This document shows, piece after piece, positions 1 to 64,000 of a stretch of DNA of 64,000 bases (positions are counted from its first letter, which is position 1; every line of letters starts with the position of its first letter). Source of the stretch: Trachythela sp. YZ-2020 (lineage: Eukaryota > Cnidaria > Anthozoa > Malacalcyonacea > Clavulariidae); assembly GCA_016169945.1 (NCBI GenBank), contig JADLSH010000359.1, positions 62,001 to 126,000 of the forward strand. Reading direction: 5' to 3'. The position numbers and the translations under genes were made by a program. The notes beneath the pieces were generated by a model that saw nothing but the letters and a program-made list of their open reading frames with translations, did no database searches and was not told the origin of the DNA.

Positions 1-484
1 TTGCACGACTTTAAGCTAAAATAATGAAAATATAGTGACATTTGCCTATTATACAGATTTTTGCATTATTCACATTCTGATTCAGAGCCCGGTTAAGCAG
101 TAGTCTATATATAGCCTTTACCTTTGTCGATTTCTGACCATTTTTGTGGCTAGCCTGTCACAGCTAACTAAGGCAATATCATAATGTTAAGATTAGCCTT
201 ACCCTAACAATGGCCAATGAACAGCGAGATATCATTCGATCTGTATAACCCGTGTCTCGCAGCTTAAGGCCATGTGGCATGTTACATACGCGATGGTCGA
301 TGCGACTTTTGCCGCAACTTGCAACGCAATTTTGGACACAGAATCACAGAGTTCTTGTTAGGTAAAAAGTATATTCGCAGATAAATTGTGAGCATCGATC
401 TCGTTTACGTTGCCGATATTGTTCTTGCCAAACACACCCAGAAGGCAACAAAGAATTGAATGAGAATGATAATATTGGTAGAGT
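1..484. other. Intergenic, no gene seen
   Basis: AT-rich sequence with no long open frame and no repeat that I can define. Confidence 0.5.
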
Positions 485-871
485 GACACGGGCAGTGGCG
501 CGTGGCCGGGGGGGCGAGGGGGGGCCATGGCCCCCCCTACCGTTGAGACCCGTCGGAAAATCGAAAATTTGTTATGTTGTCGGAATCGTAATGGTGAAGC
601 ATACGTGCAAAAACGAAATATAGGAAATTGAAACTGAGTTTACGTTTTTAGAATATTAGTTATAGAATAGGTAATATTGCTAAAATTTAACAACATTGGG
701 ATAGATTCCCGGTACTTACCTGTATTAAAAGTATAGTCCGAAAAAATTTTTTTAGGACTCCTTCCCCCCCCGTCAACAACAAAAACAGTAACTATACTTC
801 GAAATATTGTCGGAAAATTGTGAGCTTGGCCCCCCCTAAAACAAGAGACCCACGGCGCCCCTGGACACGGG
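485..871. mobile_element. hAT-like MITE with 8-bp target duplication
   Basis: A 371-bp element (493-863) is flanked by identical 8-bp direct repeats GACACGGG at 485-492 and 864-871. Its ends are imperfect inverted repeats starting CAGTGGCG on the left and, read inward on the other strand, CAGGGGCG on the right, followed by G-rich tracts. An 8-bp duplication with CAG-type ends is typical of the hAT superfamily. There is no coding capacity, so it is a nonautonomous copy. The class assignment is inference from duplication length and end sequence. Confidence 0.75.
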
Positions 872-2554
872 GGCCATGTTCACTGTTTTTCTGTGCGTAT
901 ATTTCTACATAACATGACTCTGCCAGACCTGTCCTCCCCAAATAATTTCCTCATTGATTTTATTTCTTTTCATACTATATACATTTTCTTGCAGGGCCAA
1001 CTACAATCAACTTATCTGTAATAGTTTGTCGTTACTTTGACATTGTGTGTATATATTCAATAGGACCAAACAGATTTGTTGATGCTTGTAATTGTACACG
1101 GAATACGGGGCGAATGTTATTTCAAAACTTCGGGATGAGGTTGTAAAAAGTTAAAAAGTGTGTTACAAAATCCTGAATTCTGAGGTTTAAAAAATTCACA
1201 ACTATGATAAAAATCACGGCTCTCAGGAAACACGGAAATTGCACTTCCGAAACTTCGAAAATGCCAATTTTTCCTGCATGCGGGAGCACGGCCCCAGACC
1301 CTCCTAAGTTCGGTCCCCCAGTAACACGACGACACTGCCCTGTGCAGAAATTACGTTGCAAGTTGCAGGAAAAATTGGCCCGTGTCAAACAGCAGATCCA
1401 CTTTATTGATGCCAAGGGTCGTCGAGAAGGGGTTGTGTGTGTGGGGGCAACACCGTCCCCCCGCCCTGAAAAAACGTTGTCGGCAAAAGAAGTATTTGTC
1501 GGGAAACTAAAAATCTCACCATAAATGAACGATACGTTAAAGGGGGGGGGGGGCAATCTTTATTGTATGACTGTCGTCAATCGAGTGTTGTATATTGCCA
1601 GTAGGTAAACAAATTCCCGTCAAATAAAGATGCGATATGGGAGCTGCGTTATCTGTCCGTCGGCAAACCAAATCTTTTTCGAGAAAAAATAAAATCCGGC
1701 ATTTTAAATATGATTAAACAAATAATTTACAATCTCAACTGCTATTGCGCTGCTACTGTTACAACACAGTGAATTTTTATTACAAAGTGATTACAAAACT
1801 ATTTTTGTGTTTAAGATAATTAAAACTCGGTCCCATAAGTGATAAATACAGTAACAAAACAATTTTGTTACATAGGCATGTTTATGGGGAAATGATTGGT
1901 ATTTTCTGGGTGTCAAATTTCAAAATTTTCTCTGGGGAGCATCCCCAGACCGGTTAGATCTTCTCCCTGGCCTGTTATTCCTATTGAATTAAGGCGTTGT
2001 CCAACAAAATCTTCGTTAAAGTAAAGATATGCCGGATTCCAAAAATTATGTGTAATTTATTGAGTAGTCAACTAGGAATGACTGCACCCAGAGACCACGC
2101 CATTTTGTCAGCAAATGAGATACTTACACCCTCCCCTCCCTGTTTATACCTGTTGGTGCATGACATGAATCGCATATGAACAGAATAAGATTGATATAAG
2201 GGGGAATAATTATACGTTATCATGAAAATGCAGGAAGGCCCAGAGGCTTAAGATTACAAGAATACAAACATCTCAAGCCCCAGAGGCTCAAGAATACAAA
2301 CTTGCATTATCTGGGAAAGGTTCCACCCGACAAGTTCGCACAACCCCAGTTTACCATCTTCTTGTTAGGTCCCATTTCCTTGTTACCCCAGTGAAGAATT
2401 TAAAAAAATGGCCCAAGTATTATCAGATATGAAACAGATAGACGCTCGTAGATTTTATTTGCTAAGAATCACATTGTGAGTTTTCTCCAAGACTATCATT
2501 GCCTGATGAAAGTGCAGAAGAAGCCAGGCTTCAATTACAGGTCAATAGACCAAT
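872..2554. other. Intergenic with dispersed repeat fragments
   Basis: No convincing gene. Open frames around 1117-1556 overlap on both strands and lie in GC-variable sequence with homopolymers, and they show no domain. A short GC-rich palindromic patch at about 1935-1958 (TCTGGGGAGCATCCCCAGA) resembles patches near 14240 and 15370, suggesting a common interspersed repeat. Confidence 0.45.
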
Positions 2555-2688
2555 TGGAGCGTATCAATATACACGCATAGCCTCGACTTCATTCTTTTGA
2601 AAACACACAGAAACTTCAAACTTTACGTAAGATTGAATAGATTCAAAAGAATGAAGTCGAGGCTATGCGTGTATAATGGTACGCTCCA
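2555..2688. mobile_element. Hairpin MITE
   Basis: Two 47-bp arms (2555-2601 and 2642-2688) are inverted complements with very few mismatches around a 40-base spacer. The arms begin TGGAGCGTA. The whole can fold as one hairpin, the usual form of a small nonautonomous DNA transposon. No clear target duplication was found. Confidence 0.65.
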
Positions 2689-2699
2689 GTAATTCTGTA

Positions 2700-5120
2700 A
2701 ATGATCTATGAATTAAACTAAATCACGGATGGCTCTTTACACAAATTCCGCGAGAATTTCTACAATAATCTATAAATTCCAAGATTTTTTTACGAGAAAA
2801 GCTTTCGAAATACATTTGGATACAAATCAAAGCAATAACAATTCAATGTTATCTTACATCGTTTTCATGCAATTATTTGCTAACATTATGGACTCGCTAT
2901 ATAAACGCTCGCATAGTAACCACCTTTAATGAACTTGAAAATGATGTAAGATGGCATAGAAATGTCGTTCAATTAAAATATAAAGATTTGTCGCTTTCAT
3001 TCGTGTCAAAAGTTTTCATTCCTTTCAAAAATGATTTGAAACATGACAACAGCACCAAGAATAAAAACAAATGATTTATTAGAAATTTATATAAAATATT
3101 TACATATCACGCTTGAAACACATGAAATAAAGTTAACTGGACACCCAAAATAACTATTAAAGCTTATCTAGTTAGGTGTTCATTAAATGGTAACGTTGGA
3201 ATTATTTACTATCATTTTGTGTGATATAAAATTACTTTGCTCTAAAATTGATTACGATTGGAAAACTTATCATTAAGATATGTTACTATTAATAGTCTAT
3301 ATGCAAAAATGTTAAATCAATAATAATATCTAAATATTTTGACCTTGCAATATTAATATCTAATCATTTTAACCCTATTTTTTCTTTCTAATCTACATGC
3401 ATTAAACGTCTTATTTTCTTCGGGGAAAGCTGTTCATTCAGTTACGCACACATGCATGCAGTTCTGCACAGTATATTTCCTAATTCAGCCCATAATGCCA
3501 TTTTGTCACAACATATGTTCGTCAATGATTGATTGCAATTATTTCGTAGCACAAAATCTTCACCGTACGTGCTGTTTCGCCGTAAACGAGATTCATTTCC
3601 TTCTCAGTCCATTCAGATCTCCACAATAAAGGGTCAGTTTTGTACTTTTGTTTATGCTCAATTAAAATAGTCGACACGTCACCAGTATTTGAATAATATA
3701 GACTTCACATTACACCTAGTGTTCTACAGGTATGCAGCACACTCCACGTTAATACAATGTTAATACTTTAGTGAAATTTGTGAAAACTTTCAACACGAAT
3801 AACAATAGCTTTATTGATCCACGCGACCAATGTTTGTGTTTAGCCCGCGATTATTGTCATTTGCACACATTTCTATAGCCAAATACAGCAACTATCTAAC
3901 AAGGAAATGAACGTGAATGTACTGTTATTCTTTAGCAGATCGCCCTTTCGTATTCCAGTTACATGCACTTGAAAGGTTAAAGTTCGCGAATTTCAGATGT
4001 ATAATGTAGTCAGACCATTACGAGTGATTCCTTCTTTCATTTAATACGTCTTTAATGGAATTTCAACGAACATGGTATATTCCCAAGCATATTGCAACAA
4101 AGAAAGTACGGTGCTGTTTTGCTTTACGGTGAAAGATAAATGTTTAGTTGAAGTTGTCCCGACTGAATCCTTTCCTGCCATTAGCGCAAAATTATATGGC
4201 AACAATTATCTTCATAAATTTCTTTCCAACGAGGTGTGCAACATAAACGTATTTCTTGAACAGCATGTACGTTAAACTGATCTCGAAGCAGTTTTATTGA
4301 AGGATTAATAATTCTGGAACCGTTTCCAATGTTGGAATAATAATATATACTGTTGAAAGTTATTTCATGTTCTTATGTTCCATTCTTTCAACGAGGACTT
4401 GTATAATCCCAAATATATATAGTAACATATTTGTCAGTTTGTACGAAACGTTACGACGATTTAAGCTGTTGATCAAGGATCTTTCACTTTCTACTGCGGC
4501 TGGATGATCTCCAGCGATGCAACAAAAGCTGAGAACATTGCTTTTAAAAATGTCTCCACATTTGCATATTTTAATAAGACAAGCTACACGCAGTTCTTCG
4601 AAATGGTACTTTTGAGGTGGTGATGGTTTCAACTGGAAAAGGGAATATATATTTTCAAGCTATGTCAACGCTTTCCAACGTTTTTGTAGCCTTTGATTAA
4701 CTCGTCATTCCTTTTCATCACTCTGAGAAAAATTGTTAATTGGCGAAACAGCAACATGACGTGTAAATTTCATCCAAGTTTGATTTTCTTTACGAAAGTA
4801 CACACATTTTCATTCGATCATTTTTCAGTTGCAGGTTGATTTCTGATGTGCAGTGCTGAGCATGTTCTATGTCGTAACTGTTTCTAAGTCCATTTCCCCA
4901 TTAGCAATAACATCTCGTTGGTATACTTAAAATGCTTCTTCAAAGCTTAATGTATTTCTCAGAAAGTAAAAGTAATTTTAAGTTTTATAGGAAAATATTT
5001 ATCTATTCATTTTAATAGTGCGGCTGTTAGGTGAAAAATCTGTTCATTTTGTGATACAAGCTGACCATATTAGCAGAAACTCTACATTTTGGCACGAAGA
5101 TATTTCGACTATATTTGACT
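2700..5120. other. Intergenic, no gene seen
   Basis: AT-rich. The small open frames at 2729-3074, 4072-4275 and 4360-4632 have no recognisable domain and look like chance frames. Confidence 0.45.
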
Positions 5121-5127
5121 ATATTTT

Positions 5128-5156
5128 GATTTGAGTTATGACACATAACTCAAATC
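5128..5156. repeat. Short perfect palindrome
   Basis: A 12-bp perfect inverted repeat (GATTTGAGTTAT / ATAACTCAAATC) separated by 5 bases in non-coding sequence. Its function is unknown. Confidence 0.6.
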
Positions 5157-5415
5157 GAGGTAACGGTTTTTTAAATGGCATAGGTTATATTCGTCATGTG
5201 CAAACTTAAAATTTTGACTTTTCAATGAGCAAATTAACAATAACAAAATATGCACTTTTTAATTGCAAAAAGCCAAAATACGTATAATAGAACTAATTTA
5301 ACTCAGACACAGAGATCCAAAATCCTGGCAGGTTTAACGCTTGTATCATAAAACGCACGATTCTGTTATTTCTTGGCTCTTAATACCCGCACTATATAAC
5401 ACAATTTTGTACAAA

Positions 5416-5499
5416 AGTGAACAAGAAAGTGAACAAGAAAGTGAACAAGAAAGTGAACAAGAAAGTGAACAAGAAAGTGAACAAGAAAGTGAACAAGAA
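5416..5499 (+). repeat. 12-bp tandem repeat, 7 copies
   Basis: Seven head-to-tail identical copies of AGTGAACAAGAA. In one frame it reads as a Ser-Glu-Gln-Glu repeat inside an 82-codon open frame, but nothing around it supports a gene. It is a simple minisatellite. Confidence 0.9.
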
Positions 5500-6804
5500 C
5501 AGCAATTTTTAATCCTTTATCTACCAAGGAAATTGACGAACAAAATCATTTGGAAGAGTCCTGTCGGTACATTAAGGGTTAAATTGTGATATATCATGCA
5601 GCACCAGATACACTTGGCGTAGAACGAAATCTAGTTAAATTATTGCTAAATAGATAAATTTCAAAAAGGCATGTTGAAATATAGATGTGAATATATAAAA
5701 AATAATTGAGCAAATTTTCATCGCATATCAATGTTTCATCATGCCTTTTTTAAATTATTTGCGTTTTTTTAATTTTTTCCAAATTTTCTTAAATTTCAAG
5801 TCTTAAATATTACAGTTTTGCGCTCGAAATTGCAATATACGCAAGACGTTTAATATTGAGCATTTAAAATTGCCTCCAAAAGTGCTTCTTGACACATGTT
5901 TTGTTGAGAAAACATTTTTCCAATGGAAAGGCACCGAGTTGTCAGTTAAGAGCACCTTCTCTATTTTGCAAAAGTGCAGATTCAACCAGTCCAACATGTT
6001 GATCTAACATCATGCTACATTGTTGGACGTAACATGCTGGGTTTCTTTGGACATTATGCTTGTCAATGTTGGCTGATATTGGCTGATGTTGTATGAAATT
6101 TTACTGTCAGTAGTCAAATTTTTCTTCCAAAACCGTCCAACCAATTTGCATAGAATAAAAATGTTGGACGCTTTTGGAATGGTTAGAACTTGCCTTTATA
6201 CTTTTAAAACCAGAAAAACCTAGAAGAATTTAGTCATTTTGCGTTGCTGTGTTAATTACCGTGTTACCGCTAAGAAACTGACAAAAGGACGTCCTTGTAC
6301 CTAAAAACAATAGAAAATGAAGAAAAGATGTTTTATAGTCCGTATATACGAAAAATAGATCCTATAATTTTCGTCTGTGCTAAAACTGATACAACTTGAC
6401 TAGCAATAATTTTGCGGCTGAAAGACATTAATTTGTCTCTGAGTGATGGGTTAACAACAATTTGCACTTAAACATGCATGTTATCGCGTTTGAGAACGTT
6501 TCTGTAGAAAACATTATAACCCGAAGCGAAAGAGTAAGATATTCTGCTCAACACGAGAAATAAATTTCATATTTCCAAGCATCCATATTATTGTTCTGTT
6601 TCTTATACAACAAGACGCTCTATTGATCGTTAAGTCGCTGGGGCTATTCAAATATACGCCGTCGTTATAGGTCCGACACGGGATCATTAAGTTATGCGGT
6701 TATAGATCCGACATTATACTTGTCACAAGAGTCGCATCGAAACACATTCCTATTATCATATGCAATATTAATATATAGCGGCATTTTACACGATTAAATT
6801 TCAT
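5500..6804. other. Intergenic, no gene seen
   Basis: No domain-bearing frame and no clear repeat structure. Confidence 0.4.
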
Positions 6805-6881
6805 GCCGTCTCTCGTAGTCTAGTGGTAATGCATTGACAAGCAAGCGCTACTAACGCTCGAGTTCGATTCCCTATAGGGGC
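6805..6881 (+). repeat. tRNA-like sequence (pol III boxes; SINE head or tRNA pseudogene)
   Basis: The sequence has an A-box-like TAGTCTAGTGG at 6816-6826 and a B-box-like GAGTTCGATTC at 6860-6870, and total length is near 77 bases. The acceptor ends pair poorly and the T-stem does not pair. I read it as a tRNA-derived SINE head or pseudogene, not a functional tRNA. Confidence 0.4.
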
Positions 6882-7399
6882 ATCTTATTTTCACTATCTA
6901 ATAGTTTCGGGTCTCAGCAACCTAAGTTACTTTTTCTCGACGTCTCTTTGATGAGGGACTGATGTTTTGTGATTAGGGGTTAGTTGTCTGTTAGGGAAGG
7001 CATTCCTAAAATTTAAATTTCAATACCGGACACTCGCGGTCGGCATGTTGTATTATCTATGTTAACTATATTCCGATTTACACGAAGTTTTCCATTTGTG
7101 ACCATCCAAGTAATGATTTATGAGTATGAGATGTCATTTCAAACCTCAAATTCGGAAAAAATCGCTTGGACTTGAAATCCCGTCCAGTTATCATTTTTGG
7201 ATTTGAAATATTACATCACGTTCAACATAATTACGCATTGCCATCAAAAATTGCTAACATAGTACTTCCACCAACTGAAAGAAGAAATTCGGACGTATTT
7301 ATAACGCAAAATTAGCAATGCTTTTAATTGTACTTACCAGCTATAAAGACTGTTTGTAATAACACTTGTTTGATGATTCATAGGATCAACTTAACACAT

Positions 7400-9084
7400 T
7401 TACGACTTGCGAGGAAACCAAACTTTAATTAACTGAAAACGTTTTGAATTATTAAGGGCTGCAAAAACAATGCTCCGTTTTCGACATACAGCGATTGGTG
7501 CTGGAATATCACCTACATCTAAACAAGTTAATAGTTCACAACTCTCTATGTTAATGAAATATAAGATATGATTCGTTGAGCTACAAAGTACGTTTTCGTC
7601 GTCAAAAAACTTCAACAGTAAAATGTCGTTACGAGGCCCATAAGAAGGGAACTGAAAAAGACATTTCATTGACACGACGTCAAAGATGAATATTTTGTTT
7701 ATTGCTACACCGAACAACACTAATCTATTTCCTTGGGGAGAAAATTCGGCAGCTGAAACGCATACTAGTGACGTATTCACACAGACATCTTCCCAACCAT
7801 CTACCTTTGTTCCATCTTTCCACAAAATGGAACTGGAATCGGTCTCCGCAAGTACAAGGTATTTAATGCTGCATGCTAGCACTGGCAAAACATCATTAAA
7901 AATCGTTTTGGATTCTATTTCTTTAGTGAAAACATTTAAAAAGGTAACCGAGGTAACAGGGTCGTGGTTCACACAGGCTATTAATTCATCAGATACTGAC
8001 AGACAGACATTGGTATCAGCCAGTTGATCAAAGCTTGCAAGACGTTCTGTTAAATCACTATTCCAGAGCTGCGGGGTGTAATTGTCTCCGATTAAAATAA
8101 CACCGTCTCTCACAACTGGAAAATTGGATATACCCAAATGTTTACAAGGTTTTGAACATTTGTTATTTGAAGCAAGGTCGTAAACGGTAATTCTCCGGGC
8201 CGACGCCTTCTCTACATACACAAAATCGCCATTTGTAGATATGTTTGAAGAGACTTGTATGTCGCGAGGCTGTTCCTCTATATCTACTAAACCCTCTATA
8301 CTAAACACCTGCATCACGTTTGAGCCGCAAGAGTAAATCAGCACCCTTTTATCCTCTATTAAAAAGTACCTAAGGGCAGAATACAAAGACCAATAATCCA
8401 AATCAATGAAACTTTTCTTTACCTTTGAAAACCAAGAATGCTCTGGATTCTCCAAGAAACATTGCAGTTCGTGAGAATCGTAAAAATTACTTGGTAAGAT
8501 TGCTTCGTCCATGTACACTGGATTACGATTATAATCTTGAGGAGGAGAGAAATCATGATTCACATTTTCTATAAAACATTGATTATCACAACAAAACCAA
8601 GAGTTTTGTTCAAAAGTGGAAACAATTCCCATTGGAAATTTAGTTTTCATTTCCATTGACGTACGGTGGTAATCATTTGTTATATCGTAAACATTGAAGA
8701 CGTTATTATTATTAATGGTGCCCAAATAGTTGCCACTAGCAGTGAAAGAAAAAGAGAATAGCGGTTTACATGGAAGACATTTCTCCTTTTTGCCGCTTAA
8801 AATGTTCCAAACAATCAAGTTATTACCATAGTTTGTGACCATTCTGCTACCATCCAAAGAGAAACAAGAATTAGTAAATTTAGAACAACTTTGATCACAT
8901 TCAAGTGGTCCAGTTGTCACAGTTCCCTGCAATGTAAGCGGCTGGTCGAGTCTACCAGGCAATATCAAGCTTTTACGAGGATAAAAAACAATACAATGCG
9001 GTAACATACAGTAAGAAGCAATGTCATCACCATCACCATCACCATCGCCATCGCCATCGCCATCGCCATCGCCATCGCCATCGC

Positions 9085-9130
<46 letters not shown>

Positions 9131-11707
9131 CCCATCTCCATCTCCATCTCCATCCCCATCTCCATCCCCATCACCGTCACCATCATCATCATGATCACCA
9201 CCATCAAAAGAAAATGGAAGAAAAGGGACTTTCACCTTGATATCCTGTATTTTCCACTCGGACTTACCAGTTGCTAATGAAAAGAGTTCAATCCCACCAT
9301 GACTATAACTACAGACAACGTAATCATGCTTAGGAGATATGTCGATACCTGATATTTGGCCAGAAAGAAGACAATGGACTTCAAGTGCATCATCTTTGCT
9401 ACCTTTCTTACTAAACTCTAGATAAGTAATATCCTTGTAGCGTGTTTTAAGCAAAGTTGACGCTTTCAACGAAAGTTCCTCTCCACCTTCGTTGACAACA
9501 TTTTGTAAAAAGGTTTGGGGGTATTCTCTTAACAAGAAGGCAAACTTTCTAATGAGGAGAAACAATCGCCTTACCGTTGCTCTCGTGCTATCAGAAACAT
9601 CATTGTACATCTTATGATTGGTAAGGCTAGTGATATTACTTAAAGTAAGATCTACATTGACATAAACACTAGCAAAGAGAACTTCTAAGTCAGTGACGTA
9701 ATCACTTACAAAACATTCTAGCTTATCTGAGATTTCCGGTATGTTTAGCATATGCACCATGCAGTATTTGATTGAATACTTGACCGCGGCACTAGACCTG
9801 GCTATATCCCTAACATCCCTTTCCTTCAATTCATTCAATTTCGTAATGCATATATCAAAAAGGATTTGATGACCATATGGCACATCAACAGGATAATAAT
9901 GCTCGGTGTTATCGACAAGCCAATCTCTTACTGATTTATGAAAGAAGGAAATAGATTTGTCTTCCTTGATGACAAAAAGAGAGGAAATAGAATTAATGGC
10001 TTTTCTTAACTTTTGCCTTGTCCCTGGTGAATTCTCAAAACTAAAGAGGGTTAAAAGAAAAGCTTCTGGCAATGACTCCTTAGCTACTGCAAGGGCACTT
10101 AAAAAAGAAGAAAATTCTTTTATGGAAATTTCCAAGTTGCTAATAAATTCGCGTTCGAATCTTTGGAAACACATTTCATAATACTTCTCAACACCTGCTG
10201 GCAAACTATCAATGCTGGACATGAATGATTCGTCCTTATAAATTTGGGAAAGAAAGAATGCGTACAGCATTAGACCGCCACATTTTCCAGCTAAACTATT
10301 AATAAGATCTGCAGTGGGGGCACTGGCGCTTGAAAGTCTCTCCTGTAAGACCAGTTTGACGTCATTCAAATTTCGTTCATCATTAGGTTCAATACACAAG
10401 GGGTTTAGATTTTTAAACTTATCAATAAGTTTTTTCTCTGGCCTTGTAGTAATCACAAAACGAATAAAAGAAGGAAGTTTGTGAAAATGATTGGAGATTA
10501 AACTACCAAGGTCATCCCTTTCATTGTACTCAGTTTCATCAAGAGCATCTAGTACAATCAATATACGCTTTCCAGGATCATCAATACCTGAAAACGGTTC
10601 TTTAAAAAGAATGGAAAATAGCCCTTCAATATTCATGTCGTTCGACGATTGTCCGAGATTGCCAGAAAGCTTCTCGATAAGAGCTTCCTTGTACGCGGGA
10701 ACAACTTTACAAAGGTGCCAAGCTAAAGACTGGAGAAGAAATTTTGGATTGTTGTATCGACTGTTATTGTACTCAAAGAAATGAGATGCACCTACGTGCT
10801 CAGCAAACCTTTTACAGAGAACAGCGGCAATAACAGACTTACCCATGCCAGGAAGGCCAGAAATGATAAACGCACGATTTGGGGAAGTTTTATCATTAAA
10901 CCAGGTGATAACTTGGTCAAAAACCCAAATTCTAGTACCTTCTGTAAACTTATCGTGATATAATTCAATCTCACTCTGAAAGTCGCACCAAACAAGACGT
11001 TTGTTTAAAATACCGTCCGATCGAGCTTCCTCGCCTCTTTCAACAAGTGCCTTCACGTCATCATTAATATCATTCAATACATTCTGATTTTCATTCAAAA
11101 CATTCCGATTTTCATTCAAAGCAATCATGATCTTATTTTCGCCTTTATTCCATTCTTTCAAGACTCGTTCCACTTCCTCTTCTCCACACAGCTCATTTTC
11201 TAGTCTATCTATTTCCTTCTGGTCTATCCCTAAACGAACTAATGGTGAACTTATTTCTGCCCAGAAAGTTTTACAATCTGCCGTACTAACAGATGTATTG
11301 GGTATGTGGCCAAAACGCTCGTTACGAAATCTCTTAATACGAACAATATCTGCTTCAACGGAAAGATCTGAGACATTTGGCATTTTATCCCAGCCCAAAG
11401 ATGGCGGCGATAAACTAGATATGTTTCTTAAAAGAACAGAAAGCAAAGTAATGTCAAAATCATTAATATTTGGTAGATTAGGGTGAGCTGGATATAATTT
11501 ATCCCACTGGTTTTGGTTGATAATTTTCCTATGTTTGAGTCTTGAAAGGCTGGGCTGGAAGGTAGATAATAAAGTATGCAAATTACCTGGGCAATATCGT
11601 GTAAAGGTTTTCCTGAGTGCTTCTGTTCCACCATCCACAATCAGCCTCGTCAACTTAAAACTATTGCTCTTCTCATTTGAGCTGTCAAGGATTGATGCTG
11701 TTGCCAT
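7400..11707 (-). CDS. NLR-like protein: HEPN (DZIP3-type) - NACHT - WD40
   Basis: This is the only host-type gene in the window, with 1435 codons on one exon from the ATG at 11705-11707. The frame stays open a few codons upstream, but TTTTGCAG just before GTAACCATGG looks like a 3' splice site, implying a 5'-UTR exon further upstream. Residues about 15-160 resemble the DZIP3-like HEPN domain and contain R-N-x4-H (R128 to H134), the HEPN RNase signature. The NACHT ATPase follows, with Walker A GLPGMGKS (about 284-291), Walker B ILIVLDALDE (about 382-391) and a TTRPE sensor-like motif near 420. The C-terminal half holds weak WD40 repeats forming a probable propeller, interrupted by an Asp/Gly-rich tract at about 840-895. 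By architecture it should be a cytosolic STAND sensor that oligomerises on ligand or damage sensing. Family identity is inferred from motifs. The coding frame is intact despite the embedded microsatellite. Confidence 0.85.
9024..9195 (-). repeat. In-frame compound trinucleotide repeat encoding acidic Asp/Gly tract
   Basis: CATCAC, CATCGC, CATCGT and CATCTC hexamer/trinucleotide blocks lie within the NLR-like gene. On the coding strand they give (Gly-Asp)n, then poly-Asp, then (Gly-Asp)n, about 55 residues. The frame is preserved. It falls in the propeller region, likely as a surface loop between blades. Confidence 0.9.
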
Positions 11708-11719
11708 GGTTACCTGCAA

Positions 11720-14700
11720 AATGTATGATAAGTAGAACTTAATAATAGATATTATATCTTAAATAATTAATGCAATTTTGTGGAAAAATGCATGGAGTGA
11801 AAAAAGCTCTGGGAAATGATTAACTATAACACAGGCATTGGTTGATTTAATTAAAATTCGATAAAGTTGTTAAAACTTTTCATTTTCATAAAATTAGAAG
11901 AACACATCAAAGCATATGCAATGTGCTAAAATATGCGAGCAGCTAAGATTCATCAGTACTCATGCATCAAAATGGCACAAAGCATCAGTAAAACAAAATA
12001 TACTAAGTAAATATCTCGAACGTGCGGTGCCAGTGTGGGTAGAGTATAACGAAGATTCGGCGGTTGATTTGTGTCAGGTAGTTTTACACAACTCCCTATT
12101 ATGAATTATTACTATAAATTATTACTTGTGTTGACGAGCTCTGCATGTCAATAAATAAGGGACTGTTAATCTTATTAAGCGGGGCTGGTGGAATTTAGTT
12201 TAATGTCTTAAATATTTGGCATGGCCCAGCCTTTCATACACAACTTTTCCCGGTGGCCCACCCCTAAATAACGATATTTTTTCAGATGACCCTCCCCCCC
12301 TCGTCTATATATTTTCAAGTTATACCAATAAAGAGATAGAACAAGTTCTAACTTCTGTATGTTGTGAATATCTTGCTCAAGATGTGCCAGAATTTATTTA
12401 AGAAGCAATTGCAAGGCTGAGCCCAATTTGTGTAGTCATTCTATAGGTCTTGCATAGCTAGGGAGTTTGCCCCCCCTGAAAATTTTGAATTTTAATAGCC
12501 CAGAATGGCCATTTCATGCGCTTTCAGGGTGACACTTTTTTTTCTTTACTGCATTACTTATCTTTTCTTTGCATCACTTATCACAAATTATATTCAAAAG
12601 CGTAATAACTGTTCATATACTTAATATTCAGTCTGTCTAAACAGAATATATCAAAATGTTGGGGCTGAAAATGCAGGAAAATCAAGCTTCAGCTAAAAAA
12701 TATGAATATTTTGAGCTCTGTTTCTTTCAGTAAGTTGCCTAATAAGGTCCCTTAATGTGGGTTCCTTGGGTTCTTGCTCTGTTTTAGATCAATTTCGTTC
12801 AAGAATTGGCGAAGTTTTAGGTAGTTCAGCATTGCACTGAACAACTGATAAGCTAAGGTGCATTGGTGCTACCAGCTATCCAGTCCCCAACGCTTTTTAA
12901 CATTCCATTTCAATTTTTGTGCAGTGATAAAATTTCCTTAAAATAATCCCTGGGTAGGCATTGGCTGTCGACCACGTGTATCATACAAATTTTGGATTTG
13001 GCAGGGCATTTATCAAACAAAAATAAAATGCTGGGCCAGTGGGGGCCTCTTTGACCATCTAGGCAATCCTATTTTTCGAAACTTTTCTGACAAGCTCAGC
13101 CCCTGCCGGGGGTCCTCAGCGATGATGCACTGCCTGCGATCCTGCCTCGGTCGACAGTCACACCCTGCTTCATGACCAGCGCTCACTCGCCCCCCCACCA
13201 CCATATCAAGCGGGATCCATCTCTGGCATGCATGTGAACCAAGTAACTATATTTCGACGAGGAATACTGTGGTACGTCAACAAAAATTGCATTACTGCTG
13301 ACCTTCCTTATAAAACCGTGTTGGAGATTATAGAAATGGGGAGAAAGTACAGGAAAACAATGATTGAAGACGCATCGACATCGTTCCAAAATTTCTGATG
13401 TATTAGATAATACAGAAATAGGCCGATAATTCTTGGCCAAAAACTGTTCATCCTTTTTAAATACATGCAGGAGAGATACTGGCTCGTTTCCAAATTGTAG
13501 GTACTGTACATAACCCAAGGACAGCGATATACAGTATTAAAACACGGGTAATTAAGTAGCAATGAGCAATTACTTGGGCTGATTCCAAGAATGTTGTCAG
13601 GGCCACTGGACGTTTTGGGTACTGATATATTTTTAGGCTGCTTCTCTTATTACTTTAGAAACTGAGATCTCAATATTGGAGAGCGTCCCTTATGCATCCC
13701 CGAGGCTGATCATAGTAAGAAAAGCTGTTGCATACATCAGTCGAGACTGAATAGTGAATACTGAGTGGAAAAATCCGATAAAATGTAATAATAACGTTGA
13801 CAAAATATAATATAGGGCCGTAGCCACGGATGTAACGGAGTATATTTAGACTGATAATCATATCTGGGTGATTAGAAGCAGTTTTGCAGCTTTCGAAAGC
13901 TAACTTTTAATTAAACAGTCTGTAGCTGTTTTGTTTTCCAGTTTCGGCAGGGCAAACCCAACTTAAGGCAATATTTCTATAAACATCACAAAATTTGGGT
14001 TCCATAGAATTGTGTTCATTTACCGGTGCATTTCTGCTTGCAGTTTCACTTTGTCTATGTGATAGTGAAGGTTATCTTAAGAGCCAGCACGTCACGGGCC
14101 CAGGGCAGATTGGTGAACGCGGGCCCGCCTCACTCTCTCGGTCCAGTAGCGCTAGCCAGGGTTTTGACTTTGGACGGGCAAAACAAACATAGATTGGGAA
14201 TCGGAATACGACCGCCAATGGTGCGAGAATGCTAGGGGGGGTTCGGGCCATGCTCCCCAGGAGAAATTTTGAATTTCTAAGGTCTCTAGAACAGCATTTG
14301 ATGCATTCTGAGACGAGTTCAGAAGATAAATCATAACCACGAAAAAAGCCATTTTTATTGTTATTCCAGACAATCCCACTTTCCTCCCACTTTCTGCCCA
14401 GATTTCAACTTTTCACAAAGTTGGTGTTTGGCTGACATGCAGTTATGGTTCTATTATGCCATTTGTTTCAGAAATGTATAATATATTAAATAAATAGGCG
14501 CCTATAAAGCTTTACATGACACGAACATCCTTAAGCCCCGGTCAAACGAGGATGAGAGTTGACGAGAGTTGGCATTGGCAAGTGAGAGTTTGCATTGATC
14601 AGAGTTTGTTCAACTCTCATACCACGGTCAAACGAGAACAAGAGTTGCACGAGATTCGCGACAGAAATAATTTAGCGCACGAAACGGAGCCCTGAGAAGA

Positions 14701-17700
14701 ACCCGGGGCTTTACCCAACTTTTCCGGGCCCCTCTGAAAAGTCCGGGACCCAGGTATTTTGCCCTCCTGCCCCTCCCCCCCTCCTGCCCCCCCCCCCCTC
14801 TCGCCGGCCTTGCGAACGTCAATAACTTTCTTGCCCTGGTTGGTCTTAGGCCACTTTTTTGTTCTTACCAAGTACGTTATAACAACACCTGTGTATCGAT
14901 AACTGCTGTTTTCTTGCAAGCTCTAACCACAATGTAAAACATGTACAACAAAGAATCACTAAAGTGGCTGTCAAGTCTGTTCTGCTCATGTCATAGACAT
15001 GGCCGTGGTTTATTTGTATATTTTGTTTGAGACATGCTGAAATAATCTTAAATTTTGCACAAAGACCTACTTTATTACTAGTTAAAATTATTCATACCTT
15101 TACTAAAAAGAATTAAATTATGTATATGTTAGATCGACAAGTACATGATAAACTTTATGTTTCTTATCTTATAAGCACGATAGCGTCTCGAAGTACTACT
15201 AGGGTAAAGAGGGACGTACCGAAGCATATGGAGTTGGGGGGGGGGGTGTTTGTGAAAGAATTTACCTGAAATTTGAACTTCAATGTTAAAATTTACCTGA
15301 AGTGTAATGATTGTAATTGACCTTTTTCTGATTGATTATCATTGTAATAGTGAGTTGTTGAAAAGATAGGGGGTCTGGGGTCCTCCCCCAGAAGATTTTT
15401 ATATTTCTGAAGCTCCAGGACTGCATTTCTGGTGTTTTCTTAAACGAATTTGCAAAAGAATCTCGTCCAAATTGAGTGTATTTTGCACAAAATTTCAGTT
15501 ATGTGGAGGTTTTCTTTCAAGTAATTTAACATCTTATTTTAGTTATCACTTTACAAAATATACCGACTTTATCACCCAAATTTTACCTGAAAATGTCAAA
15601 ATTTTACCTCGTATTTTACCTGACTATGTGGGATCCGGTGTGAAATAAATATTCACGGCGTAAAATTATTGACGTGTTCATGCAGTAGGTGGATCAAAAC
15701 TACCTTTTTAGGATTTTTACAATGGCAAAATGAATATTCAAAAAAATTTACCATATAACATATGCCACGCTTGACATTTTCAAGGCTTCGTGGGTGGGTT
15801 TAGATAAATATTCAATTTGACATTTGAGTGGCAACATGAATATGGACATGGCCCCTTAATATTGTGATGAGTTATCTGTCCGTACTTGACTTGTGTCATA
15901 TATAACTTAAAGTTAAATTTTATAGTAGCTTCCATTATTCCTGGAGATGACTAAAGATTACTAGTCAAAACGAAGGTCAAAACGTAGAACTGAAGGTCAA
16001 AACGTAGTTACATTTAAACACATACCCCCTGTTGTGGACCCCTGCTTTTCATGATTTTTACCCCTCTGGAATGCAAAAAAATCTACGCAACTGACCCTCC
16101 CTCTGGAAAAGTCTTCAACCCCCTTTCAAAGTGCATTTAATTTTTACACCTTTTTTATTAATCTTACAATCAGCGATTGAAGGCACAGACAACAGGACAA
16201 ATAAACTCCTAAATTAAGTCCTGCCATACATAAATTCGCTATTCTACATTATATGTCTATGAAATTAACAAATTTACATACATTTCCAGAGTACAAATCA
16301 TTACATTCCTACATAAGATTGTAACACAACAAAACATGCATTTTTACGAACAAGTCAAAAGACAAGGAGACACTTTAAAACAAAACGTTTTCCATGTCTT
16401 TGGCCTATCAGCATCAAAACATGCATTTAGTTTCTCAGTATAATGTTTAAGTTTAAATTTCAGCGATTGAATAGAGAGAGAGGATTTTATTTCATCCTTT
16501 AACCCCTCATCTGGAAGTTAGTAGAATTTATGGTACTAACTTCCAGACGAAGGGCCTTCGGTCAAAACATCGAAGTTCTTATTGTATTTTTCAGGTAGTT
16601 TTACACAACAATCAACCGCCGTATATATTTGCTACACTCTACCCGCACTGGCACCGCACGTTCGAGATATTTTCACAAAAAGGGTGTACGCTTAAGAGAG
16701 GATTCCGTTAGTTAATATAGGGGTTCAACGGTAATATGTATAGCTGGTTTAAGTGTTAGCTAGCGTTAGGTTCATGTTTAGAATTAGCTCTGGTTGGCTT
16801 TGGGATTTTACTTATTATGAGGTTGTTAATATGGAAATTGCTTCGACATGCTTTATTGCATTTCTTTGTTTTGCCCTCGCCTTTTCTTCTGCTTGCGTTG
16901 GCGTTGCTAGTAAATACCTTGCTTATTTAAATTTTTCAGATCAACCTTGTGAATTAAGGGCATTGATATATCATAACTTTATTTCCAACCAATGCTGAGC
17001 ATAAAATGGACTGTTTATTGTCTGGGATTGTGCATACTCTGAAGTTCTTACCATATATGATGGCACAAGCGTGCTCTCATTTCGAAAATTTCAATATAAT
17101 ATACCTATAAAATTGCCTACTATTCGAATTCTGAATTACACACAGATATATAGCATACTAATAATTATATCACTATAATACATGAAACTTTGTAATTCTG
17201 AGGCTAAGCCTAAGCTGCTCAAATCCACTCCATCGTGAACTTTTCGACTTGTCTTAAAATGCGATAGGCAGTTTAACATACTTAACTTGTCTACGGTGAT
17301 GGTGTTGGAGTGCATATCCGTGGTTAAAGTTTAGGCAAACTGACAACTAGAACCAACGGAGGCGTACAAGATACACCCGCTAATGTTGACAATAATATTT
17401 ATAGAATAGCGACAAAGAACATGCTGAATAAGCTAATTAGAATTGCACAAAATAAACAGGAAATTTGTGAACAGTGCCAGCTAGTGCCAGCCAGGGCATG
17501 TTCAAGTACTTAATAGCTTATTCATGCATTATGTATTTGGTATATCGCATAAAAATAATATGAAAAATTGTCTTCTCACTCGCTTTGTGCTATATAAGTC
17601 ACAGTAGAGTAATGTATAAGACAGGGCCACGGGTCAGGCACGTATTTATAGCACAAAGGTTCAAGGCATTATGGTCGCAAGCAAGGCATTGTGGTAAAAC

Positions 17701-17928
17701 AGAATCTTATTTTGCAGACTCTATTACATAAATTAGAACTTCTGACTTGCTCGCACGTTGCGTCAGCAAATTTACAAAAATGAAAACTGTGGTTATTCGT
17801 CCGATACTGGATTCCAATGTGCAACCGCTCCTTTTCGGACACAATATGCACACATACATTAATCGAACTATTAATATACAAGACCCTTCCCTTGACAAGT
17901 AAAATTGTCCGGCATTAGACAGAGTAAA
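11720..17928. other. Repeat-rich intergenic stretch, no gene recognised
   Basis: No open frame has a recognisable domain. It contains several dispersed-repeat traces. A segment at about 12005-12085 recurs in inverted orientation at 16606-16675. GC-rich CCCC/GGGG palindromic patches lie near 14240 and 15370. Near 14531-14660 a tract has two copies of GGTCAAACGAG, probably a degraded MITE. The first exon(s) of the minus-strand NLR-like gene may lie here but cannot be defined. Confidence 0.45.
16510..16547. repeat. Short hairpin in dispersed repeat
   Basis: A 14-bp perfect inverted repeat TCTGGAAGTTAGTA / TACTAACTTCCAGA with a 10-base loop is followed by GAAGGGCCTTCGGTC-type sequence. This looks like part of an interspersed repeat rather than a gene signal. 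Confidence 0.6.
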
Positions 17929-18145
17929 TAGTTATCTATAGCACTCCATAGGTATCTATAACACTCCAATACTCCATGTGTATCTATGGCTCTCCATAGG
18001 TATCTATGACTCTCAATAGCCATCTATAGCATTCCATAACTATATATAATACTCCGTAACTATCTATAATACTCCATAGGTATCTATAGCACTCCATGGG
18101 AATCTACGGCTCTCCATATAGGCATCTATAGCACTTTATAACTAT
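17929..18145 (+). repeat. Minisatellite, ~20-bp unit
   Basis: About ten degenerate head-to-tail copies of a unit close to TATCTATAGCACTCCATAGG. A related array lies at 20484-20578 in the opposite orientation, on the other side of the retrotransposon copy. Confidence 0.85.
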
Positions 18146-18534
18146 CTTTATATTATAAGTAGTATCTGCTTTATAACGCAATAAAGCATAACCACTGTTT
18201 TGATTTTTCTCCCCTCGTCCCCGCTTGTTAAATTTTCCTCGGAATTGTCAATACAATATGAAGAAAATTATAATAGTTATAAATGCAAAGTGTGTCAGAA
18301 AGCAACAAAAAGTGGACCTAAACGAGATGGAAAAAGCCAGCAAACAAATGACAACGGGACATAAACGGCGAATAAAGATTCGTAGCTGTTTCTGAGTTTG
18401 AATGATATACTTTTTTGCTTGAAAGTTCGCATTCAACGGCGACAAGAAACGCGAAAATCTGTGCTATTTTGACATTCCAAAGTACAAAAACTCTATTTAA
18501 ACACAAACCAAACCAAATTTATCCACAGTTCTAG
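18146..18534. other. Intergenic, no gene seen
   Basis: Short minus-strand frames lack domains. The sequence may include the degraded 5' part of the adjacent retrotransposon. Confidence 0.4.
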
Positions 18535-20104
18535 GTGCAAAAAATTAACCATTTTGGCATTGATTTGGATAACACTATGTCTATAGTTTTTAAGCTGTCA
18601 AGATCACCACCATCTCTAACATTACTATACAATCAGTCGCTTAGCGCAGGCGTGTTTCCAGATGAGCAAAAGCTGGCAAGCATTGTCCCGGTGTTCAAGA
18701 AAGAAATCAAGGAATATGTAGAGAACTATCGACCAATATCCCTGCTAACCATCATATCAAGGTCCTTCAACGGTGTGTTCTGGTCAGACTACGGGATCAC
18801 CTCTTACAAATGTTACACCGAGCGCAACATGGTTTTATTCCCGGCAGATCCTGTGTCACCCAATTGGTCGAAGTTCTCAACTACATTGGCTCGTTGCTGG
18901 ATTCTGGCCAACAAACTGATGTAATATACCCAGATATGTCTAAAGCCTTTGATAAGGTTCAACATTCTCTCATCATTGCCAGATTGCGGCAATTTAACAT
19001 CTCCGGTAGTTTGTTGAGCTGGTTCACCTCATATCTGTATGGTCGAAGACAACCAGTGACAGTACTTGGTGCAACATCTCAAGAAGGCGAGGTAACGTCG
19101 GGAGTTCCCCAGGGCTCGATCCTAGGGCCAGTACTTTTTCTCCTATATGTGAACGATCTAGCCAAGGCCGTGTTGTCATCAAAAGTGGCTTGCTTCGCTG
19201 ATGACACCAAAGTCCTGAAGAGAGTTGAAAGTCAACAAGATAGCGTTGATCTTCAAAGTGACATCGACAACCTCAACTCTTGGGCCGCACTCAATGAGTT
19301 GACGTTCAATGATTCGAAATGTAAATGTCAGCGCATCACGAGAAGAAAAACACCTTCAAACTATCCATACGCTATGAATGGCTCACTACTTGGTGGATTG
19401 ATAGTGACTTGACCTGGAACAAGCAAGTTGTTGAACAGAGCGCAAAAGCTAACAAACTTTTGGGTTTCATCAAGAGATCATGTAAGGAGATACGAATCCC
19501 TAGAACAAGAAGATGCCTGTTTCTAGCGATTGCACGACCTCATCTCGGCTACGCCACGCAGATTTGGGCTCCTCAGACGATCGAACTGATTAAACGAGTA
19601 CAACGAGTCCAGCGTCGTGCATCCAAATTTATTTTAAGCCTTCCATACGATTGTCAGACCAACTACAAGAATCGGCTAAAAGCAAGAAAGTTATTACCGC
19701 TTAGTTTCTGGCACGAATATCTAGACCTCGTGTTCTTATTCAAGATGATGTATGGTTTGGTGCATGTTAGCGATGACATTATTCCAGAAAGGAACGTTGG
19801 GAACATGAGAAGAACAAGAGCCACGAGCAACCCAGAAAGCATCCTGCTCCGTGAGACGAAATGCAGAACGGTGACATTTCAACGCTCGTTCATCAACAGA
19901 TCGACCAGGATATGGAACATTCTGCCTCATGAACTGATACATCAATCTTTAAGCTTAGTCAAATTTAAATCTTTATTACTCGATTATTACCGTACTGCTT
20001 TAAATCCAGTCTATGAATATGATAATCCACGGACATGGAAATCTATCTGCCTAAAGTGCAACAAGGCTCGAAGTCTGGCTAGTCCAATCTCTTGTTGTTT
20101 TTAG
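18535..20104 (+). pseudogene. Non-LTR retrotransposon reverse transcriptase, frameshifted
   Basis: Three overlapping frames (18535-18924, 18810-19412, 19325-20104) read continuously through a LINE-type reverse transcriptase, so at least two frameshifts are present. Visible motifs are SIVPVFKK and NYRPISLL (fingers), DMSKAFDKV (motif A), [20 protein letters not shown] (motif B) and CFADDTKV (catalytic FADD). The third frame gives the thumb and C-terminal region with RRASKFILSL, WHEYLDLVFLFK and a terminal NPRTWKSICLKCNKAR segment. No endonuclease domain is visible upstream, so the copy is 5'-truncated and inactive. The C-terminal CLKC segment is shared with the copy at 24556-25462, so both belong to one family. 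A CR1/L2-like clade is plausible but not proven. Confidence 0.88.
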
Positions 20105-20174
20105 CGAGTTTGGGATTGGGCTTTCGCCGCCACTGCCGCTACCTTTCGCTGACCTGGTGTGCATGTAATTGGTT

Positions 20175-20480
20175 AATCTTGTGTACTTATAAAGGATAAG
20201 AACTCACCACTAATCTCTGTAAGCTCGATAGCTTAACAGGTAGAGCAGTGGACTAGATTCCTGAAGGTTGAGAGTTTAAATCTTGTGTACTTATAAAGGA
20301 TGAGAACTCACCACTAATCTCTGTAGACTTGATAGCTTAACAGGTAGAGCAGTGAACTAGATTCCTGATTGTTGAGAGTTTAAATCTTGTGTACTTATAA
20401 AGGATAACACGCCACCAATCTCTGTACGCTTGATAGCTTATAACAGGTAGAGCTGTGGACTAGATTCCTGAAGGTTGAGA
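20175..20480 (+). repeat. Tandem tRNA-like units, ~101-104 bp, 3 copies
   Basis: Three direct copies of a unit contain TAGCTTAACAGGTAGAGCA, which resembles a tRNA D-arm/A box, and GAGAGTTTAAATCT, which resembles a T-arm/B box. The periods between copies are 104 and 101 bp. They look like a tandemly multiplied tRNA-derived SINE or pseudogene. No copy folds convincingly as a full tRNA. Confidence 0.7.
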
Positions 20481-20483
20481 GTG

Positions 20484-20578
20484 GTATCTATGGAGAGCCA
20501 TAGATACCTATGGAATGTTGTAGATACCTATGGAGTGGTATGGATAACTATGAAGTGCTATAGATACCCATAGAGTAT
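20484..20578 (-). repeat. Minisatellite related to 17929-18145, inverted
   Basis: Degenerate copies of the complement of the TATCTATAGCACTCCATAGG unit lie between direct and inverted tRNA-like units. Confidence 0.8.
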
Positions 20579-20597
20579 TAGTAGAATCATACTAGTA

Positions 20598-20748
20598 TAC
20601 TGCTCTACCTGTTAAGCTATCAAGTCTACAGAGATTAGTGGTGAGTTCTTATCCTTTATAAGTACACACAAGATTAAACTCTCAACCTTCAGAAATCTAG
20701 TCCACAGCTCAACCTGTTGAGCTGTCAAGCCTACACAGATTGGTGGCG
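20598..20748 (-). repeat. Inverted copies of the tRNA-like unit
   Basis: Reverse-complement copies of the 20175-20480 unit (CTGCTCTACCTGTTAAGCTA and a second, more diverged one near 20700) make the locus a large imperfect palindrome centred on the minisatellite. Confidence 0.75.
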
Positions 20749-20879
20749 AAGCACAGAGATTGCTAGCGTGAATGATAGACATTACAAGGATAATCAAAGT
20801 AGACTTACCAAAGTTGAGGAATGGTGACAGATCTTTTACTGTAACATTCTGCAACAAATCGATCTTAACCGCGTCAACT

Positions 20880-21371
20880 GTATTTTGTGTTTAAGACAAC
20901 ACCTTATTATCGTAATGTTTATTGTGTTCAAAATATCTCGCGATTTCAATATCAGTTTCTCAACATCCTTATAAGGAGATAAATGGGTTGGTTTGACAAT
21001 ACAATTTTAACTACCATGCTGTGAGAATTTCATATATCTTGAGACATTTGCATTTGTTTGGAGTTCCAAGTATATCAACTTAAAATTCTAAGTATGATAT
21101 TGGCTTCATATGCAATTAATGAAAGAACTGTTATCGAATTAAATACGTTTTCAAGGGTTTAGGATAACTATAAACTTCATTGAAAGATTAAGGAATTACT
21201 GTTCATGAATTGTACTTCTATCTTGCTGTGTGAACTTTTATATAATTATGTGAAATATGCATTTGTTTGAAATTCCAAGTATTCACCTGAAATTCTAAGT
21301 ATCAACACGAATATTTCTTTTCAAAGATAACTTCAATTAGATTTTACAACAACACACAAAGTCAGTAATTG
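20880..21371. other. AT-rich stretch with a diffuse duplicated block
   Basis: No gene. Segments near 21040-21110 and 21245-21310 share GCATTTGTTTG(G/A)A(G/A)TTCCAAGTAT and following sequence, suggesting an old tandem duplication of about 200 bp. Confidence 0.5.
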
Positions 21372-21606
21372 GTCCGATGTACTATCCAGTTTTGAGATCA
21401 GTGGGGAACGAATATTTCACTATTCAGTATTAACTTTGAGATCAGTGGAAAACATAACAGCCTATTATTCAGCTAAAATTTGAGATCAGTTGGGACCAGA
21501 GTATTTTACTATCCAGTCCTAGTTTGAGATCCGTGGGAACAGAATATCTCACTATCCAGGTTATAAATTGAGATCAGTGCAGAATAGAATATATCCAGTA
21601 TATGGT
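21372..21606 (+). repeat. Tandem repeat, ~55-bp unit, about 4-5 copies
   Basis: The phrase TTGAGATC(A/C)GTG recurs five times, at roughly 45-65 bp spacing, each followed by an AATATTTCACTATYCAG-like segment. It is a degenerate satellite-like array lying directly upstream of a retrotransposon fragment. Confidence 0.75.
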
Positions 21607-21727
21607 GTTGAAGACAGTTGATGATAGCTGCTTCCATTTGTATATAATAGCTATTATTTCCATAATATATTAACTACCAATATTACATCGATGAATTTGC
21701 AATTTTGAACATATTCAAGGTAGGTCC

Positions 21728-22210
21728 GTGACAAGTAAAGCGACAAAAGTGTTGGGGGTGGTGCGACGTAATCTGTGGAACTGCCCAAAACGGGTGAGAG
21801 AAACGGCATATAAATCCATTGTGCGACCTAAGCTGGAATACACAAGTACAGCCTGGGATCCTCATCTCAAAAAAGACAAGGATGCTTTGGAAAGAGTACA
21901 AAGAAAGGCAGCACGTTTCTGTTCAAAGAATTACAATCGTACAGCAAGTGTCACTGATATGATTAAAGATCTGGAATGGGAAAGTTTAGAAATGAGAAGA
22001 AAGAAAGCAAGACTGACATTCTTGTATAAATTATCCCACAATCTTGCTGACATTGCAACTGATAACTACCTGCAGTTAAACAATGAAACCAGAACTCGTG
22101 GTAGCCACTTTTTTCCCCGCACGATCAGGGAGTGGAATTCACTTCCTGCAGAAATTGTGAGTTCGGACAGTCTTTCACAATTCAAAAACAATTCAAGTAA
22201 CTTTTTTTAA
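21728..22210 (+). pseudogene. Non-LTR retrotransposon, 3' end of reverse transcriptase
   Basis: A single 160-codon frame covers only the C-terminal third of a LINE reverse transcriptase: TAYKSIVRPKLEYTSTAWDP, then LERVQRKAARF and the terminal REWNSLPAEIV segment. The catalytic domain is missing, so this is a 5'-truncated insertion. A short GTAGATGTAGATG microsatellite at about 22345-22362 may be its 3' tail. It lacks the CLKC terminus and is therefore a different family from 18535-20104. Confidence 0.85.
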
Positions 22211-22804
22211 TGCATGTACATATAGTTAAATTTTCAGATTCTTAGGATAATTTTTATTATTTTAATCGCTATTTATAGCTTTATTTTAGTTATTATTATT
22301 TTACAGTTGGTGTGATATCCTATAGGATTTTACCGACTAAACATATGTAGATGTAGATGAAGTCGCGTCTAACATAGAGCAAACGTCAGGCTGAATAGCC
22401 AAAGAGATGGGTGGGTGGGAAATTCTTTCAATAACTTGAGTAAGCGAAGCGCTCAGTATAAATGATACGATCTTGTTAGCATCCTGCAAGTTATGCGTTA
22501 ATTAACTTGTATTATATTGCGCGTTATGATTGGTCAATTTGTTAGTAGGAAGCATTGCCATTAAATATCAAGGGCTGCCCACGTGCCAGCATGCCCAATG
22601 ATTAAAATTATCTTTGAACTATCTGTCAATAAGTAAAACTAAACAATGCGTTCCTTGAGGCCTGGACGGAAGGAATCACCGCTTTTGAAACAGAAACTTA
22701 TCTGATATCTTGCTTAACGCACATATTCTCAACACCGAATTGAATAGCGTGGAGAATAACGACTACTACTTGGTGACTTTAATTTTAATTTTTTAGCTAC
22801 CAAA

Positions 22805-25800
22805 AATTATACTTCCCGAGCGCTCAAGCGACAAATTCTTAGGTTAACTAGCATATACAATCTTGAACTACTTATTGACAAACTTACGAGAATAACAGAT
22901 GAATCAAATACAATGATTGATCTTCTATTTGCTAATAACATTAATCGAATAGTATCCTCTGGAGTCTTACACGTGAATCTTAGTGACCACTCTCTCATCT
23001 ACTGCGTTATTAAAGCGGGAGTACGTAGAGCACCACGAAGAGTCATAGAATATAGATCGTACAAAACTTACTCAAAACAGTCTTTCCTTGCTGATCTTGC
23101 ACACGTTAACTTTGAACTTATAAACGAAGAACAAGACATTAATGTCGCCGTAGGTATTTTCAACGAAATTGTTACTGACATTGCTGACCATCATGCTCCA
23201 ATGAAGAAACTTAGGACAAAAGGAATTCAAACCACCTGCCTCACTCCTGAATTAAGCAACGCAATGCATGATCGTGACTATCACCACCGCAAAGCTGTTA
23301 AGTCAAACTCTCCTTACCACTGGAAAATGTACAAGAAGATCAAAACCTATGTTAATAAAACTGTTAAAACTTGCAAAGCGGAATATTACTCAAACCTAAT
23401 AAATAAGAATAAAGGTAACTCTGGCGAGCTGTGGAAATCCCTAAACGATATCTCTTCCCAAAAATCACACTCCTCACCTTCTTGCATTAAAGCGAATGGC
23501 GTCTCACTTACTGACCCAAAATTAATAGCTGAAACACTAAACGATCATTTTTCCACAATAGGATCCAGATTAGCAAGCAAAATAAAAGATAAACTGCAAA
23601 CGTTTTATCCAAATCACGATTCTAATCAGCAACCGACTGGACCGACTTTTAGGCCGGGAAATGAATTTGTCTTTCAGCCTATCGAAGAAAGTTATGTGTA
23701 TGGTATACTGAACAAGCTGAAAACCAACAAAGCTATAGGCCGCGACAAAATCAGTGCCAGATTACTTAAAGACTTTTCTAGTGTCATAAATGCCATTCTA
23801 ACAAAACTGTTTAACCGTTCAATTGAATCCTCAACATTTCCATCAATCTGGAAGTCTGGCAAAGTAACAGCACTCTTTAACTCTGATGACCAATCGAATC
23901 CTAACAACTACAGACCAATCACGATACTTCCAACCATTAGTAAAATTCTCGAGAAAGCAGTTCACTCTCAAGTTTACAGTTATCTTATTGACAATAAGAT
24001 ACTAACACCACGGCAGTTTGGATTTAGACCTAAACTTTCCACTGAAATTGCACTTGCACATTTTACGGACACCGTTTTAGGAAACATGGACAAGGGTTTA
24101 GTAACGGGAGCTGTTTTCCTTGACCTGTCTAAAGCGTTTGATACCGTCGATCACTTTCTTTTACTCAATAAGCTCACTTCATCTCAACAGAAACCAAGTC
24201 ACCGCTGTAGCTAATACTGCTTCCCCCTTGAAGCAAGTTCCTGTCGGAGTTCCTCAAAGTAGTGTCTTGGGACAATTACTTTTCCTAATTTATGTGAATG
24301 ATTTGCCTTCTTGTGCTAACCATTGTGAAATATCCTTATACGCTGACGATACTGTGATATATTTTTCATCAAACAATGCTCTGGATCTTGAAAGCAAATT
24401 AAACTCCGACCTTAAACGCTTATGCGGATGGTTTGACTCCAATCTTCTGACACTTAATGTTTCGAAGTGTAAATTTGTAATTTACGGTAGTTCTCGCAAG
24501 CTCGAAAAGTTTCAAAATGTCTCCATCATAGTTAACGAATCCATTCTTAATAGATTTATTTATTTATTTATTTATTAACTTCAGCCGTTTACACAACTAT
24601 AAACATATACAAACAGGAAGACGGCTCAGGAACACTAACACAGCGTGAGCCAATTACGTTAGTGACCTGTTACAAAACAAATATAAAACTTCACAATATA
24701 GTATAAATATCAATTAAACAAGATTACAGTATAGTCCATTTTATCCGAAGTAGGGAGAGCATTAGATTGAAGAGAAATAGATAAACGAAATAGTGTTTCC
24801 GTCGGTTACGACGAAATGGCGAAAAACCCAACTCTACATCGAATAAAATGAACTATATTACACGGAATATCAACTAGATTATTTAAGAACAACATTTCAT
24901 CGTTTCAGTAAGTTGTCTTGCCCTGTGGCATTTCAGACAAACTGATTTCCAAGTCTGCGGATTTTCTTGGTCAAACACGGTTAATGTTGCAGAATGATAA
25001 TAATCCAGAACACGCGATTTGAAGCTCTGAAATGACAATTCTGGCTTACGCAGCTCATCTGGAAGGCATTCCACACACGCGATACTCGTACGATATAGCT
25101 GTTCTGATGACATAGCGTTCTGACTTTAGGAATGTTGTATTTAGTAACAGAGTTATTAGATGAGCGTAAATTTATGGTTGAAGTCAGAGTGTCAATTTCT
25201 TCCGGTAGGATATCAGTTTTAATCAAGCCATGTGTGCATTTGAACAGGAATAAAATGTCAAGATATTCGTGCCAGTAACAGAGGGGTAGCATCTTCAGCG
25301 TAGCGAGTGTTGTTTTGTATGATATGTCGGTTTGGAATGGTAAAGACAGTACGAATTTGGTCGCTCTGCGTTGTATGCGTTCGAGCTCCATACACATGGT
25401 GATAGTTTGTGGACACCACACTTGTGAGGCATAAGCAAGATGAGATCTCACAAGTGTAAGGTAGATCTGACTCTTTCAAATACCTGGGAGTGACAATCCA
25501 ACAAAATCTAACATGGTCAGAGCATATCGATAGCATCAGCAAGAAGGTTAACCAACACCTTGGTCTCATTCGTCGCATAAAACATTTACTACCTCTACAA
25601 GCCAGACTCACCCTCTACAACACCCTTGTCCTTCCTCTATTTGACTACAGGGATATCGTATGGGGAGACAAAAATAACTCTACACAAATTAACCAATCTT
25701 CAAATTCTACAACATAATGCTGCCAGACTTATACTAGATCTTCCTCCCCATTCTTCTGCCACTGACGCTCTTCACACTCTTGAGTGGAAACCCCTTTGCC

Positions 25801-25860
25801 TTCGCCGAAGATACCACCGTTGTACGTACCTCTGTCTTTGGTTGACTTTGATTGCTGTCG
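22805..25860 (+). pseudogene. Non-LTR retrotransposon (endonuclease end + RT), split by a nested insertion
   Basis: Frame 22913-24214 starts within the C-terminal part of an apurinic-type endonuclease (MIDLLFANN, then LSDHSLIYC). It runs into the reverse transcriptase with KAIGRDKISARLLKDF, NYRPITILPTISKILE, FGFRPKLSTEIAL and FLDLSKAFDTVDH. A frameshift near 24190 leads to 24120-24578 with VPVGVPQSSVLGQLLFLIYV and SLYADDTVIYF. The frame is cut at 24555 by another retrotransposon and resumes at 25463 with the YLGVTI thumb region and LPLFDYRDIVWGD. A third frameshift near 25690 gives LQILQHNAARLILDL. Element ends are approximate. It is 5'-truncated and dead. Confidence 0.87.
24552..25466 (-). 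mobile_element. Nested 5'-truncated LINE insertion with AGAT duplication
   Basis: The host LINE is interrupted exactly between AGAT at 24552-24555 and AGAT at 25463-25466. The insert has an AAATA-rich microsatellite tail (complement of TTATTTATTTATTTATTTAT) at its left edge, which is the 3' end of a minus-strand LINE. Coding frames 25451-24981 and 25113-24883 give LAYASQVWCPQTI, RIQRRATKFVLSL, WHEYLDILFLFK and the C-terminal NPQTWKSVCLKCHRAR. These match the family of the copy at 18535-20104. One frameshift lies near 25100. It is 5'-truncated before the catalytic motifs. Confidence 0.9.
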
Positions 25861-27920
25861 AAGGCAGCTCACTATTCTTGACATGGCAAGGTTTCTCCAG
25901 AGTTCACTCGACCCAGTCTTTTGCGCCGACCTATGTACTGTCGAGATCTGGATCTTGCCTCTGTCAGTTGTCGTAATTCCGGGCAGAAAGTCGAGCTCAA
26001 GGATAATTTTTAAAATGGGGGGAGAGGGCGAGCAAAATATTGTATTGCGCGCGCATGTTTTGTTCCATGTGCTCTGCAAGTTCTCAACTCTCAAGATTTT
26101 ACAAGCTTTTTATTCTGGATTTCTGGATCTGACTAGATGCAAAATATACAAACATTTGTCCCGAAGAAACACAGGTAAGTATGGCTTTATTTCTTTCTGC
26201 CGATATCAATGGTAAAATTGTAAAATTGATTCCTCGGTGTGATTCCTGTATAGTAATAACGTTGTGTTGCATAGAAAAAGTAGTGATCAACATAAATTAT
26301 ACTGGTTTGCAAACTTATTTTTAAACTTTCGAATTTTACAGGCATTATGCGGGGAAAATGTATAAAAAACATAGAATGTTATTTTTTGTTAATCCTGATT
26401 ATTTTTAAGAATTTTTATGAAAATATTCATTTTTTGTTTTTTTATATGTCAATTAAAACTAAAGTATATAGTATGTTTCCTCCAAATTTTATAAGATCAA
26501 TAAATAACACTGGTATCCTGTGGTACCGTGGTATTCTGTGGCACATACATCTGTATATAAATTACAAATACATTACATGCAAACCTTCCCAGATATCAAT
26601 TAAATATTTAATAAAACATACTTCAAAATATGCCATACAATATTAACATGGTACTTGCAAAATACAGCTTGATATATTCTTATTGGCATGTGGATTCATA
26701 TCATAATGATAGATATGGCTAGCAATAAACGTTGACAACAGTACCTGAAGACTACAAAAATCATCCTGTTTAGCTCTGTACTAAAAATATTCAGTTTGTT
26801 CACAGTTTGTCGGAGAGCTCTCATAACTCCCATGGAAACCATGTGAACACAAACGGCATACACAACTATCTGGCGACTATCTCAATTTGTTTCTTTTGGT
26901 TAGCTGGAACTACTTCAACATTGTTATATATTTTTATAAGACCTGGTTTCCATTTGGTCATAAATGTTGCGAATAACTCATGTTCGACTATAAGAGATAG
27001 TCAGAATGTATCTTGTCTTTTGTGTGCTGTATGTAAATCGATCTTAACCGACTGTAGAGATCTATCAACACTCTATTACATCGGTTACCTTGATATGTTC
27101 ACAACAGTAACTAGTAAATGGAAAAAGGCTTAACACATTCTATGAAACATTCAAATAGTACAATCTTTGTGATTGCATGTTAACCTATTCTCTGTTTTAT
27201 ATAGGTCTCCCTAGGATGCTCAATGTGAATGTTACAACATACCAGTATAGTTTAACACTATATATTGAGGCAACAAAATGAGTAAATTAACCTTATTATG
27301 TGGGACTGCATTTGTTTCATGCACAACAGCTAATATCTGTGATACTCAGGTGATCATATACCATTCTACCATACACAAGCTGTACTTGAATGGTTACACT
27401 GTTACATTGTACACTGAAATGAACCACAATAATTCGTTAATATATGCGAACAATGAGTATTTAAGCTGTACATCATTTGCCTGTACTCACTTCAACCCCA
27501 GATATCTGAATGGAATCGTTTGAAACTGAAATGCATTATTGATGAGAACCACTGTCTAATTAATATTCTCAAACATTCTTAACAAATTATGAGCAATTAG
27601 AATTAGTAGCATTTCGAAATTGGCACTCACGAGAGCATGATAATGTACTGTCGAGCTATTCTCATAATTTGTAGAACAGTTACAAGCATGCTTTTTGTAA
27701 AATATATACATAATAAACTTTTACCTTGACATTCATGAATGATGTTGAATGATGTTATTCTCTATATCGCGAAATTCCGGTAAACTTTTCAAAAACTTGA
27801 AAGAATATAAAACGAAACTACTTCACTATCAAAGTTTCTGTCATCAAAGTCGACAATGACTTTAATCACAGAAACTTTGACCGTGTAAGCGAACATTTAA
27901 AGTTCAAATATATCTCTATT
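25861..27920. other. AT-rich intergenic stretch, no gene recognised
   Basis: Open frames at 26347-26646, 26807-27133 and 27278-27523 have no domain. They look like chance frames or old repeat remnants. Confidence 0.4.
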
Positions 27921-27924
27921 TTCG

Positions 27925-28050
27925 GTAAAAAGTCTTTTCGGCGAAAATTTCGTTCGTCAAGTTGTCCGTTCGTCAAAGTGTCCGTTCGACAAAATGTTCG
28001 TCGGCAAACTGTCCGTTCGGCAAAATGTCTTTCGGCAAAATGTCCGCCCA
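27925..28050 (+). repeat. Degenerate ~16-bp minisatellite
   Basis: Consecutive degenerate units close to TCGGCAAAATGTCCGT alternate between TCGTCAA, TCGACAA and TCGGCAA forms. No coding evidence. Confidence 0.75.
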
Positions 28051-28278
28051 CCGGTTTATACATATGGACTACTGCATGTATAGGAACAAGTATAACATAT
28101 TTTTTAAGTTATTGAATATTCACTGTATCATAAAAACTTTGTATAGGAAGAAAATATAACAGGTCAAGTTGTACTATGCATGATTGCATGGTAGTGGTAT
28201 TCATACAAACCGTCTTCGCTTATTGCTTTTATGCTGCGCTTTGGCAGCACTTTCCTTGCGGTAGTAACTTCTAATTGT

Positions 28279-29138
28279 AGTAGTAATATAGCTACCGTTC
28301 GACCTGGATTTTTGGGGGGAGGCGCAGGGGGCGCAAGGGGGGCGCATCATTAAATATTCAAACATCATTAACATAAAATGAGGATGAGCATCATCATTAA
28401 CATAATATGAGGTTGAGCAACATCATTAACATAATATAGGGCGGCGCATGATCATTAGAATATAGGGGGACGCATTACGTAATTAACATTAACATCATTA
28501 ATTAAACAACTCAGATTTCGCTGAAATATGGCTTTGTTATCGCGAGATTTATAAACTCCTTCTTAGTAATAAATTCGTTCTAGTGAAGTGTTTCTTAGAC
28601 AACCAATAGAGCGACACTTAACTTAGTATTGTCTTATGCGAAACAAACCGCTTTCTGAGTCGACGAAAATAGCGACCTAATAAAAAGATAGACATAGTTC
28701 TTACAGCGATGTTTCGAACGTTTTAAAAGTCCCAAATTAAAGAGGGTTTGATTCCTTCACTTGGCAAATATTTATTGATTAACATTTGTTTTACACTAGG
28801 AATGATTATTTAAGATCGAATCTTTTCATATGAGAAAACTTTTTAATATAAGGTTTTACAAACAAAATTTTCAACATAAAGTTTTAAAGATATAAATATA
28901 GTTTTTAGCGATTCGAAGATACAAGCGTAAGCATTTTGATACACGGCGTTGTCAAGGTAATCTTTCCCACGTGCAAGACACAAAAGGTTGAGGTAATTAA
29001 GAGGCGAACACGGATTTGCATGAATTGAGAATATATAATTATAGGCCACGGGGAATTATTGTACAATGTACATACAGCAGTACAGCACACACATAATTCA
29101 TTTTTAAAACACATTTATTGATTAAAATTTCTTTTACA
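28279..29138 (+). repeat. P1 left terminal inverted repeat
   Basis: About 860 bp matches, as reverse complement and with scattered differences, the sequence 54119-54643 followed by 36482-36760. Divergence indicates an old insertion. It starts with AGT, typical for Polintons. Confidence 0.88.
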
Positions 29139-29191
29139 ACGTTAGTAAGGTCTGCTCCTAAGAGTATATCGTTTAGGTGTCTTTTGTATCT

Positions 29192-29650
29192 TTAAAGAGT
29201 TTTCATATTCTTGTCTGTCTTCGGGTGATAATCTTGCAATATCCTAGGAATGTATTTTGGTCTCTCGTGAAGCAGTCTTTGTTCGTAACCTTCTCGTTGC
29301 TCTGGAGTCATCATTGCTAAATCTTTAGGTCTCCAATCTGAGGAGTCTACCCAATTGTGGAAAAAGTTGTGTTTGAGTAAGAAATGTTTGAGCAATACAT
29401 TTGTTTTGAGTCGTTGTTGATCATCTGTTGTAGGTTTTAAATCCAACATCAAATACCCATGAGGACGGCTCGTGGCTTGTTCATAACTCCTTGCCACTTT
29501 GTGTACATCCTGCTCCGATACAAGTAAAGGGGTGTTGTAGAACTGTAGATCCTCTTATGATTTTAACTGGTTCAATATGAACGTCTCCATGAATGTTCGA
29601 AGTATGGCGTTTAAGGTTACCACGTGTCGAAAATGGCATATGTCTCATAC
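29192..29650 (-). pseudogene. P1 gene remnant: zinc-finger plus probable packaging-ATPase fragment
   Basis: The open part (29497-29192, 101 aa) contains SRPHGYLMLDLKPTTDDQQ, which I associate with the C-terminal part of Polinton packaging ATPases (recalled family pattern, not searched). Upstream in another frame (about 29645-29530) a C2H2-like finger with TRGNLKRHTSNIHGD is followed by LQHPFTCIGAG, which resembles the start of an ATPase just before its P-loop. The P-loop and Walker B are missing, so the middle has been deleted and frames are shifted. It reads outward toward the left TIR. Confidence 0.5.
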
Positions 29651-29683
29651 AAACGACATGTTTACACCACGAACGTCAAGGTG

Positions 29684-30661
29684 TATCTGATACTCTCTCC
29701 TCCGCAGAGGCTTTGGGATCCAAAGTTTAATACGTGCGCTAGATGGTAATAAATAAAATGCGAGAAAATGCGCTAAACGGTAATATAATGAAGAAACCGC
29801 TAAAATTCGGAGCGCGGGCGGAGGGGAGAAACGGGAGAGGAAGGGAGAAAGCCTCTGCCTGATTTGTCAGCCAAAATGGCGAAAAACCGGGGGGTTCAAT
29901 TAATTTTTTAATTCCTGTGAAAGCAAACACGTATGTAAATTTAAAGAATTCATGCTGTCGAAGAAAATATATATTTTAACATAGCTTCGACCGTTCGACG
30001 TACAACGTTAGGCTATCATACTGTTGCGCTCTTTGTTAAAATAGTGTTTAAAGCCCATATACATCCCTGAGCCCACCTTTCGAAATGGTCTTCGCAAGCA
30101 ACTTTAAAAACATTAATAATTGTCAAAATATATCATAAAACAACTGCAATTTAATAATACCAGCGCGGTGAAAGACAGAGTTATACACAGTTTTACCAAC
30201 TGTCAACATTACACTGATTTCGTAGCATACAAACAAGCGAAATCCGCATAGCGAAATCATCGACATTCCCGGCCATGGCATACTAGGTCATGACTGGAGC
30301 GAGACTTTTCAAGAGACTTTTTCATCGTATTAGAACAATGTAATGTCAAAATATACACGTTGGCCAGTAGATCTTGGTCGGAAGTATCGTTATATTAAAA
30401 AAATGAAACATAAAACCAAAGGATTATTGAAATATACCATGGATTGTTTGTTGTTACAGATATCTTCACTTTGTCACAGATATCCTCACATTTCGGGCAG
30501 AGGCTTTCTCCCTTCCTCTCCCGTTTCTCCCTCCGGCCGCGCTCCGAATTTTTAGCGGTTTCTTCATTATATTACCGTTTAGCGCATTTTATTTATTACC
30601 ATCTAGCGCACGTATTAAACTTTGGATTCCAAAGCCTCTGCGGAGGAGAGAGTATCTGATA
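29684..30661. mobile_element. Mutator-like MITE with 9-bp duplication and long TIRs
   Basis: The element 29693-30652 (960 bp) is flanked by identical 9-bp TATCTGATA at 29684-29692 and 30653-30661. Long inverted repeats of about 170 bp start CTCTCTCCTCCGCAGAGGC and include GAGCGCG and GGGAGAGGAAGGGAG stretches (right arm as complement). Nine-base duplications with long TIRs are characteristic of Mutator-type elements. No transposase is encoded. Confidence 0.82.
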
Positions 30662-30687
30662 ATAAATCTGTAAATCCACTCAATTTA

Positions 30688-31280
30688 TCTTCCTTATTTT
30701 CCTTTTTTTTATCTTCCTTATCTTTATCTTTATCATCCTTATTTTCCTTATCTTTAACTTCTTTAACTTCCTTATCTTTATCTTCCTTATTTTCCTTATC
30801 TTTATCTTCCGTATCTTCCTTATCTTTATCTTCCTTATTTTTTCTTCCTTATCTTTATCTTCCTCATCTTTATCTTCCTCATCTTCCTCATATTTATCTT
30901 CCTTATCTTCCTCATATTTATCTTCCTTATCTTCCTCATATTTATCTTCCTTATCTTTATCTTCCTTATCTTCATCTTCCTTATCTTCCTTATCTTTATC
31001 TTCCTTATCTTTATCTTCCTTATCTTTATCTTCCTTATCTTCATCTTCCTTATCTTCCTTATCTTTATCTTCCTTATCTTTGTCTTCCTTATCTTTATCT
31101 TCCTTATTTTATCTTCCTTATCTTTATCTTCCTTATTTTTATCTTCCTTATCTTTATCTTTATCTTCCTTATCTTTATCTTCCTCATCTTCCTTATATTT
31201 AACTCCCTTATCTTCCTCATATTTATCTTCCTTATCTTCCTTATCTTCCTTATCTTTATCTTCCTTATCTCCTTATTCTT
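30688..31280 (+). repeat. Satellite of 6-9-mer TTATCTTCC/TTATCTTTA units
   Basis: About 600 bp of alternating TTATCTTCC, TTATCTTTA and CTCATC variants. It keeps one frame open by composition only (Leu/Tyr/Pro/Phe-rich product) and is not a gene. Confidence 0.92.
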
Positions 31281-31311
31281 ATATATACATGTCTTTCAAT
31301 AAGGTCTTCAT

Positions 31312-31665
31312 TACATACATACATACATACATACATACATTATTCAGCTCACTCCCAGTTGGGGATTTTCAGTGACCGATTACATTAAGTATCTCGCTAA
31401 CCTATATTATATACGTAGCCTACATGATCTATTTTTACAACATTTGTGATATTACTTTCCTAACCTGTATATCCTAACCCACCCAGTCAACTTTCCCTGT
31501 GGGGGGAAACCGGAGTGCCCGGAGAAAACCCACCACTTTCGGCAGAGCGTTGACTTGCTCTTTTCGCATGAGTGTGATGAGCATAGTCCTCAGCGAGAAT
31601 CGAACTCAAGACTCAGAGGTGAAAGGCGCTTGTCCTGACGACTGTGACCGCGACGACCTTCCCAA
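31312..31665 (-). mobile_element. tRNA-derived SINE with central GAAACCGGAGTGCCCGG domain
   Basis: Read on the minus strand, it begins with a tRNA-like head (B-box-like GAGTTCGATTCTC at about 31582-31594). It then has a central domain containing the complement of GGGGAAACCGGAGTGCCCGG (31503-31522) and ends in an (ATGT)n tail (31313-31342). Conserved central domain sequences of this kind are known from widespread animal SINEs. Target duplication is unclear. Confidence 0.6.
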
Positions 31666-31706
31666 GCACAGATTGCATATCATTTATAGAGCTCTTTATA
31701 TGTATT

Positions 31707-31971
31707 TCTAATCCAGCTCAACAACAAGCTCTGTTGAGATCTACATCTCATGAACAGATTCGGTTTCTATGTCGTTGCATAGAAAATTTTATGGACCTCA
31801 CACTTCCTAAACACACAATGGACAAACTTAGACCTTTTGAACACGATATTATTTATCTAACGAACAAAAAAAAGTGTTAAAACAAAAAAGAAGATACTTG
31901 TTCAGCGCGGAAATGGTTTCCTAAGATTGGTACTGGCTCCAATCTTAGAAGGACCTGCAGAATTGGTATAA
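31707..31971 (+). pseudogene. P1 structural gene remnant
   Basis: Two adjacent frames read as one decayed protein. The first frame gives NPAQQQALLRSTSHEQIRFL and ends in a KKK run. A shifted frame then gives KKKILVQRGNGFLRLVLAP and stops at 31969-31971. This pattern (helical N-terminal part, basic linker, glycine/hydrophobic C-terminus) fits a small, widely distributed Polinton core/virion protein as I remember the family. The 5' end was lost to the SINE. A frameshift lies near 31880. Confidence 0.5.
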
Positions 31972-31979
31972 AATGATCA

Positions 31980-32060
31980 ACATTAAATTCATATCCTCTT
32001 TACAACCATGGATATTACCAAAAGACCATCTCCTGAGCAGTGGCGACTTCAAGACATTTA
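31980..32060 (+). pseudogene. P1 gene 5' fragment
   Basis: An ATG at 32010-32012 (context ACCATGG) opens a short frame MDITKRPSPEQWRLQDI that is cut by the palindromic MITE at 32061. It may be the start of the gene whose 3' part lies at 35440-35730. The link is inference from order and orientation. Confidence 0.3.
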
Positions 32061-32166
32061 ACAATTATACCATGAGCTCGAGTCGTATATGAGCTGATAG
32101 CCGATGAGGTGCGTAGTACCGAGTCGGCTATCAGCCATATACGACGAGAGCGAATGGTATAATTGT
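32061..32166. mobile_element. Palindromic MITE, 106 bp
   Basis: ACAATTATACCAT... is inverted at the other end, and nearly the whole element pairs with itself around a short centre. Flanks TTTA on both sides may be the target duplication. Confidence 0.75.
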
Positions 32167-32181
32167 TTTAAAATATCGATA

Positions 32182-33562
32182 TTAAGGTGGCTCAATACAG
32201 TTTTTTATAAAATGGGAAATCCACGATTTAGATCCGAATATTTGGACAAGTATTACTTGTTAAAAAACAAAAAGTATTTACTGATGTAAAAGATACCAAT
32301 TTTGCAGTTAAAAACTGAATTACACTGGTTTACATGCATATGAGTAAAAATGTCTACAAACACTCCTTATTTACACGTTGTTAATTATGAAAGTTCTAGG
32401 TAAAAATGTAGCCAAACAATTATTATTTAAAACTAGAGTTGTAGGCCTTACTACCGGCCATAATAAAACTATTAGCAAACCTACTTGTCCTATGCTTTGG
32501 TATTGAAAGACAATTATCATTACGTAGAGAATATCCAGTTTTATGTCTTGGGGGAACGAGAGAATGGAGTTTATGGGATGTTTCTTCACACATTTGAACG
32601 AAAAATTTCTCGCAAATGGTCTTTCTCCGCAAAAACAGTGACAGCACCCCAGTGCGTACCAACGCATCTTCATATTTGAGATCAGGGAAGATTATACGAA
32701 GGGCTCTACGTTGAATACTCTCGATCTCGTCGCTCAAATATTGCGCCAAGCTATAGTGCCATACCTCGCACGAAAACTCTAAAATTGGTCGAACGCAGGT
32801 AGTATAAACCCGGACTAACTTGCACGCTGGAATCGAGGATCTCTTAAGTAATCGTAAGGCATACAACCGCTTCGAAGCTTTCTTGCAGATATAGTCAACG
32901 TGCTCGATCCATTTAAGATCTTTCGAGATCATGACGCCAAGTAATTTAGCATGCGGGACCACAGATATATCATGACCGTCAATGGTGATCGGCGGAAGAG
33001 CCCCGAGATCAAGGGGAGAGAACCCATCTGAAGGGTTTGAATTTTTTGACAAAAGTTACGCAACTGCCGTTGCTATGGCAACAATGATGTTTCAAGATGG
33101 CGGATATTTTGGCTTTAAAGTAATTTAACTCGAAAACGAAATCATTTCTCTTAGTATACTCAATTATTTTGACAATCTTAAAAAAATTCTGGCTAGCCAA
33201 AAATTTTCAAATTAAGTAATTGTGATTATTCGTAATAATTTTTTTCTCGCTCAACAGAATTTTTTAAATTGTCAAAATTATTGAGTATACATAAGGGAAA
33301 TCATTTTATGAAATAAAATGTGGGTCACCGATGTCGTTTTCAAGTTAAATTACTTTAAAGCCAAAATATCCGCCATCTTGAAACGTCATTGTTGCCATAG
33401 CAACGGCAGTTGCGTAACTTCTGTGAAAAAATTAAAACCCTTCAGATGTTGTTTTACATCAGTAAGATACTTTTTGTTTTTTAACAAGTAATATTTGTTC
33501 AAAAATTCGGATCTAAGCCGTGAATTTTCCATTTTATAGAAAACTGTGTTGAGCCACCTTAA
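32182..33562. mobile_element. Long-TIR foldback DNA element flanked by TTAA, carrying a nested LINE fragment
   Basis: Ends TTAAGGTGGCTCAA (32182) and its complement (to 33562) are the outer parts of very long inverted repeats. The left arm is 32186-32289 continuing at 33027-33160, and the right arm is about 33300-33558. Both arms contain GTTACGCAACTGCCGTTGCT and ATGGCGGATATTTTGGC. TTAA at both borders is the duplication type used by piggyBac-like elements (inference). The left arm is interrupted by the retrotransposon fragment at 32290-33026. There is no transposase. Confidence 0.8.
32290..33026 (-). pseudogene. Non-LTR retrotransposon C-terminal fragment nested in the TIR
   Basis: An open frame ending at 32423 gives the reverse transcriptase thumb and C-terminus: HAKLLGVMISKDLKWIEHV, RPILEFSCEVWHYSL and ESIQRRALRIIFPD. 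It sits between TACTGATGTAAAA (left) and CATCTGAAGGG (right), which are contiguous in the opposite arm apart from three bases. That defines the insertion point. It is 5'-truncated without catalytic motifs. Confidence 0.85.
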
Positions 33563-34329
33563 TTGCATTAATAGACTATTTTTGTATTGTAATGTTTTGA
33601 CAGTTTGTTTAGCCACAATCCGTTTCGTAACTTGGCCTAAAATATTCAAATGTTTTTGTTAATAATATGCTTTTGCTTTATCACTTAAAGTGAAACGGCT
33701 TTAGTCGTTTAGAAAAACATTCCTGAAGACTTGAGATATTTTTATAAAGATTTTCATGTAAAACAAGTGCTTGTTGACTGCAAAGTTATTTGTTTTTGTT
33801 TCTATTCAGTTTTCCGCAGAATTTCTATTCTGAACATGTTTTTTCGCTGCTCTTTCGGTACTAATTCCTGAAAAAGACTTTATTTAAACTAGTTTCTAAA
33901 TTATAAATCCTTTTGCTAACCTGTAAACAATTGCTGGAAATTTTTTCGTGCTGGTTTTTTCTTTATTAAGGCTCCAAAAAGTTGTTTTCGGGTTGACAAA
34001 ACTCTCAGTTATAGTTTTTGTGCCGCCATTTTGTTTTTGCTACTCACTGTATATGAGCTGTTATTATACTCTCACATTCTTTCACATACAATTGCCCAAT
34101 CATATGTCCTTGATAGGGTCACGTGCCTGTCCGACATTTTACGATGTAGGACAGGAGCATATTGGACAGTTGCTTATCGCCGCTTTTTTCCTTGTTTATC
34201 TCACCTTTCTACATGTTTTGTTAATTTTAAACACAAAACAAACGGCAGGGCGAAGTAATGTAAAACAAATAAAAGGATTTGGAAAATTGAGGTCGTTTCT
34301 TTTATCAGTTTTGTTTAAAAATAAAGCGC
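33563..34329. other. No gene recognised
   Basis: The open frames at 33948-34343 have no domain. The sequence may be P1 interior or a further insertion. Confidence 0.35.
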
Positions 34330-34942
34330 GGGAAAACCAGTGAACTCTAATAAGACTGGAACGCTAACTCCTATGATTAAGCCCTATGATTGGGTGAAGC
34401 CAAATTGATGCATAATTTGAAGCAAAAAGCGGGAACCGCGCGACTAAAATGCACTTTCAAAAGGACTAAGGCGAGTTTTGAGGAGTGGGAAATTCAGTCA
34501 AAAGTTTCTTTTTTAGCGAAAATGAGAAAGAAAAATAGTTTTTTCATCCGAATTTTTCAATTTCAAAGATTCAAACCTGGTTTTCTGGATAGTTCTAAGT
34601 AGTCTACATCCACCAACTGCAAAAACTTCAGGGGTGTCAGCTTTATATTCGAAATATTGGACAAGTTTGAAGGTGTCGATGAAAACTTCGCTCTTCAACT
34701 TTAAAAAAAATAAGGTTAAAATCTTTCTACGGTCTTGAAACTTATTTTTTACTAAAGTTCAAGTATTGTTGTTTGTTTTAAGCCTTTAATCTTGCTCCAA
34801 TGAGGATGTTTTGTGTAAGAAAATCGACGCTTTTTAGGCGGTGTAATTTCGGCTTCGGACCTTCAATGGCGGCCTTCAATTTGGCTTCAAAGATGGCGGC
34901 CGAGTTAGCGTTCCAGTCTACTTAGAGTTCACTGGGGAAAAC
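34330..34942. mobile_element. hAT-like MITE, 597 bp, perfect 8-bp duplication
   Basis: The element 34338-34934 is flanked by identical GGGAAAAC at 34330-34337 and 34935-34942. TIRs of about 33 bp begin CAGTGAACTCTAA and include GACTGGAACGCTAACTC. Eight-base duplication plus CAG ends indicate hAT. No transposase. Confidence 0.88.
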
Positions 34943-35246
34943 ATGTCTTTGAAATTAATTTGTTTACAACAGGTCGAAAGGTCAGTATATATGAGTTCTT
35001 TTTCTGATTTAAATTATGTCAAATCGTCTTTAATAGACTGAAAGATAGTTAGTATTATTAAGGTACACTTTTACTTTCTATAAAACTAGTTTATTTACTT
35101 TTTGTTTTCGTAATTCAAGCAAATTCGCGGCCGAAGTGCCACACAAGTTTTCGCTGTAGTTTTATCGCATTGTTGTTGCATTACTCTCGTTTACAACGTG
35201 TTCTTCTGTTATAAATGTTTTGTTCGATATAATAAAACTCCTAGTG

Positions 35247-35371
35247 GATTAATCTTCGCCCAATATGGCAAAATATTAAGTCTCGACTTGCAATATTGGG
35301 CTCGACCTTCGGTCTCGCCCAATGTTGAAGTCTCGACTTAATATTTTGCCATATTGGGCTCAGAAGAATCC
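35247..35371. repeat. Nested palindrome (MITE-like)
   Basis: Perfect 31-bp arms at 35259-35289 and 35328-35358 (CCCAATATGGCAAAATATTA...) extend imperfectly outward. The loop holds a second inverted repeat (CAATATTGGGC / GCCCAATGTTG). Confidence 0.85.
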
Positions 35372-35439
35372 AATAAGATATAATATACGGCGGGTAGCTC
35401 AACCAATCAGATTGCAGAATAGTTCATATACGGTGGATG

Positions 35440-35990
35440 ACTATATTATAATCTTCAATATCTTGACAATGAAAATAGTTATGGCGCTGAAGAAACTCTT
35501 CACTCCATTCTCACATCTACGGACATTTTGACGTGGAATACAAAAGGAGAAATCGTCTACAGAGGACAGGATATACGTGTAACTGATATTGTAAACATTC
35601 TAAAATATTGCACGAGGCCTTTTTCATCCATATATTCCAGAGCCTTATGGATTGAGCATATTTCTCAAAGGTCTTGCGGGATTGGAAATTGATAAAGGTC
35701 TTATCACCAACGGGCGGGTCCTCGCAATGTTAGCATAAAATGTAACAATTGTGAAAATTGTTTACAGATATGTCAATTGGGTACATGCCCTATCTGTGCA
35801 TGGACAGATTTTTATTCGAGTTTTACCGGATGTCACTGTATCATTTGTGATTGTAGACTTTACAAAGATGATTTTACACATACGATTGCGTGTTGTTCAC
35901 ATTGTCATTGTGATGAAATATTAGATGTCCATACAAATAGAAGCCACGTTTATGAACCAAATAAAATACACAAGTGAAGCATTCCCCTAT
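35440..35990 (+). pseudogene. P1 gene remnants: frameshifted virion-type protein, then Cys-rich frame
   Basis: About 35475-35730 reads ILTWNTKGEIVYRGQDIRVT, DIVNILKY, then after a frameshift a second frame ending ITNGRVLAMLA. This resembles the C-terminal end of a common Polinton virion-associated protein (recalled pattern). Next, 35777-35977 encodes 66 residues with many Cys/His (TCPICAW, CHCIICDCRLY, CCSHCHCDE), a possible zinc-binding fragment. Neither has an intact start. Both lie in the same orientation as the pX-like gene downstream. Confidence 0.42.
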
Positions 35991-36028
35991 CAGTTGAACA
36001 TTGGAAGCCGATCAAGACACATAAAAAG

Positions 36029-36474
36029 ATGAGGGGTGTACTTATCCCTGACGTAAAACTACTAACTGAACATTACACAATAAATCAGCGTGGTGGTAGT
36101 ATGCAAGGATTTCGCGGTGTACGTATGCAGAGGGGATATGGGATCGGGGGTATTTTCAGAAGCATAGCAAGATTTGCTATACCTATGCTACAACAAGGCG
36201 CTAAAACAGTTGGCAAAAGAGCTCTACACGCAGCAACAGAAGTGGGTCAAGATGTACTCGATGGGAAAAATGTATCAAAATCAATAAACTACGACAATCA
36301 GGCCGAGGAAGCAAGAGACGAAAAAATTCACACAGTAATATACCATCCACCAAAAGGAAAACCCTGTGTTTCAATACAGACGATGAGGATAGAGACCCGA
36401 CAAGGTGGATAAGGAATGATGAAAGTAGCGACGAAAATGACTCGGACAGTGAATATTCCCAAGATGACATTTAA
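36029..36474 (+). pseudogene. P1 pX-like core/virion peptide gene, 3' frameshift
   Basis: Frame 36029-36412 contains GYGIGGIFRSIARFAIPMLQ, followed by a Gly/Lys/Ala helix and VGQDVLDGKNVSKSI. A short Gly-Phe/Arg start, amphipathic helix and GxxVL-type segment resemble the adenovirus-pX-like small basic protein of Polintons and adintoviruses (family pattern recalled, not searched). Downstream a second frame gives an acidic Asp/Glu/Ser C-terminus (DESSDENDSDSEYSQDDI) ending at 36472-36474, so a frameshift near 36365 separates body and tail. Confidence 0.55.
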
Positions 36475-36481
36475 GACACTC

Positions 36482-36760
36482 TGTAAAAGAAATTTTAATC
36501 AATAAATGTGTTTTAAAAATGAATTCTGTGTGTCCTGTATGTACATTGTACAATATTTCTCCGTCCTATAATTATATATTCTCAATTCATGCAAATCCGT
36601 ATTCGCCTACTCTTAATTACCTCAACCTTTCCTGTCTTGCACGCGGAAAAGATTACCTTGACAACACCGTGTATCAAAATGCTTACGCTTGTATCTTCAC
36701 ATCGCTAAAAACTATATTTATATGTTTAAAACTTTATGTTGAAAATTTTGTTTGTAAAAC
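36482..36760 (-). repeat. P1 right TIR, inner part
   Basis: Reverse-complement match to about 28850-29138. It ends abruptly at GTTTGTAAAAC where the retrotransposon fragment begins. The outer part continues at 54119-54643. Confidence 0.88.
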
Positions 36761-36927
36761 GCCTTTGTGGCAGCAGCACCTAAAATCTGGAATGAACTGC
36801 CGTATGATGTGCGAAATGAAGGGAGCTATTCAAAATTTAGAAGTTTTGATGAGGACACACTATTTTAGATTAGCTTTTTATTAGTAATTAAAATGATATA
36901 CTTTTAACATTTTAACTATATATTTTA
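36761..36927 (+). pseudogene. LINE 3' fragment (left part) hosting P2
   Basis: The sequence begins in the extreme C-terminus of a LINE reverse transcriptase (AAAPKIWNELPYDV) and runs into 3' UTR. It is interrupted by P2 at 36928 and resumes after P2 at 54017-54118, ending in an (ATT)n tail. Its insertion splits the P1 TIR. Confidence 0.75.
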
Positions 36928-37122
36928 AGTAGTGGGGAAAGGGGGATTCTACCCGATTTTTAAAAATCACCTTTTACCAAGGCTCGCTAGCGCTCGCGAA
37001 TTGGGAGCCAACAAATAAGCAAATTTACAACACCTTCACCACATCATAACACGAACCTTATTCTTAAGGCTTGCTAGCCCCACTTGCACGCAAAGACACA
37101 CAATAAGATAATTTAAAGGATC
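36928..37122 (+). repeat. P2 left TIR
   Basis: 195 bp, complementary to 53822-54016. It contains a GC-rich patch GGCTCGCTAGCGCTCGCGAA and, at its inner edge, the TTTAAAGGATC element that starts the polymerase promoter. Confidence 0.95.
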
Positions 37123-37151
37123 ATATACTAGATCATTATAATAAAGGAGTG
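37112..37151 (+). promoter_or_regulatory. Putative early-type promoter of polB
   Basis: TTTAAAGGATCATATAC is followed 11 bases later by TTATAATAAAGGAG, then the ATG. The same two-part arrangement precedes four other P2 genes. It overlaps the TIR edge, so the same element occurs at both ends. Confidence 0.6.
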
Positions 37152-40100
37152 ATGAATACTTTAAGTTCAAAGAAATTAATCTTTCAACAAACTCAACGCG
37201 AGACTGTTTTAAACAACAACGTAAAAACTTATCAAGACAACACGATGAGGAAGGAGTATAACACCATTGACAAAGTTTGGGCTGAGACTTTGAAGCGCGA
37301 ACAAAAAATACAACGAAAGGAGCGACTTGGAAAAAACGCCGACGGTGATCGTGAAAACCTTAAAATATTAAAACAAAATGAGAAGGTAAGAAGGGATTTG
37401 GTTAGACAAAAAACTGATAGACGTGTAAGCGAGATGTTTAAAAAACACTTTGAAAATGAGAGTGCTATTAAGAGACGGCAGTGGGATCGTAAAATTCAAA
37501 AAGCAAACGTGAAGGAACTTAAAAGACAACAACAAATACTTAAAAAGGAGACCGCTAAGTGGGACCGTGAAATACAGGCTGAGATGAAAACAAGAAAAAA
37601 ATTAGAGGACCGATTTAATCAATTAAAAACTAGAGAGTTTAAAAGACATAGCACTAAGGAGTTAAAGGAGTGGACTCGTGATATAAAAAAAGAGGAGAAG
37701 AGACAAGCTAATGTGTTTGATGATATTAGGTGGAAGGGTTTAAACAAAAGATTAATTAAAAATAGGAACACGTTACGAAACAAACTGGAAAAAATTTACG
37801 AGAAAGGCAAAAATTTAAAGCCAAGATTAATCTCAGAGTCTATCAATAAGATGCACAGCAGGTGGACAATTAGTGGCGGGAACTTTAAAGACCCAAAAGT
37901 ATTCCTTGAGGTTACCACACGTGAGGTGGAGAAATTATTTAACAGCATCAACAGCGTAGGTAAGAAGGTGAACACAGTTTTACTGTGCAGGATGGTGAAA
38001 TTAGATGCAAAGACAGGTGGGACTATAATAACCATCTCACACTTAAGAAGTAAGACCCACAGCATTATTAGCGAGGAGGATTCTAACACAGAGTACAAAG
38101 TTATGAAGGCGGAGATGTTAGAGAATCTTGCTAAATTCCAAAAGGAGGGGAGCGGTTGGAGGTTTTTATCTGTGGAGGAGCTTGAGATCTACATTACTAA
38201 GTTTACACCCTTAGAAGGTAGTAGTTACAAACCATTACCAAGTATAATTAAAAACAAAAAGGCTGTTATTAACATGGAAAATGATGATGACCAATGTTTT
38301 AAGTGGGCGGTTACCAGAGCACTAAATCCTGCTAATATAGATAACAAAAACCCTGGACGTGTTTCAAAAATTCTTAAGATGCAGGCGGAGAAACTTAACT
38401 GGTCGGATCTTAAGTTCCCAATGACCGTCAAAGACATTACTAAATTTGAGAATAACAACGATGTTAATATTAATGTGTTTAGCTACGATGACGAAATAAA
38501 AAGTGTATACACTCTTAGACTAAGTAAGGGTCATAACACGAAGCATATTAACTTGTTCTTTCTTGATGAACATTATAGTGTTGTGAAAGATATCAGTAGG
38601 CTGGTATCATCACAGCTAAACAGACACCGCTGTAAAAAACACATCTGTCTTAGATGTTTGAACAGCTTTGGCACGTCAGAGTTATTAGACAAACACAATG
38701 ACCTGTGCGAGAGTCATGATCATCAAAGACATGTTTACCCACCCGAGGGAAGTTATGTATCATTTAAACAGTACCATAAAATACATAAGGTTCCCTTTGT
38801 AGTTTACGCCGACTTTGAATCATTTTTACCCCCCATAAGCACTGTTAAGAACAACCCCGACAAAAGCTTTACAGTAAAAACTAATAGACACGACCCAAGC
38901 GGCTATTTTCACACTATTAAGTGTATTGATGAGGACATATACCCTTTGAAGACGGTGAGATACACCATTCAAGAGGAGGGTGAGGACATCGGTAAAAAGT
39001 TTGTAGACTCGTTAGAGAAGTCTTTAAAAGATGTTTATAAAATATTAGAGAAGGTTGCCCCAATTAGAATGAGCGAAGCTGACGATAGAAATTTTTATAA
39101 TGCAAGAGATTGCTATGCGTGTGGGTTAAAATTAAATGATGACCGTGTAAGGGACCACTGCCATCTTACTGGGAAGTATCGTGGAGCAGCCCATAATGCA
39201 TGTAATTTAAAAATGAGAGCTCCAAAGTTTGTACCAGTTTTATTCCACAATTTGGAAGGGTACGACTCACACCTGTTTGTTAAAAGTTTAGGATTTACTG
39301 AGGGTGATATAAAATGCATTCCAAAAACTGATGAGAAGTACATCTCATTTAGTAAAAACATAGTAATGGAGACCTTCACCGACATAAAGGGTGTTGAAAA
39401 ACAAAAAACACTTGAGGTTAGATTTTTAGATTCACTTAAGTTTACTCTTAAGTCGTTAGATGCTCTTGTGGATGGTCTTGCACCCGACCAGTTTAAAACA
39501 CTAGAGAAAGAGATGGGAACGTCTGAGCTTCTAAAGAAGAAAGGTGTGTATCCGTACGAGTACATGACCGGTTTTAACAAGCTGAGTGAAACCAAACTAC
39601 CATCAATGTCGTCCTTTCATAGCAAGCTTAATGGTACTAACATATCAAACAAAGACTTCAAACACGCACTAAAAGTGTGGACGGAGTTTAAATGTAAGAC
39701 GATGAGAGACTACCACAATCTCTATCTAAAAACAGACGTCCTACTACTTGCTGACGTCATGGAAAACTATAGAGACGTTTGCATTAAAAACTATGGGTTA
39801 GATCCTCTCTGGTACTATACAGCACCAGGGTTAGCTTGGGATGCTGCGTTAAAAATTTCTAAAGTTAAGTTAGAGTTACTAACAGACCCAAACATGTACC
39901 TAATGGTAGAACAAGGTATTAGGGGTGGAGTTAGTACTATCACGAAGAGACATGCCAAGGCCAACAACAAGTATTTGAAAGTTTATGATCCTGAATTGGA
40001 TCAGATATTTATAATATATCTAGATGCAAACAACTTATACGGTTGGGCAATGAGTAGGCCATTACCCGTGGACGGGTTTAAATGGATGAGTGATAAGGAG

Positions 40101-41312
40101 CTTGAAAACTGGAATAATATATGTAATGAAGAAGGGAAGGGGTGTATATTAGAAGTAGATCTTGAGTATCCCACCCATCTACACGACCTTCACAATGAGT
40201 ACCCGCTAGCTCCCGAAAGTTTAACGGTAAACAAGGTGAATAAGCTTATTCCAAACCTTAACAATAAGACCAAGTACGTACTACATTATGAGAGCTTAAA
40301 GCAGTACATTAAACTGGGGTTAAAACTAACCAAAATCCACAGAGGCATTAAATTTAACGAAAGCATGTGGTTAAAAGAGTATATTCAGCTTAACACAGAC
40401 CTTAGGACGAAAGGTACCACAGACTTCGAAATTGACTTTTTTAAGTTAATGAACAACTCCGTTTTTGGAAAGACGATGGAAAACGTTCGCAACCGGGTAG
40501 ATATTAGGCTAGTTACTAAGCCTAATCAACTTCAAAAGCTAGCTAAAAAGCCCAACTTTCACGGTGTAAACACGTTCACTGAAAACCTAGCGGCGGTTCA
40601 CATGAATAGGACCACCATTAAATTAAACAAACCCATCTACTTAGGGATGAGTATTTTAGACCTGAGTAAGACGTTAATGTACGACTTTCATTATGGTTAC
40701 ATTAAAAACAAGTATGGTGACAAAGCACAGCTGTTATTTACAGACACAGACAGCTTGTGTTATGAGATTAAGACAGAGGACTTTTATAAAGACATCTCTA
40801 AGGATGTTCAAACACACTTTGATACCAGTAACTTTGACAAAGACCATCCATCAGGGATACCTACTGGTATTAACAAGAAGGTTATTGGTAAGCAGAAAGA
40901 CGAGTGTGGTGGGAAACAAATAGTTGAGATTGTAGGGTTGCGTAGTAAACTGTACGCGTACAAGATGGATGACAGCGAAGCGGAGGAGAAGAAGTGTAAG
41001 GGGGTTAAAAAGGGGGTTGTAAAGAATGAGATAACATTTGAAGACTATAAGGATTGTCTGTTCAGCGGTAAAAAGCAGCACAGAAGTATGAACACGTTTA
41101 GAAGTCGGAAGCATGTGATTTACACAGAGACTATTAACAAGGTAGCTCTAAGTGCTAACGATGACAAGAGAGTGATTTGCGAGGGTGAAGTAAACACGAT
41201 GGCGATTGGACATTGGAGGGTGTTACCAAAAAGTGGAGTTGTGTTAGCAAAATCAATCCCACTTCCAAAAACAAACACGTTGTGCTTACTAGCTCTTAAA
41301 CCTCTTAAATAA
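37152..41312 (+). CDS. polB: Protein-primed DNA polymerase B (pPolB)
   Basis: This 1386-residue polymerase should replicate the element from a terminal protein. A GTG lies one codon upstream, but the ATG at 37152 fits the promoter spacing. Residues 1-300 are highly charged and helical. Residues about 360-480 hold an MENDDDQCFKWAV segment (C382) and later DEHYSV (H474). A CKKHICLRCL/H/C finger follows at about 492-515. Exonuclease motifs are DFE (D554), FHNLEGYD (D705) and KTDVLLL (D862). Between ExoI and ExoII an endonuclease-VII-like insertion has CYACG (C654, C657) and DHCHLTGKYRGAAH (from 668). Polymerase motifs are LDANNLYG (D958), K1098-x3-NSVFG and FTDTDS (D1198, D1200), followed by KLYAYK. 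All catalytic residues are present. The stop codon abuts the next ATG. Confidence 0.96.
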   Translation: MNTLSSKKLIFQQTQRETVLNNNVKTYQDNTMRKEYNTIDKVWAETLKREQKIQRKERLGKNADGDRENLKILKQNEKVRRDLVRQKTDRRVSEMFKKHFENESAIKRRQWDRKIQKANVKELKRQQQILKKETAKWDREIQAEMKTRKKLEDRFNQLKTREFKRHSTKELKEWTRDIKKEEKRQANVFDDIRWKGLNKRLIKNRNTLRNKLEKIYEKGKNLKPRLISESINKMHSRWTISGGNFKDPKVFLEVTTREVEKLFNSINSVGKKVNTVLLCRMVKLDAKTGGTIITISHLRSKTHSIISEEDSNTEYKVMKAEMLENLAKFQKEGSGWRFLSVEELEIYITKFTPLEGSSYKPLPSIIKNKKAVINMENDDDQCFKWAVTRALNPANIDNKNPGRVSKILKMQAEKLNWSDLKFPMTVKDITKFENNNDVNINVFSYDDEIKSVYTLRLSKGHNTKHINLFFLDEHYSVVKDISRLVSSQLNRHRCKKHICLRCLNSFGTSELLDKHNDLCESHDHQRHVYPPEGSYVSFKQYHKIHKVPFVVYADFESFLPPISTVKNNPDKSFTVKTNRHDPSGYFHTIKCIDEDIYPLKTVRYTIQEEGEDIGKKFVDSLEKSLKDVYKILEKVAPIRMSEADDRNFYNARDCYACGLKLNDDRVRDHCHLTGKYRGAAHNACNLKMRAPKFVPVLFHNLEGYDSHLFVKSLGFTEGDIKCIPKTDEKYISFSKNIVMETFTDIKGVEKQKTLEVRFLDSLKFTLKSLDALVDGLAPDQFKTLEKEMGTSELLKKKGVYPYEYMTGFNKLSETKLPSMSSFHSKLNGTNISNKDFKHALKVWTEFKCKTMRDYHNLYLKTDVLLLADVMENYRDVCIKNYGLDPLWYYTAPGLAWDAALKISKVKLELLTDPNMYLMVEQGIRGGVSTITKRHAKANNKYLKVYDPELDQIFIIYLDANNLYGWAMSRPLPVDGFKWMSDKELENWNNICNEEGKGCILEVDLEYPTHLHDLHNEYPLAPESLTVNKVNKLIPNLNNKTKYVLHYESLKQYIKLGLKLTKIHRGIKFNESMWLKEYIQLNTDLRTKGTTDFEIDFFKLMNNSVFGKTMENVRNRVDIRLVTKPNQLQKLAKKPNFHGVNTFTENLAAVHMNRTTIKLNKPIYLGMSILDLSKTLMYDFHYGYIKNKYGDKAQLLFTDTDSLCYEIKTEDFYKDISKDVQTHFDTSNFDKDHPSGIPTGINKKVIGKQKDECGGKQIVEIVGLRSKLYAYKMDDSEAEEKKCKGVKKGVVKNEITFEDYKDCLFSGKKQHRSMNTFRSRKHVIYTETINKVALSANDDKRVICEGEVNTMAIGHWRVLPKSGVVLAKSIPLPKTNTLCLLALKPLK

Positions 41313-41819
41313 ATGAGTCTAAACTTTGGTTACTCAAATAAACGACGACAAGGATCAAAACACACCGACGCACCACCAAAAAGTCCTAAACCAAGTCTAA
41401 GAATGATGAACTATCAAATATATTACGCCGCGTTATCCAATTCTGCGGTAAGTACCCCATTTAGCTTAAATTCTGGATGGCCATCACCCGTTATGTTTTG
41501 CATATCTTCCAACGATGATGCCAGATTTGTAATAGCTAACCACACGTTTGACAAAGATGAGGTGATATCAACGTTAAAAATTAAGTATGTTTTTCACGCG
41601 TACAAACTTGATGGAACAGAGCAGGACATAGACCTTGCGGTTATTAAATACTCAGACTCACCAATAATAGTTGGTAACGTGTTCTTTTTAGGTAGAGAGT
41701 TTAAATTTAAAGATGTAACCTCTGACCACACAGTGCTTGCAGGTTTTAAACTTTACCTTCAACAAATTGGTACATCCTATGGTAACGAGTCTTGTTTAAA
41801 TATTTTGGTTGACTTTTAA
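41313..41819 (+). CDS. 168-aa protein of unknown function, beta-rich
   Basis: The ATG directly follows the polymerase stop in TTAAATAAATG, the start motif shared by most P2 genes. The N-terminal 30 residues are basic and proline-rich (RRQGSKHTDAPPKSPKPS). The rest has alternating hydrophobic residues suggestive of beta strands (IKYVFHAYKL, IIVGNVFFLGREFKF). No catalytic motif or membrane segment is visible. A small virion protein with a single beta-barrel is possible, but this is only inference. It is followed by a perfect hairpin at 41830-41855, shared with the convergent collagen-like gene. Confidence 0.72.
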   Translation: MSLNFGYSNKRRQGSKHTDAPPKSPKPSLRMMNYQIYYAALSNSAVSTPFSLNSGWPSPVMFCISSNDDARFVIANHTFDKDEVISTLKIKYVFHAYKLDGTEQDIDLAVIKYSDSPIIVGNVFFLGREFKFKDVTSDHTVLAGFKLYLQQIGTSYGNESCLNILVDF

Positions 41820-41829
41820 TTTGATGAGT

Positions 41830-41855
41830 TTGCGTATGTTTTAAGACATACGCAA
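41830..41855. terminator. Hairpin 3'-end signal (convergent genes)
   Basis: Perfect 10-bp stem TTGCGTATGT / ACATACGCAA with 6-base loop, 10 bases after the stop at 41819 and 21 bases before the end of the opposing gene at 41877. Confidence 0.7.
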
Positions 41856-41876
41856 CCTATTCCTTTAACATGTCCT

Positions 41877-42167
41877 TTAATTTTTTAAAATAGCATTTTG
41901 TAAAACACTATTATCTTTCTGTTTACCAAGCTTTGCTAATATAATTTTTTTCTTAAGTTTTGTGTTATGTTGGGTATGTAAACCTCTTAGTCCTTGATTA
42001 CCTTGTAATCCTTGTAAACCTCTTGGTCCAGGATTTCCTTGCACACCTTGTACACCTTGGACTCCTTGTGGTCCTTGCAGGCCTTGTACCCCCTGTGGGT
42101 TATGTGTGTAATCAAAAACACTTTTTAAAATATATGCTCCAACTCCAAGCCCAATTATCATTGCCAT
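41877..42167 (-). CDS. Membrane-anchored collagen-like protein
   Basis: A 96-residue protein with an N-terminal hydrophobic anchor ([18 protein letters not shown]) followed by 13 uninterrupted Gly-X-Y triplets (from [10 protein letters not shown] through GLRGLH, about residues 26-64) and a basic C-terminal tail. Collagen-like repeats form trimers and occur in fibre-like virion proteins of several large viruses. With the anchor it would place a collagen stalk on a membrane. Glutamine dominates the Y position rather than proline, which would lower helix stability. It is divergent from the next gene with only 20 bases between start codons. Confidence 0.8.
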
Positions 42168-42187
42168 AGTCTTTTATTATATAATAA
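42168..42187. promoter_or_regulatory. Palindromic bidirectional start region
   Basis: The 20 bases between divergent ATGs contain the perfect 16-bp palindrome TTTATTATATAATAAA (42173-42188), so each gene reads TATAATAAA toward its own start. This is the late-type start motif used in both directions. Confidence 0.6.
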
Positions 42188-42586
42188 ATGGAGCAGGTTA
42201 TAAACTTTTCTGAAAGTGAACTTACAGAGGTAAGAGATGATGTTGCAATTAAACTACCTCAAATGAAAAAACGAATCTTTAAAAAGAAGATCAAACTGGT
42301 AGGGAAGACACTACTTAAAATAGTTCTTGTGGTTGGCGGTGTCGCAGTGGCTATTATATTTCCTTCTGCTATCGTGGTAGCCGCTCTTGGCGGAGCAGTT
42401 GCGATAATAGATGGTGGTAGAGGAACAGTTAATGGTATGAAAAAAGTTAAACATGAGAACAAAAAAAGGAAGACCGGTAAGGGTGATCTAAAAGAAGTGG
42501 AGTCTGAGCTTTTAAAGCGAAAGATGACAAGAGAGCTTGTTGAAAGTCTTCAACCATCAGCACCACCACTTTACCCAGGATTGTAA
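42188..42586 (+). CDS. Membrane protein with PSAP/PPLY late-domain C-terminus
   Basis: 132 residues. The N-terminus is acidic, followed by a basic stretch (KKRIFKKKIK). Two adjoining hydrophobic segments (about 41-58 and 60-74) lie before a lysine-rich region. The last residues are QPSAPPLYPGL. PSAP (123-126) is the Tsg101-binding late motif and PPLY (126-129) is a PPxY motif for Nedd4-type ligases, overlapping by one proline, as in retroviral and other enveloped-virus budding proteins. This suggests ESCRT recruitment at a membrane (inference). The start is in TATAATAAATG, and a perfect hairpin follows at 42599-42627. Confidence 0.83.
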   Translation: MEQVINFSESELTEVRDDVAIKLPQMKKRIFKKKIKLVGKTLLKIVLVVGGVAVAIIFPSAIVVAALGGAVAIIDGGRGTVNGMKKVKHENKKRKTGKGDLKEVESELLKRKMTRELVESLQPSAPPLYPGL

Positions 42587-42598
42587 AACCCATTTAAA

Positions 42599-42627
42599 TT
42601 TTTCATTTACATCTAGTAAATGAAAAA
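42599..42627. terminator. Hairpin 3'-end signal (convergent genes)
   Basis: Perfect 12-bp stem TTTTTCATTTAC / GTAAATGAAAAA with a 5-base loop. It sits between the stop at 42586 and the end of the opposing gene at 42640. Confidence 0.72.
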
Positions 42628-42639
42628 ATACGGGCCAGT

Positions 42640-43122
42640 TTAAACCTGTGGATCTATGTCCTTCAGGTCCTCCTGTTTAGATGTGTCTTTTCGCTTATAC
42701 ATCATATGCTTTCCAACGACTAACCCACCACAAAGCAAGCCAATGTATGGGAGGTATGGTGTTATATGACCGAGAATGCTCTTTAAGTCTTTTTTTATAA
42801 GATGGTTGCTTTTTAGCTCTTTTTCCATCTCATTTTTGTCATCGATGGCGTTTAAACTATCCATCAAGCTTGAAAACTTTGAGATTAAATTGTCCGAGAT
42901 GAACTCGTTGGTCTCATCCAGCTGCTTCCTATCATACTCTTTTTTTATCTTTTCTAAGGTCTCTTGGTTAGCCTTTTTAAGATACTTCTCTGTTTGTTTA
43001 ATTTCTCCTTTTGCGCTTAACGTGAGAAGCTCCTCACGTATGTTAGACGCTGTGTCCGGCTCGCTTGCGGAAGTAGCTTTCTCACCTGCGTTATCTTTGA
43101 AAAATGTTTCTTCTTCGCTCAT
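42640..43122 (-). CDS. 160-aa helical protein with C-terminal membrane segment
   Basis: No known domain. Residues about 25-110 are charged and likely coiled coil (KKANQETLEKIKKEYDRKQL). A hydrophobic segment at about 120-139 (ITPYLPYIGLLCGGLVVGKH) is followed by a short basic tail, consistent with a tail-anchored membrane protein. It starts in TTATAATAAATG. Its 5' end overlaps the next upstream gene (43309-43091) by 32 bases. Confidence 0.72.
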   Translation of the reverse strand: MSEEETFFKDNAGEKATSASEPDTASNIREELLTLSAKGEIKQTEKYLKKANQETLEKIKKEYDRKQLDETNEFISDNLISKFSSLMDSLNAIDDKNEMEKELKSNHLIKKDLKSILGHITPYLPYIGLLCGGLVVGKHMMYKRKDTSKQEDLKDIDPQV

Positions 43123-43309
43123 TTATTATAACGGGCTGCGTATAAACAACAAACAAAGCACCACCAATTGCGAACAAGATGACTCCTATTGCGAACAAGA
43201 CAAACCCTATTGCGAGCAAGGTGAAACAAATTGCGGACTGGAGCGGCTTACGTTGAATATACAACGCTATGTGTGAAAGGGTGTCGACGTAGTACTTCAA
43301 GTCTGGCAT
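43091..43309 (-). CDS. 72-aa double-membrane-segment protein with LFAIG repeats
   Basis: The small protein is mostly hydrophobic, with AIGFVLFAIGVILFAIGGALF formed by a threefold 18-bp repeat containing TTGTTCGCAAT. The start lies in AAATAAATATG, the usual motif. It overlaps the ATPase 3' end by 62 bases and the next gene by 32 bases. The length and hydrophobicity suggest a small virus-type membrane protein. Function unknown. Confidence 0.6.
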   Translation of the reverse strand: MPDLKYYVDTLSHIALYIQRKPLQSAICFTLLAIGFVLFAIGVILFAIGGALFVVYTQPVIINERRRNIFQR

Positions 43310-43850
43310 ATTTATTTGTTCTTAACTTCTCTATAATATCACGCTCTTGGTCCTTAGTGACGTGAAGAGACTCTTCTAAGAAACAACTCATGTCCTTTCT
43401 AGTTGGGTTGTAAAACGTAACCATTTTAGACGTGTTGTCTCTATAAGGCTTTGTTATACTTGTTAGCTGCTGCGTGATAACAATTGTGCTTAGGTTGTAA
43501 TGTCTTGCGGAGAAGGCAAGTCTTACCATTTCACTTGTTCTATTTTTAACTGACTGACTACTAGCACAGTCATCTAGGATGATAAGACTATTCGTACCAC
43601 TATACATCTTAGTGATGTACTTTAAAAAAGCCTCCACATCGTCTTGCTCACACGGTATAGGAAAGAACTTGTCATCGTTTTTATACTTCCAATTTTGATA
43701 CGTTTGGTTGTATAAGTAGGTTGGACAAATTAAAAAGATGTACTCAAAGTGATCCTTGTAGTCACTTTCTAGCATCTTGAGGAGGTAGTAGGTCTTACCA
43801 CACCCCGTCATTCCAACTATTATCATGTTAAATGGTGTTTCTAACGTCAT
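43248..43850 (-). CDS. A32/FtsK-like genome packaging ATPase
   Basis: A 200-residue P-loop ATPase of the compact viral packaging type. Walker A is GMTGCGKT (13-20) right at the N-terminus, as in Polintons and virophages. Walker B is SLIILDDCA (acidic D93, D94). A following TIVITQQ (about 122-128) fits the sensor/QQ motif. It should drive double-stranded DNA into the capsid. The size is typical. It sits directly downstream of the capsid gene in the same direction, with a hairpin between them, and starts in TTATGAATAAATG. Confidence 0.92.
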   Translation of the reverse strand: MTLETPFNMIIVGMTGCGKTYYLLKMLESDYKDHFEYIFLICPTYLYNQTYQNWKYKNDDKFFPIPCEQDDVEAFLKYITKMYSGTNSLIILDDCASSQSVKNRTSEMVRLAFSARHYNLSTIVITQQLTSITKPYRDNTSKMVTFYNPTRKDMSCFLEESLHVTKDQERDIIEKLRTNKYARLEVLRRHPFTHSVVYST

Positions 43851-43864
43851 TTATTCATAACATT

Positions 43865-43889
43865 TTTCCTAACCCATTAGGTTAAGAAA
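43865..43889. terminator. Hairpin 3'-end signal after capsid gene
   Basis: 10-bp stem TTTCCTAACC / GGTTAAGAAA with one mismatch and a 5-base loop. It lies 16 bases beyond the end (43905) of the minus-strand capsid gene. Confidence 0.6.
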
Positions 43890-43904
43890 TATTAATTATC
43901 ACAC

Positions 43905-45131
43905 TTAGTACTCAACACTTTGTAATGATTTGTTTACTATGTTTACAAAACCATCAGACACCACGAAGATGTAACAAACAAGGTCTGTTGAGGTTGCTTC
44001 TTTTGTTATTTCTAACAACACCCCAGACTGCGTGTTTAAAATTTTTCTTCCGTTGCCTGAAACGTTGTTGTCGTTAAAGGTTCTGAGGTCGACGCATAAG
44101 GCGAACTTGTTGTCAGGAAAAAACTCTGAAACTGGTAAAGTATCATTCTTTCGGTTTAAAAACACCTTTTTAGCCTCTACGAAGAGTCTAGACTTATCCA
44201 TACCTTGACTGTATACAGAGTTTGGAATACCTTCTATTGTTACCTTAACATTTTTTATGTTTGGGTAAACAAACTCTTCGCTGTTTGTAATTGCTTTCTT
44301 TTTAAATAACATAATGATATACTTCATGCTTTGTCTTGGAAGGTTGACGTTCTCGTTGATAAGGGTTGTATCCTTACCCCAAATGTCTCTTTTCATCATT
44401 GTAATGTGTTCGTAAATTAATGACCTTCCAACCTGATAACTGCTTAAGGCTGAGTTATACATGCTTTGATCCTCTATCGTAACATACTCTAGTTTAATAT
44501 CCTCTAAAGTGTAACTGCTAACACTTGAACCTGATTGTGCTATCATGATATCACTAGCGCTTGGTAGTTTTATTCTGTACCTAATATCACTGTTCATTCC
44601 AAACGGAGCGTACAATCCATGATCATTTAAAATTTTACCCAACTTAATTCTTACCCTGCTGTTAAAGATTTTTAACATAAACGCGTCGGCAGCCACAGAA
44701 CTGTCTCCACTATCGTCTTTAGACATAAGCTTACGGATGTTTTCGTTCGCAATGCCTTCGCTTATCATATTTTCTCGATGCTTTTTTGGAAGCCACAAGT
44801 CTTGATAGACGGAGTAAACACTTTCGTTGATGTTATCATACACAACGCTGCCGCCAATTGTTATTTCTAGGCTGTTTACAAGAAGCTTACCAAGATTGTT
44901 TAAAAACCACGACTTTGTGTTATCGCTCTTAAACTTCGCTGTAAGGAAGAGCGAGTTTGGAACAATACACATGTTCGCTCCTAGTCCCGGTAGGTTGACG
45001 TAAATTTCCTCCCCAGGGTTTGCTTTACTAGGGTTAAATGTAACCTCATTGAAGGTTCTTTTACCTACAATTTGAGCGTCCTTAATCCTTTCATACTCTG
45101 GTAGTAGTTGATCCATTTTGTAAGTAGTCAT
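43905..45131 (-). CDS. Probable double-jelly-roll major capsid protein
   Basis: 408 residues, beta-rich, no membrane segment. The N-terminal half includes EEIYVNLPGLGANMCIVPNS (41-60), LEITIGGSVVYDN and YSVYQDLWL, followed by YTLEDIKLEYVTIE (207-220). The C-terminal half starts with NLPRQSMKYIIMLF (263-276) and VTIEGIPNSVYSQG (297-310). Two successive beta-sandwich halves of this kind, with these motifs, fit major capsid proteins of Polinton-like viruses. It lies next to the packaging ATPase. It is shorter than the 550-650 residues usual in many Polintons. The start lies in CATACTAATAAAGAGTAACA then ATG, a form resembling the early-type downstream box without the TTTAAAGGAT part. Confidence 0.75.
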   Translation of the reverse strand: MTTYKMDQLLPEYERIKDAQIVGKRTFNEVTFNPSKANPGEEIYVNLPGLGANMCIVPNSLFLTAKFKSDNTKSWFLNNLGKLLVNSLEITIGGSVVYDNINESVYSVYQDLWLPKKHRENMISEGIANENIRKLMSKDDSGDSSVAADAFMLKIFNSRVRIKLGKILNDHGLYAPFGMNSDIRYRIKLPSASDIMIAQSGSSVSSYTLEDIKLEYVTIEDQSMYNSALSSYQVGRSLIYEHITMMKRDIWGKDTTLINENVNLPRQSMKYIIMLFKKKAITNSEEFVYPNIKNVKVTIEGIPNSVYSQGMDKSRLFVEAKKVFLNRKNDTLPVSEFFPDNKFALCVDLRTFNDNNVSGNGRKILNTQSGVLLEITKEATSTDLVCYIFVVSDGFVNIVNKSLQSVEY

Positions 45132-45179
45132 TGTTACTCTTTATTAGTATGTTTTAGTTGTTGTTAAAACTTCGCATTT

Positions 45180-45476
45180 TTATGTTTGACTCTTGAGGGT
45201 TTGTGCCTCAGCTCTTTTGTCTTGTTTGTATGTGAAGTAAAGACAAACCACACCTGAGAATATACCAACCCCTGTTAGTATTGACATAATACTAATCCCA
45301 CTACTAGTCACACTTTCACTGTCAGCTATGTCGTCGCTGTTAACTTCGATGGCTTCGTTATCTGCTGCGCGACCCCTTTCCTTTACTAATTTGTTATAGT
45401 CAGAGAGTCTTTTACCAGCTTTTACTCTTTCAGGGTTTTTTTCTTTTTTTACCATTGTAATTTGTTTGTCACTCAT
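45180..45476 (-). CDS. 98-aa single-pass membrane protein
   Basis: No known domain. The N-terminal half is basic and hydrophilic (KKEKNPERVKAGKRLSDYNK), then an acidic stretch, a hydrophobic segment at about 61-83 (SILTGVGIFSGVVCLYF) and a charged tail. The start in ACTAATAAATG is canonical for the element. It could be a virion or host-membrane protein. Confidence 0.7.
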   Translation of the reverse strand: MSDKQITMVKKEKNPERVKAGKRLSDYNKLVKERGRAADNEAIEVNSDDIADSESVTSSGISIMSILTGVGIFSGVVCLYFTYKQDKRAEAQTLKSQT

Positions 45477-45488
45477 TTATTAGTGTGT

Positions 45489-45600
45489 TTTTGTTGTCAA
45501 CAGATCTTAGCAAGTTCATAGCAAAATTACAGTAAAAAAATTTTGTTATGTTTTTGTTACAAGTCTGTTAAATTTTGTTGTCAACAGATCTTAGCAAGTT
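45489..45600. repeat. 28-bp direct repeat pair
   Basis: Identical copies starting TTTTGTTGTCAACAGATCTT at 45489-45516 and 45573-45600, 84 bp apart, lie in the largest P2 gap around minus-strand genes. They lie upstream of the 98-aa gene and downstream of the 45880 gene. They contain the near-palindrome TGTTGTCAACA. Confidence 0.85.
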
Positions 45601-45660
45601 TAGTTTGTTAAATTTGTACTTCACTTTAATCACCTACCACTTTTTCTTATTTACTGTGAT

Positions 45661-45880
45661 TTAAGGTACCGATTTAAAAGTACTGCAACGCAAGCCGCAT
45701 ATCCTGCAAAAAAACACTATTGTGTCGTAAGTGTTCACATGTTTCCTCATAGCTATATTGCAGTCATCGATATCGTCTAACTGGTTAGAAATCTCCTCAT
45801 TTTTTTTCTTCAGCTCTGTGTTTTCAACCCTCAAACTTTTTATTAATTTTTTTATTCTCACTTAAACTTTGTGTGTTCAT
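45661..45880 (-). pseudogene. Small coiled-coil protein, frameshifted at an A7 run
   Basis: The long frame (45861-45661) starts only at a GTG. An ATG at 45878-45880, with the expected TATAATAAAGA motif just upstream, opens a different frame that stops after about 18 codons. The two frames meet at the seven-A run on the coding strand (45847-45853), so a single-base change there would join them. The body is a coiled coil (LRVENTELKKKNEEISNQLD) with a Cys-containing hydrophobic C-terminus (IVFFCRICGLRC). This may be a mutation, an assembly error or slippage. Confidence 0.6.
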
Positions 45881-45911
45881 TCTTTATTATAGTAATGTTG
45901 TATATATTTTT

Positions 45912-47393
45912 TTAAATTATAAACCTTGAGACTAACACACCGCCAATTAATGTAACAGCGAGAAGAGTTAGTTCCTCCCCATACATGCTTGGCTCGTTAG
46001 AGATTATCGTGGGATCTTCGGTGCGCACGGATGCGCTACGGGCTCCGCTTCGCTCGCTAGGTTTGCGTACAACAAGCGCAGTAGGATTCACAACAGGTCC
46101 TACCACTGGTCTTACCACACTCTTAGACCCCGCATCGTAGTCACTCTCGTAGTTAAGTTGGTCGTTCTTACCAAATCTCATTCCCTTCCCAGCAAGTTTT
46201 AAAATGTTGTTGTAACCAGCCATCATCTCGTCAAGTATGATCATGTTTGATGGTATGAGTATAATTCCTGGTGTGATAGCCATGTTTAACACAACGTTTG
46301 TATCCTTTATAGCTTTCCTCATGTTTGATACGGCAATGGTGTTATCATCCTGAATGCTTGTGTCGCTAATTATTTTTTTAAACACCTCCTGTGTTTGTAA
46401 TGACATAGCCCCTCTGCCAACAATCGGCCATCTAGTTTTTGCTTGCGCACCTAATACGCAGTAAACGTAACTCTCTACGCTTTGTTGAAAAAGTAACTGA
46501 CCAGTCTTTGTCAACCCGTTAGACTTAGCTGCGATAAACAACTTATAATCATCCACCCCTCTTATAGTTTGGGCGCCTCTTTTTTCATATGTAATCCCAA
46601 TCTGACCATAGCCCTCCTTACTCATCTCAGGTTTCGCTCCTCTTACCGTGCCTCTTGGTTGTTTTGATAGCCAATAACCTAACTGCTCTCTTCCTGAATG
46701 AAACTCCTTTGTCCATTCAAATACAACAGGTTTGTTGTTCATAATGATAGTCGTCATCTCCTTCGTTATGTGCTTTGACATCTTGCTTGGTTGTCTAATG
46801 AACCTACTCATATGAAAGTATAAATGATACCTCGCTAAGCTTGTTATAATTTTTGAGGTCGATGTGTCGTACTTAAAATGCTCTTCACTAATCCCACAGG
46901 AGTATGTTGTAATGTATGCGGCGTACAAAGACGCTATGTATGAGTTGTCCTTGTAGTCGTTGTTGGTTTCGTTGTTCTTTATATTAAAGTCTGGAAGAGT
47001 GATATCAAAAAACAAGTCGTCTGTAACATAAATCTTAAGATCGTTTGGTTTAATTGTTGTGTCATTACTAGCAAATGGTTGAACGGTCCCATTAGCACCC
47101 CATGGTTCTTGCCAGTACAAATTCTTTATCCAATCCTTATTATTTAAAAAGGTGTCAGAAGTAATGTCGTACGAGGTGTCGTCAGTAATTTTATAATATG
47201 TTACGTACTTGTCTATGTCACCGTTCTTTTTTAACTCAATGTCAAACTTAAACTTGTCTACAACAGCGTACGGATATTTTACTAAAAAAATTTTCTTAGT
47301 ATCCTCAGGTCCTTCTTTCATATTTCTTTTAACCTTGGCGAGGTTTTGTTCGCCGTAAAAGGCTATTATTATTTTATCTACTTCGCCTGCCAT
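45912..47393 (-). CDS. 493-aa protein with C-terminal membrane anchor, unknown
   Basis: The second largest P2 product after the polymerase. Residues about 1-440 look globular (KTRWPIVGRGAMSL, VVLNMAITPGIILIPSNMII). A proline/valine-rich linker (SVVRPVVGPVVNPTALVV) and a serine/arginine segment (SERSGARSASVR) follow. The last residues (LTLLAVTLIGGVLVSRFII) form a membrane anchor. No signal peptide or catalytic motif is visible. It is large and probably a structural component, possibly a second capsid or spike-type protein (inference). The start is TATAAATAAATG, divergent from the minor-capsid-like gene with 22 bases between. Confidence 0.75.
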   Translation of the reverse strand: MAGEVDKIIIAFYGEQNLAKVKRNMKEGPEDTKKIFLVKYPYAVVDKFKFDIELKKNGDIDKYVTYYKITDDTSYDITSDTFLNNKDWIKNLYWQEPWGANGTVQPFASNDTTIKPNDLKIYVTDDLFFDITLPDFNIKNNETNNDYKDNSYIASLYAAYITTYSCGISEEHFKYDTSTSKIITSLARYHLYFHMSRFIRQPSKMSKHITKEMTTIIMNNKPVVFEWTKEFHSGREQLGYWLSKQPRGTVRGAKPEMSKEGYGQIGITYEKRGAQTIRGVDDYKLFIAAKSNGLTKTGQLLFQQSVESYVYCVLGAQAKTRWPIVGRGAMSLQTQEVFKKIISDTSIQDDNTIAVSNMRKAIKDTNVVLNMAITPGIILIPSNMIILDEMMAGYNNILKLAGKGMRFGKNDQLNYESDYDAGSKSVVRPVVGPVVNPTALVVRKPSERSGARSASVRTEDPTIISNEPSMYGEELTLLAVTLIGGVLVSRFII

Positions 47394-47415
47394 TTATTTA
47401 TACCCTCTAAAATAA

Positions 47416-48100
47416 ATGAGGAAGAAGATAACAGTGTTTATAGAAAACAATGAGAAGGAGCTCTATCTTGACGCTAACATCTCAAACAAGCACGCCAAGT
47501 CAACGATGGTTTTAAAGAACGCGGCGGTCTTTTGGAAGTTTAAAAATGTTGTGTCTGATGTTAACGACTTCATATTGTATGGTGCGGCGGTTAGCGTTAG
47601 TAATAAAAGTCAAAAAATCATGTTCGGAGAGGGTTACTGAACGTTTGACATGATTAAAGACAAGCTGAAAGAGTACGACGTAACGCTAGTGGAAATAGAA
47701 CACAACAACACATGTAAAATAACGTCTAAAAATCATATGTTGGACCTTGACAATTTCGCTCCGCTGCTTGGTTTTCCGAAGAAGCAAATTATAAATGACA
47801 ACGTTGGGGGTACTGTTGTTTGGGAGAACTCGCCTAACGTTGTTGACATAAACCAAGGATTGTCTCACATTTACATTGACTGCGACATTATAGACACATC
47901 TATGAATTTTAACACGCGCGGTGAGAGGTGTTTTACGTTTTTCAGAGCAAATTTTAAATTCTTCTGTAACATTTTATAAAAATATTAATAGCGAAGCCTT
48001 AATAGACAACGGATGCTTTAACAGACTACTCTTCACCGTTGGTTCAAACATCGAGCAAAAGGTTGATATGAGCTTACTACTTGAGCTGTATATAGAGTAA
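47416..48100 (+). pseudogene. Minor-capsid-like protein gene with in-frame TGA and a frameshift
   Basis: Two frames in register (47416-47637 and 47641-47979) are separated only by TGA at 47638-47640. The protein then shifts frame near 47930-47970, where an overlapping frame runs to the stop at 48098-48100. Features such as FAPLLGFPKKQI, NPVD-like NSPNVVDINQ, HIYIDCDIIDTS and a final FTVGSN segment resemble a Polinton-associated beta-rich minor virion (penton-like) protein as I remember the family. The start ATG has AAAATAAATG. It is adjacent to the integrase. Breaks may reflect recent decay, sequencing error or recoding. Confidence 0.6.
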
Positions 48101-48105
48101 GATAA

Positions 48106-49230
48106 ATGAATAGCGAACAAAGTGAGCAAAGCAAGGTGAGCGGAGCGAGCATAAACGATAATGAGTTCGTCATTGAACAAAAACTGCGAGACATCTACTA
48201 CGACCCAAGCACAGGCTTTCAGTCTATAGAAAGGTTGTATCAAAAGGCAAAAGACTCCGGGTTAGCTGTTAGTCGTAGGATTGTAAAAGACTGGTTAAAA
48301 ACACAAGACACCTATACAATACACAAACCTGTTATAAGAAAACACAAATTTCAAAGAACGTTCGTTAAAGACTTAGCCGACCAAGTACAGATGGACTTGG
48401 TTGACATGGGGAAGTATAAAAACAAAAACAAGGGCTACTATTGGATACTAACAGCTGTTGAGATCCTAAGCCGTTACGCCTTCACAATACCGGTTTATAG
48501 GAAGGACACTAAAAACATGACTGCCGCTGTGGGTGAGCTACTAGATAAGTTTAAGGAAAGGTTTAAGCAGTATCCAAAAACCGCACAGTTTGACGAAGGT
48601 AAAGAGTTCTACAATGTTGGTGTAAAAACCCTGTTAAAAGAGCATGATGTGAACTACTTTTCTACAAACTCAGACAGAAAGGCCGCCATAGTTGAAAGAT
48701 TTAACCGTACATTAAAAACATCTATGTGGAAGTACTTTCATAAAGAAGAGACCTTCAACTGGGTTAACGTGTTAGATGAGCTTACGTACAACTATAACCA
48801 CACCAAGCATAGTAGCATACTAATGAAGCCGGCTGATGTAAGTGAGTTAAATAAAAACCAAGTGTGGATTACACTATACGGTTATGAATTAGGTAAGTTT
48901 CCGACGCCAAAGTTTAAAGTTGATGACATCGTTAGAATAAGTAAGTATAAAAATATTTTCAAAAAGGGGTACGAGGCAAACTTTACAGAGGAAAAGTTTA
49001 AGGTTAGCGGTGTCTTTAGAGGTGACCCAAACATGTACGAGATAGTGGACAATGAAGCGGAACCAATTATTGGTAAGTTTTATGAAGAGGAGATGAGTCA
49101 TGTAAACAGTCCACACACGTACGAGATAGAGAAAATTTTAAAGAGAAGGAAGGGGCAAGTGTTGGTAAAGTGGGTCGGATATAACAACAAACACAACTCA
49201 TGGATAAGTGAAAAAGCTATTAATAAATAA
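48106..49230 (+). CDS. int: Retrovirus-like DDE integrase with chromodomain
   Basis: 374 residues. The N-terminal helical region (GFQSIERLYQKAKDSGLAVS) is followed by the rve catalytic core with QMDLVDM (D97), QFDEGKEF (D163) and IVERFNRT (E197), spacing DDX33E. A C-terminal chromodomain (about 325-370) has YEIEKILKRRKGQVLVKWVGY and SWISE, as in Polinton integrases, likely directing insertion to chromatin. All three acidic residues are present. It produces the 6-bp duplication seen at the P2 borders. The start lies in AAGATAAATG, five bases after the preceding gene's stop. Confidence 0.96.
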   Translation: MNSEQSEQSKVSGASINDNEFVIEQKLRDIYYDPSTGFQSIERLYQKAKDSGLAVSRRIVKDWLKTQDTYTIHKPVIRKHKFQRTFVKDLADQVQMDLVDMGKYKNKNKGYYWILTAVEILSRYAFTIPVYRKDTKNMTAAVGELLDKFKERFKQYPKTAQFDEGKEFYNVGVKTLLKEHDVNYFSTNSDRKAAIVERFNRTLKTSMWKYFHKEETFNWVNVLDELTYNYNHTKHSSILMKPADVSELNKNQVWITLYGYELGKFPTPKFKVDDIVRISKYKNIFKKGYEANFTEEKFKVSGVFRGDPNMYEIVDNEAEPIIGKFYEEEMSHVNSPHTYEIEKILKRRKGQVLVKWVGYNNKHNSWISEKAINK

Positions 49231-49235
49231 ACAAA

Positions 49236-50507
49236 ATGGATGCTGAAGATATTGGTAGAGAGGACATAGAAATGAAGGAACGTGATCGCGCTCAAGATGC
49301 AGAAAACGCTGATGAGGGTGAGACGAGCTTTGGTGGTCAACGTGATGAAAGCGTTCTTATTTTTGATGGATCAAACCCTGTGTTTACGAGAGTTGACGAT
49401 GATATATCAAGTAGGCTTAAAAAAGTTGGGGAAAGAGATCAACGTCGTGATGAAGGTGCTATAAAACGTCATATCATTCACGATAAAAAACAGTTTTTAA
49501 AAATTGGGCTTGGTATTACTGTTAACAAGGGAGACGGTCCAAGCTCAACAACGCTATACGACAAGTTAGAAACCACCTTCTCTGAAAAAACTAATGAGAT
49601 TAATGGTGCAAAATACAAAGGTAAAAAAATTTTGTTTCTAAAAGCTGGTAATATGGAGTACTCCACAGACAAAACAAAATTAGCGTATGTTAACGAGTTT
49701 AAGGAGCTACTCAAAAAGGCCAACAAAGAGTATCAAAAAACTCCAGCTTCTATTGCAGATAAAAGTGCTGGTGTTGATCTCCCACAAGACGTCATGGATG
49801 ACATCGCAAGCAATGTAAGTGAAAGGATAGAATCTGAGATTAATGATAGGGTTGATGATATAACAGTAAACAAAGAGATAACAGAAAATGAGATAAGAGA
49901 GCTAAGCGGTGCTCTTCACCCAAAAGGCTCACTAGAAGTACAACTCGAGGCTTTAAAGAAAAATAAAGATTACTGGAACAAAGAGGCAGAAAAAGAAAAA
50001 GCTAAGGGAAATGAGGCTAGGTCAGTACTATGTAAGTCTATTGCAGAAGTCTCCGAGTTAAAGATGGATGCTATTAGGTTAAAACTTAACCTAAAACCAG
50101 AGAGTGAAGCTGTAAAAGACATGGTTAAAGAGGAAGCTAAGACTAGCGACTTAACTAAGCTTGAAAAATTTAAAAAATGGGCGAAGAAAAATATTGTAGG
50201 ATTGTCTGCGGTGGCAATAGGTATCGCAGGTTTAATAACATCAATCATTAGAAGTGGAAGAAACGTGGCTAATAAAGGGGCAAACGCTGTTAAAAAGTTT
50301 GCAAAAAGTGTTAAAAACACGGCTGCAAAGTTTGGTCCTATAATAGGTGCGATTGGAAATATCATCGCAAGCATTATAAGGATAATAGCTGACTGGCTTA
50401 AGTGGTTGGGTTCAAATTTATGGATGTTGGCCTTAGCATTAACGTATTTTGTTTACAGCGAGTATAAAGACTACCGAAAAAGTAAAAGGATTAAATCGAG
50501 AAGTTAG
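49236..50507 (+). CDS. 423-aa protein with C-terminal multi-membrane region
   Basis: It follows the integrase by 5 bases (start context ATAAACAAAATG, weak match to the start motif). The first 310 residues are hydrophilic with helical heptads (LEVQLEALKKNKDYWNKEAE). The C-terminal region has hydrophobic segments at about 320-338, 367-385 and 391-408 separated by lysine-rich amphipathic helices (NAVKKFAKSVKNTAAKFGP), and a basic tail. A similar C-terminal pattern is familiar from Polinton-borne proteins of cnidarians, function unknown. It may insert in the virion membrane or perforate host membranes (inference). Confidence 0.75.
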   Translation: MDAEDIGREDIEMKERDRAQDAENADEGETSFGGQRDESVLIFDGSNPVFTRVDDDISSRLKKVGERDQRRDEGAIKRHIIHDKKQFLKIGLGITVNKGDGPSSTTLYDKLETTFSEKTNEINGAKYKGKKILFLKAGNMEYSTDKTKLAYVNEFKELLKKANKEYQKTPASIADKSAGVDLPQDVMDDIASNVSERIESEINDRVDDITVNKEITENEIRELSGALHPKGSLEVQLEALKKNKDYWNKEAEKEKAKGNEARSVLCKSIAEVSELKMDAIRLKLNLKPESEAVKDMVKEEAKTSDLTKLEKFKKWAKKNIVGLSAVAIGIAGLITSIIRSGRNVANKGANAVKKFAKSVKNTAAKFGPIIGAIGNIIASIIRIIADWLKWLGSNLWMLALALTYFVYSEYKDYRKSKRIKSRS

Positions 50508-50545
50508 TTTAAAGGATCGTATACAAAAACATACTAATAAAGAGG
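50508..50545 (+). promoter_or_regulatory. Putative early-type promoter
   Basis: TTTAAAGGATCGTATAC, then ACTAATAAAGAGG immediately before the ATG at 50546. Nearly identical to the box at 51549. Confidence 0.65.
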
Positions 50546-50833
50546 ATGGTTTGTAAAATTAACTTAACAGTCGACGAGTGTGGTATTAAAGTTACTTTCT
50601 CAAACAGGTATATGTGTCCCATTTGTGACTACATTGGAAACTCTGATGAAATAACAACACATGTTAAAGAGTGTCACTTACATATCAACGGTGAAATTAA
50701 GTTTAAGTGTCCGTACTGTGTGTATATAACTCCTAACCATGATAATTACAAAAGACATAGAGAAGAGGAGGACCATAAGTTTAGTTTGTCAGAAGGTAAT
50801 GACTATGTTGTACCCATTTCTAACAATTGGTAA
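50546..50833 (+). CDS. Two-finger C2H2-like zinc protein
   Basis: 95 residues with two zinc fingers: C24-x2-C27...H39-x4-H44 and C55-x2-C58...H71-x5-H77. The fingers are spaced by KCxYC-type linkers (KFKCPYCVYI). It probably binds nucleic acid and may regulate transcription of the element, fitting its early-type promoter (inference). No membrane segment. A hairpin follows at 50847-50874. Confidence 0.82.
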   Translation: MVCKINLTVDECGIKVTFSNRYMCPICDYIGNSDEITTHVKECHLHINGEIKFKCPYCVYITPNHDNYKRHREEEDHKFSLSEGNDYVVPISNNW

Positions 50834-50846
50834 GACACAGCGTAAG

Positions 50847-50874
50847 ATTCCTTAGACTTTATTGTCTAAGAAAT
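50847..50874. terminator. Hairpin 3'-end signal
   Basis: 11-bp stem ATTCCTTAGAC / GTCTAAGAAAT with one mismatch and a TTTATT loop, 13 bases after the stop at 50833, followed by a T-rich tract. Confidence 0.68.
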
Positions 50875-50896
50875 TATTTTTTTTTAGTTATAATAA

Positions 50897-51127
50897 ATGG
50901 CAACTACACAAAAGGATGTATTAAATGAATTGTACACCGCGGCTGTTATTACAGCAGGTGCAATGGGAATTTCATATGCAAGCAAAAAATTTGCAAAGGA
51001 CCCACTTGGTCTTCCAGCAACACTAAGTGGTGCTGCTAAACTCTCTGTAGTTTTTGGACTAAGCGCTGTTGGAGTAAAGATGCTTCAAGATAAAAAGTAT
51101 CTTCCAGACAATCCATTCAAAGAGTAA
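50897..51127 (+). CDS. 76-aa membrane protein
   Basis: Two hydrophobic segments (about 12-28 LYTAAVITAGAMGISYA and 39-62 with SGAAKLSVVFGLSAVGVKM) and a short polar C-terminus (DKKYLPDNPF). The start in TTATAATAAATG is canonical. Co-directional and 14 bases upstream of the next small gene. Likely a minor virion membrane protein. Function unknown. Confidence 0.75.
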   Translation: MATTQKDVLNELYTAAVITAGAMGISYASKKFAKDPLGLPATLSGAAKLSVVFGLSAVGVKMLQDKKYLPDNPFKE

Positions 51128-51141
51128 GCAAGCAATAATAA

Positions 51142-51552
51142 ATGGCAAGCGTTGTAGCAGCAGGATCATTTAATGCACTAGCGTTCGCAGGTGCCGGGTT
51201 TATATTTAAGTCACTCGATAAGGATGAGTATGAAGAAGAAATGGAAAGACATAACCTAGCGATGGAAAAATTAGCAGCTGCTAAAGAAAAGTGGTACGAG
51301 AACCTAGCCGAAAAGAAAAACAAAATGGCTTTACTACGTCAAGAGTTATCTGATGCTAACGCAGATATAAACACAGTAAACACCGCTTTGGACAACCTTC
51401 GAAAAATTACTTATCAAGACAAAACATTCACAAGACTCCCACACATCTCAGACTACTACACCCCATCTGATAAGATGAAAGAGTATCAAAACGTTGCCAT
51501 TGGAGTCATCGGACTGATTGGTGGATGGGGTGCTTATAAATTGATATTTTAA
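51142..51552 (+). CDS. 136-aa coiled-coil protein with hydrophobic ends
   Basis: A hydrophobic N-terminus (about 4-24), a coiled coil (EEEMERHNLAMEKLAAAKEK, about 31-75), a central loop with LPHISDYYTPS and a C-terminal membrane-like segment (VAIGVIGLIGGWGAYKLIF). I recognise this layout as a recurrent Polinton-associated protein without known function. Start in AATAATAAATG. Confidence 0.75.
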   Translation: MASVVAAGSFNALAFAGAGFIFKSLDKDEYEEEMERHNLAMEKLAAAKEKWYENLAEKKNKMALLRQELSDANADINTVNTALDNLRKITYQDKTFTRLPHISDYYTPSDKMKEYQNVAIGVIGLIGGWGAYKLIF

Positions 51553-51585
51553 AGGATTGTATACAAAAACACACTAATAAAGGAG
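51549..51585 (+). promoter_or_regulatory. Putative early-type promoter
   Basis: TTTAAAGGATTGTATAC, then ACTAATAAAGGAG directly before ATG 51586. It overlaps the stop of the preceding gene. Confidence 0.65.
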
Positions 51586-52329
51586 ATGGATGTTAAAAGT
51601 AAAAAACTAGTTATTAAACTTCAAAGTTTAATGTGTCAAGATCAAATGCCGAGCAAACAAGACTTTAAAATGAATGTCTGTGGTAAGGTTTTTATCCCAC
51701 AAACGTATCTTAATAAGATGTATGAATTTGTTGAAGTCATGCAAAAACACCCACAACGAAATTTTCTTGTTCACGCCATGTATGATGTTTTTCATTATTA
51801 TTTAATGATGTTGAAAACAGTTGAATTGATGCATGAACACATTACCGAACACGTTGTTGAACTAAGTCAAAGATCAAACTTGCCATATGTAAAGGCTAAC
51901 ATGATATGGTACACCCCGTTAGAACACGATTTACAAAAACCTGGAATGGATGATCTTATTATTAAAATGCCAAAAAGTTTATGTCGTCAAGGAGGGCTCT
52001 TCATGTATTTACCAAAATCTAATGCTTTAAGATCAATGTGTACTTTTGGAGACATGTTTTTAAGGTGCGGAATTGGATATGGTCGCAATTTTTGCATAAA
52101 ATCTGAAGGTGAACAACTTGAAAATTTAAATTGCTCATTACATAGTGTTTATAAGTCTCATTTAAACAATAGTGAACCAATAATACCACTAAACAATGTT
52201 GGCATTAAATCATTAGTGTGCTTTGAAAAGCCAAAATCATCTAGAAGGTGGTCTTTTAAAACAAAAAAATACTCTATGGTGTACTCAGCAATTGTTAATA
52301 AGGATCAAAATAATATGCTTGATAATTAA
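51586..52329 (+). CDS. 247-aa protein of unknown function
   Basis: No recognisable domain. It is rich in Met, His and Leu, with a helical His-rich stretch (HAMYDVFHYYLMMLK, TVELMHEHITEHVVEL) and a basic C-terminus (RRWSFKTKK). No signal peptide or clear membrane segment. Its early-type promoter and position beside two zinc-binding genes suggest an early regulatory or replication accessory role (inference). I considered the missing adenovirus-type protease, but no His-Asp-Cys triad pattern is convincing. Confidence 0.75.
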   Translation: MDVKSKKLVIKLQSLMCQDQMPSKQDFKMNVCGKVFIPQTYLNKMYEFVEVMQKHPQRNFLVHAMYDVFHYYLMMLKTVELMHEHITEHVVELSQRSNLPYVKANMIWYTPLEHDLQKPGMDDLIIKMPKSLCRQGGLFMYLPKSNALRSMCTFGDMFLRCGIGYGRNFCIKSEGEQLENLNCSLHSVYKSHLNNSEPIIPLNNVGIKSLVCFEKPKSSRRWSFKTKKYSMVYSAIVNKDQNNMLDN

Positions 52330-52342
52330 TAACCTATCACAA

Positions 52343-52370
52343 ATTTCAAAGGCTTTATAGTCTTTGAAAT
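52343..52370. terminator. Hairpin 3'-end signal
   Basis: 12-bp stem ATTTCAAAGGCT / AGTCTTTGAAAT with one G-T wobble and a 4-base loop, 13 bases after the stop at 52329. It shares the TTTCAAAG core with the two hairpins at 53252 and 53356. Confidence 0.7.
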
Positions 52371-52373
52371 GTT

Positions 52374-52410
52374 TTTAAAGGATTGAATACTAGTTACTAA
52401 TAAAGAGACA
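52374..52410 (+). promoter_or_regulatory. Putative early-type promoter
   Basis: TTTAAAGGATTGAATAC, then TACTAATAAAGAGACA before ATG 52411. Confidence 0.62.
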
Positions 52411-53229
52411 ATGAACGTTTGTAATTTCAAAGAAAGCAAATTAAGTTATGGCAGCGAGTACAATGACTCGTATGGTAATGACTGCAATCACCTTAATAAG
52501 TGTAGGGGTGATAATGGAATAATGTTCTGTACAAGTTGTGGGATTGAGGACGATGATGAAGTCACATACGAAAACAAGTTTAGTCAACACCACTTTAAAA
52601 ATGATAAAAAAGTAAGCAATAAAAAAACAAAGAACAAAACATGTTGTGAGGCTTGTGCACGGTGTGTAAGTTGTGACCGCTCACTCGTCACAGATAGGAT
52701 TATTAAACGAGTAAGGGATTGGAATCATAGATGTGCAACATCAGATGAAAACAAATGTAATCATAATGATCATAAAAGATTAGAGATGAATAACTGTGTG
52801 TGGTGCTTTGGTTGTGGATACCTCTTTATGGATAAAATTTGTAAAGGTAGAAACACCATGCTCACCATTGATAGTGAAGAGGATAGCGAGTACAGTAGTA
52901 GCAGTGATGAAGACAGCGAAGCGGAAGACGATGTAAAACCTATAATCACAAGCGTTGCAGAGTTAAAAGCCTTAGCAAAAAAACAAAAGGTTAAATACTA
53001 CACAAGAATGAGCGCGGAGGATCTTTGTAAAAGACTAAAGGTTGAGATCACAAAATTTAATAAGTATGTCTTCACAAACACAAAGACAGGAAAGCAATAC
53101 AGATTCCCAACCATCTTCCAAGCGGCAAAGAAAATGAAAGTTAACCCAGGCCTAATATCTTACTACCTAGGAAAGGAGATAACAATAGATGGAATAACAT
53201 ATTCATTACAAGAGATGAAAAAAACTTAA
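52411..53229 (+). CDS. Cys-rich zinc protein with SAP-like and NUMOD1-like helices
   Basis: 272 residues in three parts. Residues 1-145 carry many Cys/His pairs (FCTSCG, CCEACARCVSCDRS, CVWCFGCG), probably several zinc sites. Residues about 152-175 are an acidic serine tract (SEEDSEYSSSSDEDSEAEDD). Residues 182-210 (VAELKALAKKQKVKYYTRMS) fit a SAP-like DNA-binding helix pair, and 219-266 (RFPTIFQAAKKMKVNPGLIS) fit a NUMOD1-like helix-turn-helix module. The combination suggests a DNA-binding regulator or replication accessory. Domain calls are by eye. Early-type promoter upstream, hairpin downstream. Confidence 0.72.
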   Translation: MNVCNFKESKLSYGSEYNDSYGNDCNHLNKCRGDNGIMFCTSCGIEDDDEVTYENKFSQHHFKNDKKVSNKKTKNKTCCEACARCVSCDRSLVTDRIIKRVRDWNHRCATSDENKCNHNDHKRLEMNNCVWCFGCGYLFMDKICKGRNTMLTIDSEEDSEYSSSSDEDSEAEDDVKPIITSVAELKALAKKQKVKYYTRMSAEDLCKRLKVEITKFNKYVFTNTKTGKQYRFPTIFQAAKKMKVNPGLISYYLGKEITIDGITYSLQEMKKT

Positions 53230-53251
53230 AGTAAACCTGAATAAGCAAAAT

Positions 53252-53281
53252 ATTTTCAAAGGTCTTATGATCTTTGAAAAT
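53252..53281. terminator. Hairpin 3'-end signal
   Basis: 13-bp stem ATTTTCAAAGGTC / GATCTTTGAAAAT with one G-T wobble and a TTAT loop, after the stop at 53229. Confidence 0.7.
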
Positions 53282-53355
53282 TATAAAATAGATTTATAAA
53301 GTAAGCCCCGAACAAAGTAAGCCCCGAACGAACGTGTTAGCAAGGTAAGTCAATT

Positions 53356-53387
53356 AATTTCAAAGGTCTTAAATGATCTTTGAAATT
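53356..53387. terminator. Hairpin 3'-end signal for the opposing gene
   Basis: 13-bp stem AATTTCAAAGGTC / GATCTTTGAAATT with one G-T wobble and a 6-base loop, 21 bases beyond the end of the minus-strand gene at 53409. Confidence 0.7.
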
Positions 53388-53408
53388 GTAATGCTATGTT
53401 ATGTTAGC

Positions 53409-53791
53409 TTAGTCTTCAGGACACTCATCATTAAACTCTGACTCACCTATTTTTCTTAGCTTAGTCACTTTGAAGACAAGGTATTTACTAAGACCTTCCT
53501 CAACGCTTTTTGTGTATACACCTGTAATTTTAAAGTGTATTGTGATATTCATTTGTTTTTTATTTAACAGCTCACTTTCTTGCTTAGCTGATAACATTTT
53601 TGTTTTTAAGTACAACAACCCATTGTACAGTTGTGTTTTTGTACCATGTTCATATGCTAGACTTTTAATTTTGTCTTCAACATTTTTAGGCATGATCGTT
53701 GGAATGACATGCTAAACTTGTCTTCCTTCACCCCCCATGTGAATGCTTCATTGAGTTCAAATTTAACTTCACTTAATTCTTTGAATGACAT
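53409..53791 (-). pseudogene. Right-end gene, probably frameshifted, function unknown
   Basis: The promoter-proximal ATG at 53789-53791 opens a frame of about 44 codons. The longer frame (53693-53409, 94 aa, beginning MPKNVEDKIKSLAYEHGTK) starts inside it in a different register. The early-type promoter spacing points to the upstream ATG, so I read one gene of about 127 codons with a single frameshift between 53700 and 53680. No domain is recognised. A two-gene overlap is the alternative. Confidence 0.55.
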
Positions 53792-53835
53792 GTTACCTCT
53801 TTATTAGTATAATTTTTATACGATCCTTTAAACTA
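53792..53835 (-). promoter_or_regulatory. Putative early-type promoter of the right-end gene
   Basis: On the minus strand TTTAAAGGATCGTATA, then ATACTAATAAAGAGGTAAC before the ATG. It mirrors the polymerase promoter at the opposite TIR edge. Confidence 0.62.
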
Positions 53836-54016
53836 TCTTATTGTGTGTCTTTGCGTGCAAGTGGGGCTAGCAAGCCTTAAGAATAAGGTTCGTGTTATGA
53901 TGTGGTGAAGGTGTTGTAAATTTGCTTATTTGTTGGCTCCCAATTCGCGAGCGCTAGCGAGCCTTGGTAAAAGGTGATTTTTAAAAATGGGGTAGAATCC
54001 CCCTTTCCCCACTACT
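53822..54016 (-). repeat. P2 right TIR
   Basis: Complement of 36928-37122 with only a few differences (for example ACCCGATT versus ACCCCATT). It ends ACTACT followed by ATTTTA. Confidence 0.95.
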
Positions 54017-54118
54017 ATTTTATTATTGTAATTTAATTTATCTAGGTTTCAATGCGCATTTGATCATATACAAATGAAATTTGCGCAATATAAATAATAA
54101 ATTATTATTATTATTATT
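54017..54118 (+). pseudogene. LINE 3' fragment (right part) with ATT tail
   Basis: Continuation of 36761-36927 after P2. It ends in AATAATAAATTATTATTATT..., a microsatellite-type LINE tail, directly against P1 TIR sequence. Confidence 0.7.
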
Positions 54119-54643
54119 AAAATGTTTTCTCAGATGAAAAGATTCGATCTTAAATAGTCATTCCTAGTGTAAAAGAAATGTTAATCAATAAATATTTGCC
54201 AAGTGAAGGAATCGAACCCTCTTTAATTTGGGACCTTTAAAACGTTCGAAACATCGTTGTAAGAACTATGTCTATCTTTTTATTAGGTCGCTATTTTGGT
54301 CGACTCAGAAAGCGGTTTGTTTCGCATAAGGCAATACTAAGTTAAGTGTCGCTCTATTGGTTGTCTAAGAAACACTTCACTAGATACGAATCTATTACTG
54401 AGGAATTTATAAATCTCGCGATTACAAAGCCATATTTCTGTACACAAAATATGCTGAATTCAGCGAAATCTGAGCGTATAATTAATGAATGTTTATGTTA
54501 ATTACATAATGAACCCCCTGTATGCTAATGATCATGCTCCCCCTATATTATGTTAATGATGTTTGAATATTTAATGATGCGCCCTCTTGCGCCCCACTGC
54601 GCTTCCCAAAAAATCCGGGTCGAACGGTACCTATATTACTACT
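54119..54643 (-). repeat. P1 right TIR, outer part
   Basis: Reverse-complement match to about 28279-28845, ending in TATATTACTACT. It is followed by AATAGT, the imperfect duplication partner of AATTGT at the left end. Confidence 0.88.
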
Positions 54644-54649
54644 AATAGT

Positions 54650-55853
54650 GAACAAGCAAATTGGTTTTAGAAAGAAACACTCTACACAAACAGCGCTCTT
54701 AAATGTTACGAATAAATGGTATCTAAATATGGACAAAGGTTATTTGAACGGGTTATTTTCCTTGATTTAAAGAAAGCATTTAATTGCGTAAATCACAGTG
54801 TTCTGCTGAAAAAATTACAACTTTATGGTATAAATGGGGTGGCGCATAGCTGGTTTAAATCGTACTTAACAAATCGAACTCAAATGTGTAAGATTGGGCA
54901 AACTATGTCGCAACAACATACTATCCGTTGTGGAGTACCCCAAGGACCACTACTGTTTCTATTATACCTAACTTGGGACCACTACTGTTTCTATTATACA
55001 TAAACGATCTACCAAATTGTTTATCGCATACATCTGCGAATATGTTTGCGGATGATACTAATATAACAACTGAAGGTTTTAACGTAGAAGAAATACAAAT
55101 GCGCTTGAACAATGATTTGGAACATATCCATCAGTGGCTGCTTGCTAATAAATTGACTTTAAATAGAGACAAAACGGAATACATGATAATTGGTTCGCGA
55201 CAGAGATTATCGAAGATAGAAACCGATCCTACAAAAGAATTAGGTGAGCCCAAAATTAGGCGCGTTAAGCATTCGAAAACGTTACACATAATTATTGATG
55301 ATCAACTTTTGTGGAAAAGACAAATAGAAAACATTGTATCCAAGTTGTCTATAGGTATGCTGCGCCGAATAAAGAGTTGTGTCCCAAAAAGAACATTGAT
55401 AAATGTTTATAATGCGATAATACTGCCATATTTTGATTATTGCAGCCTTGTTTGGCGTAACTGCAGTGAATATCTGCTTGACAAACTGCAAAAAAATGCA
55501 AAACAGGGCTGCAAGGGTCATCACTGGCAGACCATATGAAATAGCAACAGAAGAAATACTTAAGAAATAAAATTGGCAACCTCTAACTGATCGCTGCGTG
55601 AAAAGTGTTCATGCACAAAGTGAAAAAGAAGGAGTTACCAGAAAGTAGGAACAACCTGTTTGAAATCGCTAACAATTAAAACTATAATTTACGCAGTAAT
55701 GATAATGATTTTGTTTTACAAAAGCCAAAAACAAATTATATGAAAAAAAGTATTAGTTATAATGGGTCAATAGCGTGGAATAACTTGCCAAAAGATTCAA
55801 AAGCAGCAAATATGTCAATTGGACAATTTATGGCTGCACTCGACCGTAAATAA
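54650..55853 (+). pseudogene. Non-LTR retrotransposon reverse transcriptase, broken
   Basis: The first bases after the P1 duplication already read as RT (VNKQIGFRKKHSTQTAL). Frames then give FLDLKKAFNCVNHS, CGVPQGPLLFLLY and INDLPNCLSHTSANMFADDT. The thumb region continues to 55539, with a decayed C-terminus ending WNNLPKDSKAANM, stop near 55853. A short direct duplication at about 54950-55000 disrupts motif B. P1 probably inserted into this LINE. The matching upstream part is not recognisable left of P1. Confidence 0.82.
54949..55000 (+). repeat. Short tandem duplication inside the RT
   Basis: GACCACTACTGTTTCTATTA with flanking bases occurs twice, about 27 bases apart, splitting the conserved GVPQG...LLFLLYINDL region and shifting the frame. 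Confidence 0.85.
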
Positions 55854-56212
55854 TGTAAATGATCGAATTTCTTATTTGATTATATTATATACTGTACTGT
55901 TTTATGTAAACTTTTGCGTGTTATAAAAGTTGTCAAAGTTGTAACATGATAGCCACGCCCCATCGCGTGAGCTATATAGTATACCCAGCGAAACCAGATG
56001 GGCCTATCCGACCTTTTACATACATTATGAAATATACTGTGCATATATACTGTGGTTGTCATAAATTCTGCATCGCGTCATTGGGTCAGTTAACAAGTAT
56101 ATCCGAGATATGCTTGCTCGATATCGGTTAAAGAAATGTAAAGTTATGGTTAAAAGGTGAAAAAATGCAACTATACGAGGTTGACTCGGACAATAAATAC
56201 TCCCAAGCGAGT
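55854..56212. other. Intergenic, no gene seen
   Basis: Small overlapping frames on both strands, no domain. Confidence 0.4.
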
Positions 56213-59200
56213 GATAATAATAATAATAATAATAATATTTATTTAAATATAGCGCTTAATTATATATATATTCAAAGCGCTGTACAATCTCATCATACTA
56301 TGATTCTTCAACTAAAATTTAAAATACTATAGTTCTACTAGAGATTAAAAGCGTTCTTAAAAAGAAATGTCTTTAATTGTTTTTTAAAAATGCTAATGTT
56401 TTCACTTTGTCTGATTTCTAATGGCAAAGTGTTCCATATTCGAGGAGCAGCAGATGTAAAAGCTCTGTCTCCTACGGTCTTTAGTTTAGTGACAGGAACT
56501 TGAAGGAGATCTTGGTCATCTGATCTTAAATCGTATTTGCTGGCCGGTTTTAATGTCAGTAACGCCGAGATATAACTAGGAGCGCTACCATTAAGAGCTT
56601 TATAAACCAATAGGGCAATTTTAAAATCGACTCGAAACTTGACAGGCAGCCAGTGGAGACTGATTAAAATTGGTGTTATACGGGAAAATCTTGGACTTTG
56701 GTATATGAGCCTAGCAGCAGCATTTAAAACTCTCTGGAGTCTTTGAAGTTGGTACTGAGGGATTCCAGCTAAAAGGGAATTACAATAGTCTAAGTGAGAC
56801 GTCACAAAAGCATGTATGAGGGTTTTCGTCGAGTCCATCGATAGGAACTTTCTTATTTGACGTATGTTGTATAGTCCTCTGAATGCTTTACTGCAGACTT
56901 TCCCAACATGAATATTCATAGACATGTGGTTATCGAACCATGAACCTAGATTTCGGACCTTTTCCACAGGTTTGATATCAACGCCTCCGACTTTAACAGA
57001 GTCGATTTGAATTTTTGAAAGTTGTTGTCGTGTACCAATAATTAAAAATTCCGTTTTAGAATCTTTAAACATCAGTTTATGAGTAAGCAACCAGGAACGT
57101 ATGTCAGCAATACATTCTTCTAATGCCAATATTGCTTGACTTTGTGCCACAGAAGATTCAGGGCGGAAAGACATGTATAGCTGGGTGTCATCAGCATAAC
57201 CATGCGCGGAAGGTAGATGCCTGCTAACAACGTATACAGTATATACAGTAAAAAGAGGACAGGTCCAAGGCAACTTCCCTGAGGCACTCGTTGCTTCCTG
57301 TCCGAAAGAAAAGATTTAATCCACAAAAGTGCTTTACCCGTTACCCCAAAATCAAACTCCAAGGTATCAAGCATAAGTTGGTGGTCAATTGTGTCGAAGG
57401 CCGAACTTAAATCTAATAACACGAGCAAGATTACTTCTTGTTTGTTCATACTCATTAAAATGTCGTTTTGAACTTTCAGGAGAGCAGTCTCAGTAGAGCA
57501 GTTCTTCCGATATGCTGATTGACTGCTTGGTAGAGGTGCATGCATTTTCGTCGCAGTGCTCAAACAACTGCTCAATAACAGCCTTTTCAGTGGATTTAGA
57601 CATAAAAGATAGGTTACAAACAGGTCTAAAGTTCTCAAAAACCACTTCCAGGCCAGATTTTTTTAAAAATGGCTTTAATAGAGCAATTTTCCAAGCGTCC
57701 GGGACATGTCCTTCTTGCAAGGATAAGTTGATGATTTTCGTAACAATAGGTGTTAATTCATTAGAGCACAGCTTTACTAACCATGATGGAATTGGGTCCA
57801 ATTCACAAGATGCGTTGGACGACTGCATGATTATGTCATGAACCTCTTGGTCCGAAAGAGGAGTAAACGATTCTAGCTTAACTTCTGGTCTACGATATTC
57901 AACCGGCTGTGGATCAATAGTAATTATTGTGGATATCCTTCCTAATGAGTTCAATTTTGCGGTAAAAATATTCACCGAACATATTAGTAAGTTGACATAA
58001 ATCATCATGCGGTGGCAGCTGTGGTTCATCCCTCGGCGTCTTACAAAGCGATATCACAACCTTAAACAATTTCTTCGAATCATTTAAGCATTCATCAATA
58101 AGGTCAGTATAGTATTTCTTTCGAGCCTCATTAAGTAGTGCAGAATATTTATTGCATATCTTACGATATGCAGCTCGATCAACATTTTGTTTAGATTTCC
58201 TCATTTTTCTTTCTAGCTTCCTTCGTTCCGTTTTTAGATGTTTAACATTTGCATTGAACCATGGCAGTCTACCTTTAGCGACAATAATCTTTTTTCGAAT
58301 AGGAGCATGTTTATCAAAAATGGACACTAGTGTGTCATTGTAACATTCCATCAGATCATCTACATTGGACCATGAATCATTCATACACAAATTTGACTGC
58401 AAGATGTCAGTCTTAAAGTTGTCAAGGTTAATCTTTTTCGTCTCGCGGAAACATATCTCTTTAGTAGAGAGATCTGGATGAGATATAGACAAGTAACATT
58501 CTGCAAAGCAGTGATCTGACAAGAAGAAAGTGGTTTCCAGCGAGGAGATGTTAATATCATTTGAGGATCTAGTAATCAATAAGTCCAATGTATGATTTAA
58601 ATGTTTCCAACATATCAATAAATCTTTTAGTATCAATGTCAGACTGGTCATTAAAATGAAAGTTAAAGTCTCCAGTAATTATTAAGATTTCTGGACACAT
58701 AACAATGCTTTCAAGATAATTAGAAAATTCTTGGAAGAATATACAAGAGGTAACATGGTGTGCCTGAGAGTAAGGTGCGCGATAGACCGCGACAACTTTC
58801 ATATGATGACCAGATATTACAAAGTTCCACTCAGAAAATTCAAACGACCTTTTTTCTCCGCCATCTAGTAGTAAGACTTTAAAGTTAGTTTTGAACATAA
58901 CACCAGTACCACCCCCCGGTCGGCCAGTTTGTCGTGGAAAGGATTTAAAAAAGTAGCCCGGAGGGCAAAGTGCAGCAATGCTGACGGTGTCTATTTCCTT
59001 TAACCAAGTTTAAATTGACAATACATATATCAATTTTATTATCCAGAATATGATTCACAAAAGCTGCAGTTTTATTCTTTAGAGATCTTGCATTAATGTT
59101 TGCGAAGCGTAGGGAATTTTGGCAATGAGGTGTAGAAGAGTCAGTGACCGTCATGGCAACAGGAATACAGTTTAAGTGATTATGCCCTCTGGGAAGGAAA

Positions 59201-59260
59201 GGTTCATCTAAGGCTGGGAATAAGGAATCGTCTAGTAATAATAACTGAACCATTTCAGTT
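56213..59260 (-). pseudogene. Near full-length CR1/L2-like LINE (endonuclease + RT), frameshifted
   Basis: Read on the minus strand, it runs from about 59253 to an (ATT)n tail at 56213-56236. Endonuclease motifs are FANINARSLKNK, VVAVYRAPYS, ILIITGDFNFHF and FFLSDHCF. Reverse transcriptase motifs include [66 protein letters not shown] and [11 protein letters not shown]. Then come a long thumb with NAAARLIYQSPRFSRITPIL and a terminus with APRIWNTLPLEIRQ. At least four frame changes (near 58940, 58600, 57950, 57550 and 57200) make it dead. The clade is inferred from motif style and tail. Confidence 0.88.
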
Positions 59261-59406
59261 TGTCCTTCCGCCTGGATTCTAAGCGAAAACCCTCTTCACT
59301 AGTTATACTAGAAATACATGCATGCAGAATCCCCTCGTCCATTAGAACCCAAGCAATTATACTCCCCAAAAGTTATTGTAACATGAAGTACTGAGTTGAT
59401 CACTGT

Positions 59407-59650
59407 AACCATGGTCACAGAATACCACACAGAAGGTCATCTCTAGATTGTTTTTGCGTAAGCGCTATTCGTCACTCAGCAAGTGCCCTAAACAGAAGCA
59501 GTCACCCCCCTGGACATATAGCCATTTTGAATGTTTCCAGGGGGGTGACTGCTTCTGTTTAGGGCACTTGCTGAGTGACGAATCATGACGAATAGCGCTT
59601 ACGCAAAAGCAATAAGAGATGACCTTCTGTGTAGTATTCTGTGCCATGGT
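59407..59650. mobile_element. Foldback MITE
   Basis: Arms 59407-59514 and 59536-59650 are inverted complements (ACCATGG...CACAGAATAC, GCGTAAGCGCTATTCGTCA, AAACAGAAGCAGTCACCCCC) around a 21-base centre. The right arm has a short extra ATTCGTCATG insertion. No coding. Confidence 0.85.
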
Positions 59651-59659
59651 AACACGCAA

Positions 59660-61020
59660 CCGGCCGTATATTTCTTTTATTTTTTGTACAAAATGCAAAA
59701 TAGTGATAAGGTTTGTACTTTTAACTGTAAAATTATCAATTGCCCAACTATATAAAGTAGCTATGTTATTACGTACTCTTTTAGCTTTGATTTACTCTAA
59801 AATTCAATCTTAAACGTCTCACAAAACGTTTCGAAATTGTCATAAAACTTCAACTGTTTTTTGAACAGTATTTTTATACTATGAAGTTTTTGAGATTAAA
59901 TATGTTATTTCTTATTCTATATAACGCATTTGAATTAATACTAAAACAATTTTTAAGATTTGTCAATGTTGTTATTGACCATAGTATGAACTACGCATTT
60001 TCAAAACCACAAACTGTCCCTTTCTCAGCCTTTCGACTGATTTCTTTTGCTATTGACTTTAGTAAGTGAAAGTATTCAAAACATTTTTTCATTTATATTG
60101 TTTTGGAGACTTAATATTTGTCTGAATTAATATGTCCCGACTTGAAAAAAATTTTCATATCAATGCCAAAAATAAAATGCCAAGATAGCAGTTATTTTTC
60201 TGACGTATACATATAAAAACAAAATCGTTGTCTTAGCCAATCATGATGTTGCTAGTTACCAGTTTTCTCTCGGTTTTAACTTACGCAGGCGCATAACTTA
60301 CAAAAAGGTCGAGTCCCGTCCATGACAAAAAAAAATGGCGGACGACTTTGCATTCCACAATGTTTTCACATACCCGGGTGTAAATATCCGAGCGGAATTA
60401 GTACCCTCGCACGGCGCTTCGCGCCGGCTCGGGGATTATGTGCAATATTTGATTCTTTCCGACTCTGACTTGATATTCGGCCTTTCCTCAGTTGTTTTCT
60501 GCTAGTAATTCGAGTTGGAATAAGTTGATAATTATTCGCTTTGTGCTGTAACGGAGTACACTGTTGCATATGTGTTTTGATTGCACATGTTTCATTTGAA
60601 GTCAATAAATTTTGATCAAGCGGTGGACTGGCAGCACTACGATCGCTGTTATGCGACAGGGCCGTTTTCATCGTATGCATACCTTTACGCCAGGGCTTTC
60701 TACATAAATTACTTAGTTTTTACAGATCATTACTGGCCCTCACAGGACCTTTATTTTGATCGCTTCGGGCTACTGGCTTTACATAAGAATTTGCATCAGA
60801 GACACAATGGAGATTAGGAATAGACTTAATACTAGAGTTTGAACTGGAGGCGCTTTCAACAATATTTATATAATAACTGCATCGTCCGATTCATTATGGC
60901 TCAGGACCAAATCATGATCTATTTCTTCGTCGCCAATCTCTATGACTGTGGGAGCATCTCCCCCATTCTGTGTGGATTCAATACAAATCAGACCATCCAC
61001 TCAACGATTCGCTTGAATGA
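59660..61020. other. Intergenic, no gene recognised
   Basis: Short frames without domains. A GC-rich hairpin GGCGCTTCGCGCC with flanking CGGCTCGGGG at about 60411-60436 looks like part of an interspersed repeat. Confidence 0.4.
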
Positions 61021-61023
61021 GTC

Positions 61024-61178
61024 TTAAGGCTCTTTTCCACTCATCGCAAAACCAACTCGCAAACTCGCTGCGAGTTCTTGCATGTAATTAAAATAAACTG
61101 TCGAGCATTGTGATTGGATGAAAGTACTCGCAGCGAGCTTGCGAGTTGGTTTTTGCGACGAGTGGAAAAGAGCCTTAA
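61024..61178. mobile_element. Hairpin MITE flanked by TTAA
   Basis: The element 61028-61174 (147 bp) lies between TTAA at 61024-61027 and 61175-61178. Arms start GGCTCTTTTCCACTC and include GCAAAACCAACTCGC. The duplication type is the same as for the long-TIR element at 32182-33562. Confidence 0.82.
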
Positions 61179-61600
61179 TTTAGACTTAGAAATAAGACTG
61201 GCCATTTCGTTTTGTAATTTTTCAAGCGCGTTCGATTGATTATTAAATTTAGCTTCCAAAATCACGATATCTAACTTTACACTTTCCATTTCTACCTCAC
61301 AGCACTTGCATTTATTAGGCAAAACTTCATTGTTATCCGGGCGTTGTATTGCGAACGAACTATCGATGAAAATTAAGAGAGAACGAATAACTTTACTTGC
61401 CTCTCGACCATTGTATGCTAACATCGTTGCCTAAGAACAACTTTTTCTCACCGCTAGGCGAAGACCATGTCCCGTCAATATTTAACGACTCCTTGACAAA
61501 CAATTTGAGTGATTCAAAGTCTCCAGACCACGAAAGCTTTAACTCAGCGATCGAACTTCGTTGCATAGTTGAACCGTTTGATAAATCAAGAAACACCTTT
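61179..61600 (-). pseudogene. Remnant ORF of unknown repeat family
   Basis: Two minus-strand frames (61596-61393 and 61424-61041) seem to be parts of one decayed frame: FVKESLNIDGTWSSPSGEKK, then a helical segment with KCKCCEVEMESVKLDI and LEKLQNEMASLISKSK. A zinc-knuckle-like or coiled-coil transposon ORF is possible. The C-terminal part of the second frame is merely MITE sequence, so the MITE truncated it. Confidence 0.4.
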
Positions 61601-61699
61601 GTCTTAATAACAGCAGTTGGTACAATAAACTCAGTAAATACTAAATTTGGAGCACGTTTATTTCTCAGGTTGTGTCAGTTGATGACGATGCATCATTAA

Positions 61700-63180
61700 G
61701 AACAATACGCTCTAAGAAGCGGACCCAGAGCAGACCTTATTTACTTTGTTAAAAATAGATTTAATTGGGTAGACTTCTCACATTGGGGGCCTAAAGATTT
61801 AGCAATGATAACGCCTTACATGCTAGTTTCAAGATAATTAGATTTTACTACGTTCCAATATTAACAACACTACAGTCCATCCTTGCCCCGATTTTGTGAT
61901 AATATATCTGGTGAAAAATTGCTCTTGCGCTGCAGTGTTGGTTGAAACGAACTATCAAAACAGCAGCTATTAGTTAATTAAAGTTGTATGGGATTGTTTG
62001 ATCTTTTGACAATTTCATAACCACATTGATTTACTAATAAGATGACCAAGATTAGGCAGCTAAATACCAACTGCTTTTTTTAAATGAACATAAAATGATT
62101 AAGCAATGCGTACTCGTTTCGAAAACAGCTTACATTCTCCATGCATGCTTGACTGCATTCGTAAACGCTGACTCAGTACAACGCATGCTCAATAGGAACT
62201 CGCGCGCGTAAAGTATTAATTATCTACGTCAACAAAGGACCGCTCACTTGTCGAAATTTTTCGAGACGTTCACATTTCGCGAAGTTTATTCGTTGCAAAT
62301 TGTTTTCAAAAGCGCTGTTAAATTGTTGTTCAATATTCTATATTGGAATTATCGAGCAAATATGTAAGTATATTACGACCTTTTAATAATATTTGATATA
62401 ATTATAAGAATAGGATAATTTTTTTGAAACTTTTCCCATGCTTACTTTGCGTTTTCTGAAAATGTTAGAACAATTTAAAAACGAAATGTTTCCCTTAGCT
62501 CCTCTTATCATTCAAAGGAAGCAGAAGTGCCGCACCAACGAGGTCTATGACTTGATAACGGATTACATAAGGAAATAATAATATATAGCGCAAACTAATG
62601 AAAAAAGATCGGGATTTAGTGTAATGAAAAACAAACGCACGCGCAAATTGCTAATTAAATTACGTCATCAACGTACACTTGGTCGCGCATTGACGACGTA
62701 TTAATTAGTTGCGAAAATTGTTGTAAATTGTTGTTAGCGGGTTTTGGTAGGTCGTGTCCTCCAACATTCCCGCCGTGCATTATATCGAAATGAAAGCACG
62801 GATCCGTCGTTTTATATTTCGTAAATAGACATTGTGGAATTCATTAGCTTGAATTTTGTAAAATTAACATTAAAAATGGCACTTCTCTACTCTTAAGCAT
62901 TGTTATTAATCATTCTGCTCTAATGTGTTGTGAACTCATTTGTTTACGCGTTTATTTACCCTTTCTATAATGTTTTATTTCAATAAAAGTTTTACAAATA
63001 TGAAGTAGACAAGAACTGTATTAACCACGAGGCCTCTCTGAACTGCTCGTGTTTCCACTTTTATACAACGTTTTCTTTTATGACGTAACTAACATGAAAA
63101 CATATATTTAACATGTGTTTCGCTATCATATGAATGACTTCAGGACAAAATAGGCACGCAAAGCGTACATGTACCTGCGC
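61700..63180. other. Intergenic, no gene seen
   Basis: AT-rich sequence with no domain-bearing frame. Confidence 0.4.
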
Positions 63181-63187
63181 TATGATA

Positions 63188-63292
63188 CTGTTGTTGTTGA
63201 TCTTGTTGTAGTTATTATAACTTGTTGATCTCGTTGTTGTTGCAGTAGTTGTTAATGTTGTTGTTGTAGTTGTAGTAGCTGTTAGTGGTGGT
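63188..63292 (+). repeat. GTT/GTA trinucleotide-rich tract
   Basis: Imperfect GTTGTTGTAGTT-type repeats. The minus strand gives a Thr/Asn-rich chance frame. Confidence 0.8.
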
Positions 63293-63379
63293 AATATCGA
63301 AGAGGGAATGGCACGGGAGTGCTGAGACGAGGAATATGGAAATGGACAACACGTTTCCCTTTGATAATGAGACCGCAAT

Positions 63380-64000
63380 ACAAAAATTTGGCTTATAAAC
63401 GCGTATTTTGTTTAGAAATTGACTGACTATTTTTAAATTCGTCTTTGAAATTTGTCTTTATAAGCTGTTTATATGAGGCTGGTTGGCCTGGCTGACCCAG
63501 TTAACCTGCCGCCCACTTTACAGCATATATCTTGTCACTTGTGAGGGGCTTTTCTATTTCCTTGCGTCTTTTTGTTTTAATCGTTTCTATTTATTTTTAA
63601 TTCGTACAGGAATCTATATTCTGAGAAATCTCTGAGCTCTGATTAGGTGAGTTCAAGATCTTATTTCCCATTTTCGCGTCGTTAATTGAATGTTTCTGTT
63701 TTATCCCGCGTTTGGGAAAATTAAAATGACAAAGAGGTCACTTTCAATAAACAACTGTCTTATTTTTTGATGCAGAAAGAATTCTTGTTTTGGTTAGAAG
63801 ATGACGACAAGCTTGTAAAATCGCCGAGGTGAGATTTTAATCCGAGAGACTGTGACGCGGCTCTGTTGTTCCTTTAGTTTCGGGAATTATACGACATGGC
63901 TTCTCTAATTAAATAAAAATTATATACAAAGGAAATTCCCATGCATCTTAATTGGTAACGTATATTTGTACGACTGGTGGATCTATTTACATGTATGTTA
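63380..64000. other. Intergenic, no gene seen
   Basis: No gene or repeat that I can define up to the window end. Confidence 0.4.

Follow-up and report, generated by a model that had tools for sequence, protein, structure and literature searches.

Are animal Polintons live viruses with a regulated cycle? The 64-kb stretch of DNA analysed here, which we call the window, holds one such element, P2, and the grammar of its gene starts and ends bears on this question. An earlier note had proposed two promoter classes in P2, an early type with an upstream box (here box A) followed by a second box near the start codon (here box B), and a late type with a box fused to the start codon.

The Element

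The element at 36928-54016 is a Polinton. As in other Polintons/Mavericks, it is bounded by 200-nt terminal inverted repeats (TIRs) with three mismatches and by a 6-bp target-site duplication, ATTTTA. It encodes an rve integrase of the Polinton/Maverick kind (PF00665 at 35 bits, cut-off 32.6; a chromodomain match lies just below the Pfam cut-off), a packaging ATPase (Pox_A32, 60.5 bits) and a double-jelly-roll major capsid protein, whose predicted model (pLDDT 84.7) matches giant-virus and mavirus capsid proteins.

36928..54016, no strand, Polinton P2, whole element, with target-site duplication ATTTTA on either side
36928..37127, +, left TIR, 200 nt, ending in the 16 nt of the polB box A
53817..54016, -, right TIR, 3 mismatches against the left, with the right-end gene's box A as its inner 16 nt
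37152..41312, +, polB (family B DNA polymerase), early type
43248-43850, -, packaging ATPase gene, start element GAATAAATG at 43848..43856
43905..45131, -, gene of the major capsid protein (double jelly roll)
48106..49230, +, rve integrase gene, with GATAAATG as start element

The polymerase is assigned to the protein-primed type of family B through homology: P2's own polB gives only a sub-threshold endonuclease VII match in Pfam, and one homologue, 64% identical and among the at least 120 matches listed, carries PF03175. No relative of this polymerase was found among PDB sequences, nor any of the capsid protein in viral contigs with the protein and its alignment as queries. Other anthozoan genomes do contain homologues. 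Among the P2 proteins scanned for protein families, no protease family that could represent a capsid maturation protease was seen, most late-type genes had no match, and the match of the C2H2 protein fell under its Pfam cut-off.

A Common Start Element

Nearly all P2 genes have one start element in common, xAATAAA(G/TG), corresponding to box B.

Box B reads TAATAAAG in polB (37139..37146, +), the C2H2 gene (50535..50542, +), the 247-aa gene (51575..51582, +), the Cys-rich gene (52398..52405, +), the right-end gene (53799..53806, -) and, unfused and with no box A, the capsid gene (45139..45146, -). The element is AAATAAATG in the 168-aa gene, where it is fused and overlaps the stop of polB (41307..41315, +), in the 493-aa gene (47391..47399, -) and in the gene with its ATG at 47416 (47410..47418, +); the last two genes are divergent, and their ATGs (47393 and 47416) are separated by 22 bp. 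It is TAATAAATG in the 132-aa gene (42182..42190, +), 20 bp from the start of the divergent collagen-like gene, and in the 160-aa (43120..43128, -), 98-aa (45474..45482, -), 76-aa (50891..50899, +) and 136-aa (51136..51144, +) genes.

AATAA is fused to the ATG at 9/20 examined P2 starts versus 0/591 other ATGs of the element (Fisher 5e-15). Of the ten fused sites that had been listed, however, exact TAATAAATG is present only at 42188, 43122, 45476, 50897 and 51142; those at 41313, 43850, 47393 and 47416 read [AG]AATAAATG, and AAATAAATATG at 43309 is 2 nt off. Fusion at almost all other genes also proved too broad a statement, the exceptions being the capsid (45131-), collagen-like (42167-) and 423-aa (49236+) genes. 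These show a third arrangement, in which TAATAA begins 12-15 nt before the ATG without box A. The integrase start at 48106 carries GATAAATG, and the frame at 47650, which has no box of any kind, is probably not a gene start. Across the 80-56% families, AATAAA is kept at 17/20 capsid starts and absent from those of L065, L068 and L074. Box B appears to behave like an initiator.

A TATA-like Box in Five Genes

TTTAAAGGAT occurs exactly five times in the window, each time at a P2 gene start (37112+, 50508+, 51548+, 52374+ and 53832-), which confirms the shared box reported for polB and the C2H2, 247-aa, Cys-rich and right-end genes; the boxes at 37112 and 53832 belong to the TIRs, one forming the inner end of each copy, and are thus not independent within P2. 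Genome-wide, TTTAAAGGATYRWATA has 133 occurrences versus 6 for a reversed-pattern control, with genome places taken from the first 100 of the 133 matches.

The TATA-like box A occupies 37112..37127 (+) in front of polB, 50508..50523 (+) in front of the C2H2 gene, 51548..51563 (+) in front of the 247-aa gene, where it overlaps the 136-aa gene's end, 52374..52389 (+) in front of the Cys-rich gene and, inside the TIR, 53817..53832 (-) in front of the right-end gene.

Two details of the original description had to be corrected: the gap between the boxes, given as 10-15 bases, amounts to 6-9 bases from the 16-mer to ACTAATAAAG, and this second box is not found in all five genes, polB carrying TATAATAAAG there. 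From the start of box A to box B we measured 26-27 nt in 64/80 contexts and 24-28 nt in 75/80. Other families have a different sequence (TTAATGG, TTTAAAGGCACT, TATATAAG) at the unchanged position; at loci chosen by capsid position rather than by motif, GTTAATRG stands at 26-28 and TATATAAG at 27, while TTTAAAG(G/A)C(A/G)CTYGWTYT stands at 28 before four starts of L096, a locus chosen in the same way. As its position is constant while its sequence varies, box A resembles a TATA box near -30, and it is best read as a putative TTTAAAGG-like core with a family-specific extension. Such a family-specific box would offer a handle on what switches each Polinton family on.

AAATTGA, which precedes some box-A sites, was considered as a mimivirus-like early promoter and rejected, being the end of the preceding coding sequence in the 247-aa gene. 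The two-box pattern gave two matches in viral contigs, both inside phage-type coding frames and hence attributable to chance.

Two Putative Promoter Classes

The proposed split into two classes held up: in diverged copies of the same genome, the same gene families carry, or are without, the upstream box, and boxes at orthologous genes of related elements are kept in many of these copies. The split by gene role is likewise borne out, polB and accessory genes having box A and capsid and ATPase genes lacking it. The overall reading is nevertheless only partly supported, since the early class is not defined by its second box. ACTAATAAAG, taken to be special to this class, and the 'late' TAATAAATG are one and the same start element, and the difference lies in the TATA-positioned box; box A and box B as one 'early motif' was rejected because box B is common to both classes.

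The TATA-like box was found at 10/10 early-type versus 1/144 late-type starts at loci chosen by capsid position, and at 59/59 versus 0/185 at all loci. Twenty-eight loci (L001-L028) had been selected through the box itself, the copies are related to one another, the TATA-like expressions were written after the families had been seen, and the early-type genes covered come from families other than the 70% and 59% ones (6 loci without a polB match). One start, L097:4510 (-), mixes the classes by combining TTATAAGG with a fused GAATAAATG, and in L087 the homologue of the right-end gene lacks a clear box A. Divergent late-type starts lie only 20 and 22 bp apart, leaving no room for a -30 box between them.

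Hairpins Downstream of Stop Codons

Seven palindromic hairpins, from a scan in which G-U pairs were allowed, lie 7-22 nt downstream of the stops of nine genes. As in the Mimivirus type of hairpin end, these palindromes stand between open reading frames just past the stops, and their sequence is not conserved.

41827..41858, no strand, palindromic hairpin where the 168-aa and collagen-like genes converge
42597..42629, no strand, palindromic hairpin where the 132-aa and 160-aa genes converge
43862..43892, -, hairpin 3' of the capsid gene stop
50847..50874, +, hairpin then T-run 3' of the C2H2 stop, with compensatory changes across families
52341..52372, +, hairpin 3' of the 247-aa gene
53252..53281, +, hairpin 3' of the Cys-rich gene
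53356..53387, -, hairpin 3' of the right-end gene

For the C2H2 hairpin, 5/12 pairs show compensatory change among 17 sequences, a number reached by 2/500 shuffles; this support comes from adding five rows of other families to the 12 of the P2 family, which on their own give one compensatory pair (237/500 shuffles as high), and further pair types in the 17 rows are no more frequent than in shuffled ones (362/500). The capsid hairpin (8 of 22 distinct sequences) has 1/11 pairs compensatory and a slightly unfavourable covariation term of +0.59, and the capsid genes of other copies have a different hairpin or none within the first 65 nt. No pairs were counted on the 160-aa hairpin, as its alignment is out of register between families. 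Comparable palindromes occur in the window's host DNA too (67 in 36.4 kb), and neither a viral RNase III nor a poly(A) polymerase domain was found among the P2 proteins scanned.

Proposed Expression Programme

The boxes, their spacing, the constancy of the classes over the families covered, the hairpin positions and the compensatory change in one hairpin are visible in the sequence, while start sites, factors, timing and hairpin processing are inferred; together they suggest an early/late gene programme of the element's own. The reading we favour, with some reserve, is one start element used in host-style TATA/initiator promoters early and in TATA-less, near-leaderless ones late, with 3' ends set by hairpins. 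Our literature searches gave no account of this kind for Polintons. Early-type genes would comprise polB and the accessory genes near the right end, with box A as the TATA-box equivalent, its first base preceding box B (xAATAAAG) by about 27 nt, and transcription starting at the T-A step within box B, 30-32 nt from box A. Such a start would resemble a host RNA polymerase II TATA/initiator promoter, so that these genes could be transcribed ahead of any viral factor. In the mouse data excerpted from PMC1779604, the distance from TATA box to start site is mostly 30-31. The spacing in P2 is compatible with the 27-34 bp, mostly 30-31, expected of an RNA polymerase II TATA/initiator promoter if the T-A of box B is the start.

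Late-type genes (capsid, ATPase, other conserved genes and the integrase) would rely on box B alone, which often overlaps the ATG and would then yield almost leaderless mRNAs, and depend on a factor made or recruited later. For several genes, the palindromic hairpin rather than AATAAA would set the transcript end. The division of polB and accessory from virion genes, recurring down to 55% capsid identity, and the structured ends are what a working virus would maintain; as the grammar predicts starts and ends with a precision of a few bases, a single dataset of transcript ends would be enough to test it. It is conceivable, if rather doubtful, that animal Polintons of this lineage run a true viral programme, whose TATA-less late initiator, overlapping the start codon, and hairpin ends are not used by host polymerase II alone and call for a helper giant-virus polymerase or a late factor of the element's own. 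With a helper polymerase, these Polintons would be virophage-like in an animal.

Alternatively, and in our estimate improbably, the signals serve a foreign polymerase, supplied as for virophages by a cytoplasmic giant or pox-like virus that co-infects the cell, with the ATG-fused box B as late initiator and the hairpins as polyadenylation sites of that virus. Against this, box A at 27 nt from box B resembles a host TATA/initiator promoter, and we know of no giant virus of this host. No RNA polymerase domain was found in 20 P2-region proteins (E<=0.1), which would fit a foreign enzyme, most P2 proteins matching nothing at all. Further points in its favour, from passages of the works cited, are the hairpin 3' ends without fixed sequence in Mimiviridae and Marseilleviridae (PMC4402537, PMC5413956), the family-specific promoter motifs that virophages have in common with their giant virus (PMC8547959, PMC10945749) and the Vaccinia late initiator TAAAT (PMC1550435).

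We consider it quite unlikely that box B, containing AATAAA, chiefly provides the upstream gene with its poly(A) signal, the fused ATGs merely resulting from tight packing. Tandem genes do have the next box B 10-70 nt past the preceding stop (98-aa to capsid 35 nt; C2H2 to 76-aa 59 nt), and a poly(A) signal may be its second role there. The earlier note had argued against this function from divergent pairs, and rightly: starts 20 and 22 bp apart carry box B on both strands, no AATAAA lies within 360 nt at 6/6 convergent gene ends (the collagen-like end has ATTAAA at 57), and the spacing of box B to box A is fixed. There is very little to recommend AATAA as a translation-start context instead of a transcription signal; the 9/20 versus 0/591 count would agree with it, but the element stands 9-15 nt upstream in the polB, C2H2, 247-aa, Cys-rich, right-end, capsid and collagen-like genes, and it is the distance of box B to box A, not to the ATG, that stays constant. 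Both were rejected as the main role of box B. Functionless boxes shared by recent descent, which the many copies 92-100% identical in capsid protein might suggest, are the least credible, as box positions persist at 55-59% capsid and 63% polB identity where flanks and box-A sequence differ.

Comparison with Known Systems

Poxviruses use their own polymerase, in the cytoplasm, and their late promoter element overlaps the start codon; baculoviruses encode their own late RNA polymerase. The poxvirus parallel drawn earlier holds for the overlap with the ATG and not beyond it. The late promoter TAAAT(G) (TAAAT in the passages of PMC1550435 used here) is A/T-rich like the P2 element, but it was not found at P2 start codons, where the core before the ATG is AATAA and the fused element [TAG]AATAAATG, unfused in some genes; the box also stands 9-15 nt upstream. 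According to the same passages, baculoviruses resemble P2 in an early TATA plus initiator and an A/T-rich late initiator, (a/g/t)TAAG (PMC1550435). Unlike in baculoviruses, no polymerase domain was found in the 20 P2-region proteins, though most P2 proteins match nothing.

In Mimiviridae and Marseilleviridae, as the sections of PMC4402537 and PMC5413956 drawn on describe, sequence-variable palindromes just past stops replace AATAAA as they would in P2, but these viruses encode RNase III-like and processing enzymes, none of which was recognised in P2. EMALEs and mavirus parallel P2 as related elements integrated in one host, each family with upstream motifs of its own; unlike P2 they have single-motif types tied to a giant virus, and the sections of PMC8547959 and PMC10945749 used here do not describe TATA/initiator spacing or a two-class split.

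White spot syndrome virus, a nuclear DNA virus of an invertebrate, is far larger than P2, and its late motif, a degenerate ATNAC 30-220 nt from the ATG, differs from that of P2; its starts are mapped, whereas those of P2 are predicted (passages of PMC1550435). In the same account (PMC1550435), its early genes have a TATA box and initiator as for host polymerase II and its major structural genes are mostly TATA-less with a short start-site motif, both as proposed here for P2.

P2 and its relatives in the host genome

The element discussed here, P2, is a Polinton whose polymerase belongs to family B by homology, with every one of 7992 scored candidates at E≤0.001; among the 120 homologues listed, one of 64 % identity carries PF03175, and those named include Paramuricea, Stylophora, Exaiptasia and Nematostella, which would fit a cnidarian host. 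Protein family search also found an integrase (rve) and an ATPase of Pox_A32 type in P2, and the predicted structure of its capsid protein (pLDDT 84.7) matches giant-virus and mavirus capsid proteins of the double-jelly-roll type. The host assembly (578 Mb, 396 contigs) holds 103 capsid matches, part of them partial, at 100 %–55 % identity, which were the source of the loci compared with P2 (numbered with L). They cluster at about 100–96, 92, 80, 70, 59 and 55 % identity, with open frames in many; the Polinton population of this genome is large, layered and partly young.

Further inverted repeats at 28317–28848 and 54115–54607 (270 nt at 97 %, with shorter arms besides) enclose P2 and the DNA to its left, as though P2 were part of a larger inverted structure. 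Also left of P2, at 30667–31328, units of 9 and 15 bases form an array in a strongly GC-skewed stretch (−0.33).

Features of P2: element, gene starts and gene ends

36928–54016: P2, with 200-nt terminal inverted repeats (TIRs, 3 mismatches) and 6-bp target-site duplication ATTTTA
TATA-like box A present: polB, C2H2, 247-aa, Cys-rich and right-end genes (early-type)
Start element fused to ATG: 168-aa, 132-aa, 160-aa, ATPase, 98-aa, 493-aa, 74-aa, 76-aa and 136-aa genes; integrase with GATAA
Start element unfused, box A absent: capsid, collagen-like and 423-aa genes; 72-aa gene 2 nt off
Hairpin at gene end: 168-aa/collagen-like pair, 132-aa/160-aa pair, capsid, C2H2, 247-aa, Cys-rich and right-end genes

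Two classes of gene starts

An earlier note had proposed a common motif at five genes, which is borne out by exact TTTAAAGGAT occurring five times in the window, each time at a P2 gene start; the gap between box A and the start element (box B, xAATAAA(G/TG)) was put at 10–15 bases and measures 6–9. AATAA lies within 20 nt of 18 of the 20 P2 starts examined, with GATAA at the integrase and neither at 47650, and is fused to the ATG at 9 of these 20 versus 0 of 591 other ATGs. Genome-wide, TTTAAAGGATYRWATA was counted 133 times versus 6 for its reversed control. The same note gave almost all other genes a fused motif only; nine genes have it, as does the integrase with GATAA, and it is unfused in the capsid, collagen-like, 423-aa and 72-aa genes.

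A gene starting at 47416 is probably broken by a stop in the P2 copy, the frame at 47650 being its remainder, which would account for the missing box; in L034, a related copy, the frame seems to continue across the matching position. By resemblance, this gene, 47416–47979 (+), may encode a minor capsid protein. The right-end gene, 53409–53791 (−), is split in P2 (44 aa and 94 aa) and uninterrupted in other genome copies (about 130 aa, e.g. L092). The box A of polB and that of the right-end gene form the innermost part of the two TIRs, 36928–37127 and 53817–54016, whose identity stops exactly at the inner end of the box, so that the genes at both ends have the same putative promoter box, carried by the repeat. 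At 45477–45911 (−), the start element TATAATAAAG at 45889 precedes a short frame with a longer one nearby, which suggests a decayed small gene. Start elements also precede both collagen-repeat genes, that of P2 (41877–42167 (−), PF01391) and that of a 700-aa repeat protein in the 56 % family (L097:965–2443 (−)), whose products look like virion fibres.

Across all loci, box A was found at 59/59 early-type and 0/185 late-type distinct homologous starts, counting those with a usable ATG and at least 75 nt upstream; L081–L086, of the 70 % and 59 % families, gave no match for early-type genes. The start picker favours ATGs after AATAA and thus inflates start-element counts, leaving box-A counts unaffected. 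Because L001–L028 had been selected by motif, we repeated the count on L029 onward and found a TATA-like box at 10/10 early-type and 1/144 late-type starts, using an expression composed after the families had been seen, with a chance rate of 2 % in P2 42-mers. Capsid starts of the 80–56 % families keep AATAAA in 17 of 20 cases; the others show degenerate forms (L065, L068) or none (L074). The predicted promoter class goes with the gene.

Position and sequence of box A

The loci compared contain 112 distinct TTTAAAGG contexts; the fuller box is present in 81, and a start element accompanies all of these except one in L006. In these mostly motif-selected loci, the distance from box A to the start element is 26–27 in 64/80 and 24–28 in 75/80 cases. 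The remaining five are 14, 16, 16, 36 and 36; the first also has a start element at 27, whereas the rest deviate by about one helical turn. Loci selected by capsid position have different box sequences at the same place. In the 92 % family, the polB, C2H2, right-end and Cys-rich-like genes carry [GT]TTAATRG at 26–28 nt from their start element. The boxes of L095 are TTTAAAGGATCGTGCA and TTTAAAGGATCGTTTA, plus TTAAATGG at its C2H2 gene, overlooked by the search expression. TTTAAAG(G/A)C(A/G)CTYGWTYT stands at four starts of L096, and in the 56 % family TATATAAG occurs at 27 and TTATAAGG at 25. Exceptions are L097:4510 (−), where TTATAAGG occurs together with a fused GAATAAATG, and the right-end homologue of L087, in which no clear box A was found. 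The position of the putative box is more conserved than its sequence.

A TATA box near −30 combined with an initiator at +1 would give this layout. Transcription is predicted to start 30–32 nt from box A; in mouse, the commonest spacing is 30–31, with most within 27–34 (PMC1779604).

That box B is mainly the poly(A) signal of the preceding gene is disfavoured. Two divergent start pairs, 20 and 22 bp apart, carry the element on both strands, and none of the six convergent gene ends has AATAAA within 360 nt, with ATTAAA at 57 for the collagen-like gene. The earlier note, too, rejected this reading on the strength of divergent pairs; in tandem pairs the element may also act as poly(A) signal of the preceding gene. 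That AATAA before the ATG merely reflects translation context is disfavoured, as its distance to box A is kept while that to the ATG varies.

Hairpins at gene ends

Nine genes are followed by a palindrome 7–22 nt past the stop, seven palindromes in all. If G-U pairs are counted, the intergenic DNA of P2 (1,286 bp) contains 8 palindromes and its coding DNA (15,403 bp) 14 (p=1.5e-4), one of the eight, at 45531, being away from gene ends; all six 13-pair palindromes are intergenic. Host DNA in the window has 67 palindromes in 36.4 kb. In the C2H2 hairpin, 93.6 % of cells are paired over 17 sequences and 5/12 pairs show compensatory changes, a number reached in 2/500 shuffles (13 compensatory cells in 0/500), and slid structures gave 0–1 compensatory pairs. 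When only the P2 family is considered, one pair of this hairpin covaries. In L036 and L044, a different stem takes the place of the 160-aa hairpin. Reports on Mimiviridae and Marseilleviridae describe hairpin-based 3′ ends (PMC4402537, PMC5413956).

Comparison with known systems

None of the papers found on Polintons, virophages and mimivirus describes a Polinton promoter grammar in its title or the opening of its abstract, the adintovirus description lying outside this scope. In a vertebrate Maverick paper (PMC8097293), "promoter" appears twice, once for an insertion site and once within a reference, and it is absent from the main text of a cryptophyte PLV paper (PMC12220804).

The best-supported model would combine an early class with promoters of host TATA/initiator style, a TATA-less late class with an element close to the start codon, and transcript ends set by hairpins. 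Domains of an RNA polymerase, an RNase III or a poly(A) polymerase were not found by family search among the proteins scanned; a helper-virus polymerase might possibly read the late class. In poxvirus late genes, too, a promoter element overlaps the ATG, as in the fused starts of P2. White spot syndrome virus and baculoviruses follow a similar two-class promoter logic (PMC1550435), and EMALE virophages have family-specific motifs (PMC8547959), as do the relatives of P2.
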